This document shows, piece by piece, positions 1 to 64,000 of a DNA stretch of 64,000 nt. Below the pieces are notes generated by a model that made no database searches, had not been told where the DNA came from, and saw nothing but the letters and a program-made list of their open reading frames with translations. This DNA comes from Lachnospiraceae bacterium oral taxon 096. Lineage in GTDB: Bacteria; Bacillota; Clostridia; Lachnospirales; Lachnospiraceae. The stretch lies in contig CP073340.1 in assembly GCA_018141845.1 (NCBI GenBank), forward strand, positions 1,265,001 to 1,329,000, given 5' to 3'. Every line of letters begins with the position of its first letter. Position 1 is the first letter of the stretch. The position numbers and the translations under genes are program-made.

Positions 1-1
1 T

Positions 2-751
2 ATCGATTATCTGCTTGAACAATCAGGTACTACGATTAACCATGAAGAAATCGCTTCAAAACTTCTTAAGAGCCTCAAATCCAAAGAAGACGCTGTGATT
101 GAATCTATCGAAGGATATCAGATGACTGATGCCCAGAAATATCGTATGCGCCTAATTCGCGCACATATGGATTATATCACAGCTGAAATCAATGATATAG
201 ATAAACAGATTGAATCTTTGATTTCTTCCGATCCTGATTATGATAAAGCTATCCGGTTACTAACTACCATTCCGGGTGGCAAACGTGATAGTGCAATTAC
301 TATCATCTCCGAAATTGGTATTGATATGTCTCAGTTTTGTAATTCTAAACGCTTATGTTGTTGGGCAGGTCTTACCCCCAGCAACAATGAATCTGCCGGT
401 AAGAAGAAATCTGTCCGTATTACACGTGCCGGTGTCTACCTCAAACCTGCATTAGTACAGTGTGCTCATGCAGCCGTGAAATCTGACAAGTCTCCTTACT
501 ACAAAACGAAATATGAATCCCTTGTTAAACGCCGTGGCAAGAAAAGAGCTGTTATTGCCATTGCCCGTATGATTCTTATAGCCATCTACCGGATGCTGTC
601 TACCGGAGAGGTATGGAATCCAAGCGATCTTTACAAAATCGATATGCCTGCACCTTTAGCTGAAAAACAGAAGGCTAAGGCTATCAAGCAAGCCAAAAAA
701 CTTTTACAAAAGGAAGGACTGCTTCCTCCTGATGAACCTTTAGCTTCTTGA
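2..751 (+). CDS. IS110-family transposase, 3' part
   Basis: Transposase of the IS110/IS1111 group, DEDD enzymes known to work with a bridge RNA. About 249 C-terminal residues are visible. The frame is open to the left edge, so the start lies outside the window. The Transposase_20 (IS116/IS110/IS902) domain begins near IPGGKRDSAITIISEIG and continues through CCWAGLTPSNNESAGKK and RITRAG. The family's second catalytic serine lies in this domain; I did not place it exactly. A basic helix (IARMILIAIYRML) and a lysine-rich tail follow. No frameshift is seen in the visible part. The element borders the AraC/transport operon and may have carried its left edge here. Confidence 0.9.
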   Translation: MDYLLEQSGTTINHEEIASKLLKSLKSKEDAVIESIEGYQMTDAQKYRMRLIRAHMDYITAEINDIDKQIESLISSDPDYDKAIRLLTTIPGGKRDSAITIISEIGIDMSQFCNSKRLCCWAGLTPSNNESAGKKKSVRITRAGVYLKPALVQCAHAAVKSDKSPYYKTKYESLVKRRGKKRAVIAIARMILIAIYRMLSTGEVWNPSDLYKIDMPAPLAEKQKAKAIKQAKKLLQKEGLLPPDEPLAS

Positions 752-951
752 TCAATCTACTAAATCTATATCCTCAAATAAGTTGCCTACTTAAGACAGC
801 TTATTTAAGTGCGCCGGTTTACGGCTTACCTCTACTTTCTTTCACACTAATATTACTTAAATTATACCAATTTTTCTTAATTGTAGAAAGAGAAAATTAT
901 AATCATATGGTATAATATTTAAATATGAGAAAAAATGAGGTGAGAAAAGAA
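752..951. other. IS110 flank and AraC upstream region
   Basis: Non-coding, AT-rich stretch between the transposase stop and the AraC start. It should hold the right end of the IS110 element, but IS110 ends lack obvious inverted repeats and I cannot place the boundary. TATAAT-like hexamers occur at 898-903 and 911-916, neither with a convincing -35 box at normal spacing, so the AraC promoter is unresolved. Confidence 0.4.
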
Positions 952-1911
952 ATGGAGTTAAATGAAAACAATGTTATTGAAAATGCTTATGATAAACTCT
1001 TTTTTACAGAAAAAAAGCAGACAAAGGATATACAAATATATTGCTTAAACAATGATACAGGAACGGGTGAAATGCGCTGCTATAATCTTTTGGAAGGAAT
1101 TCAACTCTCTTACAATACTTTGAATATGCAAACTACTTATCAAAAGATAGAGCCTAAGGAGGGTATGTTACAGATTGATCATTGTTTAGAAGGTTGTTAT
1201 GAATTTATTTTAGAAAATAACGAGCATGCTTTTTTAGGGAGAGGAGATTTAAGTATTGTTGATCTTGGTAAAGTTTCATTTAAAAATTCGTGTATCCCTA
1301 TGAAGAAATATGTTGGACTTTCACTTTTTATTGATATAAATGTGGCTCAAAAATCAGTTGATAAATATTTCCCATATGGAGACATCAATCTGAGCAGATT
1401 ACGAGATAGACTGTGTAAAAATGGAGCATCTTTGATTATACGTTCTCGTGAAGGAATAAATCATATTATCAACGAACTTTATGAGGTAGATGAAAGAGTA
1501 AAGCTTCCATACTCTATTATAAAAACGATAGAGTTACTTTTGTTTTTAAGCTTGATAGAATCAAAAGATACAGAACAGTTTTCATCATTTTCCGAACCGG
1601 TATACAGAGCAACTCAAGAGTGTTATAAAATGATTATAGAAAATCCTTTTGAATGGCTGAAGATAAAAGATTTAGCGAAAAAGTTTGCGGTTTCCGAATC
1701 AAGTCTTAAGAATTGCTTTCAATGTATTTCGGGGCAATCGATAGGTGCTTTTATGAGGGAAAACAGAATAAAAGAAGCAGCAATTCTTTTGAATAAAAAA
1801 CCATACTTAAGTATAGGGAAACTTGCCGAGATGACCGGTTATGAAAATCAAAGCAAGTTTTCAAAGGCGTTTAAAAGTATTATGGGTAAAACTCCAAGTG
1901 AATTTAAATGA
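952..1911 (+). CDS. AraC-family transcriptional regulator
   Basis: DNA-binding regulator of about 320 residues. The C-terminal third carries the paired helix-turn-helix AraC domain: IKDLAKKFAVSESSLKNCF, then a second HTH around IGKLAEMTGYENQSKFSKAF and the closing MGKTPSEFK. The N-terminal ~200 residues are a ligand-sensing region without a named domain. I prefer the ATG at 952 because GAGGTG lies about 9 nt upstream; an in-frame ATG at 925 is the alternative. It precedes the ECF/ABC operon on the same strand but is separated from it by a strong terminator. This is the usual order for AraC activators of siderophore-type uptake operons, so it probably controls the downstream genes. The inducer is unknown. 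Confidence 0.85.
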   Translation: MELNENNVIENAYDKLFFTEKKQTKDIQIYCLNNDTGTGEMRCYNLLEGIQLSYNTLNMQTTYQKIEPKEGMLQIDHCLEGCYEFILENNEHAFLGRGDLSIVDLGKVSFKNSCIPMKKYVGLSLFIDINVAQKSVDKYFPYGDINLSRLRDRLCKNGASLIIRSREGINHIINELYEVDERVKLPYSIIKTIELLLFLSLIESKDTEQFSSFSEPVYRATQECYKMIIENPFEWLKIKDLAKKFAVSESSLKNCFQCISGQSIGAFMRENRIKEAAILLNKKPYLSIGKLAEMTGYENQSKFSKAFKSIMGKTPSEFK

Positions 1912-2001
1912 GAGTAATTTGTCTTTTTGGAGTTAAAAAATACCCAATTGGTTATAGAGAACTTCTAACATTGCAGGTATATTTAACATGAATGGTGATA
2001 T

Positions 2002-2033
2002 AAGGCACTGGTGCACCAGTGCCTTAATTTTTT
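2002..2033 (+). terminator. Rho-independent terminator after araC-like gene
   Basis: A perfect 24-bp palindrome (arms AAGGCACTGGTG and CACCAGTGCCTT) at 2002-2025 is followed by AATTTTTTC. It isolates the regulator transcript from the transport operon, which must therefore have its own promoter or depend on read-through. Confidence 0.85.
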
Positions 2034-2091
2034 CATCATGGTTAGTTGAAACTAATAAATAAAGAACTGGAATTTAGGAGGGAAGTTCATT

Positions 2092-2670
2092 ATGAAATTA
2101 AAAGACATTATTCAAATCACTGTATTTACAGTTATCGCTTTTGTTTTAGGTATGGCTGTATCAATGGGAACAGGAATGTTGGGAACCATTTCTCTTTATG
2201 TTGCAAGTGGATTTTCTGCACTTGTAATTGCACCGCCATTTGTTGTAATGGCAAAAAAGATTAAGAAAAAAACTTCAGCATTTATATTTTTCATGTTGCT
2301 GGCTATTTTCTGGTCGTTAATGGGATATTGGCCGATGCTTATTATAAATTTAATAGCAGGTATTGTGGCCGAAATTATCATAGGAAGTTATGAAGATGAT
2401 AAACGAGTTGCAGCGGCAGTGGCGACTGGAATGTTTATCATTTCAATGCATGCTATGACTTTTGTAAAAATTTTAGGCCCTGAAAAATTAGTGGAAGTAT
2501 TTACTGTTTTTTCTCCGGAGCAAGCTCAATATATGTACACATTTTTTACACCTAAAGCAATGTTGATTTCGATTGCTATAAATATCGTTTTAGTTATTGT
2601 GGCCGGCATGTTCGGAATGCATATCAATAATAAATTTTTTGAAAAAAGAAAAGAGAAAGGGATACTTTAA
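2092..2670 (+). CDS. MptD/Trep_Strep-family ECF transporter S component
   Basis: Substrate-binding integral membrane subunit of an energy-coupling-factor importer, 192 residues. About five to six hydrophobic segments are visible (FTVIAFVLGMAVSMG, ISLYVASGFSALVIAP, IFFMLLAIFWSLMG, MLIINLIAGIVAEIIIG and a last helix near IAINIVLVIVAGMFG). The pattern matches the Trep_Strep (TIGR02185) family, whose substrate is not established. The start has a good GGAGGG site. The stop overlaps the next gene's start by one base (TAATG), indicating tight coupling to the T component. Confidence 0.85.
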   Translation: MKLKDIIQITVFTVIAFVLGMAVSMGTGMLGTISLYVASGFSALVIAPPFVVMAKKIKKKTSAFIFFMLLAIFWSLMGYWPMLIINLIAGIVAEIIIGSYEDDKRVAAAVATGMFIISMHAMTFVKILGPEKLVEVFTVFSPEQAQYMYTFFTPKAMLISIAINIVLVIVAGMFGMHINNKFFEKRKEKGIL

Positions 2671-3350
2671 TGCAAAAAAACACAATAAAAGAGACTTGCA
2701 TAGCTAATAGTATAGTTTTGTTTATTCTTATTGTTTCATTCTCTATCACGCTTTTTATTACCGATAAGTTTGGCTATTATATTATGCTGGCGGTTTCGTT
2801 TGTTTTATTGCTAACGCATTCAAAAAAAGTATTTCTTAACATGTCTACAAAGTATTTGTTTCTCATACTACTCTTGCACTTATTAGAGAAACTTCCTTAT
2901 GGACTTGGAGTGGCGTCTTTTATAGGCTTACTTTTAATTGGAATAAAGCTTTTTCCTGTTTTTACTTTAGGCAGGATACTGATTTCTTTATCGCCACTTA
3001 CTATAATGAGTTCCTTAAGGAAAATCGGAATTCCCAATAATTTTAATCTAAGTGTTGCTACGGGACTTAGATTTATGGGTGAAATGAATATAAGGCTTAA
3101 AGAAATACGAAACGGTATGAAAGTAAGAGGCTTAAAAATAAGCCTATTACATCCTGTCCGTTCATTTGAACTTTATCTTATTCCATTGATGTATAAATGT
3201 CTTCATGTAAGCGAAACTTTAACATCTTCCATTATTTCAAAAGGTGCAGAATACAACACGGAAAAAACAAGTTACACTTCAACTAAATATAATATCTTTG
3301 ATCTAATTTGTTTGTGCATTTCTTTTTATTTAGTATGGAGAGTTCTATAA
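2670..3350 (+). CDS. ECF transporter T component (CbiQ/EcfT family)
   Basis: Transmembrane coupling subunit, 226 residues, of the ECF importer. N-terminal membrane helices (IVLFILIVSFSITLFIT, FGYYIMLAVSFVLLLTHS) are followed by a cytoplasmic part with the two short basic coupling helices of EcfT proteins (RLKEIRNGMKVRG). These hold an A-R-G-like motif that docks on the ATPases. It starts directly on the stop of the S component and ends 16 bp before the ATPase gene. Together the three genes make a complete dedicated ECF importer. Confidence 0.85.
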   Translation: MQKNTIKETCIANSIVLFILIVSFSITLFITDKFGYYIMLAVSFVLLLTHSKKVFLNMSTKYLFLILLLHLLEKLPYGLGVASFIGLLLIGIKLFPVFTLGRILISLSPLTIMSSLRKIGIPNNFNLSVATGLRFMGEMNIRLKEIRNGMKVRGLKISLLHPVRSFELYLIPLMYKCLHVSETLTSSIISKGAEYNTEKTSYTSTKYNIFDLICLCISFYLVWRVL

Positions 3351-3366
3351 AAATGGGAGAATATTA

Positions 3367-4812
3367 ATGAATATTTTAGATGTCAAAATCAACAAATTTA
3401 AGTATAAAAACAGCAAAGAGATTATCTTAAAAAATTTAAGTTTAAGCGTTGAGCCGGGTGAATTGATTGTTATAACAGGGCTTTCAGGATGTGGAAAAAC
3501 GACCTTAACAAGAATATTAAATGGCTTAATTCCCAATCACTATGAGGGTGATTTAGACGGGGAAGTAAATTTATTCAATAAAAATTTGCTGGACTACGAA
3601 AAAGGTGAGCTTGCAAAATATATCGGCAATGTATTTCAAAATCCATCGGATCAGTTTTTTGCTACCATTGCGGAAGAAGAAGTCGCCTTTGTTGGAGAAA
3701 ACTTAGGAATGCCCATTGAGGAATTAAAACAAAAAACAAAAGAAGCCTTTGAAAAAATGGGAATTAGCGACTTGATGGACAAGAAACTTTCCGAACTTTC
3801 CGGAGGACAAAAGCAAAAAGTAGCAATTACTTCCACTTTGCTATATGATACCAAAATTATTTTCTTTGACGAACCTTCCTCCAATTTGGATTATCAAGGG
3901 ATTGCTCAGTTTAGAGATATTGTTCGCAGTTTAAGAGCGATGGGAAAAACAATCCTTGTTGCAGAACATCGATTGTTCTTTTTAAATGATTTATATGACC
4001 GCTTAATCTATATGAAAGACGGGACGATCGAAAGGGTGTTTTTTCAAGGAGAACTCACAGAGAATGACTGCAAAAAATATGGATTGCGAGCAATCAGTTA
4101 TAGGTCCCTGAAAGCACAAAACTTGGGTGCGGAACAAGAGAAGGCTGCGAGTATCGTGGATTTAAGTATCAATATCGGGAAACAGGAACTCATAAAGAAT
4201 CTTTCCTTTGATCTTCACTATGGAGAAATCATGGCAATCATCGGGAAAAATGGAATCGGGAAAACAACATTAGGAAGAACTTTGGCGGGACTAATTAAAA
4301 ATAAAGGGAAAATAAGCTATGGAAAAACGACGAAAGAAAGATTGAAGCAATCATACTATATGATGCAGGATGTGGATTATCAAATTTTCTTTGATACGGT
4401 GGAAAATGAACTGATCCCTAAGAATAAAGTGAAAGATAGTGAATATCTGAAAGAAGTCACCTCCTACATTAGGGCGATTGATTTGTGGGATAAAAAAATG
4501 GATCATCCGCAAGAACTTTCCGGTGGGCAAAAGCAAAGGCTTGCACTTGCCACTGCCTTTTTAAGTGAAAGGAAAATCATTATATTGGACGAGCCGACTT
4601 CAGGGCTTGATTATAAGAGAATGAAAGAAATAGGAGCTATGATAAGAAAATATGCCGCCAAGAGACCGGTGGTCATTATTACCCATGATTTAGAACTTCT
4701 CTTTGAGGTGTGCAATACGGTGTTGATGCTGGATGACAAATCTTATAAAAAGCTACCTGTAAAAGGAAATGAAGGTAAAATATCGGATTTCTTATTTGCG
4801 CCCATAAGATAA
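3367..4812 (+). CDS. Fused double-domain ECF ATP-binding protein
   Basis: 481-residue protein with two ABC ATPase domains in tandem, equivalent to EcfA1 and EcfA2 fused. Domain 1: Walker A GLSGCGKTTL near residue 40, signature LSGGQKQKV near 145, Walker B IIFFDEPSSNLD. Domain 2: Walker A GKNGIGKTTL, signature LSGGQKQRL, Walker B IIILDEPTSGLD. Both sets look catalytically complete. It energises uptake through the neighbouring T and S components. The fused form is common where the S component has dedicated ATPases rather than shared ones. Confidence 0.9.
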   Translation: MNILDVKINKFKYKNSKEIILKNLSLSVEPGELIVITGLSGCGKTTLTRILNGLIPNHYEGDLDGEVNLFNKNLLDYEKGELAKYIGNVFQNPSDQFFATIAEEEVAFVGENLGMPIEELKQKTKEAFEKMGISDLMDKKLSELSGGQKQKVAITSTLLYDTKIIFFDEPSSNLDYQGIAQFRDIVRSLRAMGKTILVAEHRLFFLNDLYDRLIYMKDGTIERVFFQGELTENDCKKYGLRAISYRSLKAQNLGAEQEKAASIVDLSINIGKQELIKNLSFDLHYGEIMAIIGKNGIGKTTLGRTLAGLIKNKGKISYGKTTKERLKQSYYMMQDVDYQIFFDTVENELIPKNKVKDSEYLKEVTSYIRAIDLWDKKMDHPQELSGGQKQRLALATAFLSERKIIILDEPTSGLDYKRMKEIGAMIRKYAAKRPVVIITHDLELLFEVCNTVLMLDDKSYKKLPVKGNEGKISDFLFAPIR

Positions 4813-4843
4813 AAATTTTTGGTATAAGAGGAGGATTTAAATT

Positions 4844-6571
4844 ATGAATTTAATCAAACAGTATGTAAAAGAACAGAAGAACACTTACATTCAATCTGTT
4901 CTATTGGCAGTTTTAGGAGTGGTATCCGGTCTTGCCGCATATATCATATTAGCAAAAATGATTGTAGGACTGATTGGAAAAAACACAGAATTCGGATTTT
5001 ATTTGCAATACGGTCTTATGGTATTAGCCGCAATGGTCTTGAAAGAAATCTTTGCGGCGGCTTCCACCTCCATATCGCATCAGGCAACGTTTTATTCCTT
5101 AAAAAAGATAAGGGAAGAAATTTCTAAAAAACTGTTTCGGATGCCCCTTGGAAAGGTTATGAATATTTCTTCCGGTAAGCTCAAGAATATTATTGTGGAT
5201 CAGGTCGATTCCATGGAAACAACCTTAGCACATATTATTCCTGAAATGACTGCCAATATCATCGGTCCGATTCTTTTGCTGATCTATATGTTTATTTTGG
5301 ATTGGAGATTGGCACTTGTTTCCCTGATTCCTCTTGTGATTGGAATGTTCTGTATGAAATCGGTGATGGCATCTTATGGGAAAAAGTATCAGCAATCGGT
5401 GGAAATCAATCAGAAAATGAATAACGCAGTGGTGGAATATATCGGAGGAATTGAGGTCATCAAGATGTTCAATCAAAGCGAAGCCTCCTATCAGAAATAC
5501 AGTGAAGCAGTCCATGAAAATGCGGCATTTTATTATCATTGGATGAAAGAAACGATGATTGGTGTGTCTGCATACAGAAAAATTTCACCTATGTCCCTGC
5601 TCACAATCCTGCCGTTAGGAATTTATTTTTATTTAAATGGCTCTTTAACAATAGCGACCTTTATAACCATCATTGTACTTTCCTTTGGAACGGTGGAAAA
5701 TATATTGACGGCGACCAATTATATGGACGATCTGTCCAGAATAGGGACGATTACAAAGGAAATCGGATTGATTTTGGATGCCCCTGATCTTGAGCATGGT
5801 AAAGTGAATGTTTCGTTATCCGGTAGTGCTATTGAACTGAAAAATGTAGATTTTTCCTACGTGGAAGATAAGAAGATATTAGAAGGAGTCAGCTTATCTA
5901 TTGGAGAAAATCAGGTAACGGCATTTGTCGGTCCGTCAGGAGGCGGAAAATCGACCATTACAAAACTGATTGCAGGTTTTTGGAATGCAGATGCCGGAGA
6001 AGTAAGTATTGGAGGAAAAAACATCAAAGAGATTCCGCTGGAACAGTTATCCGAAACCATCTCTTATGTATCGCAGGATAACTATCTATTCGATATGTCT
6101 GTCAGAGAAAATATAAGAATCGGAAAGCCATCGGCAAGTGATAAAGAAGTAGAAGAAATAGCAAAATTATCCGGCTGTGATGAATTTATTAGAGGACTAT
6201 CAAATGGCTATGATACGGTTGCGGGTGAAGGCGGAGGGCATTTGTCCGGAGGAGAAAAGCAAAGAATTTCTATCGCAAGAGCCATGCTGAAAGATGCACC
6301 AATCGTCATTTTAGATGAAGCAACCTCCTATATGGATACCGAAAATGAGAGCATCGTTCAGGAAGCCATCAGCAATTTGGTGAAAGGAAAAACATTGATT
6401 TTAATTGCACATAGGCTTAGAACTGTTGTTAATGCAGATAAAATATTTGTGGTCGAAAACGGGAAGATTGAAAGCTGTGGAAAGCATGAGGAGCTTTTAG
6501 AAACATCAAAAGTCTATTCCTCTTTGTGGAAAGCTGCGGGAAAGGAGGAGCGTTATGATTACAGTATTTAA
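4844..6571 (+). CDS. ABC exporter-type half-transporter (permease + ATPase) 1
   Basis: 575-residue half-transporter: a six-helix type IV exporter domain (residues ~1-310), then an ATPase domain with Walker A VGPSGGGKST, signature LSGGEKQRI, Walker B IVILDEATSYMD and H-loop IAHRL. It forms a pair with the next gene, whose start overlaps its 3' end by 17 bp. Such pairs beside AraC regulators and Trep_Strep ECF genes resemble the YbtP/YbtQ and IrtA/IrtB group, exporter-fold proteins that work in siderophore-iron uptake. That role is inferred from family and context. Multidrug or peptide export is the alternative. Confidence 0.88.
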   Translation: MNLIKQYVKEQKNTYIQSVLLAVLGVVSGLAAYIILAKMIVGLIGKNTEFGFYLQYGLMVLAAMVLKEIFAAASTSISHQATFYSLKKIREEISKKLFRMPLGKVMNISSGKLKNIIVDQVDSMETTLAHIIPEMTANIIGPILLLIYMFILDWRLALVSLIPLVIGMFCMKSVMASYGKKYQQSVEINQKMNNAVVEYIGGIEVIKMFNQSEASYQKYSEAVHENAAFYYHWMKETMIGVSAYRKISPMSLLTILPLGIYFYLNGSLTIATFITIIVLSFGTVENILTATNYMDDLSRIGTITKEIGLILDAPDLEHGKVNVSLSGSAIELKNVDFSYVEDKKILEGVSLSIGENQVTAFVGPSGGGKSTITKLIAGFWNADAGEVSIGGKNIKEIPLEQLSETISYVSQDNYLFDMSVRENIRIGKPSASDKEVEEIAKLSGCDEFIRGLSNGYDTVAGEGGGHLSGGEKQRISIARAMLKDAPIVILDEATSYMDTENESIVQEAISNLVKGKTLILIAHRLRTVVNADKIFVVENGKIESCGKHEELLETSKVYSSLWKAAGKEERYDYSI

Positions 6572-8291
6572 GAAAATATGGAACTTTGCGGAAAAGGAAC
6601 AATCGAATATACGAAAGTCCATTATTGTCGGCTTCCTTTGTGCGGCGTTTAACGCAATGCAAATGGGCGGTGTGTATTATGTTCTTGTTAAAATATTTGA
6701 CGAAACTCTTTCCGTGAAGGATATAGCCGTTGTCTTAGGGATTCTTCTTGTCAGCTTAGTCGGAAAGATTATCACGCAATATGTTTCTCAGCTGGAACAA
6801 ACGCATGCCGGATATTTTATGGCAGCAGATAAAAGAATTCGTATTGGAAACAAGCTGAAAAAAGTACCGATGGGATTTTTCAGTGAATTCAGCTTAGGAA
6901 AGATTACAACAATGAGTACAACCACTCTCAGCCAGATTGAAATGCAGGTACCGATGTTGCTTGTGCTTGTTTTAGGCGGATTACTCAATACTTTTGTTTT
7001 TGCCTTAGCCTTGTTTTATTTGCATATAATGGTGGGAATCACCGCAGTTTTAGGAATCCTTGCATTTTTTATTATCACTTATTTTATGGAGAAAAAGTCA
7101 AGAGAAAATGCAAGTGAAATTGGCATCGCTCAAACGCATTTGACAAAACAGGTACTGGAAACCGTACAGGGAATGCAGGTGATTAAATCATACAATTTAG
7201 GCGGCAAAAATAATAAAGAACTTAGCAATGCATTTGAAGAAAACTGTAATATTACAATGAAACTTGAAAAAACTATGACTCCATATATCGCCTTGCAGAG
7301 AATTGTCCTTGGAATCAGTATTGCCGCTATTATTATTTTATCTGCCAAGTATTACATGGAGGGAAATATGATTTTGGCAGATGCCATTATGTCGATGATT
7401 GCCGGTTTTATTATCTTTGAGGGAATCAAGGCGGCAGGAAGTTCTATGGCAATACTGAGAATTGCGGAAAACTCCATTGACAGCTTGAAATATTTGGAAC
7501 AGATTCCTGAAATAAAAGAAGGACAGGAAACAAGTCCAATCCGTCACCCTAATATTGAATTTAAAGATGTTTCTTTCGCTTATGATGAAAAGACGATTTT
7601 AGATCATATTTCCTGTGAGATGAAGAAAAATACCATTACTGCCATTGTCGGTCCATCCGGAAGCGGAAAGACGACTTTTTGCAATCTGATTGCAAGATTT
7701 TGGGATGTGAATACAGGAGAAATCTTAATAGGTGGGAAGAACATCAAAGAGTATACTCTGCCCCATCTGATGAGTCATATCGCTATGGTATTTCAGAGTG
7801 TCTATCTCTTTGAAGATACGATTGAAAATAATATCAAGTTCGGTGTGCCAAGTGCTACAAGAGAAGAAGTCATAGAAGCTGCTAAAAAGGCGATGTGCCA
7901 TGATTTTATAGAAGCCTTGCCGAATGGGTACGATACATTGATTGGTGAAGGTGGAGCCACTCTTTCCGGTGGAGAAAAGCAGAGGATTTCTATTGCCAGA
8001 GCTATGTTGAAAGATGCCCCGATTGTCATTTTTGACGAAGCCACAGCAAATATTGATCCGGAAAATGAAGATAAGCTAAAGGCTGCTATTGAAGAACTGA
8101 CAAAGAACAAAACCATTATTATGATTGCTCACAGGCTTTCTACCATACGAAACGCCGATCAGATTTTAGTTTTAAATAACGGAAAAATAGAACAACGAGG
8201 AAATCATGAAGAACTAATAAAGCAAGGCGGTTTGTATAAAACATTGATCAATATGAAAAATAAAGCAACTGTTTGGAAGATTGCTAATTAG
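6555..8291 (+). CDS. ABC exporter-type half-transporter (permease + ATPase) 2
   Basis: 578-residue partner of the preceding half-transporter with the same architecture: membrane domain to about residue 320, Walker A VGPSGSGKTT, signature LSGGEKQRI, Walker B IVIFDEATANID, H-loop IAHRL. Both catalytic sites look functional, so a heterodimer with two active sites is likely. The start at 6555 is supported by AAAGGAGG just upstream. It closes the intact part of the operon; the next gene on the same strand is a broken MATE transporter. Confidence 0.88.
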   Translation: MITVFKKIWNFAEKEQSNIRKSIIVGFLCAAFNAMQMGGVYYVLVKIFDETLSVKDIAVVLGILLVSLVGKIITQYVSQLEQTHAGYFMAADKRIRIGNKLKKVPMGFFSEFSLGKITTMSTTTLSQIEMQVPMLLVLVLGGLLNTFVFALALFYLHIMVGITAVLGILAFFIITYFMEKKSRENASEIGIAQTHLTKQVLETVQGMQVIKSYNLGGKNNKELSNAFEENCNITMKLEKTMTPYIALQRIVLGISIAAIIILSAKYYMEGNMILADAIMSMIAGFIIFEGIKAAGSSMAILRIAENSIDSLKYLEQIPEIKEGQETSPIRHPNIEFKDVSFAYDEKTILDHISCEMKKNTITAIVGPSGSGKTTFCNLIARFWDVNTGEILIGGKNIKEYTLPHLMSHIAMVFQSVYLFEDTIENNIKFGVPSATREEVIEAAKKAMCHDFIEALPNGYDTLIGEGGATLSGGEKQRISIARAMLKDAPIVIFDEATANIDPENEDKLKAAIEELTKNKTIIMIAHRLSTIRNADQILVLNNGKIEQRGNHEELIKQGGLYKTLINMKNKATVWKIAN

Positions 8292-8310
8292 TGTGAAGGA
8301 GATGGTTAAA

Positions 8311-8419
8311 ATGAAACAAAACATGAAAGAGCAATTGTTAACCAAGACACCGTTATCACTAATGTTCCAACTATCCATTCCGGCAGTGATTGGATAGTTG
8401 GTAATTGGACTGTACCCTT
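8311..8419 (+). pseudogene. MATE-family efflux protein, N-terminal remnant
   Basis: Starting at ATG 8311, the frame reads MKQNMKEQLLTKTPLSLMFQ and continues into LSIPAVIG, then a TAG at 8395, then LVIGLYP. This is the first-helix signature of MATE multidrug/Na+ antiporters. After about 36 codons the homology stops abruptly and the sequence changes to an ORF6N protein tail. The gene once ended the transport operon (it begins 20 bp after it) and has lost more than 90% of its length. Confidence 0.75.
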
Positions 8420-8665
8420 GAATATCAGGATTTCTGTAGGGAATATCCGTTTAGAAAGATAAGATTCCAAAGATCCGGTGGAGAGTTTCATGACAGATAC
8501 ATTTTCATCGACTGGAATACCGAACATCAGCGAATCTATCATTGCGGAGCGTCTTCCAAAGATGCAGGACAAAGAATCACAAGCATAACGGAAGTGGTCG
8601 ATCAGATGATTTATACAGACCTTATCAAAAATCTCTTGAAAAATCCGGTGTTGAAGTTAAAATAG
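8420..8665 (+). pseudogene. ORF6N-domain protein, C-terminal remnant
   Basis: About 81 codons read EYQDFCREYP, FHDRYIFIDW and IYHCGASSKDAGQRITSI. I recognise this as the C-terminal phospholipase-D-like tail found in phage-type ORF6N/KilA-N DNA-binding proteins. The N-terminal DNA-binding part is absent. The fragment is fused without a linker to the MATE start, so it marks the far side of a deletion that removed most of two genes. It has no credible start codon of its own. Confidence 0.6.
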
Positions 8666-8969
8666 AAGTAAAAAATGGATTGGAAATTTGAAAAAATATC
8701 TATCCAATACTTGACACAAGGGTGGAATGTAAAGTTCTTTACCTAAAATGGCAAGGAATGTGGACTTACCATTAGAATCGTACCAGAGTGAAATATATAT
8801 CATAAGTCTAATGAGTTGAGAAGTTATTAGTAAAAATTTGCATTAGATATTTTTTTATGGTATAGTCTTTAAGGCGAGTGAGATATGAATTGTTTTCCGT
8901 TGAAGGGTTGGAATGTGTAGATACTGTTACATTACTAATTTCTACAATAAAATTTAGGAGGAGAGAACA
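8666..8969. other. Intergenic region with long leader
   Basis: About 300 bp without a credible gene. It contains a promoter at 8838-8866 and then a 100-bp untranslated leader before the gene at 8970. I see no known riboswitch fold in the leader. Confidence 0.4.
8838..8866 (+). promoter_or_regulatory. Sigma-70-type promoter
   Basis: TTGCAT (8838-8843), a 17-bp spacer and TATAGT (8861-8866). It is the only good promoter match upstream of the small gene at 8970. Confidence 0.5.
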
Positions 8970-9407
8970 ATGATTAGAGATGAAGTTTCAAGATTACTAC
9001 AGTTAGAGGATAGTGGAAAATTCAATGAAGAATTCGGCGATGGAATGATGACTCCAATGGAATTGGGAGAAGCAGTAAGAAATAGCTTACAGCAGATCAG
9101 TAAATCAAGTGGCATTTCTTATAACAGAGCATTGGAGTATGCAAATGTCTTTATGACAGAGTTAAATCCACATATTGTAAATGACACAGAGCAGGAGGTA
9201 CTTGAGGCTGTCAGTCCATTGATTGTGTTGAAGGAGACCTATGGCATGAGTCGCAATAGAGCCTATTGTTATAGTCGCTATATTACATTCAGAGATAAGT
9301 CAGATAGTGAATCCACACATAAACTTTTAAAAGAGGTTATAGGATTGAGAGACAAGGCAACTGAGGAGTTCTATAACGAAGTCAAGCAACTTGTGTGGAT
9401 GCAGTAG
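8970..9407 (+). CDS. Hypothetical protein, 145 aa, helical
   Basis: I do not recognise this protein. It is acidic and predicted to be almost entirely helical, with no membrane segment or signal peptide. Two short stretches resemble each other (SGISYNRALEYANVFMTEL and YGMSRNRAYCYSRYITF), each a Ser-x-Asn-Arg-Ala helix, suggesting an internal repeat of two helical units. AGGAGGAGAG precedes the ATG. It stands alone between the MATE/ORF6N scar and a convergent operon. The Ser/Asn-Arg helices could bind nucleic acid, but that is speculation. Confidence 0.6.
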   Translation: MIRDEVSRLLQLEDSGKFNEEFGDGMMTPMELGEAVRNSLQQISKSSGISYNRALEYANVFMTELNPHIVNDTEQEVLEAVSPLIVLKETYGMSRNRAYCYSRYITFRDKSDSESTHKLLKEVIGLRDKATEEFYNEVKQLVWMQ

Positions 9408-9490
9408 GAGTGATGTTATTGTAGTATTGTAGGTTGTTTTATTGTAATTTAAATTTTAATACGTTATGAGCAAGCCCCAGCGATAAGAAA

Positions 9491-9520
9491 GCTGGGACAA
9501 TTGCCCAGCGTATGATTTTT
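9491..9520. terminator. Terminator between convergent genes
   Basis: Stem GCTGGG/CCCAGC (9491-9509) followed by TTTTTT on the + strand, with a second CCAGC upstream that can pair alternatively. It separates the 8970 gene from the minus-strand operon. Confidence 0.65.
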
Positions 9521-9530
9521 TATTAATCTT

Positions 9531-9941
9531 TTATTCTATATTTATCCATTTCAGGTTATCTATATCTCTTAAAATCAGAATATTTCCATCATCAGTTTGA
9601 AGTTTTACTTCTTCATCAATAGTTATATGAGGATAATAGTGATCTAGTTTTGCGTATTTTCCTGTGTGGATGTTGATGAGAGTACTTGTTATTGGAATCT
9701 GTGTATTTTTGTCAACGATTTCAGTTAATAAATAGTATGCATCTAAAAATATTAGCTGTTCACCAAAAATCCAAAATGGAAGCTCTACATTTAGTATCGG
9801 CAGTTTTGCAGAGAAAATAAGTTTGCCATTGGAAGACTTTGTTTCATAATGTAATTCTATTTCACTTCCATAATATGCAATTGTTGTATCTTCACAACCA
9901 ATGGTTAGAGGGATTCCCTCCTCAGCTATATAAAAATCCAT
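9531..9941 (-). CDS. Hypothetical beta-rich protein
   Basis: 136 residues from the ATG at 9941, which has AGAGG about 9 nt upstream. The frame is open 36 nt further, but that extension falls in a degenerate TCAATTACT repeat and is less likely. The sequence alternates hydrophobic and polar residues with many aromatics (PFWIFGEQLIFLDAYYLL, YYPHITID), typical of an all-beta fold. There is no signal peptide or known motif. It is last in a three-gene minus-strand cluster, reminiscent of immunity proteins in polymorphic-toxin loci, but no toxin is adjacent. Confidence 0.6.
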   Translation of the reverse strand: MDFYIAEEGIPLTIGCEDTTIAYYGSEIELHYETKSSNGKLIFSAKLPILNVELPFWIFGEQLIFLDAYYLLTEIVDKNTQIPITSTLINIHTGKYAKLDHYYPHITIDEEVKLQTDDGNILILRDIDNLKWINIE

Positions 9942-9997
9942 AGTGTTGTCCTCTTTAATTTTAGTCAATTTAGTCAATTACTCAATTACTCAATCAC

Positions 9998-10519
9998 TTA
10001 ATTACTCAAATTTTTTTCTAATATCATACCTTCAGCCTTTATTCGAATGGCAAAAAATTCTTTAAACACATTGGATATAGATTCATCTTTTTCAATCGTT
10101 CTTCTGATTGAAGTCAATCTTCTTTTTCCAACTCGTCTATCTAAAATTGCAAATATTCTTACCAGCAAGTTTTCGCTATTTAGACTCATTTCGATACTTT
10201 GATTGTCAAATTCATAGAAGGCAGTATAAAAACAGCGTTGATCAAATATGCCCAATTTGATTGCAGTGTCGTCGATAAATGCAAATTCCTCTCTCATACG
10301 CTTTTTATATTTTTCGTCTTTTGGGAATTGATTTGCTTTTGTCCAATTATTGTAATAACAGCCCTTGATTATTTCTTTTCCATCATATCTGATAGCTGCT
10401 CTTCCTTCGTGATCTGGGCTTTTACTATATGATGTTGCGTAGTATTGGATATGTCCCTGTAGACATGGAGCTAGATATTCCTTTTCTAGCTTTTTTCGTA
10501 TTCCACTCCAAGTTAGCAT
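9998..10519 (-). CDS. SF0329-like family protein
   Basis: 173 residues. The beginning (SGIRKKLEKEYLAPCLQGHI, then YYATSYSKSPDHEGRAAIRYDG) matches my memory of the uncharacterised SF0329 family, cytosolic proteins with the conserved Gln-Gly-Arg/His and Asp-x-Glu-Gly-Arg segment. A basic patch GKRRLTSIRR lies near the C terminus. No catalytic motif is apparent. It overlaps the start-side gene by 7 bp, so the two are translated together. Function unknown. Confidence 0.6.
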   Translation of the reverse strand: MLTWSGIRKKLEKEYLAPCLQGHIQYYATSYSKSPDHEGRAAIRYDGKEIIKGCYYNNWTKANQFPKDEKYKKRMREEFAFIDDTAIKLGIFDQRCFYTAFYEFDNQSIEMSLNSENLLVRIFAILDRRVGKRRLTSIRRTIEKDESISNVFKEFFAIRIKAEGMILEKNLSN

Positions 10520-10755
10520 TTTGTCTCCTTATCAGTAGTTTCCATAAAGTACATATCTAAATGATGATATATTTCCATATCTTCATCAGAATGGTTTCGT
10601 AAAATCAACCATTTTTTTTGATTTTTATCATTTGTAAAGATAAAATTGTATTCGCCATAATAGGCTTGATATCCTTGATTGCCTAATTTCCAAATTTCTC
10701 CGCTTGTAAATGAAAAGATATCTTTTTTGATGAGATAAGATTTGCCTAATTCCAT
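10513..10755 (-). CDS. Small beta protein, DUF3601-like
   Basis: 80 residues, first gene of the minus-strand cluster. The pattern LGKSYLIKKDIFSFTSGEIW, then FIFTNDKNQKKWLIL, resembles the small DUF3601-type fold (a conserved G-x-x-Y-x-V/I start and a strand ending in a Trp). I hold that assignment weakly. AGGGAG lies about 13 nt before the ATG. It overlaps the SF0329-like gene. Confidence 0.5.
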   Translation of the reverse strand: MELGKSYLIKKDIFSFTSGEIWKLGNQGYQAYYGEYNFIFTNDKNQKKWLILRNHSDEDMEIYHHLDMYFMETTDKETKC

Positions 10756-10887
10756 TTTTTGTTTTTATTCTCCCTATGATAGTATGTATTCATTTTTTAA
10801 AAGTAAACATAATGATACTATACTATTGTACTCCTATTTTCTTGGGATAAAAAGAGAAAGAATATTCATTTTGTTTGAAAAACCGTA

Positions 10888-10916
10888 TTGACACAGAATA
10901 AGATAACGAGTATAAT
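10888..10916 (+). promoter_or_regulatory. rplM-rpsI promoter
   Basis: A perfect consensus promoter: TTGACA (10888-10893), 17-bp spacer, TATAAT (10911-10916). It is about 110 bp upstream of rplM, leaving a long leader as expected for this ribosomal-protein operon. Confidence 0.9.
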
Positions 10917-10923
10917 CTATTGC

Positions 10924-11018
10924 TGTAACATTAGAGATTGATGCTTCTTCCAATGCCCCGGAAAGCATTTATCCATACATTACGTCAATAAATAGAAAAA
11001 CTAACTGTTCAAGTTAAT
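10924..11018 (+). ncRNA. L13-type ribosomal protein leader
   Basis: The ~95-nt untranslated leader contains GATGCTTCTTCCAATGCCCC, then GGAAAGCATT, which can fold into a bulged hairpin (GATGCTT pairing with AAGCATT). Firmicute rplM-rpsI mRNAs carry an autoregulatory L13 leader. Position and hairpin fit, but I have not matched a covariance model. Confidence 0.5.
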
Positions 11019-11026
11019 GGAGGTCA

Positions 11027-11464
11027 ATGATGAATACTTTTATGGCTAATCCGGATAAGATCGACAGAAAGTGGTATGTTGTCGATGCCGAGGGATGTAC
11101 TTTGGGACGCCTTGCTTCAGAGGTGGCAAATGTATTACGTGGAAAGAATAAGCCAATCTACACACCACATGTTGATTGCGGTGATTATGTAATTGTTGTA
11201 AATGCAGATAAGATTAAGGTAACAGGTAAGAAGTTAGACCAGAAGATCTACTACAGACATTCAGAGTATGTTGGTGGTATGAAGGAGACAACACTTCGTG
11301 AACTCTTAGCTAAGAAGCCAGAGAGAGTTATCGAGCTCGCTGTTAAGGGAATGCTTCCAAAGGGACCACTTGGAAGATCTTTATACACAAAGCTTCATGT
11401 ATACGCTGGTGCTGAGCATACACACGCTGCACAGAAGCCAGAAGTTATGGAAATCAAAGGCTAA
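11027..11464 (+). CDS. rplM: 50S ribosomal protein L13
   Basis: L13 binds 23S rRNA early in large-subunit assembly. 145 residues with the family hallmarks: [20 protein letters not shown], the [12 protein letters not shown] segment, the [10 protein letters not shown] motif and [10 protein letters not shown] near the C terminus. GGAGG is 5 nt before the ATG; a second ATG follows immediately, so the true start may be 11030. It forms the usual two-gene operon with rpsI, 27 bp downstream. Confidence 0.98.
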
Positions 11465-11491
11465 TAACGGTTCAAAAAGGAGAATAGAGTA

Positions 11492-11884
11492 ATGGCTAAC
11501 GATAAGTTTTATGGAACAGGTAGAAGAAAAAAGTCTATCGCCAGAGTATATTTAACACCTGGTACAGGTAAGATCACAATTAATAAGAGAGATATTGACA
11601 GCTACTTCGGTCTTGAGACACTCAAGGTTGTAGTTCGTCAGCCACTTGTAGCAACAGAGACAGTTGACAAGTTCGATGTGCTTGTAAATGTTCACGGTGG
11701 TGGATTTACAGGTCAGGCAGGTGCTGTAAGACATGGTATCTCAAGAGCACTTTTGCATGCAGATGCTGAGTACCGTCCAGTTCTTAAGAGAGCAGGATAT
11801 CTCACAAGAGATCCTAGAATGAAAGAGCGTAAGAAGTACGGTCTCAAAGCCGCTCGTCGTGCTCCACAGTTCTCAAAGAGATAA
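11492..11884 (+). CDS. rpsI: 30S ribosomal protein S9
   Basis: S9 lies in the small-subunit head; its C-terminal tail reaches the P-site tRNA. 130 residues, complete: [41 protein letters not shown], and the basic end [17 protein letters not shown]. The last 16 codons form the attachment site of the adjacent integrative element, and the same 50 bp recur at 42554-42603. The gene stays full length because the element restores the same C terminus. AAAGGAG precedes the ATG. Confidence 0.98.
11835..11884 (+). repeat. Attachment site (attL) at the 3' end of rpsI
   Basis: 50 bp covering the last 16 rpsI codons plus stop. It is identical to 42554-42603, and near-identity continues past the stop. The bases just before it differ (GAAGA here, GGTG at the other site), which marks the outer limit of the repeat. 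The 3' end of rpsI is a known tyrosine-integrase target for Firmicute integrative elements. Confidence 0.85.
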
Positions 11885-11904
11885 TCGAAAATTTCAAAAT
11901 GCTA

Positions 11905-11941
11905 AAAAAGCTCGGAAAATATGCCATTTTTCGGGCTTTTT
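11905..11941 (+). terminator. Terminator downstream of rpsI
   Basis: AAAAAGCTCGGAAAAT pairs with ATTTTTCGGGCTTTTT (two G-U pairs) around an ATGCC loop. The same structure is repeated beside the second att copy. Confidence 0.8.
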
Positions 11942-12011
11942 CTATGCCCAAAATTCTGTCTGGACTGTTCGGTTTTGATGGAATTTGAACGGAAATTTAT
12001 GGGTTTATAGT

Positions 12012-12073
12012 GGTCAAATTACTGGTGGACAAGCCCATTTTGACCTCTTATGGGTCAAATTACTGGTGGACAA
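12012..12073 (+). repeat. Pair of 21-bp direct repeats, likely integrase arm sites
   Basis: GGTCAAATTACTGGTGGACAA occurs at 12012-12032 and 12053-12073, 41 bp apart. The same pair lies at 42731-42792 beside the second element. Closely spaced direct repeats just inside an att core are the usual arm-type sites of tyrosine integrases. This role is inferred. Confidence 0.55.
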
Positions 12074-12136
12074 TAGGAGCAAATGCAATCCAATTTTGCC
12101 ATCGACGGACGAACACATACTTGACTGATTTACATA

Positions 12137-12188
12137 GAGCCTTGGCTCATTCTTTGAAAACGAGAATGGGTCGAGGCTCTATTTTTTT
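12137..12188 (+). terminator. Hairpin with T-run before the antirepressor gene
   Basis: GAGCCTTGGCTCATTCT pairs imperfectly with AGAATGGGTCGAGGCTC, followed by seven Ts. It may stop transcription entering the element from rpsI. Confidence 0.65.
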
Positions 12189-12232
12189 CGCCCGAAATCC
12201 GGCGAGACAAATTTGAGTAGGAGGTAACAGGT

Positions 12233-12808
12233 ATGACGGATTTCAATCAGAAGTCCCATGACACCGATGTGGGCAGTCATGGCGGACAGTCGAGGCAGAT
12301 GATGGAGGTGTTTGAGAACCAGGAGTTTGGTTCGATCCGGTTGTTACAGGAGGCAGGCAAGACCTTCTTCTGCGCAAGCGATGTGGCGAAAGCGTTGGGG
12401 TATGTGAATCCCTACGCCGCTGTGAAACGCCATTGCAGAGGCCTCCTAATGAAACGCAAGGGGGTCGTTCAGAAGGTGAATCAGTATGGGGATGCTGGAG
12501 AGCAGGTCGTTGAAATCTCCTTTATTACGGAAGGCGATGTTTACCGGCTGATCGTCCACAGCAAACTGCAATCGGCAGAACGATTTGAGCACTGGGTGTT
12601 TGATAAAGTTCTCCCGTCCATCCGAAAGTATGGAGTGTATATGAGCGATTCCATTTTGGATCAGGTGATTCAGCATCCGGAGGTCATCTACACCCTGGCA
12701 AAGGAGCTTGTAGCCGAGAGGGGGCAGCTTGAGGGTATCCGCAAACAGCTGGATGCGGCGCAGCCCAAGGCAGACTACTTCGATACCTTTGTGAATTCGG
12801 AGGGATGA
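12233..12808 (+). pseudogene. Phage-type antirepressor (Bro-N), C-terminally truncated, copy 1
   Basis: 191 residues carrying a Bro-N domain (FGSIRLLQEAGKTFFCASDV, AKALGYVNPYAAVKRHCRG, FITEGDVYRLIVHSKL) and a linker ending KADYFDTFVN. Antirepressors of this family normally continue with a C-terminal KilA-C/ANT DNA-binding domain. Here it is missing, and the frame ends at a TGA inside sequence belonging to virB4. The same truncation exists at 42953-43528, so it predates the duplication. The Bro-N part might still be translated (AGGAGG upstream). Confidence 0.75.
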
Positions 12809-13302
12809 ATGCGCTGTCCAACAACCTGATTATGGTTGACCGGAAAAAGCTCAAAAACCCCAATGGGCTGATCCTTGGTACCCCCCGGTTCCGGTAAATC
12901 CTTTTCTGCCAAGCGTGAAATCGCCAATGCGTTTCTGGTGACGGATGATGATGTAATCGTGTGCGATCCGGAAGCCGAGTACACGGCACTGGTGCAGAAA
13001 TTTGAGGGGCAGGTTATTAAAATCAGCCCTTCCAGTACGCAGTATATCAATCCGATGGACATCAACGCGAATTATTTGGAAGAGGATAATCCGATTGCCC
13101 TGAAAGCAGATTTTATCCTGTCCCTGTGCGAGCTGATCGTGGGCGGCAAGGAAGGCTTGCAGCCGGTAGAAAAGACAGTCATCGACCGCTGTGTTTATCA
13201 GATTTACCAGACCTATTTTGAGAACCCGGTGCCGGAGAATATGCCGGTGTTGCAGGACTTGTACGAGGCACTGCTTCGGCAGGATGAAAAGGAAGCACAC
13301 CA
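12809..13302 (+). pseudogene. VirB4-like conjugation ATPase fragment, copy 1
   Basis: Internal piece of a VirB4/TraE ATPase that powers the type IV secretion channel. Recognisable are NALSNNLIMVDRKKLKNPNG, the Walker A GTPGSGKS, VCDPEAEYTALV and PINPMDINAN-like segments up to ALLRQDEKEAHHVATA. Both ends are missing. A run of six Cs at 12881-12886 (five in copy 2) shifts the frame inside the Walker A and reaches a TAA at once. The fragment joins directly to an NlpC/P60 domain. Confidence 0.8.
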
Positions 13303-13660
13303 TGTGGCAACAGCAGATGAGAAATTCCGAAAGATGATTACCGAAGCAGAGAAATATCTCGGTTATCCCTATGTCTGGGGCGGCAGTTCACCGAGCACGA
13401 GCTTTGATTGCTCCGGTTTTGTCAGCTGGGTCATCAACCACTGCGGCAATGGCTGGAATGTAGGCAGGCAAACGGCCAACGGTCTGATGGGGAAATGCGA
13501 CATTATCCCAAAGAGTGAAGCAAAGTCCGGAGACCTGATCTTCTTCCAGAAAACCTACAACACCAGCGGAGCATCCCATGTGGGCATTTATGTCGGCAAC
13601 GGGATGATGATCCACTGCGGAAACCCAATTTCCTATGCTTCCATTGAGACGAGCTGCTGG
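13303..13660 (+). pseudogene. NlpC/P60 peptidoglycan hydrolase domain, copy 1
   Basis: Cell-wall peptidase domain normally at the end of the CwlT-like Tn1549 transfer protein. AEKYLGYPYVWGGSSPSTSF, the catalytic Cys in FDCSGFVSWV and the His in GASHVGIYVGNG are visible. The N-terminal membrane anchor and lysozyme part are lost; the domain is fused in frame to the VirB4 remnant. In this copy the 3' end is also lost: after SIETSCWRQ the reading runs out of frame into the DUF4366 gene. Confidence 0.75.
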
Positions 13661-14829
13661 CGGCAAGAACCTTTACGACTACTGCATTTGCCTATACGGG
13701 TGAGGATGGGCAGAAGAATACGTTTGTCAGTACTGCTGCTCAGGAAGCAGATGTGGCGGAAAGCGCAAATGCAGGGAAAACAGACTGTGACGGCAACATC
13801 GAAATCGACCCGGATATGCAGGTGCTGCCGGATGGCTACGAAGTCGCTACGGATGCGGATGGGAACCTGATCGTTACGGTGGGCGGCAAAGAATACAACA
13901 TCGGCGGCGAAAAGTCCTAAAAGCAGACTGGTACGGTGGTGCCGGGTATCACCAGCCTGCATTTTCGTTCCGGTCCCGGCATGGATCAGGAGATTATTGG
14001 GTATCTGCATTCCGGCGATACAGTGGAGATTGTCGAAAAATGCGGTGACTGGTATAAGGTGAACTTCAACGGCAAAACCGGGTATGCACATGAAAAGTAC
14101 CTGAATGTCACGGATTCTGCAAAAGACAGCAGCATGTTCAGTGAAGATGCTCTGAAGCTGTTTCTGGATCTGACGCAGAGCGGACTGTCATCCGAGAGTG
14201 AAAAGGAATCCAGTACAGCTTTGACCCCGGAAGGCAATATGACGCTGGTGGACGATATCGGTGAGGAAGAAGATAAATCCAGCCAGCAGTTCATCACGCT
14301 GGTGACAAAGGCGGGCAACACCTTCTATCTGATTATCGACCGCGATAAAGACGGCAACCAGAATGTGCATTTCCTGAATATGGTGGATGAGGCCGATTTG
14401 CTTGCGCTGATGGATGAAGAGGAAGCCGCCAAGTATCAGGAGAAGGAGCCGGAAGTCACGGAACCTGCGGAAACCGAAAAGCCGCAGGAGACGGAGCCTG
14501 CACCGGAAGAGCAGAAAACAGAGAGTGAGCAGAAGACGGAACCTGCACCAGAAGAAAAGAAAACAGAGAGCGAGCAGAAGAAAGCTTCTCCGCTTCCGAT
14601 GATTATGCTGCTTCTGTTTGTAATTGGAGCAGCCGGTGTCGGCGGCTATCTCTATATCAAGATGAGGGGCGTAAAGCCTGCATCCAAGAAAAATTAGCCA
14701 GACCCTGATGCAGATTATCATGATGAGGATGAAGATGCACTCCAGCTGCCGGAGGATGATGGTGACGAGGACGAAGAAGTGGATGCCAACGAGGATTACG
14801 AAGCAGAATCGGACGATGAACCTGTCTGA
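13661..14829 (+). pseudogene. DUF4366/CD1107-family surface protein, broken copy 1
   Basis: Compared with the intact copy at 44698-45861, this one lacks the start and most of the signal peptide. It has TAA at 13918 where copy 2 has CAA, and TAG at 14695 where copy 2 has CAG. The SH3b-like part (LHFRSGPGMDQEIIGYLHSG), the DUF4366 region, a Glu/Pro-rich linker and the membrane helix MIMLLLFVIGAAGVGGYLYI remain. The linker has one extra EPAPEE-type repeat relative to copy 2. An internal frame (13936-14697) could give an unanchored fragment, but probably none is made. Confidence 0.8.
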
Positions 14830-14850
14830 TTAACGCAGCGTTGACCGGTG

Positions 14851-14877
14851 GGGCGGCTGAGAAGCCGTCCCTTTTAC
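14851..14877 (+). terminator. Terminator after DUF4366 copy 1
   Basis: GGGCGGCTGAGAAGCCGTCCC hairpin followed by TTTT. The same hairpin lies at 45882-45908 after the intact copy. Confidence 0.7.
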
Positions 14878-15027
14878 ATAGCTAAATGTTTTGCGAATGA
14901 ACTATTTTGAGCTATGAAGCTATGGAATCCGTAGGCGATATCTGATAAAATAGAAAGTAAGAACAGCGATACAAATCGGAATTTATCAGAAAATGAGGAA
15001 TAGTTGAAATGGAGGCGCTATAATAAC

Positions 15028-15351
15028 ATGAAGATTGAAGGGAAACAGAAAGAACTGGATGCAATGGTAGAATTTCATAAGGGAAACCGTGTCGAGGGGC
15101 TGAGACTGCAAGAAGAATTTGCAGCGGAATTTCGTAAGGAGTATAAAGACAAAGATCACTGTCCTTGCCTGAAAGCCTGTCGTTATCACGGAAACTGTAA
15201 GGAATGTGTAGCAATCCACAGAGCGCATCAGGAACATGTTCCTAATTGTATGCGACCATTGATTAATAAAAAATTGAAATTGATGTCAGAATTAACAGAG
15301 CATACCTTGGCAAATGAAATAGAAGCTCCACATGAGATTTTAAGAAAATAG
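15028..15351 (+). CDS. Small cysteine-rich protein, copy 1
   Basis: 107 residues from the ATG at 15028 (GGAGG about 15 nt upstream; an in-frame GTG/TTG extension adds eight residues). The centre has a compact metal-binding-like cluster: CPCLKACRYHGNCKECVAIH, then HVPNC. This is a C-x-C-x3-C-x3-H/C-x3-C pattern found in many short Lachnospiraceae proteins of unknown role, some labelled LPS biosynthesis proteins without evidence. The second copy at 46060-46383 is almost identical, so the gene seems maintained. Confidence 0.65.
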   Translation: MKIEGKQKELDAMVEFHKGNRVEGLRLQEEFAAEFRKEYKDKDHCPCLKACRYHGNCKECVAIHRAHQEHVPNCMRPLINKKLKLMSELTEHTLANEIEAPHEILRK

Positions 15352-15460
15352 GCAAGTCAAATTCCAGTTTGTAAACCTAAAACAGAATACCATTCCTTAC
15401 ATAGCAGTCATGCGCTTCGGTGTTTGGCTGCTAATTTTTTTGCGAAAGGAGCAGTATCGA

Positions 15461-17540
15461 ATGAAGCTTGTATTAGCGGAAACGCCCTCGGTTGCCATGA
15501 GTCTCTCGAAGGTGATCGGGGCAAATCAGCGAGGGGACGGTTATATGGAGGGCAATGGCTACCTTGTCAGTTGGTGTGGGCATCTGGTGGAACTTTCCCA
15601 GCCGGAAGCCTATGATGAAAAGTATGCCAAGTGGAGGTATGATGATCTTCCAATTTTGCCGGAACATTGGCAGTATCAGGTGTTCGCCAGCACGAAAAAG
15701 CAGTTTGGAATCCTGAAAAAGCTCATGCAGCAGAAAGATGTGGAGAGCCTGATCTGTGCAACCGATGCAGGGCGTGAGGGAGAACTGATTTTTCGATTGG
15801 TTTACCATCAGTGTGGCTGCAAAAAGCTGGTGGAACGCCTTTGGATTTCCTCAATGGAGGACAGTGCTATCCGGGAAGGCTTTCAGAAGCTCAGACCGGG
15901 AACTGAATATGATGCCTTATATGAGGCGGCTTTATGCCGGGAGCGTGCCGACTGGATTGTCGGAATCAACGCCACCCGGCTTTTCTCATGTCTGTATGGG
16001 CAGACCTTGAATGTGGGGCGCGTGATGACACCAACGCTTGCGATGGTGGTCATGCGGGATGCAGCTATTCGGGCGTTCAAGTCGGAACCATTCTACTCGG
16101 CAGAATTAAAATTCCGGGATTTCCAAGCGGGCGGTGAGCGGATGAAAGAAAAAGCAGAAGCAGAAAAACTGGTGGCAGAGTGCTGTCAGGCGGGAAGTGC
16201 CATCATTACTAAGGTGGAGCAGAAAGAAAAATCAGAGAAGCCCCCGGCCTTGTTTGATCTGACCTCGCTTCAGAGAGAAGCAAACCGGCAGCTGGGATTC
16301 ACTGCCCAGCAGACCCTGGATTACACACAGGCTCTGTACGAGAAGAAACTCGTAACCTATCCCCGTACCGACAGCCGGTATCTGACGGATGATATGGCAC
16401 CGCTGGTACCGGAACTTGTTTCTGTGATCCAGCAGAGCTTTCAGATTCAGCCGGATGTGTTGGCACCGGTGAATGCAGCGCAGGTCATCAATTCCAAGAA
16501 AGTCACCGATCACCATGCCATTATTCCTACAAAAACAGCGGCAGGTTATGATATTTTCTCTCTTCCCAGTGGAGAACAGGCGATTCTTACTCTGTTGGCG
16601 GTGCGGCTGATTTGTGCAGTCGGAACACCTTGCCTCTATGCAGAAACCGTAGTAGAAGTGGAGTGCGCCGGTCAGAAGTTCCGTACAAAAGGCAAAACAG
16701 TCACGGATATGGGCTGGAGACGATATGCAGGAAAGCCAAGTGAAGAGGCTGAGAAGAATGCGGAGGCAGGTGAACTGCCGGAGCTTTCGGAAGGCATGAC
16801 AGTGGAACTTGCCCGTGTCGATTTGAAAGAAGGTAAGACCAGCCCACCCAAGAGGTTTACCGAAGATCTTCTGCTTTCAGCGATGGAGAGTTCCAGCTCG
16901 GATGAATTTCCGGCCGGCGTAGAGCGAAAAGGCATCGGCACACCAGCCACACGCGCTGCCATTATCGAAAAAATTGGTACAGAAAGGCTTTATCGAGCGC
17001 AGGGGTGATAAGAAAACGAAATACCTTTGCTCTACGGACAAGGGAAATGCGCTGGTGACGGTGGTGCCGGAACAGATTCAGTCCCCATCTATGACGGCAG
17101 ACTGGGAGGAAAAACTGCTGAAAATAGAACACGGCGAGTATGACAGTGATGCCTTTATGGACGAAATCAGCAGCATGGTCAACGGACTTGTTAAAACCTA
17201 CGAGGCTGTAAAAGGAGCCGATGTGCTGATGCAGCAGCCGGAACGCAAAGTCATTGGTTCCTGCCCGGCCTGCGGCAGTGATGTCTGCGAAACGGCAAAG
17301 GGATGGTTTTGCAGGGATAAGAGCTGTAAATTTGCGCTCTGGAAGGATAATAGATTTTTTCAGACACTGGGCAAGTAGATGACGGAGGAACTGGCAAAGC
17401 AACTGGTAAATCAGGGAAAAGCACGGCTTACACATTGCTATTCCAAGAAGTCCAATCGTTACTATGACACAACCGTTCATGTAGAGACCGGCGAGGACGG
17501 TGCAGCAGCATTTAAGCTGGAGTTTGGAGGTAAAAAATGA
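15461..17540 (+). pseudogene. topB: DNA topoisomerase III (ICE-borne), frameshifted
   Basis: Type IA topoisomerase encoded by Tn1549-like elements. The ATG at 15461 has GAAAGGAG upstream; longer frames to 15410 are unlikely. Visible: the TOPRIM start MKLVLAETPSVAMSLSKVIG, acidic triad region ATDAGREGELIF, active-site tyrosine in VTYPRTDSRYL, and DHHAIIPT. At about 16970-16985 an A-run indel shifts the frame (EKIGTERLY instead of EKLVQKGFIERR). The C-terminal zinc finger CPACGSDVC/CRDKSCKFALW continues in another frame, and a TAG at 17376 interrupts LGK-MTEELAK before the real end GGKK. It cannot give a full protein. Confidence 0.88.
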
Positions 17541-18424
17541 GCATGAAAATGATGAATGCAGCTTATCTGGTGGATAATGTCGCTCTGCTTTCCTTGCAGG
17601 AAAAGCAGGAGGGCGTGGAATTCCATTGCTTTGATATGGACAGAAAGGTGCAGATTGCCGAGGGATACATTGGCTGGGATATGTTGGATAAACAGCCGTT
17701 TTCTACTCTCGAAGAAAGTGCGAGGGTGGCAGCACTCAAGGAGATTCCCCAGCTGGACGGTCTTACTGTTGCACCGGTAGCCCCGGAGATTCTGGAGTAG
17801 ATGCACGGCGGCAGAAAGGTTCTTTGGCAGATGAAAAAGGCTGATCCTGAACTGGAGAATGCTAAAAATATCCGGTTTATCACCAGCAGCTACGAGGATC
17901 GGTTCAAAATCCCGGATGGCAGCGCGGTGGAGATCGAGTATCCGAATCGGAAATTCTCAGCCCGCTGTGAATATATGGACGAATATCATCTGCGCCTGGG
18001 GTATGATGTTCTGCACATCTGCCAGCTGGCAGAAATGCTGGAACGCGGCGAGGGCACATGCCGCCCGGAGCCGTTGATTACGGAGGAACACAGCGCATGG
18101 GATTTGGGAAGCAAGGGCTTTCTTGCCATTCAGACCTGTGAGGACGGTTACGACTATACCTTATATCATAAGGACTTCACGGAAATTGACGGTGGACAGA
18201 TCGACAACCCGGAAATCAGCATGAATGCAGCCAGAGACCAGATCCTTTCGGATTATGGATTCGGTGGACGCACCATGACGCGGATTGACTATGATGAACT
18301 TTGTGATCGTGCAGAGGATGCAGAAATCAGCAGACGGGAATCTGTGCTGGGTAAACTCTCGGATTTGTCTTCCAGAACGGATACGCCGGTGAAAGCTGCT
18401 AAGGCGAAGGAGGCGGAGCGATGA
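17537..18424 (+). pseudogene. LPD28-like ICE protein interrupted by TAG
   Basis: Begins at ATG 17537, overlapping the topB stop (ATGA). The first 87 residues (MNAAYLVDNVALLSLQEKQE onward) end at TAG 17798. The frame restarts at the adjacent ATG 17801 and gives 207 more residues, including DGSAVEIEYPNRKFSARCEY and DVLHICQLAEMLER, typical of LPD28-type domains of Tn1549-like elements. I read it as one gene with an amber stop, but two translationally coupled genes cannot be excluded. Function in the element is unknown. Confidence 0.6.
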
Positions 18425-18729
18425 AATATAATCTTACGAAGGCAGAGCAGGAAACCGTCATCAATTTTGACAATGAACTGGATACTGCCAGTATTTACAC
18501 CCATGACAGCCGCCTGATTAAGAAGCTCCGGGAACTGAGAAAACAGTATCCGGAGCAGTTTGTTTTAGAGCATCGGGAGCATGGGTCGGTCACTTATACG
18601 ATTCCGAAACGCTGCGTCGGTATCCGACCGCCTTACAGTGAAAAGCGTCGGGAACAGCAGCGACAGGAAGCAAAGGAAAATGGACTGCCGTTTATGGAGA
18701 AGGGAGAAATGAATGATGGCAAGAATTGA
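18421..18729 (+). CDS. Conserved ICE protein, 102 aa
   Basis: Starts on the previous stop (ATGA overlap). Reads YNLTKAEQETVINFDNELD, then SRLIKKLRELRKQYPEQF and a basic C-terminal part IRPPYSEKRREQQRQE. This order of basic helices is conserved in Tn1549-like elements between the LPD28 and YodL genes. No function is known; a nucleic-acid-binding role is guessed from charge. Unlike its neighbours it looks intact. Confidence 0.7.
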   Translation: MKYNLTKAEQETVINFDNELDTASIYTHDSRLIKKLRELRKQYPEQFVLEHREHGSVTYTIPKRCVGIRPPYSEKRREQQRQEAKENGLPFMEKGEMNDGKN

Positions 18730-19309
18730 AAAATGGGATGAAGTGCATGGAAATCAGGCACCAGATGAGAAGATGATGGCATTTCTCGACAGTACTACCG
18801 ACCAGTATGCAATTTTGCAGCTTCGCCGCAGCGAGGATACGGTATATGAACGCTTTTCGTCTATGCGCGAACTGGAACGGATGGGGCTGGAGCCGGATAT
18901 TGACCATTACGAGGTGGTTTATACGGCTCCGCTACTTCCCTACAAGGATCAGAATACGATGTTGGAGGAACTGTATGCGAAATTCAATGTTTCCCACCCT
19001 GATGATTTTACTGGGCATAGTCTTTCTGTGTCTGACATCGTGGCTTTACGGCAGAATGGTGTTGTAAGCTGTCACTATGTGGATTCCATCGGATTCAAGG
19101 AACTACCCAGTTTTTTGAAACCGGAGAATTACCTGAAAGCTGCAGAAATGGCAATGGAAGACGATTATGGCATGGTTGACAGAGTGATCAATAACGGAAA
19201 GAAGGAAGAACCGGCAGAGAAAGCATCGGTTCTGGATCAGCTGAAGGAAAAGCAGGAGGCGGTGCCGCCTGCACTGCCTCGCAGGTGCTGCGAAGAAAAG
19301 GAGTTATAA
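18713..19309 (+). CDS. YodL/DUF4316-domain ICE protein
   Basis: 198 residues. The N-terminal YodL domain (YAILQLRRSEDTVYERFSSM, then PDIDHYEVVYTAPLL and HPDDFTGHSLSVSDIVALRQ) is followed by the DUF4316 segment FLKPENYLKAAEMAMEDDYG and VLDQLKEKQE. Such proteins sit between topoisomerase and relaxase genes in Tn1549-like elements; their role in transfer is unknown. The end is slightly divergent (ALPRRCCEEKEL), perhaps a late frameshift. AGGGAG upstream supports 18713 or the next ATG at 18716. Confidence 0.78.
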   Translation: MMARIEKWDEVHGNQAPDEKMMAFLDSTTDQYAILQLRRSEDTVYERFSSMRELERMGLEPDIDHYEVVYTAPLLPYKDQNTMLEELYAKFNVSHPDDFTGHSLSVSDIVALRQNGVVSCHYVDSIGFKELPSFLKPENYLKAAEMAMEDDYGMVDRVINNGKKEEPAEKASVLDQLKEKQEAVPPALPRRCCEEKEL

Positions 19310-19516
19310 ATGCGTTTTACGGATGACGAATGGATGCTCATGATGCTTTACAGCCCTGGCGCACAGACAGGACTGATCGAAAAGCTTCAAAAGATGCAGA
19401 AAAGTCTGACCGGCAGAGACAGAAACCTGCGCAGGTGGATGGCCTCACTGCTTGCGAAACTGGCAGAGATGACAGATGCAGAATATGAGGCACTGGATTT
19501 GTATCCGGACGAATAA
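19310..19516 (+). CDS. Transposon-transfer assisting protein (TTRAP)
   Basis: 68 residues matching the TTRAP family: FTDDEWMLMMLYSPGAQTGL, EKLQKMQKSL and the ending MTDAEYEALDLYPDE. The family is named for its association with conjugative transposons; the biochemical role is not known. AAAGGAG lies just before the ATG. Confidence 0.8.
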   Translation: MRFTDDEWMLMMLYSPGAQTGLIEKLQKMQKSLTGRDRNLRRWMASLLAKLAEMTDAEYEALDLYPDE

Positions 19517-19537
19517 GCGAGAGGAGGAAAAAGACAG

Positions 19538-20056
19538 ATGATGACAAAAACGGCTTATTGTATGTAGATGGCGCAGGAAGCAGCGGCGCAGATCACTGGC
19601 AGCAAAGAACAGTGGACAGCGTTTCTAACCACATCCGCCCGGCTTTATAAGTATCCGTTTGCGGAGCAGTTGATGATCTATAAGCAGAGGCCAGAGGCAA
19701 CGGCCTGTGCAGAGTACGATCTCTGGAATGACCGGATGAACCGCTATGTAAAGCGTGGCTCCAAGGGCATTGCTCTTTTGGATATGCGTGGGGAGCAGCC
19801 GAAACTGCGGTATGTATTTGATGTGGCAGATACCGGAGAACGGAAAAATTCCCGTCCGGTACAGCTCTGGAAAATGAATGCGGAGCATGAGCAGCCGATC
19901 ATTCGGGCACTGGATGCTGCGTTTGATGTTCCTGCCGGTGCCGGGTCTCTGGAGAATCATATCATGGAAGCGGCAGAACGCCTTGCAAGGGATTACTGGG
20001 AGGAAAAACGCAGGCAGATTAGTGACATCGTTGCAGATTCCTATCTGGAAGGGTAG
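19538..20056 (+). pseudogene. ArdC-like N-terminal domain of a large ICE protein, truncated
   Basis: Start of the very large ArdC/helicase/methylase-type proteins of Tn1549 elements. MMTKTAYCM is stopped by TAG at 19565; an adjacent ATG continues QITGSKEQWTAFLTTSARLY, FAEQLMIYKQRPEATACAEY and RYVKRGSKGIALLD. This ssDNA-binding ArdC-like domain should be followed by many hundreds of residues, but the frame ends at ADSYLEG (TAG 20054), where the sequence becomes a relaxase. A deletion has fused the two genes. Confidence 0.75.
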
Positions 20057-21467
20057 AGCAGTGTCTGGCTGACCGTACTGATTATTCTGAGAATGCAGCA
20101 AAGACGGAAGATGGAAAATATATCAGCGCGTATGCCTGTGACGCAAAGACCTGTGATGAAGAATTTCTGCTTTCTAAACGGCAGTATGAGCATATCACCG
20201 GTAGAACCCAGGCGCATGATGTGATTGCATATCAGATTCGGCAATCTTTTAAGCCTGGGGAAATCACGCCGGAGGAGGCGAACAAGGTTGGGTATGAGAC
20301 AGTCATGCGATTCACCAAGGGAAAACACGCATTTATCGTGGCTACCCATGTTGATCGTGCGCACATTCATAACCACATTATTTTTAATTCGACTACATTA
20401 GACTGCACCAGAAAATTCCGCGATTTTCGTCTGTCAGGTCTTGCGTTGGCGAGGCTCAGTGACATCGTCTGCCTGGAACACCGGTTGTCGGTCATTATCC
20501 GGAAGCCCTATGGAGAACGGCAGAAGAGAACGGAATACCCGGAGAAAAAATCGCAGCGGGATGAAATCTGCGAGTCCATTGATGCAGCATTGGCAAGAAA
20601 ACCAAAAGACTTTCGGGAACTGATTGGAATTTTGCAAGAGGCAGGATACGAGTATAAAGATGGAAAACAGCCTGCCCTACGGGGAAAAGGTTATGTCAGA
20701 TTTGCTCGTTTCCGCTCTCTGGGCAAAGGATATTCGATTGAAGAACTCTGCGAGGTGATTGCAGGGAATGCGGTTCATAAAAGCAAATTTGCAGAGAAAA
20801 CCCGCACAAGTGCACGGTCGGCACAGGTGCATCAGAAGGAGGAGTTGTCGTTCCTTATTGATGTCCGTGCCAAAATGCAGGAGGGCAAAGGCGCGGGATA
20901 TGCGCGCTGGGCAAAAGTCTTTAATCTGAAACAGATGGCGAAAGCGATGATGTTCATGGAAGAGCATGGAATCAAGAGCTATGCAGAGCTGAAAGAAAAG
21001 GCAGATGGAATTTCTGAAAAATGTGATGCGTGCTGGAATCTGTAAAGGCAGATGAGGCACGGATGTCGGAAGTGTCGGTGCTGCGGAAGCATCTAATCAA
21101 TTATGCCAAGACAAAAGATGTTTTTGCCGCTTATAAAGCATCCGGTTACAATCGGGAGTTCTATGAAGCCCATCGGGATATGCTGGCCTTGCGCAGCGCA
21201 GCAAAAAAGGCGTTTGATGCCTATAAGAAAGAGAACGGTTCTGACAAAAAGCTTCCACGCATCAGCGAGCTGAACGCAGAGTATGCGATGCTCCTGGAAC
21301 GAAAGAAAAGCTCCTATGCAGAGTACCGCAAGACCAAATCGGAAATGCAAGATTGGCTCGTGGCGCAGAAGATTGTGCAGGAAATCCTGAAAGAGGACGA
21401 ACAGAAGAAAGAGCAGCTGCATGAGCAGGAAGTGTGGCAAGAAGAAAATAAGGAGAATAGTAGATGA
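20057..21467 (+). pseudogene. MobP-type relaxase (Rlx-like), 5' truncated and frameshifted
   Basis: Relaxase that nicks oriT and pilots the transferred strand. The first ~40 residues, including the N-terminal catalytic region, are lost at the joint near 20057. The remaining frame gives YACDAKTCDEEFLLSKRQYE, then HDVIAYQIRQSFKPGEITPE and the three-His metal motif HVDRAHIHNHIIFNS. A second defect near 21030 shifts the frame; the C-terminal coiled region (MSEVSVLRKHLINYAKTKDV to EENKENSR) continues to 21467. The element therefore lacks its own working relaxase. Confidence 0.85.
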
Positions 21468-21473
21468 TGGAAT

Positions 21474-21520
21474 GTCCGGTGCAGTGTGGGCGTAATGCTC
21501 ATACTGCACCGGACTTTTTT
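21474..21520 (+). terminator. Terminator after the relaxase gene
   Basis: Perfect 12-bp stem GTCCGGTGCAGT/ACTGCACCGGAC followed by TTTTTT. Confidence 0.9.
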
Positions 21521-21584
21521 CTTTGGCAGGAACTGCCGTTAAAGCATCCAGAACGGATGCGCAGCCCGATGCCGTAGGCAGCGT

Positions 21585-21675
21585 TCTATGGGGATTGGGG
21601 AGTTTCCCCAACAAGCAGAAAATCGCTTTCGTGTCACGAAAGCCCTGCTTGCAGAAGAGTGACACTTGCGAGAAG
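21585..21675. other. Candidate oriT of the ICE
   Basis: Non-coding stretch rich in hairpins right after the relaxase remnant. TGGGGA/TCCCCA (21596-21610) is followed by a nested palindrome: CAAGCAG (21612-21618) pairs with CTGCTTG (21645-21651), enclosing GCTTTCGTG (21625-21633) and CACGAAAGC (21635-21643). CCCCAACAAGC-type sequences followed by such a stem occur near relaxase genes of Clostridia elements, which suggests oriT. The nick site is not identified. Confidence 0.5.
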
Positions 21676-21775
21676 TCGGCATTTTTTATTTACTCTTAAA
21701 GCGCGTTGTGCTATAATGCCAATAGAGTTTTTTGATGGCTTGGAAACCACTTAGAAAGATAGAAGGCGAGGAAAA

Positions 21776-21844
21776 ATGGCAGTATCATACAACAGATTAT
21801 TCAAACTTATGATTGACAGAAAGATGCGAAAAAAAGATTTATAA
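21776..21844 (+). pseudogene. XRE-family regulator, first 22 codons
   Basis: MAVSYNRLFKLMIDRKMRKK, then DL and TAA, is the start of the Cro/CI-like regulator common in Tn1549-like elements (normally about 70 residues, continuing into the recognition helix). The rest is missing. The sequence passes at AAAAAAAGATTTATAA directly into a nuclease gene in another frame. Confidence 0.65.
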
Positions 21845-22394
21845 TCGCTGCCATTTGATCGGTTATCAGCTCACTGCAGAAAATGCGAATGAGAAGAACT
21901 TAATCACTGGGACCAGATATCTGAATGTTCAGGGAATGCTGCCGTTTGAGAATATGGCAGCGGACTATGTAAAAGAAACTGGAAATCATGTGCTGTATCG
22001 GGTGACTCCGGTTTTTGAAGGCAGTAATCTCGTAGCATCCGGCGTACTAATGGAAGCGGAATCCGTAGAAGACAAAGGCGAAGGTATTTTGTACTGCGTT
22101 TACGTTTATAATGTTCAGCCGGGAATTAACATCAATTATGCGACGGGGGACAGCTCGGCTTCTGGAACAAACAAGACGGCAGAAACAGAGCAGGCCACAC
22201 AGGCTGTTACGCAGGCAGCTTCTCAGCAGACCAGCACGGAATCCTATATCCTCAATACCAATACAAAGAAATTTCATCGGCCGTCCTGTTCATCGGTCAA
22301 ACAGATGAAGGAGAGCGATAAAAAATCCTCATCAGAGAGTAGGGATGCGCTGATTGCTGCAGGTTATGATCCGTGTAAAAAATGCAATCCATAA
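21813..22394 (+). pseudogene. DNA/RNA non-specific endonuclease, C-terminal part
   Basis: The frame reads YNRCHLIGYQLTAENANEKN, TGTRYLNVQGMLPFENM and a Thr/Gln-rich linker, ending in YILNTNTKKFHRPSCSSVKQ and CKKCNP. This is the second half of secreted beta-beta-alpha-metal nucleases plus the small Cys/His tail domain often found with them. The catalytic DRGH-type motif and signal peptide, normally upstream, are lost at the joint with the XRE remnant. The nominal start at 21813 lies in foreign sequence, so no active enzyme is expected. Confidence 0.7.
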
Positions 22395-22566
22395 AAATGT
22401 GTCAGATATTTAAAAAATATGGAAGAGGAAGGTTGTAGTTCTATATTGCAATACTTCTTCTTTGCGCATATTGGATATGTTGTTGAGGGCGACTGTTGCA
22501 CGCAGAAGATAAGTTGCGCCGGTCTGCGATAATGTGCTGTTTGTATAAGGAAAAGGACAAGGAGTT

Positions 22567-22857
22567 ATGATGAATTTTAGTGGCATATTGATTGGTGTGC
22601 TTACCTTTTTTCTGATTGGATTGTTTCATCCTATTGTTATATATACGGAGTATTACTTTGGAAGCCGCTGTTGGCCGGTATTTTTGCTGTTGGGCATTTT
22701 GTGTATGATTCTATCCGTAAGAATGCAGAAAATACTTTGGTCGGTTTCCCTGGGTGTTTTGGGCGTCAGTTGCTTTTGGAGCATTAAGGAACTGAAAGAA
22801 CAGGAAATAAGAGTGGCAAAAGGATGGTTCCCGAAGCGGAAGGTGGATAAGCACTAA
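22567..22857 (+). CDS. DUF4491 membrane protein
   Basis: 96 residues with three hydrophobic segments: ILIGVLTFFLIGLFHPIVIY, WPVFLLLGILCMILSV and LWSVSLGVLGVSCFWSI. The conserved YYFGSRCWPVF and RVAKGWFPKR identify DUF4491, a small membrane family of Clostridia and Bacteroidetes with no known function. AAGGAG precedes the ATG. It looks intact and may be cargo of the element. Confidence 0.8.
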   Translation: MMNFSGILIGVLTFFLIGLFHPIVIYTEYYFGSRCWPVFLLLGILCMILSVRMQKILWSVSLGVLGVSCFWSIKELKEQEIRVAKGWFPKRKVDKH

Positions 22858-22881
22858 AGAAGAAAGCGGGGAGATGAGAAG

Positions 22882-23010
22882 ATGGCGGTATGGAGATTAC
22901 AGGTGAATACTGGAGGAGCGAACGTTGCGGATTATTGCTTGCAAAACCATGTTGCAGCACTTTGGGGCTGGCAAGGTACTTGCTATGGAGAGTTTACGAT
23001 GTTAGGCTGA
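22882..23010 (+). pseudogene. Truncated ORF, 42 aa
   Basis: MAVWRLQVNTGGANVADYCL, then QNHVAALWGW, resembles the N-terminus of longer proteins beginning with a WRLQ-x-T strand and an Ala-Leu-Gly-Trp turn. I cannot name the family. The frame ends 20 residues later beside a hairpin (AATTGTGCAGA/TCTGCACAATT, 23011-23040). GGGGAGATGAG precedes the ATG, suggesting a real but truncated gene. Confidence 0.4.
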
Positions 23011-23041
23011 TAATTGTGCAGACGGCATCTGCACAATTTGC

Positions 23042-23071
23042 AAAAAAAAGAGGAGCCGGTCAAGGCTCCTC
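23042..23071 (-). terminator. Terminator of the ImmA/XRE operon
   Basis: On the minus strand GAGGAGCC-TTGACC-GGCTCCTC is followed by eight Ts. Confidence 0.85.
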
Positions 23072-23080
23072 GAAGATACG

Positions 23081-23593
23081 TTATTTCAAAAAGTTGCTTT
23101 TATGTTCCAGTGCGTGCAGATTATATCCAAGTGTGGCCAGGTGTGCTACCTTCAGCGCAACCAGATTGATGTCAGTGGACATCGCACTGGCGATCTGCTC
23201 GGCGGTGTACCCATACTCATAGATGTAGCGAAGGACTTCATCGCTGTCCATCAGGATCTCTGCTGCTACGATATTGGCTTCATATTCCGGCTTGGATTTC
23301 ATGTCGTAGAGCATGAACTCATGAATCGGGGTGGTTTTCGCCATATTCCGGTGAAGCTGGTCATGCCCTAATTCATGTGCGCACACGATGCGCAGCATAT
23401 TTTCATTCAGACTGTTATTCAGGAAAATAAAGCGATTTCGTTTAATCACTCGGTACATTCCCTTCAGGGAACCGAGGTTTTCACAAAGCATGACATGGAC
23501 ACCAAGCTGCCTTGCAATTTCAAAAGGGTCTCTGGAACCGCAGCGTTTTACCAGTTTCTCACCGACCCGTGAAAGCTGTTCCGCATTCATCAT
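23081..23593 (-). CDS. ImmA/IrrE-family metallopeptidase
   Basis: 170-residue zinc peptidase of the DUF955 family, typically cleaving a partner repressor to induce an integrative element. The zinc motif is HELGHD, with a further acidic segment EYEANIVAAEILM supplying the third ligand. The C-terminal part LVALKVAHLATLGYNL is typical. GGAGGTGG precedes the ATG pair. It lies 45 bp downstream of an XRE repressor on the same strand, the usual ImmA/ImmR arrangement, so it probably inactivates that repressor on DNA damage or a signal. Confidence 0.88.
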   Translation of the reverse strand: MMNAEQLSRVGEKLVKRCGSRDPFEIARQLGVHVMLCENLGSLKGMYRVIKRNRFIFLNNSLNENMLRIVCAHELGHDQLHRNMAKTTPIHEFMLYDMKSKPEYEANIVAAEILMDSDEVLRYIYEYGYTAEQIASAMSTDINLVALKVAHLATLGYNLHALEHKSNFLK

Positions 23594-23638
23594 ACCACCT
23601 CCAGTTTACAGTATAGCGAAAAGTGTGTACGATAAATA

Positions 23639-24055
23639 TCACTGATCGGATTTTTTACGCCTCGTTTTCGGGGCGTATTTTTTATTGTTCTCTTTGGCAA
23701 TCCAGTAGGCATCGGTCAGAGTTTTATAGGCTCCCTCGATGGCATCTTCGCTTAATTCGCCGCCAGTGAACATACCGGTCACTTCACTGACCAGTTCTTC
23801 AATATCCTTCGCTGCTTTTGCGCCGCCTTTTTCGTGAGCTTCTACGACATAGGTGCCGCTGCTTCCCAGCAGGTACTCAGTAGTAGTATTCAGCGCATCC
23901 GCAATCTTCTGGATCGTAACCATATTGGATGGTTTGCGGCTGCCAAGCTCATAATTCTGAATTGTGCGGGCGGTTACACCGGCCTTCTCTGCAAGTTCTA
24001 CCTGAGTTAAATTGGCTTCTGTTCTTTTTTCTTTCAACCTTTCTTTGAAGACCAT
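23639..24055 (-). CDS. XRE-family repressor (ImmR-like)
   Basis: 138 residues. N-terminal HTH ([47 protein letters not shown]), then a linker and the C-terminal segment [24 protein letters not shown], probably for dimerisation or ImmA recognition. Start taken at 24055, where the HTH begins. The frame stays open further upstream into the antisense of an arsenite-transporter fragment, but that is a joint artefact. Its natural promoter appears lost: foreign DNA begins within about 7 bp of the start codon. Confidence 0.82.
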
Positions 24056-24061
24056 AGAAAT

Positions 24062-24283
24062 GGTGCCTGTCGGCTGCTCAAGCTGCCGCACCGCATTGCA
24101 GCACCTGCCGGAATGATCGGCGCATCCAACTTCTTTGAATTGGCGGTTGCAGTAGCCGTTGCCCTGTTCGGAACAACCTCTCCTGCCGCACTTGCCACAA
24201 CGGTTGGCGTGTTGACCGAAGTGCCGGTGATGCTGTTCCTTGTAAAAATCGCAAACAAAACGAAAGGCAGGTTCCCCGCATGA
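24062..24283 (+). pseudogene. ACR3-type arsenite efflux permease, C-terminal remnant
   Basis: Last ~73 codons read [52 protein letters not shown]: the final two helices of ACR3/ArsB-type arsenite exporters. The upstream ~280 codons are missing, replaced at about 24056-24062 by the start of the XRE gene on the other strand. The stop overlaps the arsC start (ATGA), showing an original acr3-arsC operon. Confidence 0.8.
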
Positions 24284-24681
24284 CAAAGCCAAAGGTTGCA
24301 TTTATCTGCGTCCACAACTCCTGCCGCAGCCAGATTGCAGAGGCATTGGGCAGAGCGCTGGCGTCCGACGTGTTTGAAAGCTATTCTGCCGGAACGGAAA
24401 CAAAACCCCGGATCAATCAGGATGCTGTCCGACTGGTGAATGAGCTTTATGGCATCGACATGGAGCAGACGCAGTATTCTAAGCTGATTTCTGCGATTCC
24501 TGAACCGGATTTTACAATCTCGATGGGATGCAATGTAGGATGCCCTTTTATTGGTAGACCATTTGATGATAACTGGGGATTGGAAGACCCGACTGGAAAA
24601 GATGATGCTGCGTTTAAGGATGTGATCATGCAGATCCATCAAAATATCATAGCATTGAAAAATCGCCTTCAAACTATATAA
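24280..24681 (+). CDS. arsC: Arsenate reductase, low-molecular-weight phosphatase type
   Basis: 133 residues, cytosolic. P-loop VHNSCRSQ (the family's C-x5-R is here CRSQ after HN) begins near residue 11, and the acid motif [20 protein letters not shown] includes further cysteines. It reduces arsenate to arsenite for export. The export partner is reduced to a fragment just upstream, so a lone reductase may no longer confer resistance unless a pump exists elsewhere. There is no promoter inside the remaining acr3 fragment that I can identify. Confidence 0.85.
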
Positions 24682-24694
24682 ATTTGCTTGTCAA

Positions 24695-24725
24695 GAGGGC
24701 TGGCACCGTCCAGCCCTCTCTCTTT
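24695..24725 (+). terminator. Terminator after arsC
   Basis: GAGGGCTGG-CACCGT-CCAGCCCTC followed by TCTCTTTTT. Confidence 0.85.
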
Positions 24726-25287
24726 TTGCAAAAGTTTCCCTCAATTTTTCTTGCAAGCTGCCGAAAATGACACGCTTTCAAAACTTTTTGCTGACACAGC
24801 TCGATTTTTGTGGTAATCTATCCCAACAATTGAATATAACATATTTTTACATATTCGTTCCGGCCCTGCGGGGCTGAACATCTTGGCTTTCAGCCGTTAC
24901 ATAACCGACTAGCATGACCTTCCAGAAAAAGCGAAGGCAGGGGTGGTCTGTTTTGTGACGGCTTTTTTGTTGCCGTTTTGCACGTTGCACCTTGAAAACC
25001 GCATGACCGTCTGCATGGGATACCAGGCGATGACCCTGAGAAGGAGAGCCGGAAAACGCCGCCGGAAGGGGGCAGGAAAGCCATGCAGGGAGAATGGCAG
25101 GACGTTGATTTCCCAGTTGCGGAGAAAAACGATGTGCTCAAAATGAGCATATCGTTTTCCGTAACGCCGATGAAAGGATGGAATGCCTAACTGCTGACGG
25201 CGTAGAATCTTGGTGGCTAACTTGGTGGATATCTTGATGGGTGTCATCCTCTAAGTTATCATGGGTTGCATCATAGGACTTATCATT
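24726..25287. other. Low-coding ICE segment
   Basis: About 560 bp without a well-supported gene. It includes a GC-rich stretch with the only plausible short frame (25083-25190). From about 25200 a TTGGTGGCTAACTTGGTGGAT-type sequence contains short imperfect direct repeats. It ends where an AbiEii fragment begins. I see no RNA gene. Confidence 0.35.
25083..25190 (+). CDS. Possible 35-aa peptide
   Basis: MQGEWQDVDFPVAEKNDVLK, then MSISFSVTPMKGWNA. Its composition is protein-like, and the start region resembles small proteins encoded near relaxase modules in Tn1549-type elements, but I cannot name it. It could equally be the tail of a deleted gene. The ribosome site (GGGGGCAGGAAAGCC) is only fair. 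Confidence 0.3.
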   Translation: MQGEWQDVDFPVAEKNDVLKMSISFSVTPMKGWNA

Positions 25288-25632
25288 GGCTGTGCCTGTC
25301 TTATGTTGCTGATGGAACATCCGCGTCGGTTATCCACAGATATTGATATTATTGCCGAGCTAGGGACAGATTTGGATAAGTATTTAGATCGTGCATCGGA
25401 GATTTTTCCTTTTAAGGATGTTGAGGAACAGAAGCGGATTGGAAAGAACAATATCGAAAAAAGGCATTTTAAGTTTACCTATGATTCACCGATCAATAAC
25501 AGGCCATTCTATATTCTTTTGGATGTTTTGTTTGAACACAATCATTATTCGGAGTTGGTTCAAAAAGAAATTCAGAATGATCTTCTCTTGACAGAACCGG
25601 AATACCTTACTGTTTCCCTACCGTCAGCAAAC
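25288..25632 (+). pseudogene. AbiEii-type nucleotidyltransferase toxin, fragment
   Basis: The frame contains LMLLMEHPRRLSTDIDIIAE, carrying the nucleotidyltransferase Asp-x-Asp motif (STDIDII), and continues FKDVEEQKRIGKNNIEKRHF, RPFYILLDVLFEHNHYSEL and LTVSLPSANCMKL. This matches the middle of AbiEii/AbiGii toxins of the type represented intact at 52632. The N-terminal GG-S half-motif is degenerate and the last two thirds are missing; after 25632 the sequence turns into a MazF scrap. No AbiEi antitoxin is nearby. Confidence 0.65.
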
Positions 25633-25690
25633 TGTATGAAGCTGTAAGGATTTAGCTTGGATATTACATTCCGGAACAAGCAGAGATAAT
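25633..25690 (+). pseudogene. MazF 3' scrap, duplicate of 33607-33660
   Basis: GAAGCTGTAAGGATTTAGCT and the following ~35 bp match the mazF-like end at 33607-33660 (EAVRIQLGYYIPEQAE), except that CAG is TAG here. It marks a second broken joint of the same gene family. Confidence 0.55.
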
Positions 25691-25814
25691 GTGGAACGTC
25701 ATGCAGATGGAAGTGTGACAAGAAAGCCAAAACGGTATACTGGGAAAAAAGATTAAGAAAAGAATAAAGAGCTGGTTTTAATTGTAAAATTTATGGGGAA
25801 CTAACATCAGCTTA

Positions 25815-25868
25815 TTGACATGAATTTAAAAATAAGTATAATAATAGTTGAGTAATTGTTCAACTATT
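25815..25868 (+). promoter_or_regulatory. Metal-responsive promoter and operator of cadC
   Basis: TTGACA (25815-25820), 16-bp spacer and TATAAT (25837-25842), directly followed by the palindrome AATAGTTGA-N8-TCAACTATT (25843-25868). TTGA-centred inverted repeats overlapping the start of transcription are typical ArsR/CadC operators. Autorepression by the adjacent CadC-like gene, relieved by Cd/Zn/Pb, is inferred. Confidence 0.75.
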
Positions 25869-25887
25869 ATTATTTGGAGGTGAATAT

Positions 25888-26247
25888 ATGCCAAAAACGT
25901 CTTATATTTGTAATTGCGATGTAATTCATGAGGATATTGTGAATGATGTGAAATCCAAGATGCAGCCAAAAGATGATTATATCCAGTTGGCTTCTTTGTT
26001 TAAGCTATTTGGAGATGGAACTAGAGTACAAATCTTACACGCTCTAGAACAGAGTGAGATGTGTGTATGTGATCTTGCAGTGCTACTGGGGGTAACAAAA
26101 TCTGCAATTTCGCATCAGTTAAAGGCATTACGTCTTGCGAATCTGGTAAAATTCCGTAAAGAAGCACAGATAGTTTACTACTCGCTGGCAGATGATCATG
26201 TGAAAGAGATTATTGACAAGGGATTTGAGCATCTTTGGCAGAAATAA
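25888..26247 (+). CDS. cadC: ArsR/SmtB-family metal sensor, CadC-like
   Basis: 119 residues with a winged helix (LFKLFGDGTRVQILHALEQS, GVTKSAISHQLKALRLANLV). Cysteines lie where CadC binds Cd/Pb: N-terminal YICNCDVIH and helix SEMCVCDLA, giving a C-x-C pair at each place, as in CadC proteins with the N-terminal thiolate site. It should repress itself and the downstream P-type ATPase until metal binds. GGAGGTGA precedes the ATG; a good operator lies immediately upstream. Confidence 0.88.
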   Translation: MPKTSYICNCDVIHEDIVNDVKSKMQPKDDYIQLASLFKLFGDGTRVQILHALEQSEMCVCDLAVLLGVTKSAISHQLKALRLANLVKFRKEAQIVYYSLADDHVKEIIDKGFEHLWQK

Positions 26248-26261
26248 TATTTTTTAACATT

Positions 26262-26284
26262 ATAGTTGAGTAATTGAACAATTA
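26262..26284 (+). promoter_or_regulatory. Second CadC-like half operator before cadA
   Basis: ATAGTTGAGTAATTGAACAA repeats the first 15 bases of the cadC operator and then keeps TTGA-N5-TGAACAA symmetry. It suggests that cadA is also controlled directly. Confidence 0.55.
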
Positions 26285-26306
26285 AACAAATTATAAGGAG
26301 ATTATC

Positions 26307-28661
26307 ATGAAACGCATATTTCTATTAAAAGGGTTGGACTGTCCAAATTGTTCTGCAAAAATTGAAAAAGAAGTCGGAGAGTTGGATGGAGTGCAATCCT
26401 CAGTGGTAAATCTCATGAAGCAGACGCTTACAATCAATGTTACTCAGACAGCCGCAGATACGATAGCCAGTCAGATTGAAACGATTGTTCATAGTCATGA
26501 GCCAGATGTGGAAGTTCAGGAAGAAACCGTTATGAATGTTACACAGAGTTATTCGTTAAAAGGGTTGGACTGTCCGAATTGTTCCGCAAAAATTGAAAAA
26601 GAAGTCGGAGAGTTGGATGGAGTGCAATCCTCAGTGGTAAATCTCATGAAGCAGACGCTTACAATCATTGTTGCTCAGACAGCCGCAGATACGATAGCCA
26701 GTCAGATTGAAACGATTGTTCATAGCCATGAGCCAGATGTGGAAGTTTCTGAAATTGTACAGGAATCTTATATACCGGAAAAAAAGCAGGAGGCCAATGA
26801 ATCCTATAACAATGAGGATAAGAAGTTGACAGTTCGTTTAGCGACTGGTGCAGCAATCTATGCCATTGGTATGGCATTGACTGTTTTTGCGAAAGTGTCA
26901 CTGCCTATCGAGTTAGCTTTTCTCATTGTTTCTTATGTTATTCTTGGTGGAGATGTTGTATGGCAGGCTGTGAGGAACATTTCAAAGGGGCGTGTATTTG
27001 ATGAACATTTTTTGATGAGTGTTTCTACGATTGGGGCTTTTGTCATTGGTGAATATCCAGAAGCAGTTGCTGTTATGCTATTCTATCAGGTAGGTGAATT
27101 TTTTCAGTCATTGGCTGTTAAGCGTTCAAGAAAATCTATATCAGACTTAATGGATATACGTCCAGATTCTGCTACAGTAAGAAGAAATGGGGAATTGATT
27201 ACCATATCTCCAGAAAATGTCTCCATTGGTGAGATTATTATTGTAAAGCCTGGTGAAAAAATTCCATTAGACGGTGTGGTATTGGATGGAGATTCTATGC
27301 TGGATACAAGCGCCTTAACAGGAGAATCAGTTCCGAGAAGTGTTCATAAAGGAGACGAAGCACTTTCCGGTTGTATGAATCAGACGGGTGTCTTAATGAT
27401 TAAGACAACAAAAGCATTTGGTGAATCTACGGCTTCAAAGATTATTGATCTTGTGGAAAATGCGTCAAGCCGAAAAGCACCAACAGAAAATTTTATTACT
27501 ACATTTGCACGTTATTATACACCTGTGGTTGTAATCTTAGCAGCTTTTCTGGCGATTCTGCCACCGATCATTCTTGGCGGAGGCTGGACAGAGTGGATTC
27601 GCAGAGGATTTGTTTTCCTTGTGGTATCTTGTCCATGTGCATTGGTTATTTCAATCCCGCTGACTTTCTTCGGCGGCATTGGTGCAGCATCTAAACGAGG
27701 TGTTCTTGTAAAAGGAAGCAATTATTTAGAGGCACTTAATAATGTCAGCGTTATTGTGTTCGATAAAACCGGAACACTTACAAAAGGTGTTTTCAATGTG
27801 ACGGATATTTTGCCTGCAAATGGATTTTCAAAAGAACAGGTTCTGGAGTATGCGGCAGAGGCAGAGAGTTTTTCTAACCATCCTATTGCAAAATCCATTC
27901 TTGCTGCTTATGGAAAAGAAATTGATCAGTCAGTGATTTCTGATTATAAGGAAATTTCAGGATATGGAATCAGTGTAATGGCAGGGGAAAAGAAAGTTTT
28001 TGCTGGCAATACGAAACTTATGGATACAGAATGTATAGAGTACACAACCTGTGAAAACGCAGGTACAAAAGTTTATTTGGCTGTAGATGGTCAATATGCA
28101 GGATGTATTTTGATAACAGATGAAGTGAAGCCGGACAGTAAAAAAGCAATTTCTGACCTGAAACATATCGGCGTGGAAAAAACAGTCATGCTTACCGGTG
28201 ATGATGAAAAAATTGGGAAGTCCGTTGCAGAAGAATTGCAGTTGGATGAATATTATGCACAGCTGCTTCCTGACCAAAAAGTGGAAAAGGTTGAGCTTTT
28301 AGATAGTAAAAAGAGACCGGGAAGCAAATTGGCTTTTGTTGGTGATGGTATCAATGACGCTCCTGTCCTTGCCCGTGCAGATGTTGGTATTGCAATGGGT
28401 GGGCTTGGTTCGGATGCGGCCATTGAAGCAGCAGATGTAGTTCTGATGACAGATGAACCGTCTAAGCTGGTGGACGCGATTGAAGTAGCAAAAGCGACAA
28501 AACAGATTGTCATGCAGAATATAGTGATTGCTCTTGGGATTAAGAGTGTGTTCCTGATTCTTGGTGCTCTTGGTATTGCGGGAATGTGGGAAGCTGTATT
28601 TGGTGATGTAGGCGTTACCATAATTGCTGTTTTAAACGCAATGAGAATTTTGAAAAAATAG
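26307..28661 (+). CDS. cadA: Cd/Zn/Pb-translocating P1B-type ATPase with two HMA domains
   Basis: 784 residues, membrane metal-export pump. Two N-terminal heavy-metal-associated domains (residues ~1-75 and ~78-150), each with GLDCPNCSAKIEKEV, are nearly identical at the DNA level (26325-26516 versus 26556-26747). Catalytic motifs: LTGESVPRS, CPC in VSCPCALVIS, the phosphorylated Asp in DKTGTLT, and GDGINDAPVLARADVGIAMG. CPC with the late DVG segment fits the Zn/Cd/Pb subgroup rather than Cu. It follows cadC by 59 bp with its own operator half-site. Confidence 0.93.
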   Translation: MKRIFLLKGLDCPNCSAKIEKEVGELDGVQSSVVNLMKQTLTINVTQTAADTIASQIETIVHSHEPDVEVQEETVMNVTQSYSLKGLDCPNCSAKIEKEVGELDGVQSSVVNLMKQTLTIIVAQTAADTIASQIETIVHSHEPDVEVSEIVQESYIPEKKQEANESYNNEDKKLTVRLATGAAIYAIGMALTVFAKVSLPIELAFLIVSYVILGGDVVWQAVRNISKGRVFDEHFLMSVSTIGAFVIGEYPEAVAVMLFYQVGEFFQSLAVKRSRKSISDLMDIRPDSATVRRNGELITISPENVSIGEIIIVKPGEKIPLDGVVLDGDSMLDTSALTGESVPRSVHKGDEALSGCMNQTGVLMIKTTKAFGESTASKIIDLVENASSRKAPTENFITTFARYYTPVVVILAAFLAILPPIILGGGWTEWIRRGFVFLVVSCPCALVISIPLTFFGGIGAASKRGVLVKGSNYLEALNNVSVIVFDKTGTLTKGVFNVTDILPANGFSKEQVLEYAAEAESFSNHPIAKSILAAYGKEIDQSVISDYKEISGYGISVMAGEKKVFAGNTKLMDTECIEYTTCENAGTKVYLAVDGQYAGCILITDEVKPDSKKAISDLKHIGVEKTVMLTGDDEKIGKSVAEELQLDEYYAQLLPDQKVEKVELLDSKKRPGSKLAFVGDGINDAPVLARADVGIAMGGLGSDAAIEAADVVLMTDEPSKLVDAIEVAKATKQIVMQNIVIALGIKSVFLILGALGIAGMWEAVFGDVGVTIIAVLNAMRILKK

Positions 28662-28677
28662 GAAATGAGGTGGGAAT

Positions 28678-29196
28678 GTGAAACGAAAACTGATTCTGTT
28701 AGTTGTTACGATTGTTTTTCTTGTAGGGTTTGGTGCCATTTTACATTCACCGCCTTCTATGATTGATGTAGTCACAGGAGCAACACCGAAGTCAAAAAAG
28801 GCGGCTCAAGCCTCCGCACAGTTGGAAGGCTCTTATGTTCTCGGTATTAATATGATGTCAGATGGTCTCGACAACGAGAACACCCGGAATAAATTAAAAG
28901 AATTGGCACTGGACGATTCGGAAACAAATGAAACAGATCTCATGAAAACGGACATTAGTTTTTGGTTATATGTATCTGAGACGGATTATCCGCTTGTCAG
29001 TTATGCTAAGAAACTCTGTGACAGGTTGAAACAGGCCGGTTTCTCCGTAGATCTGAAAGAGTACAGTAACACAATGATGCTATCAAGAGTGGTAAGTGGA
29101 AAGTATGATGTATTCCTGGCATCGGATGATTTTATTGACGTTACAACGCTAACACAGATGGACTATATGATCATGGACAGCGAAGAAATGAGGTGA
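28678..29196 (+). CDS. Membrane-anchored protein with flavinylation-like motif
   Basis: 172 residues: an N-terminal membrane/signal segment LILLVVTIVFLVGFGAILHS, then a presumed external domain. Just after the anchor, MIDVVTGATPKSKKAA resembles the D-x2-[ST]-G-A-T-x-[ST] site where ApbE attaches FMN. The C-terminal half, KKLCDRLKQAGFSVDLKEYS and GKYDVFLASDDFID, resembles a lobe of SBP_bac_5 solute-binding proteins. I cannot assign a family. It starts 16 bp after cadA and is followed by fumarate-reductase-like genes, so it may be an electron-transfer or substrate-delivery partner. Confidence 0.65.
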   Translation: MKRKLILLVVTIVFLVGFGAILHSPPSMIDVVTGATPKSKKAAQASAQLEGSYVLGINMMSDGLDNENTRNKLKELALDDSETNETDLMKTDISFWLYVSETDYPLVSYAKKLCDRLKQAGFSVDLKEYSNTMMLSRVVSGKYDVFLASDDFIDVTTLTQMDYMIMDSEEMR

Positions 29197-29206
29197 GCGG
29201 GAATTT

Positions 29207-29746
29207 ATGAGAAAATGGAATACGATTTTGTCTGTTTTAATGCTTCTCATTTTTATGATTCATGGAATCATGGGCAGCTTTATGCTGAACGGAGTTGGAA
29301 GTAGCGCAGGGAAACTTCTTGCATGGATTGGTGTTGGTATTCTTGTTGTGCATACGGTGATTGGTGTCATCCTGACAGTTCAGAGTTTACAGACGGCGAA
29401 GCAATCCGGAAAAATGTATCTGAAACAGAACGCCATATTCTGGGCGAGACGAGCCAGTGGGCTGGCAATACTGATCCTGCTGTTCTTCCATATTGGCTTG
29501 TTTGGAAAGGTGCAGAATGGGACATATATTTTGTTCCCTTTTACAACGGTAAAGATGGTAACTCAGCTTTTGTTCGTGGCGGCAATCTTTGTTCATATTT
29601 TTATCAATATCCGCCCATTGCTCGTATCGCTGGGAATCATCAGTTATAAAGAACGAAGGGGTGATATTTATTTGATTCTTTCGGTGCTCCTTCTGTTTAT
29701 AGCGGGCGCAGTTATTTTCTATTATATTGGGTGGCAATATCTATGA
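29207..29746 (+). CDS. Fumarate-reductase-type cytochrome b membrane subunit
   Basis: 179 residues, five predicted membrane helices. Histidines placed in helices (FMIHGIMGS, VVHTVIGV, FFHIGLF, IFVHIFINI) fit two pairs of heme-b ligands as in FrdC/SdhC di-heme anchors. It lies directly before the flavoprotein and iron-sulfur genes; its stop overlaps the next start (ATGA). It would anchor the complex and pass electrons to or from menaquinone. Family membership is inferred from topology, His pattern and gene order rather than strong sequence memory. Confidence 0.65.
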   Translation: MRKWNTILSVLMLLIFMIHGIMGSFMLNGVGSSAGKLLAWIGVGILVVHTVIGVILTVQSLQTAKQSGKMYLKQNAIFWARRASGLAILILLFFHIGLFGKVQNGTYILFPFTTVKMVTQLLFVAAIFVHIFINIRPLLVSLGIISYKERRGDIYLILSVLLLFIAGAVIFYYIGWQYL

Positions 29747-31287
29747 GTAAGACAATTATTATTATAGGTGCTGGACTGGCAGGACTTTCAGCGGCTTTGC
29801 AGGCAGCGGAAAATGGATGCAATGTAAAACTGGTTTCCTCCTTTCCATCAGAGCGGGCGCAGTCTGTTATGGCGGAGGGCGGTATCAACGCAGCTTTGAA
29901 TACAAAAGATGAAAACGACAGTCCCGAAGAACATTTCACAGATACAATAAAGGCGGCTTGCGGTCTGGCAGACCCAAATGCAGTTTGGGGAATGACACAG
30001 GCAGCACCGGAGCTGGTGCACTGGCTGTTAAAACTTGGAGTTCAATTTAACATGAGCGGCTATGATAATGTGGATCTGCGGAATTTTGGCGGGCAGAAAA
30101 AGAAAAGGACTGCTTTTGCGCAGAGTGATACCGGGAAGCAGATCATGACAGCTATGATAGACGCTGTTCGCAGGAAAGAAGCATCTGGTATGGTAGAACG
30201 GTTCAGACATCATTCTTTCTTAACACTTCGTCTGTGTGACAATATTTGTTGTGGCTGCGTAATCAGGGATGAATACAGTCAGGAGACTGTGGAATTATCG
30301 GGGGATGCGGTTATTGTTGCCACCGGTGGTATGCACGGATTGTTTGGAAATACAACGGGTTCGCTGAGCAATACAGGAGAAGTCACCGCAGAATTGTTCC
30401 GGCTTGGTGTTTCTCTGGCAAATGGCGAGATGATCCAGTATCATCCGACAACTGTGAAATGTGGTGGAAAACGCATGCTCATCAGCGAGGCGGCCAGAGG
30501 GGAAGGTGGCAGGTTGTTTGCCATGAAAGATGGAAAACAATGGTATTTCATGGAGGAAAAATACCCGGAGCTTGGAAATCTGATGCCACGAGATATTACC
30601 GCCAGAGAGATATGGAAGGTCAGCCATGAATCAGAGGTATTTCTTGACATGACGGAAATATCGGACGAGATTATTTCAAATAAGCTATCTGGTCTGGCAG
30701 ACGATTGTATGACCTATCTGCATAAAGATATACGAAAGGAACCGGTGTCTGTTTTACCGGGAATTCACTATTTTATGGGAGGCATTCTGGTGGATGAGCA
30801 GCACAGAACGCCGATTCAGAATCTTTACGCTGCCGGAGAATGCTGTGCCCAATATCATGGTGCCAACCGTCTTGGTGGAAATTCTCTGTTAGGAGCGTTA
30901 TACGGAGGACGTGTTGCGGCAAAATCAGCATGCGAACAGGCAGATGTAGTAGATCTATCTTGTGCGACACAGATAGATTTTCCACCAGCGTCCCAAATTT
31001 CAGAAATAAAGCAATTAAACAAAGTGATGCAGGAGACTATGGGCGTTGTCAGAAATGAGAATACGTTGTTAAATGGGATTCAAACGGTACAAGCGCTGAC
31101 AGGAAATCTTCCATTGCTTGGCATGGCAGTTCTAAAGAGTGCTCTTGCAAGAAAAGAAAGCCGTGGTGCACACTGGCGGGAGGATTATCCGAAGAGCAAT
31201 GATGATGATTACCTTAAAACAACGGTAGCCAGATTTGATGGAAAGCAGATACAGATTTCCTTTGTACCTGTTCCAGAAAGGCGGTGA
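29743..31287 (+). CDS. Fumarate reductase/succinate dehydrogenase-like flavoprotein
   Basis: 514 residues. FAD-binding start IIIGAGLAGLSAALQAAENG; dicarboxylate-site segments YHPTTVKCGGKRMLISEAAR, GEGGRLF, MPRDITAREI, the GIHYFMGGI loop and GANRLGGNSLLGALYGG at the end. At the usual covalent-FAD position (S-H-T-V in E. coli FrdA) this protein has A-Q-S-V, so the flavin is probably non-covalent, as in NadB-like enzymes. There is no signal peptide, so it acts in the cytoplasm. It overlaps genes on both sides. The substrate may be fumarate or another unsaturated acid. Confidence 0.82.
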   Translation: MSKTIIIIGAGLAGLSAALQAAENGCNVKLVSSFPSERAQSVMAEGGINAALNTKDENDSPEEHFTDTIKAACGLADPNAVWGMTQAAPELVHWLLKLGVQFNMSGYDNVDLRNFGGQKKKRTAFAQSDTGKQIMTAMIDAVRRKEASGMVERFRHHSFLTLRLCDNICCGCVIRDEYSQETVELSGDAVIVATGGMHGLFGNTTGSLSNTGEVTAELFRLGVSLANGEMIQYHPTTVKCGGKRMLISEAARGEGGRLFAMKDGKQWYFMEEKYPELGNLMPRDITAREIWKVSHESEVFLDMTEISDEIISNKLSGLADDCMTYLHKDIRKEPVSVLPGIHYFMGGILVDEQHRTPIQNLYAAGECCAQYHGANRLGGNSLLGALYGGRVAAKSACEQADVVDLSCATQIDFPPASQISEIKQLNKVMQETMGVVRNENTLLNGIQTVQALTGNLPLLGMAVLKSALARKESRGAHWREDYPKSNDDDYLKTTVARFDGKQIQISFVPVPERR

Positions 31288-31994
31288 TTCACTTGGTATA
31301 TAAAATAAGAATCAGGCGGCAGGAGAGTCAGAAAGCAGACAGTTATTGGCAGGAATTTGAGTTTGACGGAAGCAGAAACAGCTCTGTTGCTACTGTTCTA
31401 AAGGAATTGAACAGTAGAACCCCTTTGAAAGATAACTCAGGGAATATAGTTACTCCCATCAGCTGGGAATGTAGCTGTATGGTGCGAAAGTGTGGGGCTT
31501 GCGCCATGCTGATTAACGAACGTCCGAGGCTGGCATGCTCTACATTTCTACATACGTTAAAAGGTTCTACAATTACCTTGGAACCTTTAAGCAAATTTCC
31601 GCTTGTAAGAGATTTGATCGTTGACCGGTCAAATCTGTTTGAAAATTTGAAAAAACTGAACCTTTGGCTTGAAAGTGAAGCTTATATGAGTTCGTGGACA
31701 CATGAACCGAGATACCAGTCGGCACGCTGTCTGATGTGTGGCTGCTGCCTTGAAGTGTGTCCTAACTTCTCTGCAAATGGGACTTTTGCAGGCGCTGTTG
31801 CTGCAGTCAACGCATTTCGGATTCTGAATGAAGAACAGGAAAGCACTCATTTGAATGAGATTTCTGCTGAATATAAGAAGAAATATTTTGAGGGATGCGG
31901 GAAGTCGTTATCTTGTCATGATATTTGTCCGATTGGTCTGCCTGTGGAAGAACTGCTTGTAAGGTCGAATGCAGCGGCTGTTTGGGGCAAATAA
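31284..31994 (+). CDS. Fumarate reductase/succinate dehydrogenase-like iron-sulfur subunit
   Basis: 236 residues. The ferredoxin-type N-terminal domain holds the [2Fe-2S] ligands in CMVRKCGACAMLINERPRLAC-like order (C-x4-C-x2-C-x11-C). The C-terminal domain has CLMCGCCLEVCP for a [4Fe-4S] cluster and CGKSLSCHDICP for the third cluster. All ligands look present, so it can wire the flavoprotein to the heme subunit. The start at 31284 (GTG, overlapping the previous stop) is likely; TTG at 31293 is possible. Confidence 0.83.
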   Translation: MIHLVYKIRIRRQESQKADSYWQEFEFDGSRNSSVATVLKELNSRTPLKDNSGNIVTPISWECSCMVRKCGACAMLINERPRLACSTFLHTLKGSTITLEPLSKFPLVRDLIVDRSNLFENLKKLNLWLESEAYMSSWTHEPRYQSARCLMCGCCLEVCPNFSANGTFAGAVAAVNAFRILNEEQESTHLNEISAEYKKKYFEGCGKSLSCHDICPIGLPVEELLVRSNAAAVWGK

Positions 31995-32026
31995 AATGGA
32001 TGATAAAAGCTATAATGAATGTATGA

Positions 32027-32073
32027 AGGGGCTGTTGCACAAGGAAAAAAGTCCAAGTGCAGCAGCCCCTTTA
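32027..32073 (+). terminator. Terminator after the frd-like operon
   Basis: AAGGGGCTGTTGCAC pairs with GTGCAGCAGCCCCTT across a 16-nt loop (one bulge), followed by a short T-rich tail. Confidence 0.65.
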
Positions 32074-32219
32074 CGGTTAAATGCCTCCAAAAGCACAAAA
32101 ACGCTCGCTATAGACCCCCTAATTTCCCAAAAGCAGATAACTCAAACAGGCCCTTCTGAATAACGATTGTTTTCCAGAGGAGCCTGTTTTCCAATTTTTC
32201 AAAAATCAGAAATTCAGGT

Positions 32220-32810
32220 ATGCTTTCCTATACGAATGTGAATGTGCTTCCATTTACCGAAGATATTCCATTGGAGGTAATTGCATTTCTCGATCCGACC
32301 ATTGAGAAATTGTGCTTTGAGCAGACAGAGGGAAAAACATTTATCCACTTGAAGTTTAAGGATGAAGAAGAGATTATCCTGAATAATGCGGCAGACCTTG
32401 AGCAGTATCTGTCCTCTGGTACGATTAAGGGCATTATTACATTCTCGATGGCAAAGGAAGTTCTTCATTCAGGTGGTTATCTTCTGGTAGATGAAATAGA
32501 GAATCATTTCAACAAGGAAATTGTAACGACCTTAGTGCGCTTCTTTATGGACAGCCGACTGAACAAAAATGGCGGAACGCTTATTTTCACTACGCATTAT
32601 CCGGAACTGCTGGATGAATATGACCGAAATGACGGAATTTGTATTGTAAGAAACTATAATGGCATTACAGCAGAAAATTTGAGCTATATATTGAAACGTA
32701 ATGATATTAAAAAGAGTGATGCCTACCAGAGCGGTTTCCTTGAGGGAACAACGCCAGCATATGAAGCGTATATGCGCTTGAAGAAAAGCCTGGCTGCTTC
32801 GATCAATTAA
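32220..32810 (+). pseudogene. AAA-family ATPase, C-terminal part (defence-type)
   Basis: 196 residues with the Walker B and D-loop of an OLD/SMC-like ATPase (GGYLLVDEIENHFNKEIVTT), then FTTHYPELLDEYDRNDGICI. The N-terminal half with Walker A is missing, so the gene is truncated; the first codons may be foreign. It is followed 12 bp later by a small TOPRIM-like gene. AAA plus TOPRIM pairs are a recurrent anti-phage layout (PARIS-, OLD-, Gabija-like). Confidence 0.65.
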
Positions 32811-32822
32811 GGAGGCGGCAGA

Positions 32823-33340
32823 ATGAAATTAGCAAAATACAAGGCGTGTATATGTGAAGGCTCTGCCGAAGAAGCTATTATCGACATACTGGTTGATAAT
32901 GATCTTCTGATTTTCAACAGAGAAGAAATGTTGGAAGAACGTGTTATCCGTTGCAGAAGTGCTAAACGATTCGAGGAGCGATACTTACGGAAAGGATTCG
33001 ATGAGCAGATTTCTGTGATACGGATTTTGGATTCTCGCAGAGAGGAATTTCGATTGAGTAAAGCATATGAGCAGAAAATTGACGTGGTAAATGTCATTAC
33101 TGCTCCAGAAATTGAAATGCTGATTATTCATGCGGAAGGAGCATATGATAAGTTTAAGCGTTCTGGAAAAAACCAAGCGAATTTTGTAAAACAAATCTTC
33201 GGATGCATGATGTGAAGTCGTATGATTTTGTGAAGCAGTATTTCAGTAACCCACAGCTCTTGGTGAAAGCCATAAAAGGGTATCGCAGAACAGCAAATAT
33301 CCCCAAAGAAGAATACAGCTTGTCTGATTTGCTGAGATGA
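32823..33340 (+). pseudogene. TOPRIM-like partner of the AAA ATPase, frameshifted
   Basis: Begins MKLAKYKACICEGSAEEAII with a TOPRIM-like Glu, then IRILDSRREEF as the acidic D-x-R segment and VVNVITAPEIEMLIIHAEGA. At about 33185 the frame shifts (KQIFGCMM stop). The other frame continues MHDVKSYDFVKQYFSNPQLL to the natural-looking end EEYSLSDLLR at 33338. It probably was a ~175-residue nuclease or RNA ligase-like effector. I know related pairs only as uncharacterised. Confidence 0.6.
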
Positions 33341-33361
33341 GCTTTGCTTTTTTGATACCAG

Positions 33362-33709
33362 GGCGGTGTTCGTCCTGTTGTGGTTCTTCAGAATGATGTT
33401 GGCAATTATTATGCGCCGACGATCACGATTGCTCCGCTGACATCGAAAATTGAGAAGAAGCGAAAGCAGCCAACGCATTTCTTTCTCCGTAAAGCAAAGG
33501 GACTGGCAAAACCGTCTATGGTATTGGCAGAACAGCTCGACACCTGTGACAAGGTATGCGTGATTCGCTATCTTGGGCGGGTAAGTAAGGGGCAGATGCG
33601 TGGGATTGATGAAGCTGTAAGGATTCAGCTTGGTTATTACATTCCGGAACAGGCAGAGAAAAAAAGACAGGGCAAATGCCGAAAGGATGGCGAAGAAGGC
33701 GATGGATAA
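33362..33709 (+). pseudogene. MazF/PemK-family toxin, N-terminally truncated
   Basis: Reads GVRPVVVLQNDVGNYYAPTI, TIAPLTSKIEKKRKQPTHFF and LGRVSKGQMRGIDEAVRIQL, the body of chromosomal MazF-like ribonucleases. The first ~22 residues, with the initial strand and start codon, are lost at the joint with the TOPRIM gene (33341-33361). The extended tail after GYYIPEQAE runs into the next gene. Confidence 0.7.
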
Positions 33710-33932
33710 ACTGATTACAAGGAAGGAAGCAGCCAGTATACTGGGAATCAGCGTAAAAACACTGGATGCTGCAAGAACAGACGGTTTGATCTCCTATGTT
33801 CAGTATGTGGAAAACGGCTGCGTTTATTTCACGGAAGTGGGGATTCAGGAGTACATTGCAAAATGTACACACCGTGCAAAACCGATGGAACGTGCTGTGA
33901 CATATCGCAAACCTCGAAGCTTTCGGTGGTGA
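33702..33932 (+). CDS. xis: Excisionase-like small HTH protein
   Basis: 76 residues from ATG 33702 (in-frame ATG 33687 is the alternative). MerR/excisionase-type HTH: LITRKEAASILGISVKTLDA, ARTDGLISYVQYV, and a basic C-terminal tail (VTYRKPRSFRW). It lies 71 bp before a tyrosine integrase, the usual xis-int order of Tn916-like modules. It would bend the att DNA and direct the integrase to excise. Its cognate integrase is broken. Confidence 0.7.
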   Translation: MDKLITRKEAASILGISVKTLDAARTDGLISYVQYVENGCVYFTEVGIQEYIAKCTHRAKPMERAVTYRKPRSFRW

Positions 33933-34003
33933 AAATCGACATCGTTGAGTATGGACGATGAATCCGCAATAATGAAAGCAAGAACAGAATTGGAGGTAAT
34001 GAT

Positions 34004-35153
34004 ATGGCGGCAAGAAGAATGATGCTTCCCGATTATGGTACGGTGAGTATGAAAGGAACGCAGTATTATCGAACCCGTGTAACAGATCAGCAGGGGCGGC
34101 GGGTTTCCTTATATGCAAGAACGAGAGAGGAACTGTACCAGAAGGAACAGGAAGCGATCCAGCAGATTGAGAACAAGACATATCGCCGCAGTACACCTAC
34201 AGTGGAGGAGTATTGCGAGAAATGGCTGCTGATGCAGTCGGCACAGATCAGGATGACAACGCTGATTGACTATACATCGAAAGTGAAGAACTACATCATT
34301 AAGCCATTGGGCGATATGCATATGGGAGATGTAACAGCAGATGACATTCGCCTGGCACTGCTGGCGGCATCAAAAAAGTCGGCATCCGTGTACAAATCGG
34401 TGAACGTTATATATAAGTGTATTTTTACGGCAGCAATGGAGAGCAAGATCATTGATGAGAATCCGACCATCTATCTGAAGAAGAATGTGGGAGGAATTCC
34501 CCAGAAGGAACGCCTCCCGCTTACGGATGAGCAGGTGGATAAGCTGCTGGATGCCATTTACGGCTTGCCGCCGTATGTGTTTGTAATGCTGGGGCTGTAC
34601 GCAGGATTGCGGAGAGAAGAAATCCTCGGACTTCAATGGGATTCGGTGTATCTTGATTGCGAGGCTCCGTACCTTACCGTTCGGAGAGCCTGGCATACGG
34701 AGCATAATCGTCCGGTGATTCTGACAGAGCTGAAAACAAAGGCAGCGCATCGGAATGTCCCTCTGCCGGACAATCTTCTGGAATGTCTGAAAGAGGCGAA
34801 GAAGACATCGACATCGGATTATGTGGTTGCAAACCGGGATGGAGACCCATTGTCCTATACGCAATTCAAGAGATTATGGCAGTATATCGTAACCCGTACC
34901 ACCAAGGAACGCTGCTATTATCGCTATGAAGATGGTAAGAGGGTAAAGCATACGGTGAAGCCGGTTCTGGGGCAAAAGGCGGCACACCTATATTACGAAT
35001 CTGATTCATGCTTCGGTTGATCCGAAGACAGTTCAGTATCTTGCCGGTCATGAAAGCAGCAAGATCACCATGGATATTTACGCCAAGGTGAAATACAATC
35101 GCCCAGAGCAGCTCGCAGGAGTGCTGGAAGATGCTTTTGCATCGTGGGATTAA
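34004..35153 (+). pseudogene. int: Tyrosine integrase 1, internally deleted
   Basis: Tn916-type integrase. The AP2-like arm-binding start (MLPDYGTVSMKGTQYYRTRV), SAM-like core domain and first catalytic Arg (YAGLRREEILGL) are intact. At about 34978 a deletion of roughly 75 bp removes the segment ending P-H-M-L, taking the His of H-x-x-R, and shifts the frame to a premature stop at 35018. The tail HTYITNLIHASVDPKTVQYL, GHESSKITMDIYAKV (with the catalytic Tyr), continues in another frame to 35151. The intact alignment partner is integrase 2. Not functional. Confidence 0.85.
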
Positions 35154-35174
35154 GAGTAAATCAGAAAAAACTTG

Positions 35175-35207
35175 GGGCAGGGATGGTCAAAAATCCCTGC
35201 CCTTTTT
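35175..35207 (+). terminator. Terminator after integrase 1
   Basis: GGGCAGGGAT-GGTCAAAA-ATCCCTGCCC followed by TTTTT. Confidence 0.9.
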
Positions 35208-35300
35208 ACATACATTCGACATCCTTGAAGGAAGTGGTGTACGCCATGATAATAAAAGTGACAACACGCAATGTATGAAGATAGACGAGGAGGAGAACAC

Positions 35301-36158
35301 ATGGCTAAAGGAAAAAAGCGTCCTGCTGAACTTCCGGAATACAGAACAGTGATGATGAAAGGGGTACAGTATTATCGTACCCGAATTACAGATGCAGACA
35401 GAAAGAGAGTGGCAATCTATGGGCTAACACGCGAAGAATTGTATGACCGGGTGGAAGATGCCCGAAAGAAAATTGCAGAAGTGGTTTTCCACAGAGAGAA
35501 TCCGACCGTGGAAGAGTACTGCGGAAAATGGCTGCTGATGCGGTCTGGAACGGTAAGAACCAATACGTTGGAGGGATACGAGCGGATGGTGAATCGGTAC
35601 ATCGTGGGTCCAATTGGACAGATGTATATGGATGAGGTGACCACAGATGACCTGCGGCTGCTGATGGTTCCGCTATCAAAAGGTTCTTCCGGAATGTATG
35701 GTCAGCTCAATATGCTGATTAAGAACATTTTTAATTCGGCAGAAGAGAGCAGGGTGATCAAAGAGAATCCATCCAAAACGATTTGCGCAAGAGGAGGAAA
35801 GCCTGCGAAACGGCGCGAAGCTTTGACGGATGAACAGACTGCCATTTTGCTGGATAGTATTCGTGAGCTACCACCGTATGTTTTCGTAATGATCGGCTTG
35901 TACGCGGGATTGCGTAGAGAAGAGATTCTTGGATTGAAATGGGACTGCGTATTCCTGGATGAAAAAACGCCGTACATTTCTGTAAGGCGTGCATGGCATG
36001 TGGAAGGCGGTGAGCCGGTGGTCAACACACTTTTGAAGACTCCGGCAGCGAAGCAAGATGTTCCGATTCCCAAATGCCTGGTAGCCTGTCTCAAGGAAGC
36101 AAGGGAAAAATCAGAATCGGAATATGTGATCTCCAATTCAAAAGGGTTAACCTCATAG
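35301..36158 (+). pseudogene. int: Tyrosine integrase 2, 5' part (interrupted gene)
   Basis: Starts at ATG 35301 after GAGGAGGAG. About 282 residues: arm-binding domain (ELPEYRTVMMKGVQYYRTRI), core-binding domain, first catalytic Arg in YAGLRREEILGLKWD. The reading ends ISNSKG-LTS-stop, where a mobilizable element enters. The missing C-terminal 123 residues are at 42078-42446. Joining the halves at KG gives SNSKGTVLTETQF with the frame kept, about 404 residues, the normal Tn916-type length. It was thus intact until the insertion. Confidence 0.88.
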
Positions 36159-36200
36159 GGACAGAGAAAATAATAAGAACTTGGAAAGGAGGTAATTCTC

Positions 36201-37871
36201 ATGTCAAATACGAAAAGAACAGGACAAACAGCCCTTTATGAGCGTTTAAGTCGTGATGATGAAATGCAAGGAGAGAGCAATTCTATCACCAATCAAAAGC
36301 AGCTACTTGAAAGCTATGCCAAAAGAAACGGCTTTGTAAATATTTATCACTATACAGACGATGGAGTAAGCGGAACAACCTTTGATAGAGAGGGATTTCA
36401 AAAAATGATAAAAGCAGTAGAAGAAAACAAAGTATCTACTGTGATAGTAAAAGATATGAGTAGGTTTGGCAGAGATTACCTCAAAGTAGGCTTTTACACC
36501 GAAATACTTTTCAAAGAAAAGGGAGTAAGATTTATCGCCATCAATAACGGAATAGATAGCGAGAAACAAGCAGAAAGCGACTTCACCCCATTTCTAAATA
36601 TCATGAACGAATGGTATGCAAGAGATACCTCAAGAAAAATACAATCTATCTTCAGAGCAAGAATGGAAGAGGGCAAAAGAGTATCCCCAAGCGTTCCATA
36701 CGGCTATTATAGAAACCCAAAGAACAAACAGCAGTTACTTGTCGATAAAGAGAGTGCAAAGGTCGTAAAACGCATTTACCATCTTGTTATAGAGGGATAT
36801 GGAGTAACACAGATAGCAGATATACTAACCAAAGATAAAGTCCTTATTCCATCAGCCTATGCAGAAATACATTATCCTGAAAATAACCATAGTTCTAAGA
36901 AAAGAGGAATAGAAGACCCGTATTTTTGGACACCGACCACAATAGGCTATATCTTAGAAAAAAGAGAATATATGGGTCATACTGTTCTTGGTAAAACAAT
37001 ATGCGTTGATTACAAAACTAAGAAACGCAGAAAGGCGAAAGAAGATGAACTCATTATCTTCAAGAACACTCATGAAGCCATCATTGACGAAGAAACATGG
37101 AACAATGCTCAACGATTAAGAAAAACAGTGAGAAGAAGTCCAAAGTATGGTACAACCTCACACCCGTTTACAGGACTTTTAATCTGTGCAGATTGTGGAG
37201 GAAAATTAAGTTACAGAGAGCCGGCAGAACATAAAGAAAAGAAATATGATAGTGATTACTCTTTTGTATGTCAACATTACCGACACAGAAAAGGCACTTG
37301 CAGTATGCACTACATCAAAGTAAAAACAGTAAATGAAATTCTATTAAAATCAATCAAAGAAATCACAGACTTTGCCAAAGAAGAAAAGCAAGAATTTCTA
37401 AAAGTGATGAACAAATTATCCGATGAAAAAAGGGAAGAAAAGTATCAAGATGATAAAACGAAATTAGAAAAATTATCTTCAAGAAATGAAGAACTAACAA
37501 CCCTTATTACAAAGCTATATGAAGACCATGCACTTGGAAAAATTCCTGTAAAACACTTTGATAGATTATTTAACACCTATGATACAGAGCAACAAGAATT
37601 AGAAAAGCAAATACAGTATTTTGAAAATGAAATAGAAAGCTATCATCAGAGAAAAGTTGACACCGATAAATTCCTAAAGATGATAGAAAAATATACCGAT
37701 ATTGAAGAACTGACAGTCCCAATGATAAATGAGTATATAGAAAAAGTTGTAGTCCATGAAGCCACAGGGGGAAGAAAAGGAAAAGATAGAAAACAACAAG
37801 TTGATGTGTATTTTAACTTTATAGGCAACTGTCAAGTACCACAAAAAGCCGATATAGAAAAAATGGCTTAA
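36201..37871 (+). CDS. Large serine recombinase, TnpX/TndX-like
   Basis: 556 residues. Resolvase catalytic domain with the nucleophilic Ser in ALYERLSRDDE, plus GVSGTTFDREGF and KDMSRFGRDYLK. Then the recombinase domain (VPYGYYRNPKNKQQLL) and zinc ribbon CADCGGKLSYR/CQHYRHRKGTC, followed by a long coiled coil (EKLSSRNEELTTLITKLYED) and a DUF4368-like C-terminal part. It integrates and excises the element. GGAGGT precedes the ATG. It lies at the left end of the element with the promoter near the junction, so circularisation could boost its expression. Confidence 0.93.
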   Translation: MSNTKRTGQTALYERLSRDDEMQGESNSITNQKQLLESYAKRNGFVNIYHYTDDGVSGTTFDREGFQKMIKAVEENKVSTVIVKDMSRFGRDYLKVGFYTEILFKEKGVRFIAINNGIDSEKQAESDFTPFLNIMNEWYARDTSRKIQSIFRARMEEGKRVSPSVPYGYYRNPKNKQQLLVDKESAKVVKRIYHLVIEGYGVTQIADILTKDKVLIPSAYAEIHYPENNHSSKKRGIEDPYFWTPTTIGYILEKREYMGHTVLGKTICVDYKTKKRRKAKEDELIIFKNTHEAIIDEETWNNAQRLRKTVRRSPKYGTTSHPFTGLLICADCGGKLSYREPAEHKEKKYDSDYSFVCQHYRHRKGTCSMHYIKVKTVNEILLKSIKEITDFAKEEKQEFLKVMNKLSDEKREEKYQDDKTKLEKLSSRNEELTTLITKLYEDHALGKIPVKHFDRLFNTYDTEQQELEKQIQYFENEIESYHQRKVDTDKFLKMIEKYTDIEELTVPMINEYIEKVVVHEATGGRKGKDRKQQVDVYFNFIGNCQVPQKADIEKMA

Positions 37872-37930
37872 AAATGGTATAATATTGTTAATTATTTAGA
37901 GAGAAAAATTAGAATTTACAGAGGAAGAGT

Positions 37931-38497
37931 ATGAGTAAAAAATTGGAGGAAATGAGCTTAAAAGAACTTTGGCAATTATTTCCGATATTTTTAGTTGAAT
38001 ATAATAAAAAGTGGATAATATGGTATGATGAAGAAAGAAAATCGATTTTATCAGCGGTTCCAAATATGTATATAAAAAGAATATCTCATATCGGTAGCAC
38101 CGCTATATTGGGTATATGGGCAAAAAATATTGTGGATATATTGGTTGAAGTAAACAATAAAGAAGAATTAGATGTTGTTAAAAATATACTCATAAATAAT
38201 GGATGGCTATGTATGAATGTGGCTGAAACTCGTACCACATTAAATAAAGGGTATACGGAACAAGGATTTGCGGAAAAGGTATTTCCTCTTCATATTAGAA
38301 TTGCCGGAGATAATGATGAATTGTATTTCAGAGATTATTTGAATGAGCATAAGAAAATAGCTAAAGAATATGAAACTTTAAAACTATCTCTTTGGAAAGA
38401 ATTTGAACATGATAGAGATGGATATACAAATGCAAAAGCGGAATTTATAAATAAATATACAAATTTAGCAAAAAATGAATATGGAGGAAGATATTAA
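37931..38497 (+). CDS. GrpB-family nucleotidyltransferase-like protein
   Basis: 188 residues. The GrpB/UPF0157 signature is visible as ISHIGSTAILGIWAKNIVDI (usual form: hIGSTAVpGl.aKpiiDi), plus FPLHIRIAGDNDELYFRDYL, with HIRI replacing the usual HlHv. The fold is that of nucleotidyltransferases; some GrpB-like proteins modify CoA metabolism or drugs, but no role is assured. It is cargo in the slot between recombinase and mobilization genes. Confidence 0.8.
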   Translation: MSKKLEEMSLKELWQLFPIFLVEYNKKWIIWYDEERKSILSAVPNMYIKRISHIGSTAILGIWAKNIVDILVEVNNKEELDVVKNILINNGWLCMNVAETRTTLNKGYTEQGFAEKVFPLHIRIAGDNDELYFRDYLNEHKKIAKEYETLKLSLWKEFEHDRDGYTNAKAEFINKYTNLAKNEYGGRY

Positions 38498-38557
38498 ATA
38501 ACTTCCAGTTTGTCGAAGTAAAACAATTAAATACAAGCTATAACATAGCAGTTCACG

Positions 38558-38590
38558 AAACAGTAAATCAAATCGGTTTACTGTTTTTTT
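38558..38590 (+). terminator. Terminator upstream of DUF3847 gene
   Basis: AAACAGTAAA-TCAAATCGG-TTTACTGTTT followed by further Ts. A very similar module lies at 41803-41837. Confidence 0.8.
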
Positions 38591-38625
38591 TATTGCTCAA
38601 AATTAGAAAGAGAGGAAAAGAGAAA

Positions 38626-38946
38626 ATGAAAAATATAGACAAAAAAATCTTAATGGCGGAAGAAGAAATCAAGCAGTTACAAAACAAAAGAAAGAAACTC
38701 ATCAGTCAGCAGAAACAGGAAGAGCGAAAGAAAAGAGATAGACGTCTTTATGAAAAAGGAGCAGTCTTTGAAAGTATCTTTACCGAAAGCAAGGATTTTA
38801 CCAAAGATGAATTCTATCAGCTAATCACATTCCCAAAAATCAAAGAAGAAGTCAATCAAAAAATCCTAAAAATCATAGAGAAGCGAGAACAAAGCGAAAA
38901 TCGAAATACAGGAACACAAGAGGAAGAAATGGAAACAGAGGAATAA
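38626..38946 (+). CDS. DUF3847 mobilization accessory protein
   Basis: 106 residues from ATG 38626 (AGAGAGG upstream). It is almost entirely helical and charged: KILMAEEEIKQLQNKRKKLI, then EERKKRDRRLYEKGAVFESI and a Glu-rich end. DUF3847 proteins sit immediately before MobQ-type oriT/relaxase modules in Firmicutes and probably act in the relaxosome like MobC-type accessory proteins; that role is inferred. Confidence 0.75.
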   Translation: MKNIDKKILMAEEEIKQLQNKRKKLISQQKQEERKKRDRRLYEKGAVFESIFTESKDFTKDEFYQLITFPKIKEEVNQKILKIIEKREQSENRNTGTQEEEMETEE

Positions 38947-38950
38947 TCCC

Positions 38951-39060
38951 TTGTTAACAAGGGCGCACTTATACACCCTAAAGGGTGTGTGCGTTCTCCG
39001 AAGGCTCTTAGCAGAGGGCATATCAGCTAACGCTGATACAGGGGAGCTACACTCCCCTAC
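38951..39060 (-). other. oriT with RSF1010-like nick site
   Basis: On the minus strand, 38971 to 38959 reads TAAGTGCGCCCTT, matching the TAAGTGCGCCCT nick core known for RSF1010/MobQ-type oriTs. Beside it, CGCAC-TTAT-ACACCCT can pair with AGGGTGT-GTGCG, giving the expected inverted repeat next to nic. Two further hairpins follow (CAGCTAACGCTGATA region and GGGGAG/CTCCCC). The MobQ relaxase starts 130 bp downstream. Confidence 0.75.
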
Positions 39061-39186
39061 GGAAATAAATTTCCTACCCCTTGTGTACTTCCCAAAAGAA
39101 ATCGGATAAAAAGCAATCCGATTTTTTTAGGAAGTCTTTATCATCGCCACCATATCCATATCAGAAAAGAGAGGAGGTTTTTTCTT

Positions 39187-40647
39187 ATGGCGATATATCA
39201 TCTCAGTATAAAGATTATCTCAAGAGGAAAAAATAAAAGTGCAGTAGCAGCTTCCGCTTATCGTAGTGGCGAAAAAATAAAAAACGAATATGACGGCATA
39301 GTCCACGACTTTACAAGAAAAGGAGGAATAGCCCATACAGAAATCCTATTGCCACAAAATGCACCACAGGCATTTTTAGACAGGGGAACATTATGGAATA
39401 GCGTAGAGAAAATAGAAAAGAGTAAAAACTCACAGCTTGCAAGAGAAATCGAAATTGCTTTACCTAAAGAACTAAATCGAGAAAAACAGATTGAACTTGT
39501 TAGGGAGTATGTAAAAGATAATTTTGTAAATGTTGGTATGTGTGCCGACATTGCCTTACACGATAAAAATGATGGAAACCCACACGCACATATCCTACTA
39601 ACAATGCGACCGTTAAATGAAGATACAACATGGGGAGCAAAATCAAAAAAGGAATATATCCTTGATGAAAACGGAGAAAAAGTAAAACTTAAAAACGGCA
39701 ATTACAAAACAAGAAAGATAAATACAACGGACTGGAACGAGCAAGAAAAGGCTGAGCAGTGGAGGAAAGCATGGGCAGGTATTACAAACAAATATCTTGA
39801 AGGAAACAGCATACAGGAAAAAGTAGACCATCGTTCCTATCAAAGACAGGGCATAGAGCAAATACCGACAATTCATTTAGGAGTATCAGCAACTCAAATG
39901 GAGAAGAAAGGTATTGTTACAGACAGAGGAAATATCAATCGGGAAATCAGATATCAGAACAAAATATTAAGAGAAATCTCAAGAAGAATAAAAGCCTTAT
40001 TAAATTGGATAAGGGGAATTGGAAAAGAAGAAAAAGCAGAAACGGAAAACATAAAATCTACCCTCCCACCAAAAGAAAACCTATTATCTGTTTTTGAAAA
40101 CCTTATCCGTAACAATGCAGATAACTATAATGCAGACTTAGAAAAATATATTGAGAGTTATCAGCTACTTAAAGAGAAAAACATCACTTCATTATCGGAG
40201 TTAAAAGGAAATATACTTGCTTTAAGAGATAAGAACTACAAGACTACAAGAGTCTTAAAAGATGTTGAAAAGAAAGTGGATGATAACACCAAACTTATCG
40301 AACAAGCAGAGAAGTATTTGAAGCATAAAGACATCTACAAAGCCTATACAAAATTGAAGAAAAGCAAACAGGAATATTTTTACAACGAACATGTCGCAGA
40401 GCTTATTTTGTTTGAGAGTGCTAAGAAATATCTGAAAGAGCATTTAGGAGAAAACAAGACCTTAGCCATCAGTAAATGGAAATCAGAACTTATCACTTTG
40501 AAGAAAGAGAAAAAGAGCCTATACAATCAAATATTAGAAATACGAGAAGAAGTTGAACAAGCTGAAAAAGTTAAGACTTGTATTGAACAGTTACAGGAAC
40601 ATTCAAAGCAACTAACACAGGTAAAATGGAACGAGTTAGACCTATAA
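39187..40647 (+). CDS. mobA: MobA/MobL-family (MobQ) relaxase
   Basis: 486 residues. N-terminal relaxase domain: MAIYHLSIKIISRGKNKSAV, AASAYRSGEKI (catalytic Tyr region), and the metal-binding His motif in DGNPHAHILLTMR, with upstream HDKN. Then a helical C-terminal half with coiled coils (LKKSKQEYFYNEHVAELILF). GGAGG precedes the start. It should nick the adjacent oriT and use a host conjugation channel supplied in trans; the surrounding ICE can no longer supply it. Confidence 0.92.
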   Translation: MAIYHLSIKIISRGKNKSAVAASAYRSGEKIKNEYDGIVHDFTRKGGIAHTEILLPQNAPQAFLDRGTLWNSVEKIEKSKNSQLAREIEIALPKELNREKQIELVREYVKDNFVNVGMCADIALHDKNDGNPHAHILLTMRPLNEDTTWGAKSKKEYILDENGEKVKLKNGNYKTRKINTTDWNEQEKAEQWRKAWAGITNKYLEGNSIQEKVDHRSYQRQGIEQIPTIHLGVSATQMEKKGIVTDRGNINREIRYQNKILREISRRIKALLNWIRGIGKEEKAETENIKSTLPPKENLLSVFENLIRNNADNYNADLEKYIESYQLLKEKNITSLSELKGNILALRDKNYKTTRVLKDVEKKVDDNTKLIEQAEKYLKHKDIYKAYTKLKKSKQEYFYNEHVAELILFESAKKYLKEHLGENKTLAISKWKSELITLKKEKKSLYNQILEIREEVEQAEKVKTCIEQLQEHSKQLTQVKWNELDL

Positions 40648-40708
40648 AATCAAGCGAAAAAATGGTATAATATTAAACAAGTATTTGATTTTGGAGGTGC
40701 TTAAATTC

Positions 40709-41128
40709 ATGGATGAAAGAGAGAAAATCATTCGTTTATGGTTTGATATGTGGCTTACACAACAAGACTTAGGAATAGATGATATTTTTTTGGATGATGT
40801 GATTTATATTGAGAGTTGGTGTCCTAAGTATGAAAATCGGCAAACAGTAAAGCACTGGTTTAATGAGTGGAATACAAGAGGAAAAGTTCTTGCGTGGGAT
40901 ATAAAGCAATTTTTTCATAAGGATAATCAAACTATTGTAGAATGGCACTTCAAAAATAAAATGAATGAGGGGAAAGTTGAAGAATTTGACGGTATCTCTT
41001 TGATTGTTTGGACAGCCGATAATAAGATAAAAGCGTTGAAAGAGTTTGGTTGTAATTGTAACAACTACAATCCTTACAAAGAGAGTGAAACACCATTATT
41101 TAGAGATGAAAAAGTAAATTGGTTTTGA
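40709..41128 (+). CDS. NTF2-like/SnoaL-fold protein
   Basis: 139 residues. The pattern REKIIRLWFDMWLTQQDLGI, VIYIESWCPKYENR, VKHWFNEWNTRGKVL and IVEWHFKNKMNEGKVEEFDG is typical of nuclear-transport-factor-2-like proteins, cone-shaped folds that bind or convert small molecules. The substrate cannot be predicted. ATG 40709 is chosen with TTGGAGGTG upstream. Cargo of the mobilizable element, 15 bp before the SAP gene. Confidence 0.7.
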   Translation: MDEREKIIRLWFDMWLTQQDLGIDDIFLDDVIYIESWCPKYENRQTVKHWFNEWNTRGKVLAWDIKQFFHKDNQTIVEWHFKNKMNEGKVEEFDGISLIVWTADNKIKALKEFGCNCNNYNPYKESETPLFRDEKVNWF

Positions 41129-41143
41129 GGAGATAAAATATTG

Positions 41144-41758
41144 ATGGAAAGTAGACCTGAGTTTGACAAAATTACATCGTTTGATGAATTTACTAAATAC
41201 TATTGGTATCGTGAAGAACTTTCACAGATATGCAAGTCATTAGGATTAGAATATAGAGGCACAAAACAGGAACTCAATTATATTATTGAGCAATACTTTA
41301 AGGGCAATTTGATTAAAAAATCATCAATAAAAAATGAAAAGAAGCAAGTGGAAAATATTACTTTAGATACACCATTACTTGAATGTGGTTTTTCTTTTAA
41401 TGCAAAGTTCAGAGAATATTTCACTGTTTTAACAGGTATCTCACCATTTAAATTTACTGCTGATATGGCAACAGTTTGGAGAAAAGTAAAAAGAGAAAAT
41501 GATTTGAGTTTTACAATTCAAGATATGCTAAAAGTTTATTATGGGAAATCAGATTATGCAAAGTATGATAATTCGGTTTGTCAATGGAATCAATTTTTAA
41601 AGGATTTCTGTGCAGACGAAAATAGTTGCAACTACTCAAACAAATTAAAAGTAGCTTCTATTCTTTGGAAAGAAGTCAGAAATTCAAGAAATGAAAAAAT
41701 TTATTCAAAGAATCTTTTGACTGAATATGCCGATAAAATAAAAGAGTATTGCAAGTAG
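41144..41758 (+). CDS. SAP-domain protein
   Basis: 204 residues. An N-terminal SAP-like helix-extended-helix (YWYREELSQICKSLGLEYRG, TKQELNYIIEQYF) normally binds DNA. The middle and C-terminal part (FNAKFREYFTVLTGISPFKF, ADMATVWRKVKRENDLSFTI, WNQFLKDFCADENS) is like the DUF6434-type extension seen in such proteins. Role unknown; possibly a transcription or stress factor carried as cargo. Confidence 0.7.
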   Translation: MESRPEFDKITSFDEFTKYYWYREELSQICKSLGLEYRGTKQELNYIIEQYFKGNLIKKSSIKNEKKQVENITLDTPLLECGFSFNAKFREYFTVLTGISPFKFTADMATVWRKVKRENDLSFTIQDMLKVYYGKSDYAKYDNSVCQWNQFLKDFCADENSCNYSNKLKVASILWKEVRNSRNEKIYSKNLLTEYADKIKEYCK

Positions 41759-41802
41759 GATATTTTTAGCTTGCTAAACTAACAATTCAATAAAAGCTAA
41801 CA

Positions 41803-41837
41803 CGAAAGCAGTAAATCAAAAAGGTTTGCTGTTTTTT
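41803..41837 (+). terminator. Terminator upstream of tnpW
   Basis: CAGTAAA-TCAAAAAGG-TTTGCTG (one G-U pair) then TTTTTT. Near-duplicate of the module at 38558. Confidence 0.7.
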
Positions 41838-41865
41838 CTTTGCTTAAAAACGGAAAGGAGGACAC

Positions 41866-42030
41866 ATGGAAGAAGAAAAAAGAGTAATAAAAGAACCACA
41901 ACATAAACAGTTAATAATGGATATTGGAAAAACAAAATACACCGTAAACTTACATTTCAAGCAAGGTACAGGGGAAACATACAAGGATAAAATACTAAAG
42001 CTAATCAAGAGAGAAACAGAGAAGATATAA
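41866..42030 (+). CDS. tnpW: TnpW-family transposon protein
   Basis: 54 residues: MEEEKRVIKEPQHKQLIMDI, GKTKYTVNLHFKQGTGETYK, DKILKLIKRETEKI. This matches the small TnpW proteins of Tn4451-like and related Clostridia transposons, found at the end opposite the recombinase. Function is unproven. CGGAAAGGAGG precedes the ATG. It is short but clearly coding, and supports assignment of the element to this family. Confidence 0.78.
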   Translation: MEEEKRVIKEPQHKQLIMDIGKTKYTVNLHFKQGTGETYKDKILKLIKRETEKI

Positions 42031-42077
42031 ATTTATCAAAAAAATTTTGTTTATGTCCTTGACAAATCTTCCCAAAG

Positions 42078-42446
42078 GGAACTGTTTTGACGGAAACACA
42101 GTTTGTGAGGGTCTGGAAGTACATAACAGTCCGTTCCACCGCAGAACGCTGTTATTACACCTATGTAAGTGGGCAGTCCATCAAGCATAGAATAAAGCCA
42201 AGGCTTGGTGAGCATCAGCCGAACAATCCCAAGCTGGTGTATACGATGGACTTCAAGGTGACTCCGCACATGCTGCGGCACACCTACATCACCAATCTGA
42301 TTTACAAAGGTGTTGATCCAAAGACGGTGCAGTATTTGGCAGGCCATGAGAACAGCAAAACGACTATGGACATCTATGCGAAAGTCAAGTATAATAAACC
42401 TGAGGAATTAAGCAGCGTTGTGAATGCTGCATTCGGGCTGCGTTAA
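42078..42446 (+). pseudogene. int: Tyrosine integrase 2, 3' part
   Basis: Continues the gene begun at 35301: GTVLTETQFVRVWKYITV, then the H-x-x-R box PHMLRHTYITNLI, GHENSKTTMDIYAKV with the nucleophilic Tyr, ending NAAFGLR. All catalytic residues of this half are present. No start of its own is credible. It ends about 107 bp before the rpsI-type att repeat, the normal place for int at the ICE end. Confidence 0.88.
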
Positions 42447-42553
42447 ACTGCACCAAAAATTCCTCGATTTCGTGGGTTTACCTATGGGTTTACTGAGAGA
42501 GGGAAGCCCGAAAACCCGCATGAATACTGGACTTTTTGGATCAAGGTCAGGTG
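42447..42553. other. ICE right-end non-coding region
   Basis: About 107 bp between the integrase stop and the att repeat. Short repeats (GGGTTTACCTATGGGTTTAC) may be integrase arm sites. No gene. Confidence 0.45.
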
Positions 42554-42603
42554 AGTACGGTCTCAAAGCCGCTCGTCGTGCTCCACAGTTCTCAAAGAGA
42601 TAA
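42554..42603 (+). repeat. Internal attachment site: duplicated rpsI 3' end
   Basis: Identical to 11835-11884, coding for [15 protein letters not shown] in the context of rpsI but without the rest of the gene. It is the right boundary of ICE copy 1 and the left boundary of copy 2, so two elements lie in tandem. Confidence 0.9.
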
Positions 42604-42623
42604 TCGAGAATTTCAAAATGCTA

Positions 42624-42660
42624 AAAAAGCTCGGAAAATATGCCATTTTTCGGGCTTTTT
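42624..42660 (+). terminator. Copy 2 of the rpsI-distal terminator
   Basis: Same AAAAAGCTCGGAAAAT/ATTTTTCGGGCTTTTT hairpin as 11905-11941. Confidence 0.75.
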
Positions 42661-42730
42661 CTATGCCTAAAATTCTGTCTGGACTGTTCGGTTTTGATGG
42701 AATTTGAACGGAAATTTATGGGCTTATAGT

Positions 42731-42792
42731 GGTCAAATTACTGGTGGACAAGCCCATTTTGACCTCTTATGGGTCAAATTACTGGTGGACAA
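42731..42792 (+). repeat. Direct repeats beside att, copy 2
   Basis: GGTCAAATTACTGGTGGACAA at 42731-42751 and 42772-42792, spaced exactly as in copy 1. A hairpin with T-run (42856-42909) follows. Confidence 0.55.
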
Positions 42793-42952
42793 TAGGAGCA
42801 AATGAAGTCCAACTTTGCCATCGACGGACGAACACATACTTGACTGATTTACATAGAGCCTTGGCTCATTCTTTGAAAACGAGAATGGGTCGAGGCTCTA
42901 TTTTTTTTCGTCCGAAATCCGGCGAGACAAATTTGAGCAGGAGGTAACAGGT

Positions 42953-43528
42953 ATGACGGATTTCAATCAGAAGACCCATGACACCGATGTGGGCAGTCAT
43001 GGCGGACAGTCGAGGCAGATGATGGAGGTGTTTGAGAACCAGGAGTTTGGTTCGATCCGGTTGTTACAGGAGGCAGGCAAGACCTTCTTCTGTGCAAGCG
43101 ATGTGGCGAAAGCGTTGGGGTATGTGAATCCCTATGCCGCTGTGAAACGCCATTGCAGAGGCCCCCTAATGAAACGCAAGGGTGTCGTTCAGAAGGTGAA
43201 TCAGTATGGGGATGCTGGAGAGCAGGTCGTTGAAATCTCCTTTATCACAGAAGGCGATGTTTACCGACTGATCGTTCACAGCAAACTGCCATCGGCAGAA
43301 CGATTTGAACACTGGAGGTTTGATGAAGTTCTCCCGTCCATCCGAAAGTATGGAGTGTATATGAGCGATTCTATTTTGGATCAGGTGATTCAGCATCCGG
43401 AGGTCATCTACACCCTGGCAAAGGAGCTTGTAGCCGAGAGGGGGCAGCTTGAGGGTATCCGCAAACAGCTGGATGCGGCGCAGCCCAAGGCAGACTACTT
43501 CGATACCTTTGTGAATTTGGAGGGCTGA
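42953..43528 (+). pseudogene. Phage-type antirepressor (Bro-N), truncated, copy 2
   Basis: 191 residues, differing from copy 1 at a few positions (for example KTHD for KSHD, GPLMKR for GLLMKR, WRFDEVLPS for WVFDKVLPS). It ends in the same DTFVN-x-EG-stop joint with virB4. The C-terminal DNA-binding domain is missing. An AGGAGG site is present, so a Bro-N-only protein could be produced and may affect gene regulation. Confidence 0.75.
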
Positions 43529-44022
43529 ATGCGCTGTCCAACAACCTGATTATGGTTGACCGGAAAAAGCTCAAAAACCCCAATGGGCTGATCCTTGGTA
43601 CCCCCGGTTCTGGTAAATCCTTTTCTGCCAAGCGTGAAATCGCCAATGCGTTTCTGGTGACGGATGATGATGTAATCGTGTGCGATCCGGAAGCCGAGTA
43701 CACGGCACTGGTGCAGAAATTTGAGGGGCAGGTTATTAAAATCAGCCCTTCCAGTACGCAGTATATCAATCCAATGGACATCAACGCGAATTATTTGGAA
43801 GAGGATAATCCGATTGCCCTGAAAGCAGATTTTATCCTGTCCCTGTGCGAGCTGATCGTGGGCGGCAAGGAAGGCTTACAGCCGGTAGAAAAGACAGTCA
43901 TCGACCGCTGTGTTTATCAGATTTACCAGACCTATTTTAAGAACCCGGTGCCGGAGAATATGCCGGTGTTGTAGGACTTGTACGAGGCACTGCTTCGGCA
44001 GGATGAAAAGGAAGCACACCAT
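43529..44022 (+). pseudogene. VirB4-like fragment, copy 2, amber-interrupted
   Basis: Same VirB4 segment as copy 1 but with five Cs, so the Walker A GTPGSGKSFSAK is in frame. Here the defect is TAG at 43972 where copy 1 has CAG (PVLQDLYEAL). The two copies were therefore inactivated independently after the shared fusion arose. Confidence 0.8.
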
Positions 44023-44415
44023 GTGGCAACAGCAGATGAGAAATTCCGAAAGATGATTACCGAAGCAGAGAAATATCTCGGTTATCCCTATGTCTGGGGC
44101 GGCAGTTCACCGAGCACGAGCTTTGATTGCTCCGGTTTTGTCAGCTGGGTCATCAACCACTGCGGCAATGGCTGGAATGTAGGCAGGCAAACGGCCAACG
44201 GTCTGATGGGGAAATGCGACATTATCCCAAAGAGTGAAGCAAAGCTCGGAGACCTGATCTTCTTCCAGAAAACCTACAACACCAGCGGAGCATCCCATGT
44301 GGGCATTTATGTTGGCAACGGGATGATGCTCCACTGCGGCTCACCCATTTCTTATGCTTCCATTGAGACGAGCTACTGGAGGCAGCATTACTACTGTATG
44401 GGAAGAATTCGATAA
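44023..44415 (+). pseudogene. NlpC/P60 domain, copy 2
   Basis: Full-length C-terminal NlpC/P60 domain: YLGYPYVWGGSSPSTSFDCS with the catalytic Cys, SHVGIYVGNGMMLHCGSPIS, and the natural end WRQHYYCMGRIR. It remains fused to VirB4 codons upstream. A start inside (GTG/ATG near 44000) could give a domain-only protein, but it lacks a signal peptide and would not reach the wall. Confidence 0.75.
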
Positions 44416-44449
44416 AACAGGGCGATTATTCGCCCGGAAAGGACACTAT

Positions 44450-44701
44450 ATGAGCTTGAAACTGGAAAAAATTGCTGCGGAGCGTGAGAAAGCCCGCAGA
44501 AAACGCGATGAGTGGGAGGAGCGCAGAAAGGAATGGGACAGAAAGTACCATGAGCAGGAAAACAGCGAAATCTGTGAAATGGTATATGCCCAGAGTCTGA
44601 CTCCGGAACAGCTGGCAGTCATCATTCAGATGGTGCAGGCTGCGGTTCCCAACCCGGAGAACCTGAAACTGGATGAGAAAGAAACGGAGGATATGGAGTG
44701 A
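44450..44701 (+). CDS. DUF4315 protein
   Basis: 83 residues, highly charged N-terminal helix (LEKIAAEREKARRKRDEWEE, RRKEWDRKYHEQENSEI), then YAQSLTPEQLAVIIQMVQ and an acidic tail. DUF4315 genes sit between nlpC/P60 and DUF4366 genes in Tn1549-like elements; function unknown. It overlaps the next gene by 4 bp. This gene was lost from copy 1 by a deletion between two GGCGGCAG/GGAGGCAG-like sequences. Confidence 0.8.
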   Translation: MSLKLEKIAAEREKARRKRDEWEERRKEWDRKYHEQENSEICEMVYAQSLTPEQLAVIIQMVQAAVPNPENLKLDEKETEDME

Positions 44702-45861
44702 AAAAGATGATAGCAATGCTGCTTGCCAGTGTGATGGCGGCAGGAACCTTTACGACCACTGCATTTGCCTATACGGGTGAGGATGGGCAGAAGAATACGT
44801 TTGTCAGTACTGCTGCTCAGGAAGCAGATGTGGCGGAAAGCGCAAATGCAGGGAAAACAGACTGTGACGGCAACATCGAAATCGACCCGGACATGCAGGT
44901 GCTGCCGGATGGCTACGAAGTCGCTACGGATGCGGATGGGAACCTGATCGTTACGGTGGGCGGCAAAGAATACAACATCGGCGGCGAAAAGTCCCAAAAG
45001 CAGACTGGTACGGTGGTGCCGGGTATCACCAGCCTGCATTTTCGTTCCGGTCCCGGCATGGATCAGGAGATTATTGGGTATCTGCATTCCGGCGATACAG
45101 TGGAGATTGTCGAAAAATGCGGTGACTGGTATAAGGTGAACTTCAACGGCAAAACCGGGTATACACATGAAAAGTACCTGAATGTCACGGATTCTGCAAA
45201 AGACAGCAGCATGTTCAGTGAAGATGCTCTGAAGCTGTTTCTGGATCTGACGCAGAGCGGACTGTCATCCGAGAGTGAAAAGGAATCTAGTACAGCTTTG
45301 ACCCCGGAAGGCAATATGACGCTGGTGGACGATATCGGTGAGGAAGAAGATAAATCCAGCCAGCAGTTCATCACGCTGGTGACAAAGGCTGACAATACCT
45401 TCTATCTGATCGTCGACCGCGATAAAGACGGCAACCAGAATGTGCATTTTCTGAATATGGTGGATGAGGCCGATTTGCTTGCTCTGATAGATGAAGAGGA
45501 AGCTGCCAAGTATCAGAAGAAGGAGCCGGAAGTCACGGAACCTGCGGAAACCGAAAAGCCGCAGGAGACGGAACCTGCACCAGAAGAAAAGAAAACAGAG
45601 AGCGAGCAGAAGAAAGCTTCTCCGCTTCCGATGATTATGCTGCTTCTGTTTGTAATTGGAGCAGCCGGTGTCGGCGGCTATCTCTATATCAAGATGAGGG
45701 GCGTAAAGCCTGCATCCAAGAAAAATCAGCCGGATCCTGATGCAGATTATCACGATGAGGATGAAGACGCGCTCCAGCTGCCAGAGGATGATGGTGACGA
45801 GGACGAAGAAGTGGATGTCAACGAGGATTACGAAGCAGAATCGGATGATGAACCTGTCTAA
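44698..45861 (+). CDS. DUF4366 (CD1107-family) surface protein with SH3b-like domain
   Basis: 387 residues, intact in this copy. Signal peptide MKKMIAMLLASVMAAGTFTT, a linker, an SH3b-like wall-binding domain (ITSLHFRSGPGMDQEIIGYL to VNFNGKTGYTHEKYLNV), the DUF4366 domain (QFITLVTKADNTFYLIVDRD), a Pro/Glu-rich stalk, one membrane helix (MIMLLLFVIGAAGVGGYLYI) and a very acidic cytoplasmic tail. Probably a mating-channel surface component. It overlaps DUF4315. Confidence 0.88.
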   Translation: MKKMIAMLLASVMAAGTFTTTAFAYTGEDGQKNTFVSTAAQEADVAESANAGKTDCDGNIEIDPDMQVLPDGYEVATDADGNLIVTVGGKEYNIGGEKSQKQTGTVVPGITSLHFRSGPGMDQEIIGYLHSGDTVEIVEKCGDWYKVNFNGKTGYTHEKYLNVTDSAKDSSMFSEDALKLFLDLTQSGLSSESEKESSTALTPEGNMTLVDDIGEEEDKSSQQFITLVTKADNTFYLIVDRDKDGNQNVHFLNMVDEADLLALIDEEEAAKYQKKEPEVTEPAETEKPQETEPAPEEKKTESEQKKASPLPMIMLLLFVIGAAGVGGYLYIKMRGVKPASKKNQPDPDADYHDEDEDALQLPEDDGDEDEEVDVNEDYEAESDDEPV

Positions 45862-45881
45862 TTAACACTGTGTTGACCTGA

Positions 45882-45908
45882 GGGGCGGCTGAGAAGCCGT
45901 CCCTTTTA
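45882..45908 (+). terminator. Terminator after DUF4366 copy 2
   Basis: GGGCGGCTGAGAAGCCGTCCC and TTTT, as at 14851. Confidence 0.7.
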
Positions 45909-46059
45909 CATAGCTAAATGGTTTGTGAATGGAGTTTTTTGAGCCATGAAGCTATGGAAACTGTAGGTGATATCTGATAAAATAGAGAATAAGAACAGTG
46001 ATACAAATCAGAATTTATCAGAAAATGAGGAATAGTTGAAATGGAGGCGCTATAATAAC

Positions 46060-46383
46060 ATGAAGATTGAAGGGAACCAGAAAGAACTGGATGCAATGGT
46101 AGAATTTCATAAGGGAAACCGTGTCGAGGGGCTGAGACTGCAAGAAGAATTTGCAGCGGAATTTCGTAAGGAGTATAAAGACAAAGATCACTGTCCTTGC
46201 CTGAAAGCCTGTCGTTATCACGGAAACTGTAAGGAATGTGTAGCAATCCACAGAGCGCATCAGGAACATGTTCCTAATTGTATGCGACCATTGATTAATA
46301 AAAAATTGAAATTGATGTCAGAATTAACAGAGCATACCTTGGCAAATGAAATAGAAGCTCCACATGAGATTTTAAGAAAATAG
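46060..46383 (+). CDS. Small cysteine-rich protein, copy 2
   Basis: 107 residues, one substitution (GNQKELD for GKQKELD) from the copy at 15028. The Cys/His cluster CPCLKACRYHGNCKECVAIH is conserved. Retention of an intact frame in both decayed copies, while the genes around it break, suggests selection or simply recent duplication. Confidence 0.65.
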   Translation: MKIEGNQKELDAMVEFHKGNRVEGLRLQEEFAAEFRKEYKDKDHCPCLKACRYHGNCKECVAIHRAHQEHVPNCMRPLINKKLKLMSELTEHTLANEIEAPHEILRK

Positions 46384-46402
46384 GCAAGTCAAATTCCAGT
46401 TT

Positions 46403-46892
46403 GTGAGGATGAATATAGAAATGCTTGTTGATAAAACTTTTTCTAGAAAACTGTATGAATACAAAGATGCTTGTTATCTAATGAGAACAGCATTTCCCAC
46501 AAATGAGCAGATACCGATGTGGCTGTTGAGAGTGTTGGCATTTCGCAAAAATGTCAATTTCAGAGCCTTTTATGATGATGACCAGTTCTGTGGAGTTTTG
46601 TATACAGCTGAGGATAATAAATATATTTTTGTGCTTTATCTGGCAGTAGATGACCGAATCAGATCAAAAGGCTATGGTACGAAGATACTTGACTGGTTGA
46701 AACAGAATACAGAAAAAGAATTTCTTTTTATAATCAGAAAGGAATTTTTGATACTGAATGTAGATTTATTGATGAAGGCGAAACCTATTCTGTACTCGCA
46801 TCTGATATTGAGCACTTTAACTCGAAAGAGTACGAAACGCTCCTGAGCAGATTTTCTTTTAGAACATATAAAAAACACATTACAAGATGATA
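46403..46892 (+). pseudogene. GNAT-family acetyltransferase, frameshifted
   Basis: The first ~105 residues are a GNAT fold (MWLLRVLAFRKNVNFRAFYD, GVLYTAEDNKYIFVLYLAVD, the acetyl-CoA motif RSKGYGTKILDWLKQ). After FIIRKE the frame changes: the tail continues in another frame as RFIDEGETYSVLASDIEHFN and ends near 46889. One or two indels inactivate it. The gene is present only in ICE copy 2. Confidence 0.7.
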
Positions 46893-46916
46893 AATTAGAA
46901 GTTGAGGAGCTGGAAG

Positions 46917-47372
46917 ATGGGCATTAAATTTGAAAGAGGGATCAATAAAAATAATATTGAACTTTTATGTCGTTGGTCCAATGAACTAGGCTCAGCGTTT
47001 CAGGAGCAATGGATGGGCTCTCAAATTCCTTATCCATTGACCTATGATAAAATTAAAAAATTGGAAAATAAGTTTTCTATCTTTAATGAGGAAGAGTTCA
47101 TTGGAATGATACAAGAGGTGCGAATCGAAGAAGATAACATCCATATAGGAAGATTTATATTAAATCCTCAAAAAACAGGATTGGGTTTTGGGACAGAAGC
47201 GTTGAAAGAATTTATAGATTTTATTTTCAAAGATGAAAATATTAGAAGTATTTCCTTAAGCGTTTTTGATTTTAATAAAAATGCAAAGCAGGTTTATGAT
47301 AAGCTTGGATTTGAAGTTGATGAAGTGATTGAAACTCCAAAACTAAAATATATTATGAAAAAACACAGATAA
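46917..47372 (+). CDS. GNAT-family acetyltransferase
   Basis: 151 residues, RimJ/RimL-like. Motif A is GRFILNPQKTGLGFGTEALK (the Q/R-x-x-G-x-G/A acetyl-CoA loop as KTGLGFG), and the C-terminal strand is ISLSVFDFNKNAKQVYDKLG with FEVDEV. The N-terminal LCRWSNELGSAFQEQWMGSQ fits small-molecule or ribosomal-protein acetyltransferases. Substrate unknown. GAGGAG precedes ATG 46917. It is cargo between the Cys-rich gene and the topB remnant of copy 2. Confidence 0.8.
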   Translation: MGIKFERGINKNNIELLCRWSNELGSAFQEQWMGSQIPYPLTYDKIKKLENKFSIFNEEEFIGMIQEVRIEEDNIHIGRFILNPQKTGLGFGTEALKEFIDFIFKDENIRSISLSVFDFNKNAKQVYDKLGFEVDEVIETPKLKYIMKKHR

Positions 47373-47470
47373 ATCGCAATTTGTAGACCTAAAACAGAAT
47401 ATGCTTCCTTACATAGCAGTCATGCACTTCGATATATGGTTGTTAATTTTTGCGAAAGGAACAGTATCGA

Positions 47471-47494
47471 ATGAAGCTTGTATTATCGGAAAAG
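47471..47494 (+). pseudogene. topB start, copy 2 remnant
   Basis: ATGAAGCTTGTATTATCGGA equals the topB start of copy 1 (MKLVLAE, here MKLVLSE). The upstream 80 bp also match. Homology then stops, which defines the right limit of ICE copy 2. The frame continues into unrelated codons (VGETSADFLDGEQ) up to the next gene. Confidence 0.75.
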
Positions 47495-47568
47495 TTGGTG
47501 AAACATCTGCGGATTTTCTTGATGGAGAACAGAGAAAGCTGTTTAAAACTGAGGGTATAAGGAGTGTT

Positions 47569-48353
47569 ATGAAATTATTTAGTGGTGCAGATTTAGTTAT
47601 CTATTTCTTTATATACGGGCTTTTGGCTTGGATACTGAATACGGTTATATATAGTTTAAAAGAACAAAAGTATATAAATACTGGGGAACTGAATGTTCCA
47701 ATTCTTGGATGTCCTGCTTTGATTATGATTTTGATGATTATAGTGTCTTCAGGCAGGAATGTTAGCTATTATGGAATGCTATTGTAGAAACTGTGTATGT
47801 ACTAATTGTAGGGCATCAATTTATGAGACGCTCAAGTTTTGTACTTGGGCCTTTTAGCTTGGTGTGGGGACTTGGTGCGGTAATACTTACCTTGGCACTT
47901 TCAAAGGTAAGAAAGTAAAATACTCTCTCCATATTTTTATCTGGATTCTTTTTTGGTGGTGTGTTTGAATATCTTTGTTCTGTATTTACAGAAGTATTTT
48001 TCGGTATGAAGTTTTGGGACTATTCCTATATGCCTTTTAATATTGATGGCAGAACCAATCTTTTGTTTATGTTCTTTTGGGGCATAGTGGCACTTATATG
48101 GTTTAAATTTATATATCCACCTTTTTCTAAATTCATAGAGAGGATCCCACCTGTCACAGGTTCAGTCCTTGCCGTTTTTATATCACTGTTTTTTATTTGT
48201 AACGGAATAGTAACTTCAATGGTGATGATAAGAACTACAGACAGAAAAAATCACCCTGAGGCAAGGAATGTGATCGAGCAGTTCATAGATGAGGAGTATC
48301 CGAATGGGGTGGTAAAAAAAATGTGGCCAAATATGGATTTTTTGGAGGATTAA
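47569..48353 (+). pseudogene. Putative ABC transporter permease (CmpB-like membrane protein), broken
   Basis: ATG 47569 with AAGGAG upstream. The first part, MKLFSGADLVIYFFIYGLLA, WILNTVIYSLKEQ and NVPILGCPALIMIL, stops at 47785. A different frame reads RRSSFVLGPFSLVWGLGAVI, then a third part SGFFFGGVFEYLCSVFTEVF, FGMKFWDYSYMPFNIDGRTN continues to 48351. Together they match the six-helix PF06541 (ABC_trans_CmpB) family. At least two indels make it a pseudogene. Confidence 0.7.
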
Positions 48354-48359
48354 TCATAT

Positions 48360-49412
48360 ATGAATAAGAGTGGAAAAACAATGGCGGTAATTATGGCATT
48401 AGTGGCAGCAACATTCTATGCGATAAATACTCCGTTTTCTAAAGTCCTCTTGGAAAAAGTGACACCGACATTTATGGCTTCATTTTTGTATCTTGGAGCT
48501 GGAATTGGTGTAGGTATAATGTATCTGTTTCATTCAAAGTCAGAGAAGAATATTGAAAAGTTGACAAAGGCAGATTTGCCATACACTGTCGGAATGATTG
48601 TCCTTGATATTTTGGCACCTATATTCTTGATGATTGGAATAAATATAGGTTCAGCTTCAAATGCATCATTACTTGGAAACTTTGAAATTGTAGCAACCAC
48701 ACTCATTGCTCTTTTTATATTTAAAGAGGTGGTAACATCAAGGCTGTGGGTTGCTATAGGATTTATTACATTGTCAAGCATAGTTCTTTCATTTGAAGGA
48801 AGCGGAAGTTTTAAGTTCTCTTTGGGTTCATTGTTTGTAATACTGGCAACATGTTGTTGGGGACTTGAAAATAATTGTACTAGAATGATTTCCGATAAAA
48901 GTACCTATGAGATTGTGATCTTAAAAGGAATATTTTCAGGTACAGGCTCATTTATAATTGCAATTCTTCTTGGAGAAAGTATACCTGATATAAAATATAT
49001 TTTGATTTCAATGTTACTTGGATTTGTGGCCTACGGACTCAGTATATTTTTATATATCAGAGCACAGAGGGATTTGGGTGCAGCCAAAACCAGTGCATAC
49101 TATGCCATAGCTCCTTTTATAGGCACCTTCTTATCATTTGTGGTGGACGGTGACAGGCTGACAAAAGTTTATTTTATTGGACTTATCTTTATGATAATCG
49201 GGAGCGTGATTGTCGTATATGATACAATGTTAAAAAATCATATACATTACCATGTACATACGATTGTTCACACACATAATGGTTCAACACATAAGCATAT
49301 AATTAAGCATGAGCATACTCACTCCCATCTGGGTTCGGATGAAAAACATAATCATCATCATGATGATTATATAAACAGTGATGAGCATAAGAGAATACAT
49401 GAGGAAAAGTAG
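48360..49412 (+). CDS. EamA/DMT-superfamily transporter with His-rich tail
   Basis: 350 residues. Ten membrane helices in two EamA repeats (AVIMALVAATFYAINTPFSK for the first; VILATCCWGLENNCTRMI for the second), with AYYAIAPFIGTFLSF near the end. The last ~55 residues are an unusual cytosolic tail with over 15 histidines (HYHVHTIVHTHNGSTHKHII, KHEHTHSHLG, HNHHHDD), resembling the metal-binding loops of zinc or nickel transporters. A metal-linked substrate is therefore possible; most DMT proteins export metabolites. GGAGG is 13 nt upstream. Confidence 0.85.
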   Translation: MNKSGKTMAVIMALVAATFYAINTPFSKVLLEKVTPTFMASFLYLGAGIGVGIMYLFHSKSEKNIEKLTKADLPYTVGMIVLDILAPIFLMIGINIGSASNASLLGNFEIVATTLIALFIFKEVVTSRLWVAIGFITLSSIVLSFEGSGSFKFSLGSLFVILATCCWGLENNCTRMISDKSTYEIVILKGIFSGTGSFIIAILLGESIPDIKYILISMLLGFVAYGLSIFLYIRAQRDLGAAKTSAYYAIAPFIGTFLSFVVDGDRLTKVYFIGLIFMIIGSVIVVYDTMLKNHIHYHVHTIVHTHNGSTHKHIIKHEHTHSHLGSDEKHNHHHDDYINSDEHKRIHEEK

Positions 49413-49440
49413 AATAATTCTTAAAGTAATGATACAGCCT

Positions 49441-49483
49441 ATTTAATGTAAATGTTGACATTACATTAAATAAGCTATATTAT
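49441..49483 (+). promoter_or_regulatory. rrf2 promoter with palindromic operator
   Basis: TTGACA (49455-49460), 17-bp spacer, TATTAT (49478-49483). Around the -35 box, ATTTAATGTAA (49441-49451) and TTACATTAAAT (49461-49471) form perfect 11-bp arms with core TGTAA-N9-TTACA. The same core occurs at 49995-50013, upstream of the macrodomain gene. Confidence 0.82.
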
Positions 49484-49512
49484 TTTACTAAAATAACAGA
49501 GGGAGTATACAA

Positions 49513-49944
49513 ATGCAGATATCAAGCAGATTTACAATAGCATTACATATTTTTGCATGTGTAGAATATTTTAAAGATAAAGAGAAGATAACCAGTGACT
49601 TTCTATCAGGCAGTATAAGGTCAAATCCGGTAATTATCAGAAACATTCTTTCTCAGTTAAAGAAAGCCGGACTGATAAATGTAGTCAGAGGAACCGGAGG
49701 TATAGAGATTATAAAAGAGCCGTCTGAGATAACATTTTATGATGTTTATAAGGCGGTTGAAGTGGTTAAAGAAGAGGGACTGTTTCATTTCCATGAGGAG
49801 CCAAATCCTGCTTGCCCTGTAGGGAAAAATATACATAGCATATTGGACAGTAAGCTTAGTGAAATACAGGATGCTATGGAAAATAAGATGAAAGGCTATA
49901 CTCTTTTGGATATTGAAAAGGGTATAAAGGAGATTTCAGACTAA
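49513..49944 (+). CDS. Rrf2-family transcriptional regulator (YwnA-like)
   Basis: 143 residues. Winged helix with SRFTIALHIFACVEYFKDKE, SGSIRSNPVIIRNILSQLKK and GLINVVRGTGGIEIIKEP, then HEEPNPACPVGKNIHSIL. It lacks the three-Cys Fe-S cluster of IscR/NsrR. Two cysteines (about residues 16 and 100) could sense oxidation, as proposed for YwnA/HypR-type relatives. A TGTAA-N9-TTACA operator overlaps its own promoter and that of the next operon, so autoregulation and control of macrodomain-SirTM are likely. Confidence 0.88.
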   Translation: MQISSRFTIALHIFACVEYFKDKEKITSDFLSGSIRSNPVIIRNILSQLKKAGLINVVRGTGGIEIIKEPSEITFYDVYKAVEVVKEEGLFHFHEEPNPACPVGKNIHSILDSKLSEIQDAMENKMKGYTLLDIEKGIKEISD

Positions 49945-49970
49945 AAGATGCTTAGACCGGCATCTTTTTT
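49943..49970 (+). terminator. Terminator after rrf2
   Basis: AAAGATGC-TTAGACCG-GCATCTTT with following Ts; the rrf2 stop codon touches the stem. Confidence 0.8.
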
Positions 49971-49981
49971 AATTTAAAGTA

Positions 49982-50013
49982 TTGACAAGTTTGATGTAAT
50001 TATTTATATTACA
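49982..50013 (+). promoter_or_regulatory. Macrodomain-SirTM promoter with Rrf2-type operator
   Basis: TTGACA (49982-49987), 17-bp spacer, TATATT (50005-50010). TGTAA (49995-49999)-N9-TTACA (50009-50013) overlaps the spacer and -10, matching the operator core at rrf2 exactly, including spacing. Confidence 0.8.
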
Positions 50014-50047
50014 ACTATCATGTGTTCTGTTTTTGAAGGAGGTAAGT

Positions 50048-50845
50048 ATGAATCAAAAAGAAAAACTTGATTATCTCATAGAGGCTTTTAAAGAAGATTC
50101 TGGAGAGTACAAGAACTTAAAAGTACCTGTTGATACAGACGGAAAGAAAAGAATACTACGTTCTCTTATGAATATCAGAATGCCAAGGGAAATGAATACT
50201 GAGGTATTAAAAATACAAGATGAGTATCTAAGAGAAGCTATAAATGAAAATGGTATAGTAAAGCTTTCCGATATAGATACAGTGGAAGATTCTATCTCTA
50301 TATGGCAGGGAGATATTACCAGGCTAAAGGTGGATGCAATAGTCAATGCTGCAAATTCACAAATGCTCGGTTGCTTTATTCCTATGCATACCTGTATTGA
50401 TAATTGTATACATACATTTGCTGGTGTGGAGCTTAGAAATGAATGTAACAAAAAAATGAATCAGCTACGGATTCGTTATGGCAGGGATTATGAACAACCT
50501 ACAGCAATTCCTATGCTCACAGATGCTTATAATCTTCCGGCAAAAAAGGTGATTCATATCGTCGGCCCTATTGTACAGGGGGGACTTAGCAAAAGGAATG
50601 AGGAAGATCTTAAAAACTGTTATAAAAACACTTTAGATCTTTGCGTTGAAAACAGATTGAAAAGCGTGGCATTTTGCTGTATATCCACCGGAGTATTTCA
50701 TTTTCCGAATAAAAGAGCAGCCGAAATTGCAGTAGCAACTGTAAGAGAATGGCTAAAAGAAAATCAAGGTAAAATGGACCTTGTAATATTTAATGTGTTT
50801 AAGGATGAAGATAAGAAATATTACGAGAAAGAAATTTTGGTATAA
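50048..50845 (+). CDS. Zinc-containing macrodomain protein-ADP-ribose hydrolase
   Basis: 265 residues from ATG 50048 (AAGGAGG, 5-nt spacing). Macrodomain core: ISIWQGDITRLKVDAIVNAA, NSQMLGCFIPMHTCIDNCIH and ISTGVFHFPNKRAAEIAV. The Cys/His-rich insert CFIPMHTCIDNCIH is the zinc site of the Zn-macro class paired with SirTM. An N-terminal helical extension (~65 residues) is also typical. Enzymes of this class remove ADP-ribose placed by SirTM. It lies 23 bp before the sirtuin gene. Confidence 0.92.
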   Translation: MNQKEKLDYLIEAFKEDSGEYKNLKVPVDTDGKKRILRSLMNIRMPREMNTEVLKIQDEYLREAINENGIVKLSDIDTVEDSISIWQGDITRLKVDAIVNAANSQMLGCFIPMHTCIDNCIHTFAGVELRNECNKKMNQLRIRYGRDYEQPTAIPMLTDAYNLPAKKVIHIVGPIVQGGLSKRNEEDLKNCYKNTLDLCVENRLKSVAFCCISTGVFHFPNKRAAEIAVATVREWLKENQGKMDLVIFNVFKDEDKKYYEKEILV

Positions 50846-50868
50846 ATTTGTAGAAGGAGGACTGTGCT

Positions 50869-51855
50869 ATGACTAAGATTTTTGCTAAAAGACCAAATGG
50901 TTATCAAGACTCAATATCTAAGGGAATAGCTGCGGCACACTACTTTAGAGGTAGAGCTTCATATGGTAAAGGCAGTAGGGATGATCAGATAAAAAAATTT
51001 AAAGAAGAAATAGAAAATGCCGATGCGATTTTGATTGGAGCCGGTGCAGGTCTCTCCACATCTGCAGGCTTTACATACACAGGTGAAAGATTTGATAAGT
51101 ATTTCTTTGATTTTGCAAAGGCTTTCGGTATAAAAGATATATATTCAGGTGGTTTTTATCCGTTTCCAAAGAAAGAGATATTTTGGGCATGGTGGGCAAG
51201 GAGTATTTATTTTAACAGATATGTTGATGCTCCAAAACCTGTATATAAGGATTTACTTGACTTGGTTAAGGATAAGGACTATTTTGTAATTACGACAAAT
51301 GTAGACCATCAGTTCCAAAGAACAGGATTTGATAAGAAAAGACTTTTCTACACTCAGGGAGATTACGGACTTTTTCAAAGTATAAATCTGGATTGCAAAG
51401 ATACCTTTGATAATAAAGTGTGGGTAGAAAAAGCCTTGGAAGCACAGGGGTTTATTAAAGATGAAAGCGGTGTATTTATCGTACCTAATGATAGAGAGAT
51501 TCTTATGGAAATACCTACTGAGCTTATACCGAAGACTCCGAAAGGTGAAGATGTGATTACAAATCTTCGAGCTGATGATACTTTTGTAGAGGATGAAGGC
51601 TGGCATAATGCCTCAAGTAATTATGCGGATTTTTTAAGAAGACATGAAAACTTGCATATACTCTTTTTGGAACTTGGAGTAGGTGCAAATACACCTGTCA
51701 TTATAAAATATCCTTTTTGGCAGATGACATATGACAATAAAAAGGCGATATATGTATGTTTAAATTATGGAGAAGCTTTCTGCCCGGAGAAGATAAATGA
51801 TAGAAGTATATGTATTGATGGGGATATTGGTGAAATTCTGTCAAAGCTTAAATAA
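50869..51855 (+). CDS. Class M sirtuin (SirTM) ADP-ribosyltransferase
   Basis: 328 residues. NAD-binding segments DAILIGAGAGLSTSAGFTYT and ITTNVDHQFQRTGFDKKRLF. At the catalytic position where deacetylase sirtuins have His (ELHG), this protein has Gln (YTQGDYG), the hallmark of SirTM. Known SirTM enzymes ADP-ribosylate lipoylated GcvH-L in an oxidative-stress operon with LplA2. Neither GcvH-L nor LplA2 is in this window, so the target is unknown here. Its last 50 codons are repeated at 53662-53815. Confidence 0.92.
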   Translation: MTKIFAKRPNGYQDSISKGIAAAHYFRGRASYGKGSRDDQIKKFKEEIENADAILIGAGAGLSTSAGFTYTGERFDKYFFDFAKAFGIKDIYSGGFYPFPKKEIFWAWWARSIYFNRYVDAPKPVYKDLLDLVKDKDYFVITTNVDHQFQRTGFDKKRLFYTQGDYGLFQSINLDCKDTFDNKVWVEKALEAQGFIKDESGVFIVPNDREILMEIPTELIPKTPKGEDVITNLRADDTFVEDEGWHNASSNYADFLRRHENLHILFLELGVGANTPVIIKYPFWQMTYDNKKAIYVCLNYGEAFCPEKINDRSICIDGDIGEILSKLK

Positions 51856-51873
51856 AAGTGAATTTTTTGACAT

Positions 51874-51908
51874 GGGCGTTTAACTTTAACTGTTCGACGC
51901 CCTTTTTT
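51874..51908 (+). terminator. Terminator after SirTM
   Basis: GGGCGT...ACGCCC with an AT-rich loop and six Ts. Confidence 0.7.
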
Positions 51909-51965
51909 CATACCAATTCTCACCAAAAAGGAGTGAAAAGCAATGAGTATAAGGAGTATATTGAA

Positions 51966-52003
51966 ATTATGTCACGAATATTATATAATATTAGTGACAT
52001 AAT
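51966..52003 (+). promoter_or_regulatory. Palindromic operator of the AbiE operon
   Basis: ATTATGTCAC (51966-51975) and GTGACATAAT (51994-52003) are perfect arms around an AT-only core containing TATAAT. AbiEi antitoxins are known to bind inverted repeats in their own promoters, so negative autoregulation is likely. Confidence 0.75.
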
Positions 52004-52020
52004 AAAAGGAGGGGGTAGGT

Positions 52021-52635
52021 ATGAACAATGGATATATGCAGGAAATACGAGATCGGATTCTTGCTGCTGAGGAAGGTTCAGTTTTTGTTGCTCCTGATTT
52101 TGCAGACATTGCGGACACTGCAACAATCCGCCAAGGATTGAAGCGCCTTTATCAATCCGGAATTATTCGAAGAATTATCAGAGGTGTCTATGAAAAACCT
52201 AAGTACAGCAAGCTGCTTGATGAATATGTAGCGGCCAACCCGAATGCTGTTGCTAAAGCATTGGCACGGAGCTACCACTGGACTATTGCTCCATGTGGAA
52301 ATACGGCCCTGAATCTGCTGGGTCTCTCTACACAGGTAACGGCTGTCTGGTCCTACATCAGTGACGGTCCATATAAGACCTATGAGTGGAATAACACTAA
52401 ACTGGAATTAAAGCATAGGACTAATAAGGAAATTACCGGACTGTCTTATATGACAAGTTTGGTTATTGGGGCGCTGAAAACTTTGGGAAGGGCAAATGTG
52501 ACGCCGGAGATTATACATACACTTTCTAAAAAGCTGTCCGATGACGAAAAGAGTGCTTGCTTGAAAGAGGCAAAAGAATCTACGGATTGGGTTTACGATA
52601 CGATACGAAAAATATGTGGAGGTGATATTCAATGA
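52021..52635 (+). CDS. AbiEi-type antitoxin (DUF6088 family)
   Basis: 204 residues. N-terminal winged helix: VAPDFADIADTATIRQGLKR, LYQSGIIRRIIRGVYEKP; then the AbiEi-like body (ARSYHWTIAPCGNTALNLLG, LELKHRTNKEITGL). It represses its operon and antagonises the AbiEii toxin. GGAGGGGG precedes the ATG. The stop overlaps the toxin start by 4 bp. It forms a type IV toxin-antitoxin and abortive-infection module. Confidence 0.88.
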   Translation: MNNGYMQEIRDRILAAEEGSVFVAPDFADIADTATIRQGLKRLYQSGIIRRIIRGVYEKPKYSKLLDEYVAANPNAVAKALARSYHWTIAPCGNTALNLLGLSTQVTAVWSYISDGPYKTYEWNNTKLELKHRTNKEITGLSYMTSLVIGALKTLGRANVTPEIIHTLSKKLSDDEKSACLKEAKESTDWVYDTIRKICGGDIQ

Positions 52636-53630
52636 AAAATGTAGCACGCTTGCCGGAAAACGACCGGCGTGAGCTCTTCCGAAATACAGCTGATAAAATG
52701 GGATTGAATGATGCCATCATAGAAAAAGATTTTTGGGTATGCTTTACTCTGGATTATCTTTTCCACCGATGCTATTGGAAGGACACTATTACTTTCAAAG
52801 GCGGAACAAGTCTTTCCAAGGCATTCAATTTGATTAGCCGCTTTTCCGAAGATATTGACCTGATTTTGGATTGGAGGGTGTTGGGATACGGTAAGGACGA
52901 GCCGTGGGAACAGCGCTCTAATACTAAGCAGGATGCCTTCAACAAAGAAGCTAATGCACGGGCAGAGGTTTTCCTTGCTGAGCAGTTTTGCCCCACCATT
53001 CAGTCAGAACTCTCTCAGGAGCTTGGTTGTGAAGCAAAAATATATATAGATGAAAAGGACAAGCAGACCGTTATATTTGCCTATCCGCACCTATTTACAA
53101 ATTCTGCTACCATGCAGGTCATTCGTTTGGAAATCGGTGCGCTGGCCGCTTGGACACCTGCAAAAACAGCCCGGATAGAGCCATATGTTGCAACCTATTA
53201 CCCGAAAGTTTTTACACAAAAGGATACGGCTATTTTGACTGTTGCGCCTGAGCGAACTTTTTGGGAAAAGGCAACGATCCTACACCATGAGGCCAATAGA
53301 CCGGAGAAATTAGAAATGCCGCAGCGTTATTCAAGACATTACTACGACCTTTACCGTATGTCAATATCGCCGGTGAAGGAATCCGCCTTTGCCGAGGTGG
53401 AATTGCTGAAAACAGTGGTAGACTTCAAAATGAAGTTTTATCCGAGAGCTTGGGCAAAGTATCCGGAAGCTGTTCCCGGCACTTTGAAACTGGTTCCCCC
53501 GGAGTATCGATTTGTGATATTGGCTGCAGATTATGAAGCAATGAAGGATATGCTCTATGGTGATGTTCCTACATTTGATACTGTCATGAGTGCAGTCAGT
53601 GAATTAGAAAAAGAAATCAACGCACTGTAA
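52632..53630 (+). CDS. AbiEii-type nucleotidyltransferase toxin
   Basis: 332 residues. Nucleotidyltransferase motifs FKGGTSLSKAFNLISRFSED, IDLILDW (G-G-T-S and D-x-D) are intact, as are downstream segments PERTFWEKATILHHEANRPE and RYSRHYYDLYRM. AbiEii toxins are NTP-transferring, bacteriostatic enzymes; some modify tRNA. The preceding antitoxin overlaps by ATGA. The pair is GC-richer than its surroundings, a sign of transfer, and lies between a sirtuin gene and a copy of that gene's end. Confidence 0.9.
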   Translation: MKNVARLPENDRRELFRNTADKMGLNDAIIEKDFWVCFTLDYLFHRCYWKDTITFKGGTSLSKAFNLISRFSEDIDLILDWRVLGYGKDEPWEQRSNTKQDAFNKEANARAEVFLAEQFCPTIQSELSQELGCEAKIYIDEKDKQTVIFAYPHLFTNSATMQVIRLEIGALAAWTPAKTARIEPYVATYYPKVFTQKDTAILTVAPERTFWEKATILHHEANRPEKLEMPQRYSRHYYDLYRMSISPVKESAFAEVELLKTVVDFKMKFYPRAWAKYPEAVPGTLKLVPPEYRFVILAADYEAMKDMLYGDVPTFDTVMSAVSELEKEINAL

Positions 53631-53661
53631 AAACTTAATAAGATAATTCTACCTTAATACA

Positions 53662-53815
53662 GATAAAATATCCTTTTTGGCAGATGACATATGACAATAA
53701 AAAGGCGATATATGCCTGTTTAAATTATGGAGAAGCCTTCTGCCCTGAGAAGATAAATGATAGAAGTATATGTATTGACGGGGATATTGGTGAGGTGCTG
53801 AAAAAGATAAACTAA
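53662..53815 (+). pseudogene. SirTM 3' fragment
   Basis: About 50 codons, YPFWQMTYDNKKAIYACLNY, GEAFCPEKINDRSICIDGDI, GEVLKKIN, homologous to 51706-51855 with several synonymous and a few coding differences. No start codon or upstream part is present. It is the remnant of a second, slightly diverged SirTM allele left when the AbiE module or its carrier arrived. Confidence 0.8.
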
Positions 53816-53832
53816 GCTAAGGAGGAAAATTT

Positions 53833-54129
53833 ATGAGTATACTTACACTTAATTCAACATTTAATGATATAAAGAATCTTTTGAAAGATGAGGATATTTG
53901 CTTTAAGAAAACAATTGAAAAGACTTTTGAAGAAGTATCAAAAGATGAAGAGCGAAAAAATGCATTTTGCTTTTTTATGGCAATGGCTCTGGGGGGCGTG
54001 GGAACTCTTGGTGATAAATACAGAGTTGTAGATAATAGTGAAATTCAGAGTAAGTTCTTGGATATAGTCGGAATAAGTATAGTGGTTCAGTTGTCTAGAC
54101 AAAAATCTAAGCATTTTATAATGAACTGA
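53833..54129 (+). pseudogene. Truncated protein of unknown function, cut by IS3
   Basis: MSILTLNSTFNDIKNLLKDE, DICFKKTIEKTFEEVSKDEE and YRVVDNSEIQSKFLDIVG run for about 93 codons until the IS3-family end near 54122. I do not recognise the family. AAGGAGG precedes the ATG, so it is a real gene start. It may be the N-terminus of the mcrB-like gene that resumes beyond the IS, but the two halves are not demonstrably in frame. Confidence 0.5.
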
Positions 54130-54162
54130 TATATGTAACTGGGTAGGGGAGAAACTCCCCCC

Positions 54163-55023
54163 TCAGGCTGCATGATCATCCAGTAACAGGATTGGATAAT
54201 AGCAGGATGCCGGTGTCTGATTATTGAGTGCTGAATGACAACGTTCAAAGTTGTATGTATGCACATATTTCCCAATAGCCTTCCTTGCTTCTCGGATATT
54301 GTTGTATTGGGTCAGATATGCTTCCTCGTACTTGAAGCTCCGGAACCATCGTTCAATCATGATATTATCAGCCCAGCGGCTTTTACCATCCATGCTTTGA
54401 CGGATCTGGTTCTCTTTGAGGAAATTCATGTACTCATTGCTTGTAAACTGACAGCCCTGATCCGAATTCAGGATAATAGGTTTTGCTACCATAAACGCCT
54501 TTTTTAACGCAGTTATGACCATTCTGGTATCTAGAGTATCATCGACTTCCCAGCCAACAATACAGCGGCTGTACCAGTCGATCACAGCGGTCAGATACAG
54601 GAATCCGTGCTTGATGGGGATGTATGTAATGTCGATTGACCATGCCTGATTAGGACGGTCGATAACGGCGTTTCGTAGCAGATACGGGCAGACTTTAGCC
54701 TGTTGCATACGTTTAGAAAGGTTCATTTTTGGATAGATTGGATCCATCCCCATTTCATTCATATAACGGCGCGTTTTCCGGCGGCCAACCTGATGCCCAC
54801 GCTTCTTCAGCTGAGCAGACAGCTGTCGTGCTCCCCAGGCCGGGTTATCTGTGTGTAATCGATCTATGATCGATTTGCAATCTAACTCCTCCTGAGATAT
54901 GGGCGTGCCCTTGTAATACACACTGGTACGGTTGATATCAAGAAGCGCAGCTCCTGTTTTAACTGGAAGTTCTTTAGTCTTCAAAAGGTTTTGGACTAAA
55001 TTTACTCTCGTAGTCAGGTCCAA
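54163..55023 (-). CDS. IS3-family transposase OrfB
   Basis: 286 residues with an HTH_21 segment (DNPAWGARQLSAQLKKRGHQ) and an rve integrase core. DDE triad: Asp in SIDITYIP, Asp in ILNSDQGCQF, Glu in IMIERWFRSF, followed by the usual YIHTYN-like segment (YVHTYNFERCHSALN). It is expressed as an OrfAB fusion by -1 frameshifting where the two frames overlap; an A-run (about 55038-55046) provides the slippery site. Appears intact. Confidence 0.9.
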   Translation of the reverse strand: MDLTTRVNLVQNLLKTKELPVKTGAALLDINRTSVYYKGTPISQEELDCKSIIDRLHTDNPAWGARQLSAQLKKRGHQVGRRKTRRYMNEMGMDPIYPKMNLSKRMQQAKVCPYLLRNAVIDRPNQAWSIDITYIPIKHGFLYLTAVIDWYSRCIVGWEVDDTLDTRMVITALKKAFMVAKPIILNSDQGCQFTSNEYMNFLKENQIRQSMDGKSRWADNIMIERWFRSFKYEEAYLTQYNNIREARKAIGKYVHTYNFERCHSALNNQTPASCYYPILLLDDHAA

Positions 55024-55321
55024 GTGTTTCTTCAGATTTTTTTTTCAACCAATCCACCTGCATGGTGAGCTGGCCAACTTTTTTCGCATATTCAGCTTTT
55101 TCCTTGCGCTCTAAAGCGAGTTTTTCTTTCAGATTATCCTCTCGTGTGTCATCAAAAACCACGGATGCTTTATCGAGGAACTCCTTCTTCCAGTTGCGGA
55201 GAAGATTTGGCTGAATATTGTTTTCGGTTGCGATTGTATTTAAGTCTTTTTCTCCTTTGAGCAGTTCAATCACTAATTCTGATTTGAATTTGGCGGAGAA
55301 ATTTCTTCTTGTTCGAGACAT
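54974..55321 (-). CDS. IS3-family transposase OrfA
   Basis: 115 residues: HTH (RNFSAKFKSELVIELLKGEK, NIQPNLLRNWKKEFL) and a leucine-zipper-like helix (LALERKEKAEYAKKVGQLTM). It binds IS ends and, by frameshifting into OrfB, forms the active transposase. Overlap with OrfB is 50 bp. Confidence 0.88.
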   Translation of the reverse strand: MSRTRRNFSAKFKSELVIELLKGEKDLNTIATENNIQPNLLRNWKKEFLDKASVVFDDTREDNLKEKLALERKEKAEYAKKVGQLTMQVDWLKKKSEETLGPDYESKFSPKPFED

Positions 55322-55412
55322 AATAAAAATCCTTCTTTCTGTAGTGTTTACAGTATATCAGATTCATTAAGAAATGTCTCTTGAAGTGTCTTAAATTACG
55401 ATACCATTATAA

Positions 55413-56870
55413 AGTGGTGATGACTGGTCAAGATATACAAGAAAATTTGTGAAGCCAAACAAAGACGAGAATCTAAGGGGTGACTACAATAATTGCTTAT
55501 CAGGAATACATAATAGCAGCCTTAAAGACATTTATGTAAAGGGGATTGAAAGCTTAAAATATGGTAATGGACTAGGTTTATTTGATGAAAAAGACTGGTA
55601 CTTTGCAACACAAAAAGCAGGCGAAGAAAAAAAAGTTTCTTCTACAAATGGCAAAATACCTGAAAGAGTAAAACAAGGAATAAACGATATAATTGACTGT
55701 CTTATTAAACAGATGCAAAAAGAGTATAAAGAATATAAAGAATCTAAAATAGAAGATACTCCTCAGTATAGTTTACTATTATCGAATAAGCAGCTTATTA
55801 TGAACGGTGCACCGGGAACCGGAAAGACATACTCAGCAAGAAATATTATAGCAGATATACTGTTTGATACCCTATGCGAAAGTGAAAATAAAAAAGAAGA
55901 AATCAAGAAAGTCAGAATGGATATGGTACAGTTTCATCCGTCATATGACTATACAGACTTTATAGACGGTATCAGACCCAACTTGTCAGGTAATGAGCTG
56001 AAGTATTCACTTAAAAATGGTTCTTTCAAATCTTTTTGTCGTAGGGCAGGTGTAATAGAAAGAATACTTGCAGCAGGTAAAAAGGTTGATGCCGGCAGTA
56101 TAGAGGATTTTTTGATTGGAGAAGATGAGTCAATCAAAAAGTTTTGGGAGTCGGAAATAGAGAAAGGGGAACTGAAAAAAGAAATTGATAAGGTAGATGA
56201 AAGTAAAGATATTGTAGAGTTTGACCCAAGTAAACTTCCAAGTTTTCTCTTTATTATTGATGAAATAAATCGTGCAGAAATTTCAAAGGTATTAGGGGAG
56301 ATTATGTACTGCCTTGATCCGGATTACAGAGGAATAAAAGGTATGATTTCAACACAATATTCTGCATTGGCAACGGATGAAACATTTTTTATAAATAAGG
56401 ATAACGATAAATTCTTTATACCTTCAAATGTCTATATTATCGGTACTATGAATGATATAGATAGAAGCGTCGAGGTGTTTGATTTTGCACTGAGAAGACG
56501 TTTTGCATGGTATGAGGTAAAGCCTGATAAAGTGATGGATGATGTGTTAAAGTCTATGGGAATAGAAACCTTACTTGAGCAAAATTATGAAAATTATAAA
56601 ACTAAAATAGACGATCTTAATGATGCTATTGTGGACAAATTAAAGCTTAGCAAGCATTATTATCTTGGTCCTTCATACTTTGCCAAAATTAAGCTGTACT
56701 ATGATGAGGGTAAAGATTATAAAGAGGCTGTAGAAAAAGTTTGGGACAATCATATTTCACAGATTCTAAATGAGTATGTCAAGGGCAGAGGCAAAGAAAA
56801 TGAGGTTGAAAATATTAGAGAAAATTTTATTTCTAATATTTCTAATTCAGGAGAAGGCGATGAAAAATAA
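55413..56870 (+). pseudogene. McrB-like AAA GTPase subunit, 5' end disrupted
   Basis: The open frame runs from 55413 (SGDDWSRYTRKFVKPNKDEN) without an ATG; a GTG at 55449 is the only nominal start. Motifs: Walker A NGAPGTGKTYSARNI, Walker B FIIDEINRAEISKVLGEI, and the McrB T-M-N-x-x-D segment IGTMNDIDRSVE plus ALRRRFAW. These are the GTP-driven translocation domain of an McrBC modified-DNA restriction system. The N-terminal specificity domain is missing, and an IS3-family element ends 47 bp upstream, so activity is doubtful although the motor is intact. Confidence 0.75.
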
Positions 56871-58269
56871 AGGGGCAAATACTCTTGAGGCAATTACTCT
56901 TGAAGATAATCAACACCCAAACAAATACTATACTTTTGTTTCTGAGAGTAAAGATGGAGGAATAGAAGATGGTCATATACCTGAGGTGTACAAAAGTTAT
57001 ATAGAATCTGTTGGTTCTGTAAACAAGCTTATAAAAGAGCATAATGCTATCATTGTACCCAAAAGAGAGAGTTTTGAAAAAGATATGGCTATAGAGATAA
57101 GAAACAGTAAGATATACACTTATAACTGGGTTGGAGTTATCTCTACTCCAACACAAGATGAAAACAGTAGGAGAATAGAAATTACTTCTCGATTTGATAC
57201 CAGTGAAAAGCAATATTTTCTTCTTTACTTATTGAGCAGTGTTTACGGTGTGAATATTTTTAATATTGATGTCAACAGTAAGGAAGAAAGTAATTATATC
57301 ATCATTTTGATCATCCTTTTTCTGAGCAAAATTGTGGAAGCGTACGGCAGCGGACTGTATAAAGAATACAATAGAAGTAAGTACAATGACTACAATTTTA
57401 AGGGCTCAATAGATATTGACAGGCATATAAGGCTTAATACACCTTTTATGGGCAAAACAGCTTATAAAATAAGAGAGTATAGCTATGACAATGAAATATT
57501 ATACTTAATGCGTCAGGTGCTGGATTATATTATCTGTAATCATTTTGAAGTGTGGGAAGCGTGTTTAAATAATGAACTGATGTTGAATGAGATAGTGAAC
57601 GTGATAGAAAATGCCACTCCATCATATAGAATGAATATCAACTATGCCGATACTATAAGTTGCAGAAGAGAAATCACTCATCCAATGTATCGGGACTATG
57701 AAGAAGCGAGAAAACTTGCAATTATGATATTGAGCGAATCAGGACAAAATATATTTGACAATTCTAAAGAACTGTCATTTAGTCTGTTGATTGACATATC
57801 GTGGCTTTGGGAGGAATTTGTTGCAGAAAAGCTCTTGAAAGAATGTAATTACAAGCATTTGTTGACGGACGGATCTGCAGGAACATTAGAATGGTCAAAT
57901 AGAGAATATTGGTATCCTGATTTTATTGAGGAAGGAGATGAACATAAAAGAAGAAATATATTTGATGCCAAGTATAAGTTTTGGGATTGGAATAAAAATG
58001 ACGACATTCATCAACTGCTATCCTACCTGCTTATATCAGGCGGAAATAACTGTGGTATAATTTACCCGGATAATAAGTCAAAGACATGGAGTTATCAAGA
58101 GATACATTCATATGAAAAATTCTATGGAAATGAACATCCTAAAATATATAAAATGCCTATGTATATTTACGATGGTAAGGACATGGGATATTTGGAATAT
58201 TGTAGGGTTGTGGAGGAATCTATAAAGAAATGGAAGGAGAACTTTCAAAACCTATTATTTGAAATTTAG
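56860..58269 (+). CDS. mcrC: McrC-like nuclease subunit
   Basis: 469 residues from ATG 56860 (GGAGAAGG upstream, overlapping the mcrB end by 11 bp). N-terminal strand-rich part (VGVISTPTQDENSRRIEITS), helical middle, and a C-terminal PD-(D/E)xK nuclease: YWYPDFIEEG, then RNIFDAKYKFWDW, the Asp and D-x-K residues being the metal site. McrC cuts methylated DNA when stimulated by McrB. The nuclease appears intact even though the 5' part of the operon is damaged. Confidence 0.85.
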   Translation: MKNKGANTLEAITLEDNQHPNKYYTFVSESKDGGIEDGHIPEVYKSYIESVGSVNKLIKEHNAIIVPKRESFEKDMAIEIRNSKIYTYNWVGVISTPTQDENSRRIEITSRFDTSEKQYFLLYLLSSVYGVNIFNIDVNSKEESNYIIILIILFLSKIVEAYGSGLYKEYNRSKYNDYNFKGSIDIDRHIRLNTPFMGKTAYKIREYSYDNEILYLMRQVLDYIICNHFEVWEACLNNELMLNEIVNVIENATPSYRMNINYADTISCRREITHPMYRDYEEARKLAIMILSESGQNIFDNSKELSFSLLIDISWLWEEFVAEKLLKECNYKHLLTDGSAGTLEWSNREYWYPDFIEEGDEHKRRNIFDAKYKFWDWNKNDDIHQLLSYLLISGGNNCGIIYPDNKSKTWSYQEIHSYEKFYGNEHPKIYKMPMYIYDGKDMGYLEYCRVVEESIKKWKENFQNLLFEI

Positions 58270-58292
58270 GAGGCAATGAATGAAAAATATCA

Positions 58293-58335
58293 AATACAGC
58301 CTTGATATCATTAAGTATCAAGGCTGTATTTTTAT
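58293..58335. terminator. Bidirectional terminator between mcrC and the ABC genes
   Basis: Perfect 15-bp stem AATACAGCCTTGATA/TATCAAGGCTGTATT with an 8-nt loop. T-runs on the + strand; the minus-strand genes end just to the right. Confidence 0.85.
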
Positions 58336-58347
58336 TAAAGATACCCT

Positions 58348-59859
58348 CTACCTCCCTGTCTTTATATCAGTACTGTTCAGATAAAGCAATCCTATGGCAA
58401 AAGAAATAAAAATATAGAGTAAACAAGTTATTATTACAACAGGCAGATTTATTTCACCGGTTATATTTGTGCTTCCCATAGAGTATATCAGCATTGAAAA
58501 AGGTGTTGCATAGAAAAATCCCTTTACGGTGAGAAGAAGCCCTAAAATATTTCCAAGGAAGGCAAGTCCGACAGGTATTGCAAATGAAGGTATGATCAGT
58601 GAAAGCATACACTGAAAGCTTGAAATAGCAATGATACAAAGTATACTTGCAAAGATTCTTAAATAGAATTCTTTCGGTATGCTTCCTGTAATTCCAATAA
58701 TCTTTCCTGAAACAATATAGATAAATGCAATCCATATCATACAAATAGATGACATTGTGGCTACGGTAAGCCATTTATCTTTTAATACTTTGAAACGCGA
58801 ACTCGATGTAAGTATTATATTCCAGTTGGTTCCAAGATGCTCCATACGAAAATCAAGGCTTGCAAGTATGGCAATTAAAGGTGATAGGAAAAACATACCT
58901 AAAAACAATGACTCCTGTGTCCAAAGATCCGCCCAGTCCAATGACAACACTCCTTGATTTGAAAGAAAATTTATAATACCGATACCAGCAGAAATTAACG
59001 GAATCAAAACAAAGGGAATCCATACAGGGTTTCTCTTTATCTTGATAAGTTCTACAGGCAATAGGGTATGAGCACTTTTGCTTTTTCTATTTACAAGAGC
59101 AATCTTAAAATTACCTGTTTCAGGATTATTAAATACCAATAGACTCACCTTATGTGTAACAAAGAAATATAACAAGCTTATCAATATCGCTTTTATATCT
59201 ATTGCATTCCATGAAAGCAGCATTTCTCTTGTGGCAGAGTCATAATCCATAGTAACGGTACTTAAAGAAAAAAGTACGGACCATGGAGTAAGTGCCGATT
59301 TACTTACAAAAGCAATGAATACACCTGCAAGTGTGCCTCCGAATGCAATGGAAAGTGCTGCAAATTGATTCCTGAATTTTAAGGACAGCAGACATTGAAG
59401 CTGAAATATAATCATTCCGAAAATAATCTCTGCAAATTCAGTCTGCAATAATGCAAAAATTGGGAATCCTCCCCCAATCATAAATTTAATACCTAAATAT
59501 AAAATCATTATTGTCTGTATAAAACAAAATAAAGCTATATGTATTAAGCCGAATAAAAGCTTGGAAGAAAAGAGTTTTTTCCTGCTTTCCAGTGTAGGTA
59601 GAGTATTCCACATATTTCCTTTATTTTCTATATCTATACATCTGCTGGCCAGTACAGACATCATAATAGAAATCAACATTGTATTCAAAAACGGAATCGA
59701 GCTGAAGATCCTTTGCCATTCCTGTCCTTTTGGAAAGTCTTCATATGAAAGGTAGAAATAGTTTAATGCTGTTACAATAAATAATAAGAATACGGAAATC
59801 AGGTATTTATTTTTTGTAAATTCAATGGATATTGACTTATTTAAACTGATTTGTTTCAT
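58348..59859 (-). CDS. ABC transporter permease, double-length ABC-2 type
   Basis: 503 residues with twelve predicted helices arranged as two ABC-2-like halves (residues ~1-240 and ~260-503), each starting with a cytoplasmic LNKSISIEFTKNKYLISV- or PVELIKIKRNPVWIPFVL-type segment. Such fused permeases act in lantibiotic or bacitracin self-protection and resistance (EpiE/EpiG- or BcrB-like). It partners the ATPase encoded just upstream (4-bp overlap). The divergent two-component system probably senses the antibiotic. Confidence 0.8.
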   Translation of the reverse strand: MKQISLNKSISIEFTKNKYLISVFLLFIVTALNYFYLSYEDFPKGQEWQRIFSSIPFLNTMLISIMMSVLASRCIDIENKGNMWNTLPTLESRKKLFSSKLLFGLIHIALFCFIQTIMILYLGIKFMIGGGFPIFALLQTEFAEIIFGMIIFQLQCLLSLKFRNQFAALSIAFGGTLAGVFIAFVSKSALTPWSVLFSLSTVTMDYDSATREMLLSWNAIDIKAILISLLYFFVTHKVSLLVFNNPETGNFKIALVNRKSKSAHTLLPVELIKIKRNPVWIPFVLIPLISAGIGIINFLSNQGVLSLDWADLWTQESLFLGMFFLSPLIAILASLDFRMEHLGTNWNIILTSSSRFKVLKDKWLTVATMSSICMIWIAFIYIVSGKIIGITGSIPKEFYLRIFASILCIIAISSFQCMLSLIIPSFAIPVGLAFLGNILGLLLTVKGFFYATPFSMLIYSMGSTNITGEINLPVVIITCLLYIFISFAIGLLYLNSTDIKTGR

Positions 59860-60572
59860 AATGACTCCTTTTCTCCGGTAAGCTCAAGGAAAATCTGCTC
59901 CAAACTCTTACCTGATGATTCAAGATTTGAGAGCTTTCCCTGGTACAGCATTTGACCATGATTTATAATACCTACATAGTCAGCCATTTGTTCTATCTCA
60001 TTGAGCAGATGGCTTGAGATAAGTACAGTCATCTCTTTTTCTTTCGGTAGGGAAGTTATAAGTTTTCTAATCTCCATTATTCCGGCAGGATCAAGGCCGT
60101 TGGTAGGCTCATCCAATATGAGTAATTTTGGATCTCCAAGAAGTGCCATAGCGATACCAAGCCTTTGCTTCATACCAAGTGAATAAGCGGCAAGCTTTTT
60201 ATCTCTTTGTTCATACAGTCTTACTGTTTGCAGAGCTTTTTCTATTTCAGTTTCTTTGACACCTTTTAACTTTGCTATGATTTGCATATTTTCAAGTCCT
60301 GTTAAATGAGGATATCCTCCGGGATTTTCTATAAGACTACCTGTTTGACGAAGCAGATTTAAAAGATTCTTGTTTGAAACTTTTTCACCAAAGAGTTTAA
60401 TCTCTCCTGAGTCTTTTTTTATAAGTCCTAAAATCATTTTCAATGTAGTGCTTTTTCCTGCTCCGTTCGGCCCAAGAAATCCGTATACACAGGATTTCGG
60501 CACACTCATGGATAAGTCATGTACACGATTTTTTTTAGTTAAATTTTTTGTTTCAAGTATTGTATCCGTCAT
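59856..60572 (-). CDS. ABC transporter ATP-binding protein (antimicrobial peptide type)
   Basis: 238 residues: Walker A GPNGAGKSTT, Q-loop region RQTGSLIENPGGYPHLTGLE, a YSLGMKQR signature (LGMKQRL rather than LSGGQ, typical of BcrA/NodI-type), Walker B LLILDEPTNGLDPAG and H-loop SSHLLNEI. It energises the fused permease next to it. It diverges from the response-regulator gene with a 156-bp shared promoter region. Confidence 0.9.
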   Translation of the reverse strand: MTDTILETKNLTKKNRVHDLSMSVPKSCVYGFLGPNGAGKSTTLKMILGLIKKDSGEIKLFGEKVSNKNLLNLLRQTGSLIENPGGYPHLTGLENMQIIAKLKGVKETEIEKALQTVRLYEQRDKKLAAYSLGMKQRLGIAMALLGDPKLLILDEPTNGLDPAGIMEIRKLITSLPKEKEMTVLISSHLLNEIEQMADYVGIINHGQMLYQGKLSNLESSGKSLEQIFLELTGEKESL

Positions 60573-60728
60573 TGTTTTTCTCCTTTTGCTTGATATGTGA
60601 GTATGATAATAACTGAAGATTAAACGAAGATTATCGCTACATTATGATTACCTTAAGAAAAGTATTTTTATATAGCGACTTTACTTAAATAAGATATAAT
60701 AAGAAAACAAAATGATTTAGGAGTATAT
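60573..60728. promoter_or_regulatory. Divergent promoter region
   Basis: 156 bp between the ABC ATPase and the response regulator. A TATAAT (about 60697-60702) faces the regulator gene. AT-rich direct and inverted motifs are present, but I cannot define the regulator's binding site. Confidence 0.45.
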
Positions 60729-61433
60729 ATGGAAAAGAAAGATTGTAAAATCCTGATAATTGATGATGAAACAGAATTGTCAAAGGTTTTAGGAGATATT
60801 TTAAAAAATGACGGATATACAGATATAGAATATGCTAAGAATCTAAAGGAAGGAAGAGAAAGAGTGAATAGTTGTCAGATTCATCTTATTTTACTTGATG
60901 TAATGCTTGGAGACGGCAACGGGTTTGATTTTTATGAGGAATTAAAAAGAGTAGGTATATTTCCAAAACTGCCGGTTATCTTCCTGTCGGCAAGAGATGA
61001 GGATGAAGACAGACTTCACGGTCTTGGACTGGGGGCGGATGACTATATAACAAAGCCCTTCCTCCCGAAAGAATTGTTGCTCCGTATCGGTGCGGTACTT
61101 AGAAGATGTTACTCGCTTGATGAAAACACTTCAGATATTGTTTTAGGTGAAAGTACAGTTTCTATAGAGGGAGGTATTGTAAAAAAGAATGGAAGTATCA
61201 TAACTTTGACAGCTAAAGAACTCGCATTATTTTCAATTCTTTATAGAAATAAGGGTAGGATAGTAACTACAGATATACTTTGTGAAGAGCTTTGGCCGGA
61301 CGGCAGCTTCGGACTTGAAAATTCTTTAATTGTACATATGCGTCATTTAAGAGAAAAGATAGAAAAGGATCCTTCAAAACCGATTTTCTTAAAGACAGTA
61401 AGAGGTCTGGGATATAAGATGGAGAAGATATGA
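60729..61433 (+). CDS. OmpR-family response regulator
   Basis: 234 residues. Receiver domain: KILIIDDETELSKVLGDILK, phospho-acceptor Asp in LILLDVMLGDGNGF, Thr/Ser in IFLSARDED, Lys in DDYITKPFLP. Winged-helix DNA-binding domain: LTAKELALFSILYRNKGRIV, SLIVHMRHLREKIEKDP, KTVRGLGYKM. It overlaps the kinase by 4 bp. By position it should control the divergent ABC transporter. Confidence 0.93.
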   Translation: MEKKDCKILIIDDETELSKVLGDILKNDGYTDIEYAKNLKEGRERVNSCQIHLILLDVMLGDGNGFDFYEELKRVGIFPKLPVIFLSARDEDEDRLHGLGLGADDYITKPFLPKELLLRIGAVLRRCYSLDENTSDIVLGESTVSIEGGIVKKNGSIITLTAKELALFSILYRNKGRIVTTDILCEELWPDGSFGLENSLIVHMRHLREKIEKDPSKPIFLKTVRGLGYKMEKI

Positions 61434-62653
61434 GAAAAAGTTTAGAGAGAAGATTGCAATTTATACTATGGGTACTTGTTTTTGCCATAGCCATATTGTT
61501 TGTGGATTTTATAATCTGTATGGCGGTGATGTACAAAAGCTCATATACAAACTATACAGATGCAAGCGAAATAATGGACAATTTATCATACAATACCAGT
61601 GAGTATGTTTTAAGTGATGAAGAAAGCACACAGTTACAGAAGAATAATGAATTTGCTTTTTTACTGGATAATAACGGGAATATTGTATGGTATGAAAATA
61701 TGCCGGAATCTTTGAAAAAATCAAAGTATACTTTACAGGATGTAGCGAAGTTTACAAGGTATTATCTGGATGACTATCCTGTACGCACTTATATAGTCAG
61801 TGAAGACCGATTGCTGATTGTCGGAAAGTTGAATGTGGATATATGGAAATATACTCTGGAATATGATGCGAATAATGTTTTGACATTCTTAGAAATAACA
61901 CCTGTATTATTTATTTTTAATATCATTTTGTTTATCTTTGTTTCGATAAGGATGTATAAAGCAAGACAAAGAAGAATTGAGGAAGAAAGAGTAGAGTGGA
62001 TTGCCGGAGTTTCTCATGATATCAGGACACCGCTTGCTGTTATTTTAGGCAATACACAAATGATTCCTAAAGAAAGTGATATGGATGAGATAAAAAGAAA
62101 AGCTGAGATTATTGAAAGTCAAGGGCTACGCATCAGAGCATTGGTAGAGAATTTAAATATTACAAGTAAGCTTGATTTCGGTACAAAAAGATTTGAAAAA
62201 AGTAAGATTTGTTTAAGTACACTAATCAGAAAGATTGTAAGTAATGCGATAAATTCACTTGATATTGATGCACAGTCTAAGTATGATTTTGAACTGAATA
62301 TAGAGGATGAGTTGCAAAAATATGAAATTTCATTAAACGAAGAACTTTTTGAAAGAGCCGTTATAAATCTTTTAAACAATGCTTTTCGCCACAATCCTGA
62401 CGGATGCCAAGTATATATAAATCTATATAAAGAAAATAAAAAAATGATTTTGGAGATAGGAGATAGCGGAAGCGGAGTACCGGCTGAAATTTTGCAAAGA
62501 TTGAATCAAAGTTCATATGCCGAGAGCAAAAGCATTGGAAAACATGGACTTGGACTTAAGATAGTTAAGAAAGTAGTGGAGTTTCATAGATGGAAGGTGA
62601 GATTTACTAATGGTGAGAATGCAGGATTTGTTTGCAGGATGGAAATAAAATAA
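61430..62653 (+). CDS. Sensor histidine kinase
   Basis: 407 residues. Two membrane helices (ILWVLVFAIAILFVDFIICM and ITPVLFIFNIILFIFVSI) enclose an external domain of ~120 residues that may sense the ligand. HisKA phospho-acceptor in VSHDIRTPLAVI; ATPase motifs N box NLLNNAFRHNP, G1 DSGSGVP, G2 KHGLGLKIVKKVV. Partner of the preceding regulator. Its stop codon lies in the stem of a shared terminator. Confidence 0.92.
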   Translation: MRKSLERRLQFILWVLVFAIAILFVDFIICMAVMYKSSYTNYTDASEIMDNLSYNTSEYVLSDEESTQLQKNNEFAFLLDNNGNIVWYENMPESLKKSKYTLQDVAKFTRYYLDDYPVRTYIVSEDRLLIVGKLNVDIWKYTLEYDANNVLTFLEITPVLFIFNIILFIFVSIRMYKARQRRIEEERVEWIAGVSHDIRTPLAVILGNTQMIPKESDMDEIKRKAEIIESQGLRIRALVENLNITSKLDFGTKRFEKSKICLSTLIRKIVSNAINSLDIDAQSKYDFELNIEDELQKYEISLNEELFERAVINLLNNAFRHNPDGCQVYINLYKENKKMILEIGDSGSGVPAEILQRLNQSSYAESKSIGKHGLGLKIVKKVVEFHRWKVRFTNGENAGFVCRMEIK

Positions 62654-62672
62654 GAGGGCAAGTACCCTCTTA
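62651..62672. terminator. Bidirectional terminator containing both stop codons
   Basis: TAAGAGGG-CAAGTA-CCCTCTTA. The first TAA ends the kinase; the last TTA is the stop of the minus-strand XRE gene. Short T-runs follow on both sides. Confidence 0.75.
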
Positions 62673-62867
62673 TTCTTCTTCCCAGAATAATTCATCCAAA
62701 GTCTTATCAAGTGTGTGGCAGATGGATAGGCAAAGACGAATTGTGGGATTGTAGTCTCCCTTTTCTATCGCATTTATTGTTTGACGGCTGACACCGACCA
62801 GATCTGCAAGCTGCTGTTGGGAGAGGTCTTTGGCGGCTCTGGCGGATTTTAATTTAAGGTTTTTCAT
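62670..62867 (-). CDS. Small XRE-family regulator
   Basis: 65 residues, a single Cro/CI HTH: SARAAKDLSQQQLADLVGVS, RQTINAIEKGDYNPTIRLCL, ICHTLDKTLDELFWEEE. This short type usually partners a membrane protein gene, as here (9 bp downstream of the DUF gene), and may repress its own operon. Confidence 0.88.
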   Translation of the reverse strand: MKNLKLKSARAAKDLSQQQLADLVGVSRQTINAIEKGDYNPTIRLCLSICHTLDKTLDELFWEEE

Positions 62868-62876
62868 AGTTCCCCC

Positions 62877-63395
62877 TTATTCTTCCTCTTTTTTATATCT
62901 GTCTATTACCAATTTTACCACCAAGTTTAGAATTAAAACAATAAAGGATATAGCCACAATAAGGTTGATACCTTCTCTAAATTGAAGTACTCCGTCCTTA
63001 AACAATGTGTGATCTACGATGGACCTGATCAGGTAGCCGCCATTTAACAAAAATATAAAGATGTAAGCGATAAATTGCTTTTTACAATTATTATTTTTAT
63101 AGATGTAATAAGCATCATGAAAAACAATATAGATGTTGAGTACAATACCTGATATAAAAAGTATGATAAGACTGATAAGTTCATTTGAAACGGGCAATGA
63201 GATCATATCTTTTGTGAATATATGTAAAATTGAAAGTATCATTACAGTGAAGTAAGCGTAAGTATAGCCTCGTCCTCTGACAGCCAACTGCCTTTCATCG
63301 TATCCTTTTTTTGACTCTTTTGAATTGAAAGTCAATACTCCAAATACACCTACAATAAATAAACCAATAAATAAACCAATCCTCAGATCTTCCAT
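62877..63395 (-). CDS. Integral membrane protein with YDERQ motif
   Basis: 172 residues from ATG 63395 (AAGGAG upstream; the frame extends nine codons further without a site). Helices: IGLFIGLFIVGVFGVLTF, AYFTVMILSILHIFT, LISLIILFISGIVLNIYIVF, QFIAYIFIFLLNGGYLI and LIVAISFIVLILNLVVKLVI. The KKGYDERQLAVRGRGY segment after the first helix marks a family commonly paired with small XRE regulators in Firmicutes. Function unknown; possibly a sensor or antitoxin-like partner. Confidence 0.8.
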   Translation of the reverse strand: MEDLRIGLFIGLFIVGVFGVLTFNSKESKKGYDERQLAVRGRGYTYAYFTVMILSILHIFTKDMISLPVSNELISLIILFISGIVLNIYIVFHDAYYIYKNNNCKKQFIAYIFIFLLNGGYLIRSIVDHTLFKDGVLQFREGINLIVAISFIVLILNLVVKLVIDRYKKEEE

Positions 63396-63422
63396 AAAAA
63401 CTCCTTTCAGACAAAATGTCAT

Positions 63423-63560
63423 ATATATATTACATCATCAATATAACTCTGTTATTCCATTATGTCAAGTATATTTTACTTTATGTAAGATCATATACTT
63501 GCTTAAAGTATTTAAAATTGATATAAATATAATGTATCAATATAGAAAGGATCTTTTCTT
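63423..63560. other. Divergent intergenic region
   Basis: AT-rich region between the membrane protein gene and the GH114-like gene. A TATAAT-like box occurs near 63525, with no clear -35 box. No gene seen. Confidence 0.35.
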
Positions 63561-64000
63561 ATGAAGAAATTTAGATTTACTGCTTTAGCTGTCATAGGGT
63601 GTTTTGTTTTTTTCCTTTTTGGCAGAACTTTTTTTGCACAGGAGAAATTTTATAGTGGCAAATCTTATGGTGTATTTATCGGCATGGGTAAAGAAGAGGG
63701 GATGAAACTCAATAATTACGAAGTTCTTGTGCTTGAACCAAGTGAATTTGATAAAGATAATATCAAGAAATTGCATGAGAAGAATAAAAAGATATATGCC
63801 TATCTCAATATAGGATCTTTGGAAAACTATCGCCCATACTATGAGAAGTTTAAAGATAAAGTCTTGGGGAATTATGAGAACTGGGAAGATGAGTACTGGA
63901 TGGATGTGTCCAATAAGGAATGGCAAAATCTAGTTGTAGATGAACTTGGGAAAAATATCTCCTATAAAGGCTTTGACGGATTTTTTATAGATAACTGTGA
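63561..64000 (+). CDS. Secreted GH114-like (endo-alpha-1,4-polygalactosaminidase type) protein, 5' part
   Basis: 146 codons are visible and the frame runs off the window. Signal peptide MKKFRFTALAVIGCFVFFLF with a following GRTFFAQ. The TIM-barrel pattern of GH114/TM1410-like proteins is visible: GVFIGMGKEEGMKLNNYEVL, KIYAYLNIGSLENYRPYYEK, YWMDVSNKEWQNLVVDEL and KGFDGFFIDNC, where the acidic residue after FFID is the expected catalytic site. AAAGG precedes the ATG. It may cleave a galactosaminogalactan-like polysaccharide; the substrate is inferred from family only. Confidence 0.75.
   Translation, partial: MKKFRFTALAVIGCFVFFLFGRTFFAQEKFYSGKSYGVFIGMGKEEGMKLNNYEVLVLEPSEFDKDNIKKLHEKNKKIYAYLNIGSLENYRPYYEKFKDKVLGNYENWEDEYWMDVSNKEWQNLVVDELGKNISYKGFDGFFIDNC

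Follow-up and report, generated by a model that had tools for sequence, protein, structure and literature searches.

A decayed integrative element and a relic of its second copy in tandem behind rpsI of Lachnospiraceae bacterium oral taxon 096

How does the end of a ribosomal protein gene come to stand twice on a chromosome, with related mobile DNA behind each copy? The question is raised by a window of 64,000 bp (CP073340.1, positions 1,265,001 to 1,329,000), the whole stretch of DNA analysed here. The initial annotation described two integrative elements one behind the other, in head-to-tail order, at the rpsI 3' end, of which the second has lost its right end, and took them as a sign that one att site had been reused and that mobile DNA had accreted there. 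The explanation that we consider very probable is a site-specific tandem array, in which a decayed ICE, termed element 1, is followed by a relic, the left end of a second copy, both from one lineage that had already suffered deletions. The features are summarized in Table 1.

Table 1. Features of the rpsI locus, in positions of the window.
Feature	Position	Strand	Basis or remark
rpsI, complete	11492..11884	+	74-94% to rpsI of relatives
att copy 1 (final 50 bp of rpsI)	11835..11884	+	identical to 42554-42603
Element 1, decayed ICE	11885-42553	–	30.7 kb between att copies
Terminator-like hairpin with T run behind rpsI, putative	11905..11941	+	read from sequence; repeated in copy 2
Left-arm direct repeats of type I, a 21-bp sequence present twice at a distance of 41 bp, putative arm sites	12012..12073	+	repeat starts 12012, 12053
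Bro-N protein, 191 aa, 3' end removed by first shared deletion	12233..12808	+	PF02498; 276 aa in G325
Fused remnant, VirB4 piece joined to NlpC/P60	12875..13870	+	DUF87 + NLPC_P60; junctions 12801|12802, 13315|13316
CD1107-like mobile element protein, 5' end removed by copy-1 deletion	13936..14697	+	PF14283
topB, broken into two ORFs (15410-17008, 16974-17378)	15410..17378	+	PF01131; single 709-aa ORF in G325
Relaxase remnant, two ORFs, start deleted	20221..21467	+	PF03432 from profile position 45; 490-aa ORF in G325
Cargo: ArsR-type regulator, heavy-metal P-type ATPase, DUF6921 protein, cytochrome b-like protein, fumarate reductase/succinate dehydrogenase-like flavoprotein and iron-sulphur protein	25888..31994	+	97.6-99.5% to G072
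int1, tyrosine recombinase, frameshifted by 59-bp loss	34004..35153	+	sequence comparison with L034
int2, 5' part	35271..36146	+	95-98% to L034-L039
Nested mobilizable element of 5,933 bp; exact ends ambiguous because of a shared AAAGGG	36147..42079	+	int2 uninterrupted in L034-L039
Large serine recombinase of nested element	36201..37871	+	PF00239, PF07508
MobQ-family relaxase of nested element	39187..40647	+	PF03389; NF041496 above cut-off
int2, 3' part with catalytic C-terminus	42080..42446	+	PF00589
Right-arm repeat, type II, of element 1, putative arm site	42472..42495	+	sequence comparison
att copy 2, separating element 1 from relic	42554..42603	+	identity to att copy 1
Relic: remaining left end of a second copy of that decayed element; has lost right end and att	42604..47494	+	sequence comparison; 4.9 kb
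Left-arm repeats of relic, type I	42731..42792	+	repeat starts 42731, 42772; same 21-bp repeat
AT-rich insert, 32% G+C, two GNAT-like ORFs, relic only	46405..47370 (approximate)	+	about 0.97 kb

The two att copies agree at 50 of 50 bases with a spacing of 30,719 bp. A 91-base query starting at att matches only these two places in the whole genome, a single contig of 2.24 Mb, and this search found no third att copy, beyond the window included; in an ungapped scan of the window and the next 20 kb, the next best att match reaches 28 of 50 bases. At the junction, the right arm of element 1 is followed by att copy 2 and the left end of the relic, the second copy starting precisely with the rpsI tail, while the remainder of rpsI is missing. 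Behind both att copies the left ends are collinear, with the same putative terminator and with the 21-bp repeat twice in each. Two elements with a common att copy at one target constitute a tandem accretion array, and the proposed head-to-tail pair, its reused att site behind a complete rpsI and the loss of the outer right end, behind which no att was found, are all borne out.

The left ends were matched by blastn in three pieces, at 97.7, 97.5 and 96.4%, and overall they share 96.46% identity (~96.5%) over 3,618 aligned bases. The copies diverge by 1-4% per 500 bp; near 13657, copy 1 lacks 358 bp that are present in copy 2, and copy 2 lacks 45 bp relative to copy 1. The homology stops near 47494, about 0.1 kb into topB, and its final stretch is only 86-87% identical. 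Two exact internal deletion junctions, defined against the elements in G325 and G324, are common to both copies (12801|12802 = 43521|43522 and 13315|13316 = 44034|44035). Because of these shared junctions, sequence comparison identifies both as copies of one already decayed element, not two independent ICEs. The tandem pair of the initial annotation stands, but its element 1 is not intact. The relic is not a CIME, which keeps both att sites without integration or transfer genes, because no outer att was found. No synteny was detected between the 47.5-64 kb region and the DNA behind rpsI in relatives; EamA relatives occur in 3 of 60 other genomes and, where this could be told, are located elsewhere (in G005, ~290 kb from rpsI).

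Compared with the elements of relatives, element 1 has lost most of virB4 as well as the genes for VirB6, PrgI and the coupling protein. The G325 relative has a relaxase, VirB4 and a coupling protein, the last of these in two ORFs. Element 1 does not carry this set, by which an ICE is recognized, nor a working site-specific integrase; it is a decayed ICE at most, since both of its integrase genes are broken. A search of the genome for a PF02534 coupling protein, the sole helper sought, found none. The flavoprotein of the cargo matched 449 plasmid records, all below 60% identity.

The second integrase gene, int2, is split by a 5.9-kb nested element that was absent from the initial annotation's account, and is uninterrupted in six of six loci at 95-98% identity. 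The nested element carries its own recombinase and relaxase, and none of its six scanned ORFs gave a T4SS match; it has the composition of an IME, which lacks a conjugation apparatus. Its relatives elsewhere (G062, G005) suggest mobility, and 101 plasmid records match it in part, none covering 80%. We found no paper in which a mobilizable element interrupts the integrase gene of an ICE, which does not prove absence. The adjacent int1 and int2 were also considered as a sign of a third, fused element; this was rejected because integrase pairs are usual in the family, being present in 18 of 27 related loci, and at least two integrase matches are found in 15 of the 16 genomes with hits, in one of them partly on another contig.

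The following course of events would account for these features. A family member would have integrated at the rpsI tail and left rpsI complete, as the att anatomy indicates, and the losses of coupling protein, VirB6, PrgI and most of VirB4, recorded in the common junctions, preceded the parting of the copies. A still working integrase could then have placed a second copy of the deleted element at the common att, either through excision and re-integration or through re-acquisition from a close relative. On the distal side, the right end and att evidently disappeared and the GNAT insert was taken up; on the proximal side, a frameshift evidently arose in int1 and the serine-recombinase mobilizable element entered int2, presumably in that order. 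We infer the timing of the steps, since the genus is represented by this genome alone in the set searched. As a consequence of such steps, including the int1 frameshift and the int2 interruption, element 1 would be unable to excise or transfer alone; since its two integrases are broken and the genome yielded no PF02534 coupling protein, it is probably stranded today.

The arm repeats, whose function is read from sequence alone, bear on the history of element 1 itself. Its putative left and right arm repeats are mismatched (type I left, type II right), whereas those of 12 of 12 other elements, four of them paired across contigs, agree from left to right. A type I right arm was found neither in 397 family genomes, at up to two mismatches, nor in the related loci compared. 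One reading of the mismatch, possible though rather doubtful, is that element 1 is a hybrid: its left half would be of type I, as in the relic, and its right half, integrases and right arm included, would come from a type II element that was formerly its tandem neighbour, the two having been joined after the ends between them were lost. It is compatible with the tandem array of one decayed lineage, and it is favoured by the similarity of element 1 to type II relatives, which rises from 93.3% identity in the left part to 95.8% in the right. However, this step is small, different genes are compared, and a few of the matches counted are short secondary ones near 70%; no breakpoint was found, and arm types can be exchanged as a small block where the flanks are alike. 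Mixed arms may be workable, a point against the main explanation, because G336 pairs a type I left end on one contig with near-identical integrases on another. An attempt to detect arm repeats automatically, from self-similarity, was rejected, as most known left ends score like random segments. Mantel tests of half-repeats against int1 or int2 (16/21 extracted elements) gave positive correlations throughout, confounded by phylogeny.

Independent acquisition of two different ICEs, alike through their common family, is improbable. In G325, G169 and G138, rpsI is indeed followed by two tandem elements that differ in arm type, but the two window copies are of one left-arm type, and both carry two large deletions with exactly matching junctions, neither of which occurs in G325 or G324. 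A segmental tandem duplication that arose without an integrase, through general recombination or replication slippage, would explain why only the left part is present twice with the same deletions. Such a duplication would also be expected to bring along rpsI or DNA upstream of it, but the second copy has nothing beyond the 50 bp; the repeat starts exactly at the family att and is preceded by the right arm of element 1, and we regard this origin as very unlikely. An assembly artefact is scarcely credible: for the assembled sequence analysed here, duplication in assembly is disfavoured because the copies show the 1-4% divergence and several indels, the genome is one contig of 100% completeness, and two public protein clusters, with 89 and 126 members, contain the fused VirB4-NlpC ORF of element 1.

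The tandem array is placed in a wider setting by the relatives, which form a family of ICEs of gut Clostridia specific for rpsI; its members usually carry a pair of neighbouring tyrosine recombinases. Element 1 belongs to it by descent, with the rpsI tail as att, the tyrosine recombinase pair at the right end and the same backbone. In 20 of 27 related loci an rpsI tail follows the last integrase within 300 bp, and in seven genomes the element between rpsI and the distal rpsI tail measures 44-92 kb. G072 has both att copies and only a C-terminal int2 fragment. The integrases are 95-98% identical in Roseburia, Enterocloster, Gemmiger and Pseudoflavonifractor, which indicates recent spread of the family between bacterial families. 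Another left end stands directly behind 4 of the 30 other right ends examined, a count that leaves out terminator-only matches (e.g. L034, L048). Accretion at rpsI, as first suggested, thus recurs and is a known kind of event.

ICEs in rpsI have been described in Roseburia hominis A2-183 (ICE_RhoA2-183_rpsI, counted here as a published member of the family), with a relative in Dorea formicigenerans ATCC 27755 (PMC12904643). The former resembles the window, by description rather than sequence, as an ICE in rpsI of Lachnospiraceae that hosts a mobilizable element, IME_Rho_tet; in contrast to the window, this is inserted in a MAFF2 ORF, and the passages on that ICE mention no tandem. ICE/IME/CIME composites of Streptococcus salivarius likewise stand in tandem at the rpsI 3' end (16 of 37 composites there), with decayed members farthest from the target gene (PMC7563491). 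They belong to another phylum branch and have other integrases, the distal relic of the window lacks the outer att of a CIME, and two ICEs were never found in tandem there according to the authors. Accretion-mobilization and the three-step model of tandem formation, consisting of integration, decay and a second integration at the common att, are also similar; there the resident becomes a CIME that keeps attL and attR, whereas in the window the outer att is gone and both copies are of one lineage (PMC5704250). The two tandem tyrosine recombinases that replace a single integrase in Prevotella MTnPi1-3 are comparable by description, although that pair is distantly related and is found in IMEs of another phylum (PMC5704250).

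A speculative reading, to which we give less credence than to the hybrid, would join these observations. One core site, the rpsI tail, would serve the whole family, and matched left and right arm repeats would act as private keys. Neighbours in tandem would carry different keys, so that ICEs could stack yet excise separately; an exchange leaving an element such as element 1 with unmatched keys would lock it in the chromosome, and its decay would begin.

Stacking behind rpsI is of a known kind, to which the window adds a new case that is well resolved and probably stranded. The case makes clear how remains of integrative elements accumulate behind a ribosomal protein gene in gut Clostridia, separates the gene losses before the parting of the two copies from those after it, and shows a second mobile element breaking the integrase of the first. 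The reading of arm repeats as keys, if true, would provide a simple testable rule for site sharing among integrative elements and for their stranding.

The tandem at rpsI is real. The two copies of the rpsI tail (att copies) are identical across 50 bp, and the left ends behind them, copy 1 of element 1 and copy 2 of the relic, are collinear, in the order and at the coordinates of the initial annotation. The alignment of the two that it had proposed gives 96.46% identity over 3,618 aligned bases, and three gaps (358, 45 and about 980 bp), and the homology ends near 47494, shortly after the start of topB. The search that it suggested for a third att copy beyond the window came out negative: a 91-base query from the att point matches twice in the whole genome (2,241,876 bases, one contig), and the next best place in an ungapped scan of the window and the next 20 kb agrees at 28 of 50 positions.

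The decay of the conjugation genes was read against the element of the Roseburia inulinivorans DSM 16841 genome (G325, contig C172), which encodes ParB, a coupling protein (two ORFs), TrbL/VirB6, PrgI, an 814-aa VirB4, NlpC/P60, a 2,454-aa SNF2-type protein, a 490-aa relaxase and topB as one 709-aa ORF. Both window copies lack 9.6 kb of this element, from Bro-N to mid-virB4, and a further 2.0 kb from mid-virB4 to NlpC, with the same deletion junctions in copy 1 and copy 2; comparison genome G324 keeps both stretches. Element 1 misses 8 kb more, through a deletion that ends within the relaxase gene, and its relaxase and its topB are each present as two ORFs. The fused VirB4-NlpC ORF (C-terminus from element 1) matches two public protein clusters (89 and 126 members) at 97-98% identity, among the best 7,997 candidates scored.

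A search with the 5' part of int2 found encoded relatives at 27 loci in named genomes, of which six reach 95-98% identity (Pseudoflavonifractor sp. MSJ-30, an uncultured Lachnospiraceae bacterium, R. inulinivorans DSM 16841, a Roseburia MAG, Enterocloster hominis and Gemmiger formicilis). The rpsI tail lies at most 300 bp 3' of the last integrase in 20 of the 27. The seven exceptions are loci that stop too early (L037, L055), loci with partial integrases (L059 and L060, the latter with a partial rpsI tail 1 kb off), and L046, L052 and L058, in which the tail is absent 3' of the integrase, rpsI is on the opposite strand, and the tail is about 7 kb away, respectively. Integrases form an adjacent pair in 18 loci (the first one truncated in L047), are single in five and cut or partial in four. 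We also note that in L052 (8718-11970), unlike in the other loci, the integrase pair faces a full-length rpsI encoded on the other strand, and that L047 (1424-11514) and L060 (3647-11695) hold small elements of about 8-10 kb bounded by rpsI and an rpsI tail, which is partial in L060; the integrases of these elements are whole or partial. Within the window's bacterial family, int2 relatives (E up to 1e-60) occur in 16 of 299 genomes, the window's own included, and 15 of these have at least two matches. The distance from rpsI to the tail behind the integrase pair is 44-92 kb in G025, G035, G190, G138, G169, G046 and G249. For a second pair in G046 (L142:10647-13202), the 20 kb retrieved contain no rpsI tail, so this pair perhaps lies elsewhere. 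One rpsI ICE of Lachnospiraceae, in R. hominis, is already in print (PMC12904643), and by its description there resembles that of the window in site and host family.

In element 1, int1 lacks 59 bp relative to the related locus L034 and shifts into another frame, and int2 is broken after about codon 292 by the nested element, which is AT-rich (33% G+C) and carries genes for a large serine recombinase and a MobQ relaxase. The six loci with 95-98% identity all continue int2 past this break point (in L037 the contig end cuts it later). The nested-element recombinase is found at 96-97% identity in 2 of 367 other family genomes, G062 and G005. The relative in G005 (L218:1676-7264) lies within a coupling-protein gene, each flank, searched separately, matching PF02534; the nested element is thus not int2-specific. 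An AAGG-type core is common to both sites.

The cargo ORFs of element 1 are open. Positions 26674-32196 are 99.5% identical to G072, whose copy of the metal-ATPase and fumarate reductase-like cargo is 97.6-99.5% identical. The G072 element, 15.7 kb on a single contig with both att copies and a C-terminal fragment as its only int2, appears from its gene content to be a cis-mobilizable relative. The DUF6921 cargo protein holds a DVVTGAT stretch, which we take to resemble flavinylation motifs. Behind the relic, the CmpB-type gene is probably a pseudogene, and a possible defence cluster follows.

Features of the window by position
Feature	Position	Remark
att copies (rpsI tail)	11835-11884, 42554-42603	
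Element 1	11885-42553	
Left-arm blocks	11955-12129, 42674-42848	copies 1 and 2
AbiEii fragment; AAA protein	25261-25647, 32220-32810	in element 1; best PADLOC match of AAA protein AbiLi
Cargo of element 1	25888-31994	ArsR-type regulator, heavy-metal P-type ATPase (repeated HMA domains), DUF6921 protein; cytochrome b-like protein, fumarate reductase-like FAD and Fe-S subunits
Nested element	36147-42079	
Relic	42604-47494	
CmpB-type gene (PF06541)	47401-48353	directly behind relic; two ORFs
Possible defence cluster	50033-58269	includes macro-domain protein
AbiEi/AbiEii pair	52021-53630	
IS3-type transposase	54163-55023	minus strand
McrBC-like genes	55449-58269	

Tandems at rpsI also occur elsewhere. 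Among 15 chosen and 397 family genomes, 10 other genomes were found to carry a Bro-N gene that resembles that of the window at 90% or more, in all 10 behind an rpsI tail; seven of these genes are preceded by a full rpsI, and three (G325, G169, G138) by another rpsI element's right end. Of 31 right ends, 5 are followed by sequence that matches a known left end over a long stretch (G025, G138, G169, G325 and the window), or 4 of 30 without the window. The right ends in this set are not all independent, since L051 and L056 are near-copies of each other, and L036 and G325 belong to one genome. Of the proximal neighbour in G325 only the right end was seen, and the distal element of G025, with one arm repeat only, is itself a remnant. 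The distal copy is the more decayed one in the window, like the distal member in the S. salivarius rpsI composites as described in PMC7563491.

Left ends from tail to Bro-N fall into two types whose flanks are similar. Type I comprises those of both window copies, G336, G169, G138 and G230, and type II those of G221, G072, G327, G324, G323 and G325. The tree built from the Bro-N region (supports 0.68-1.0) does not divide the types into two clades. The left-arm block of 0.2-0.3 kb varies while both flanks stay alike, as if it were exchanged as a module. By eye, each element read has two left copies and one right copy of a ~21-bp repeat; from place, co-variation and general knowledge of tyrosine integrases, we infer that these would be integrase arm sites. 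The local alignment score of a right arm against its own left arm is 17-24 for all of the 12 other elements (four pairs joining ends from different contigs within one genome), the lowest being G190 and G249, both 17; shuffled right arms score 9.4 (SD 1.6, 99.9 percentile 17, maximum 19, n = 4,800). Since a few real pairs of unlike type also reach 17, the test separates the types well, not perfectly. The right arm of element 1 scores 12 against its own left arm and 22 against type II left arms, with a left window of 190 bp for element 1 and 220 bp for others where available. Right arms of tandem neighbours score 12 (G138), 12 (G169), 10 (G325) and 10 (window) against the next left arm, and the arm types of the G025 neighbours are unlike by eye. 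One idea is that arm types act as keys.

Element 1 is probably stranded. The whole genome has no match to the coupling-protein profile PF02534, the one profile used, for which the control matched in 5 of 14 genomes. Two observations speak against locking of the element: a type I left end occurs in G336 together with near-identical integrases, which lie on another contig, and the copy 1 left arm retains a half-repeat, TGGGTTTA, with TGGGCTTA in copy 2. The window tandem itself is an event of an ordinary kind, now resolved beyond what could be told from the sequence alone.
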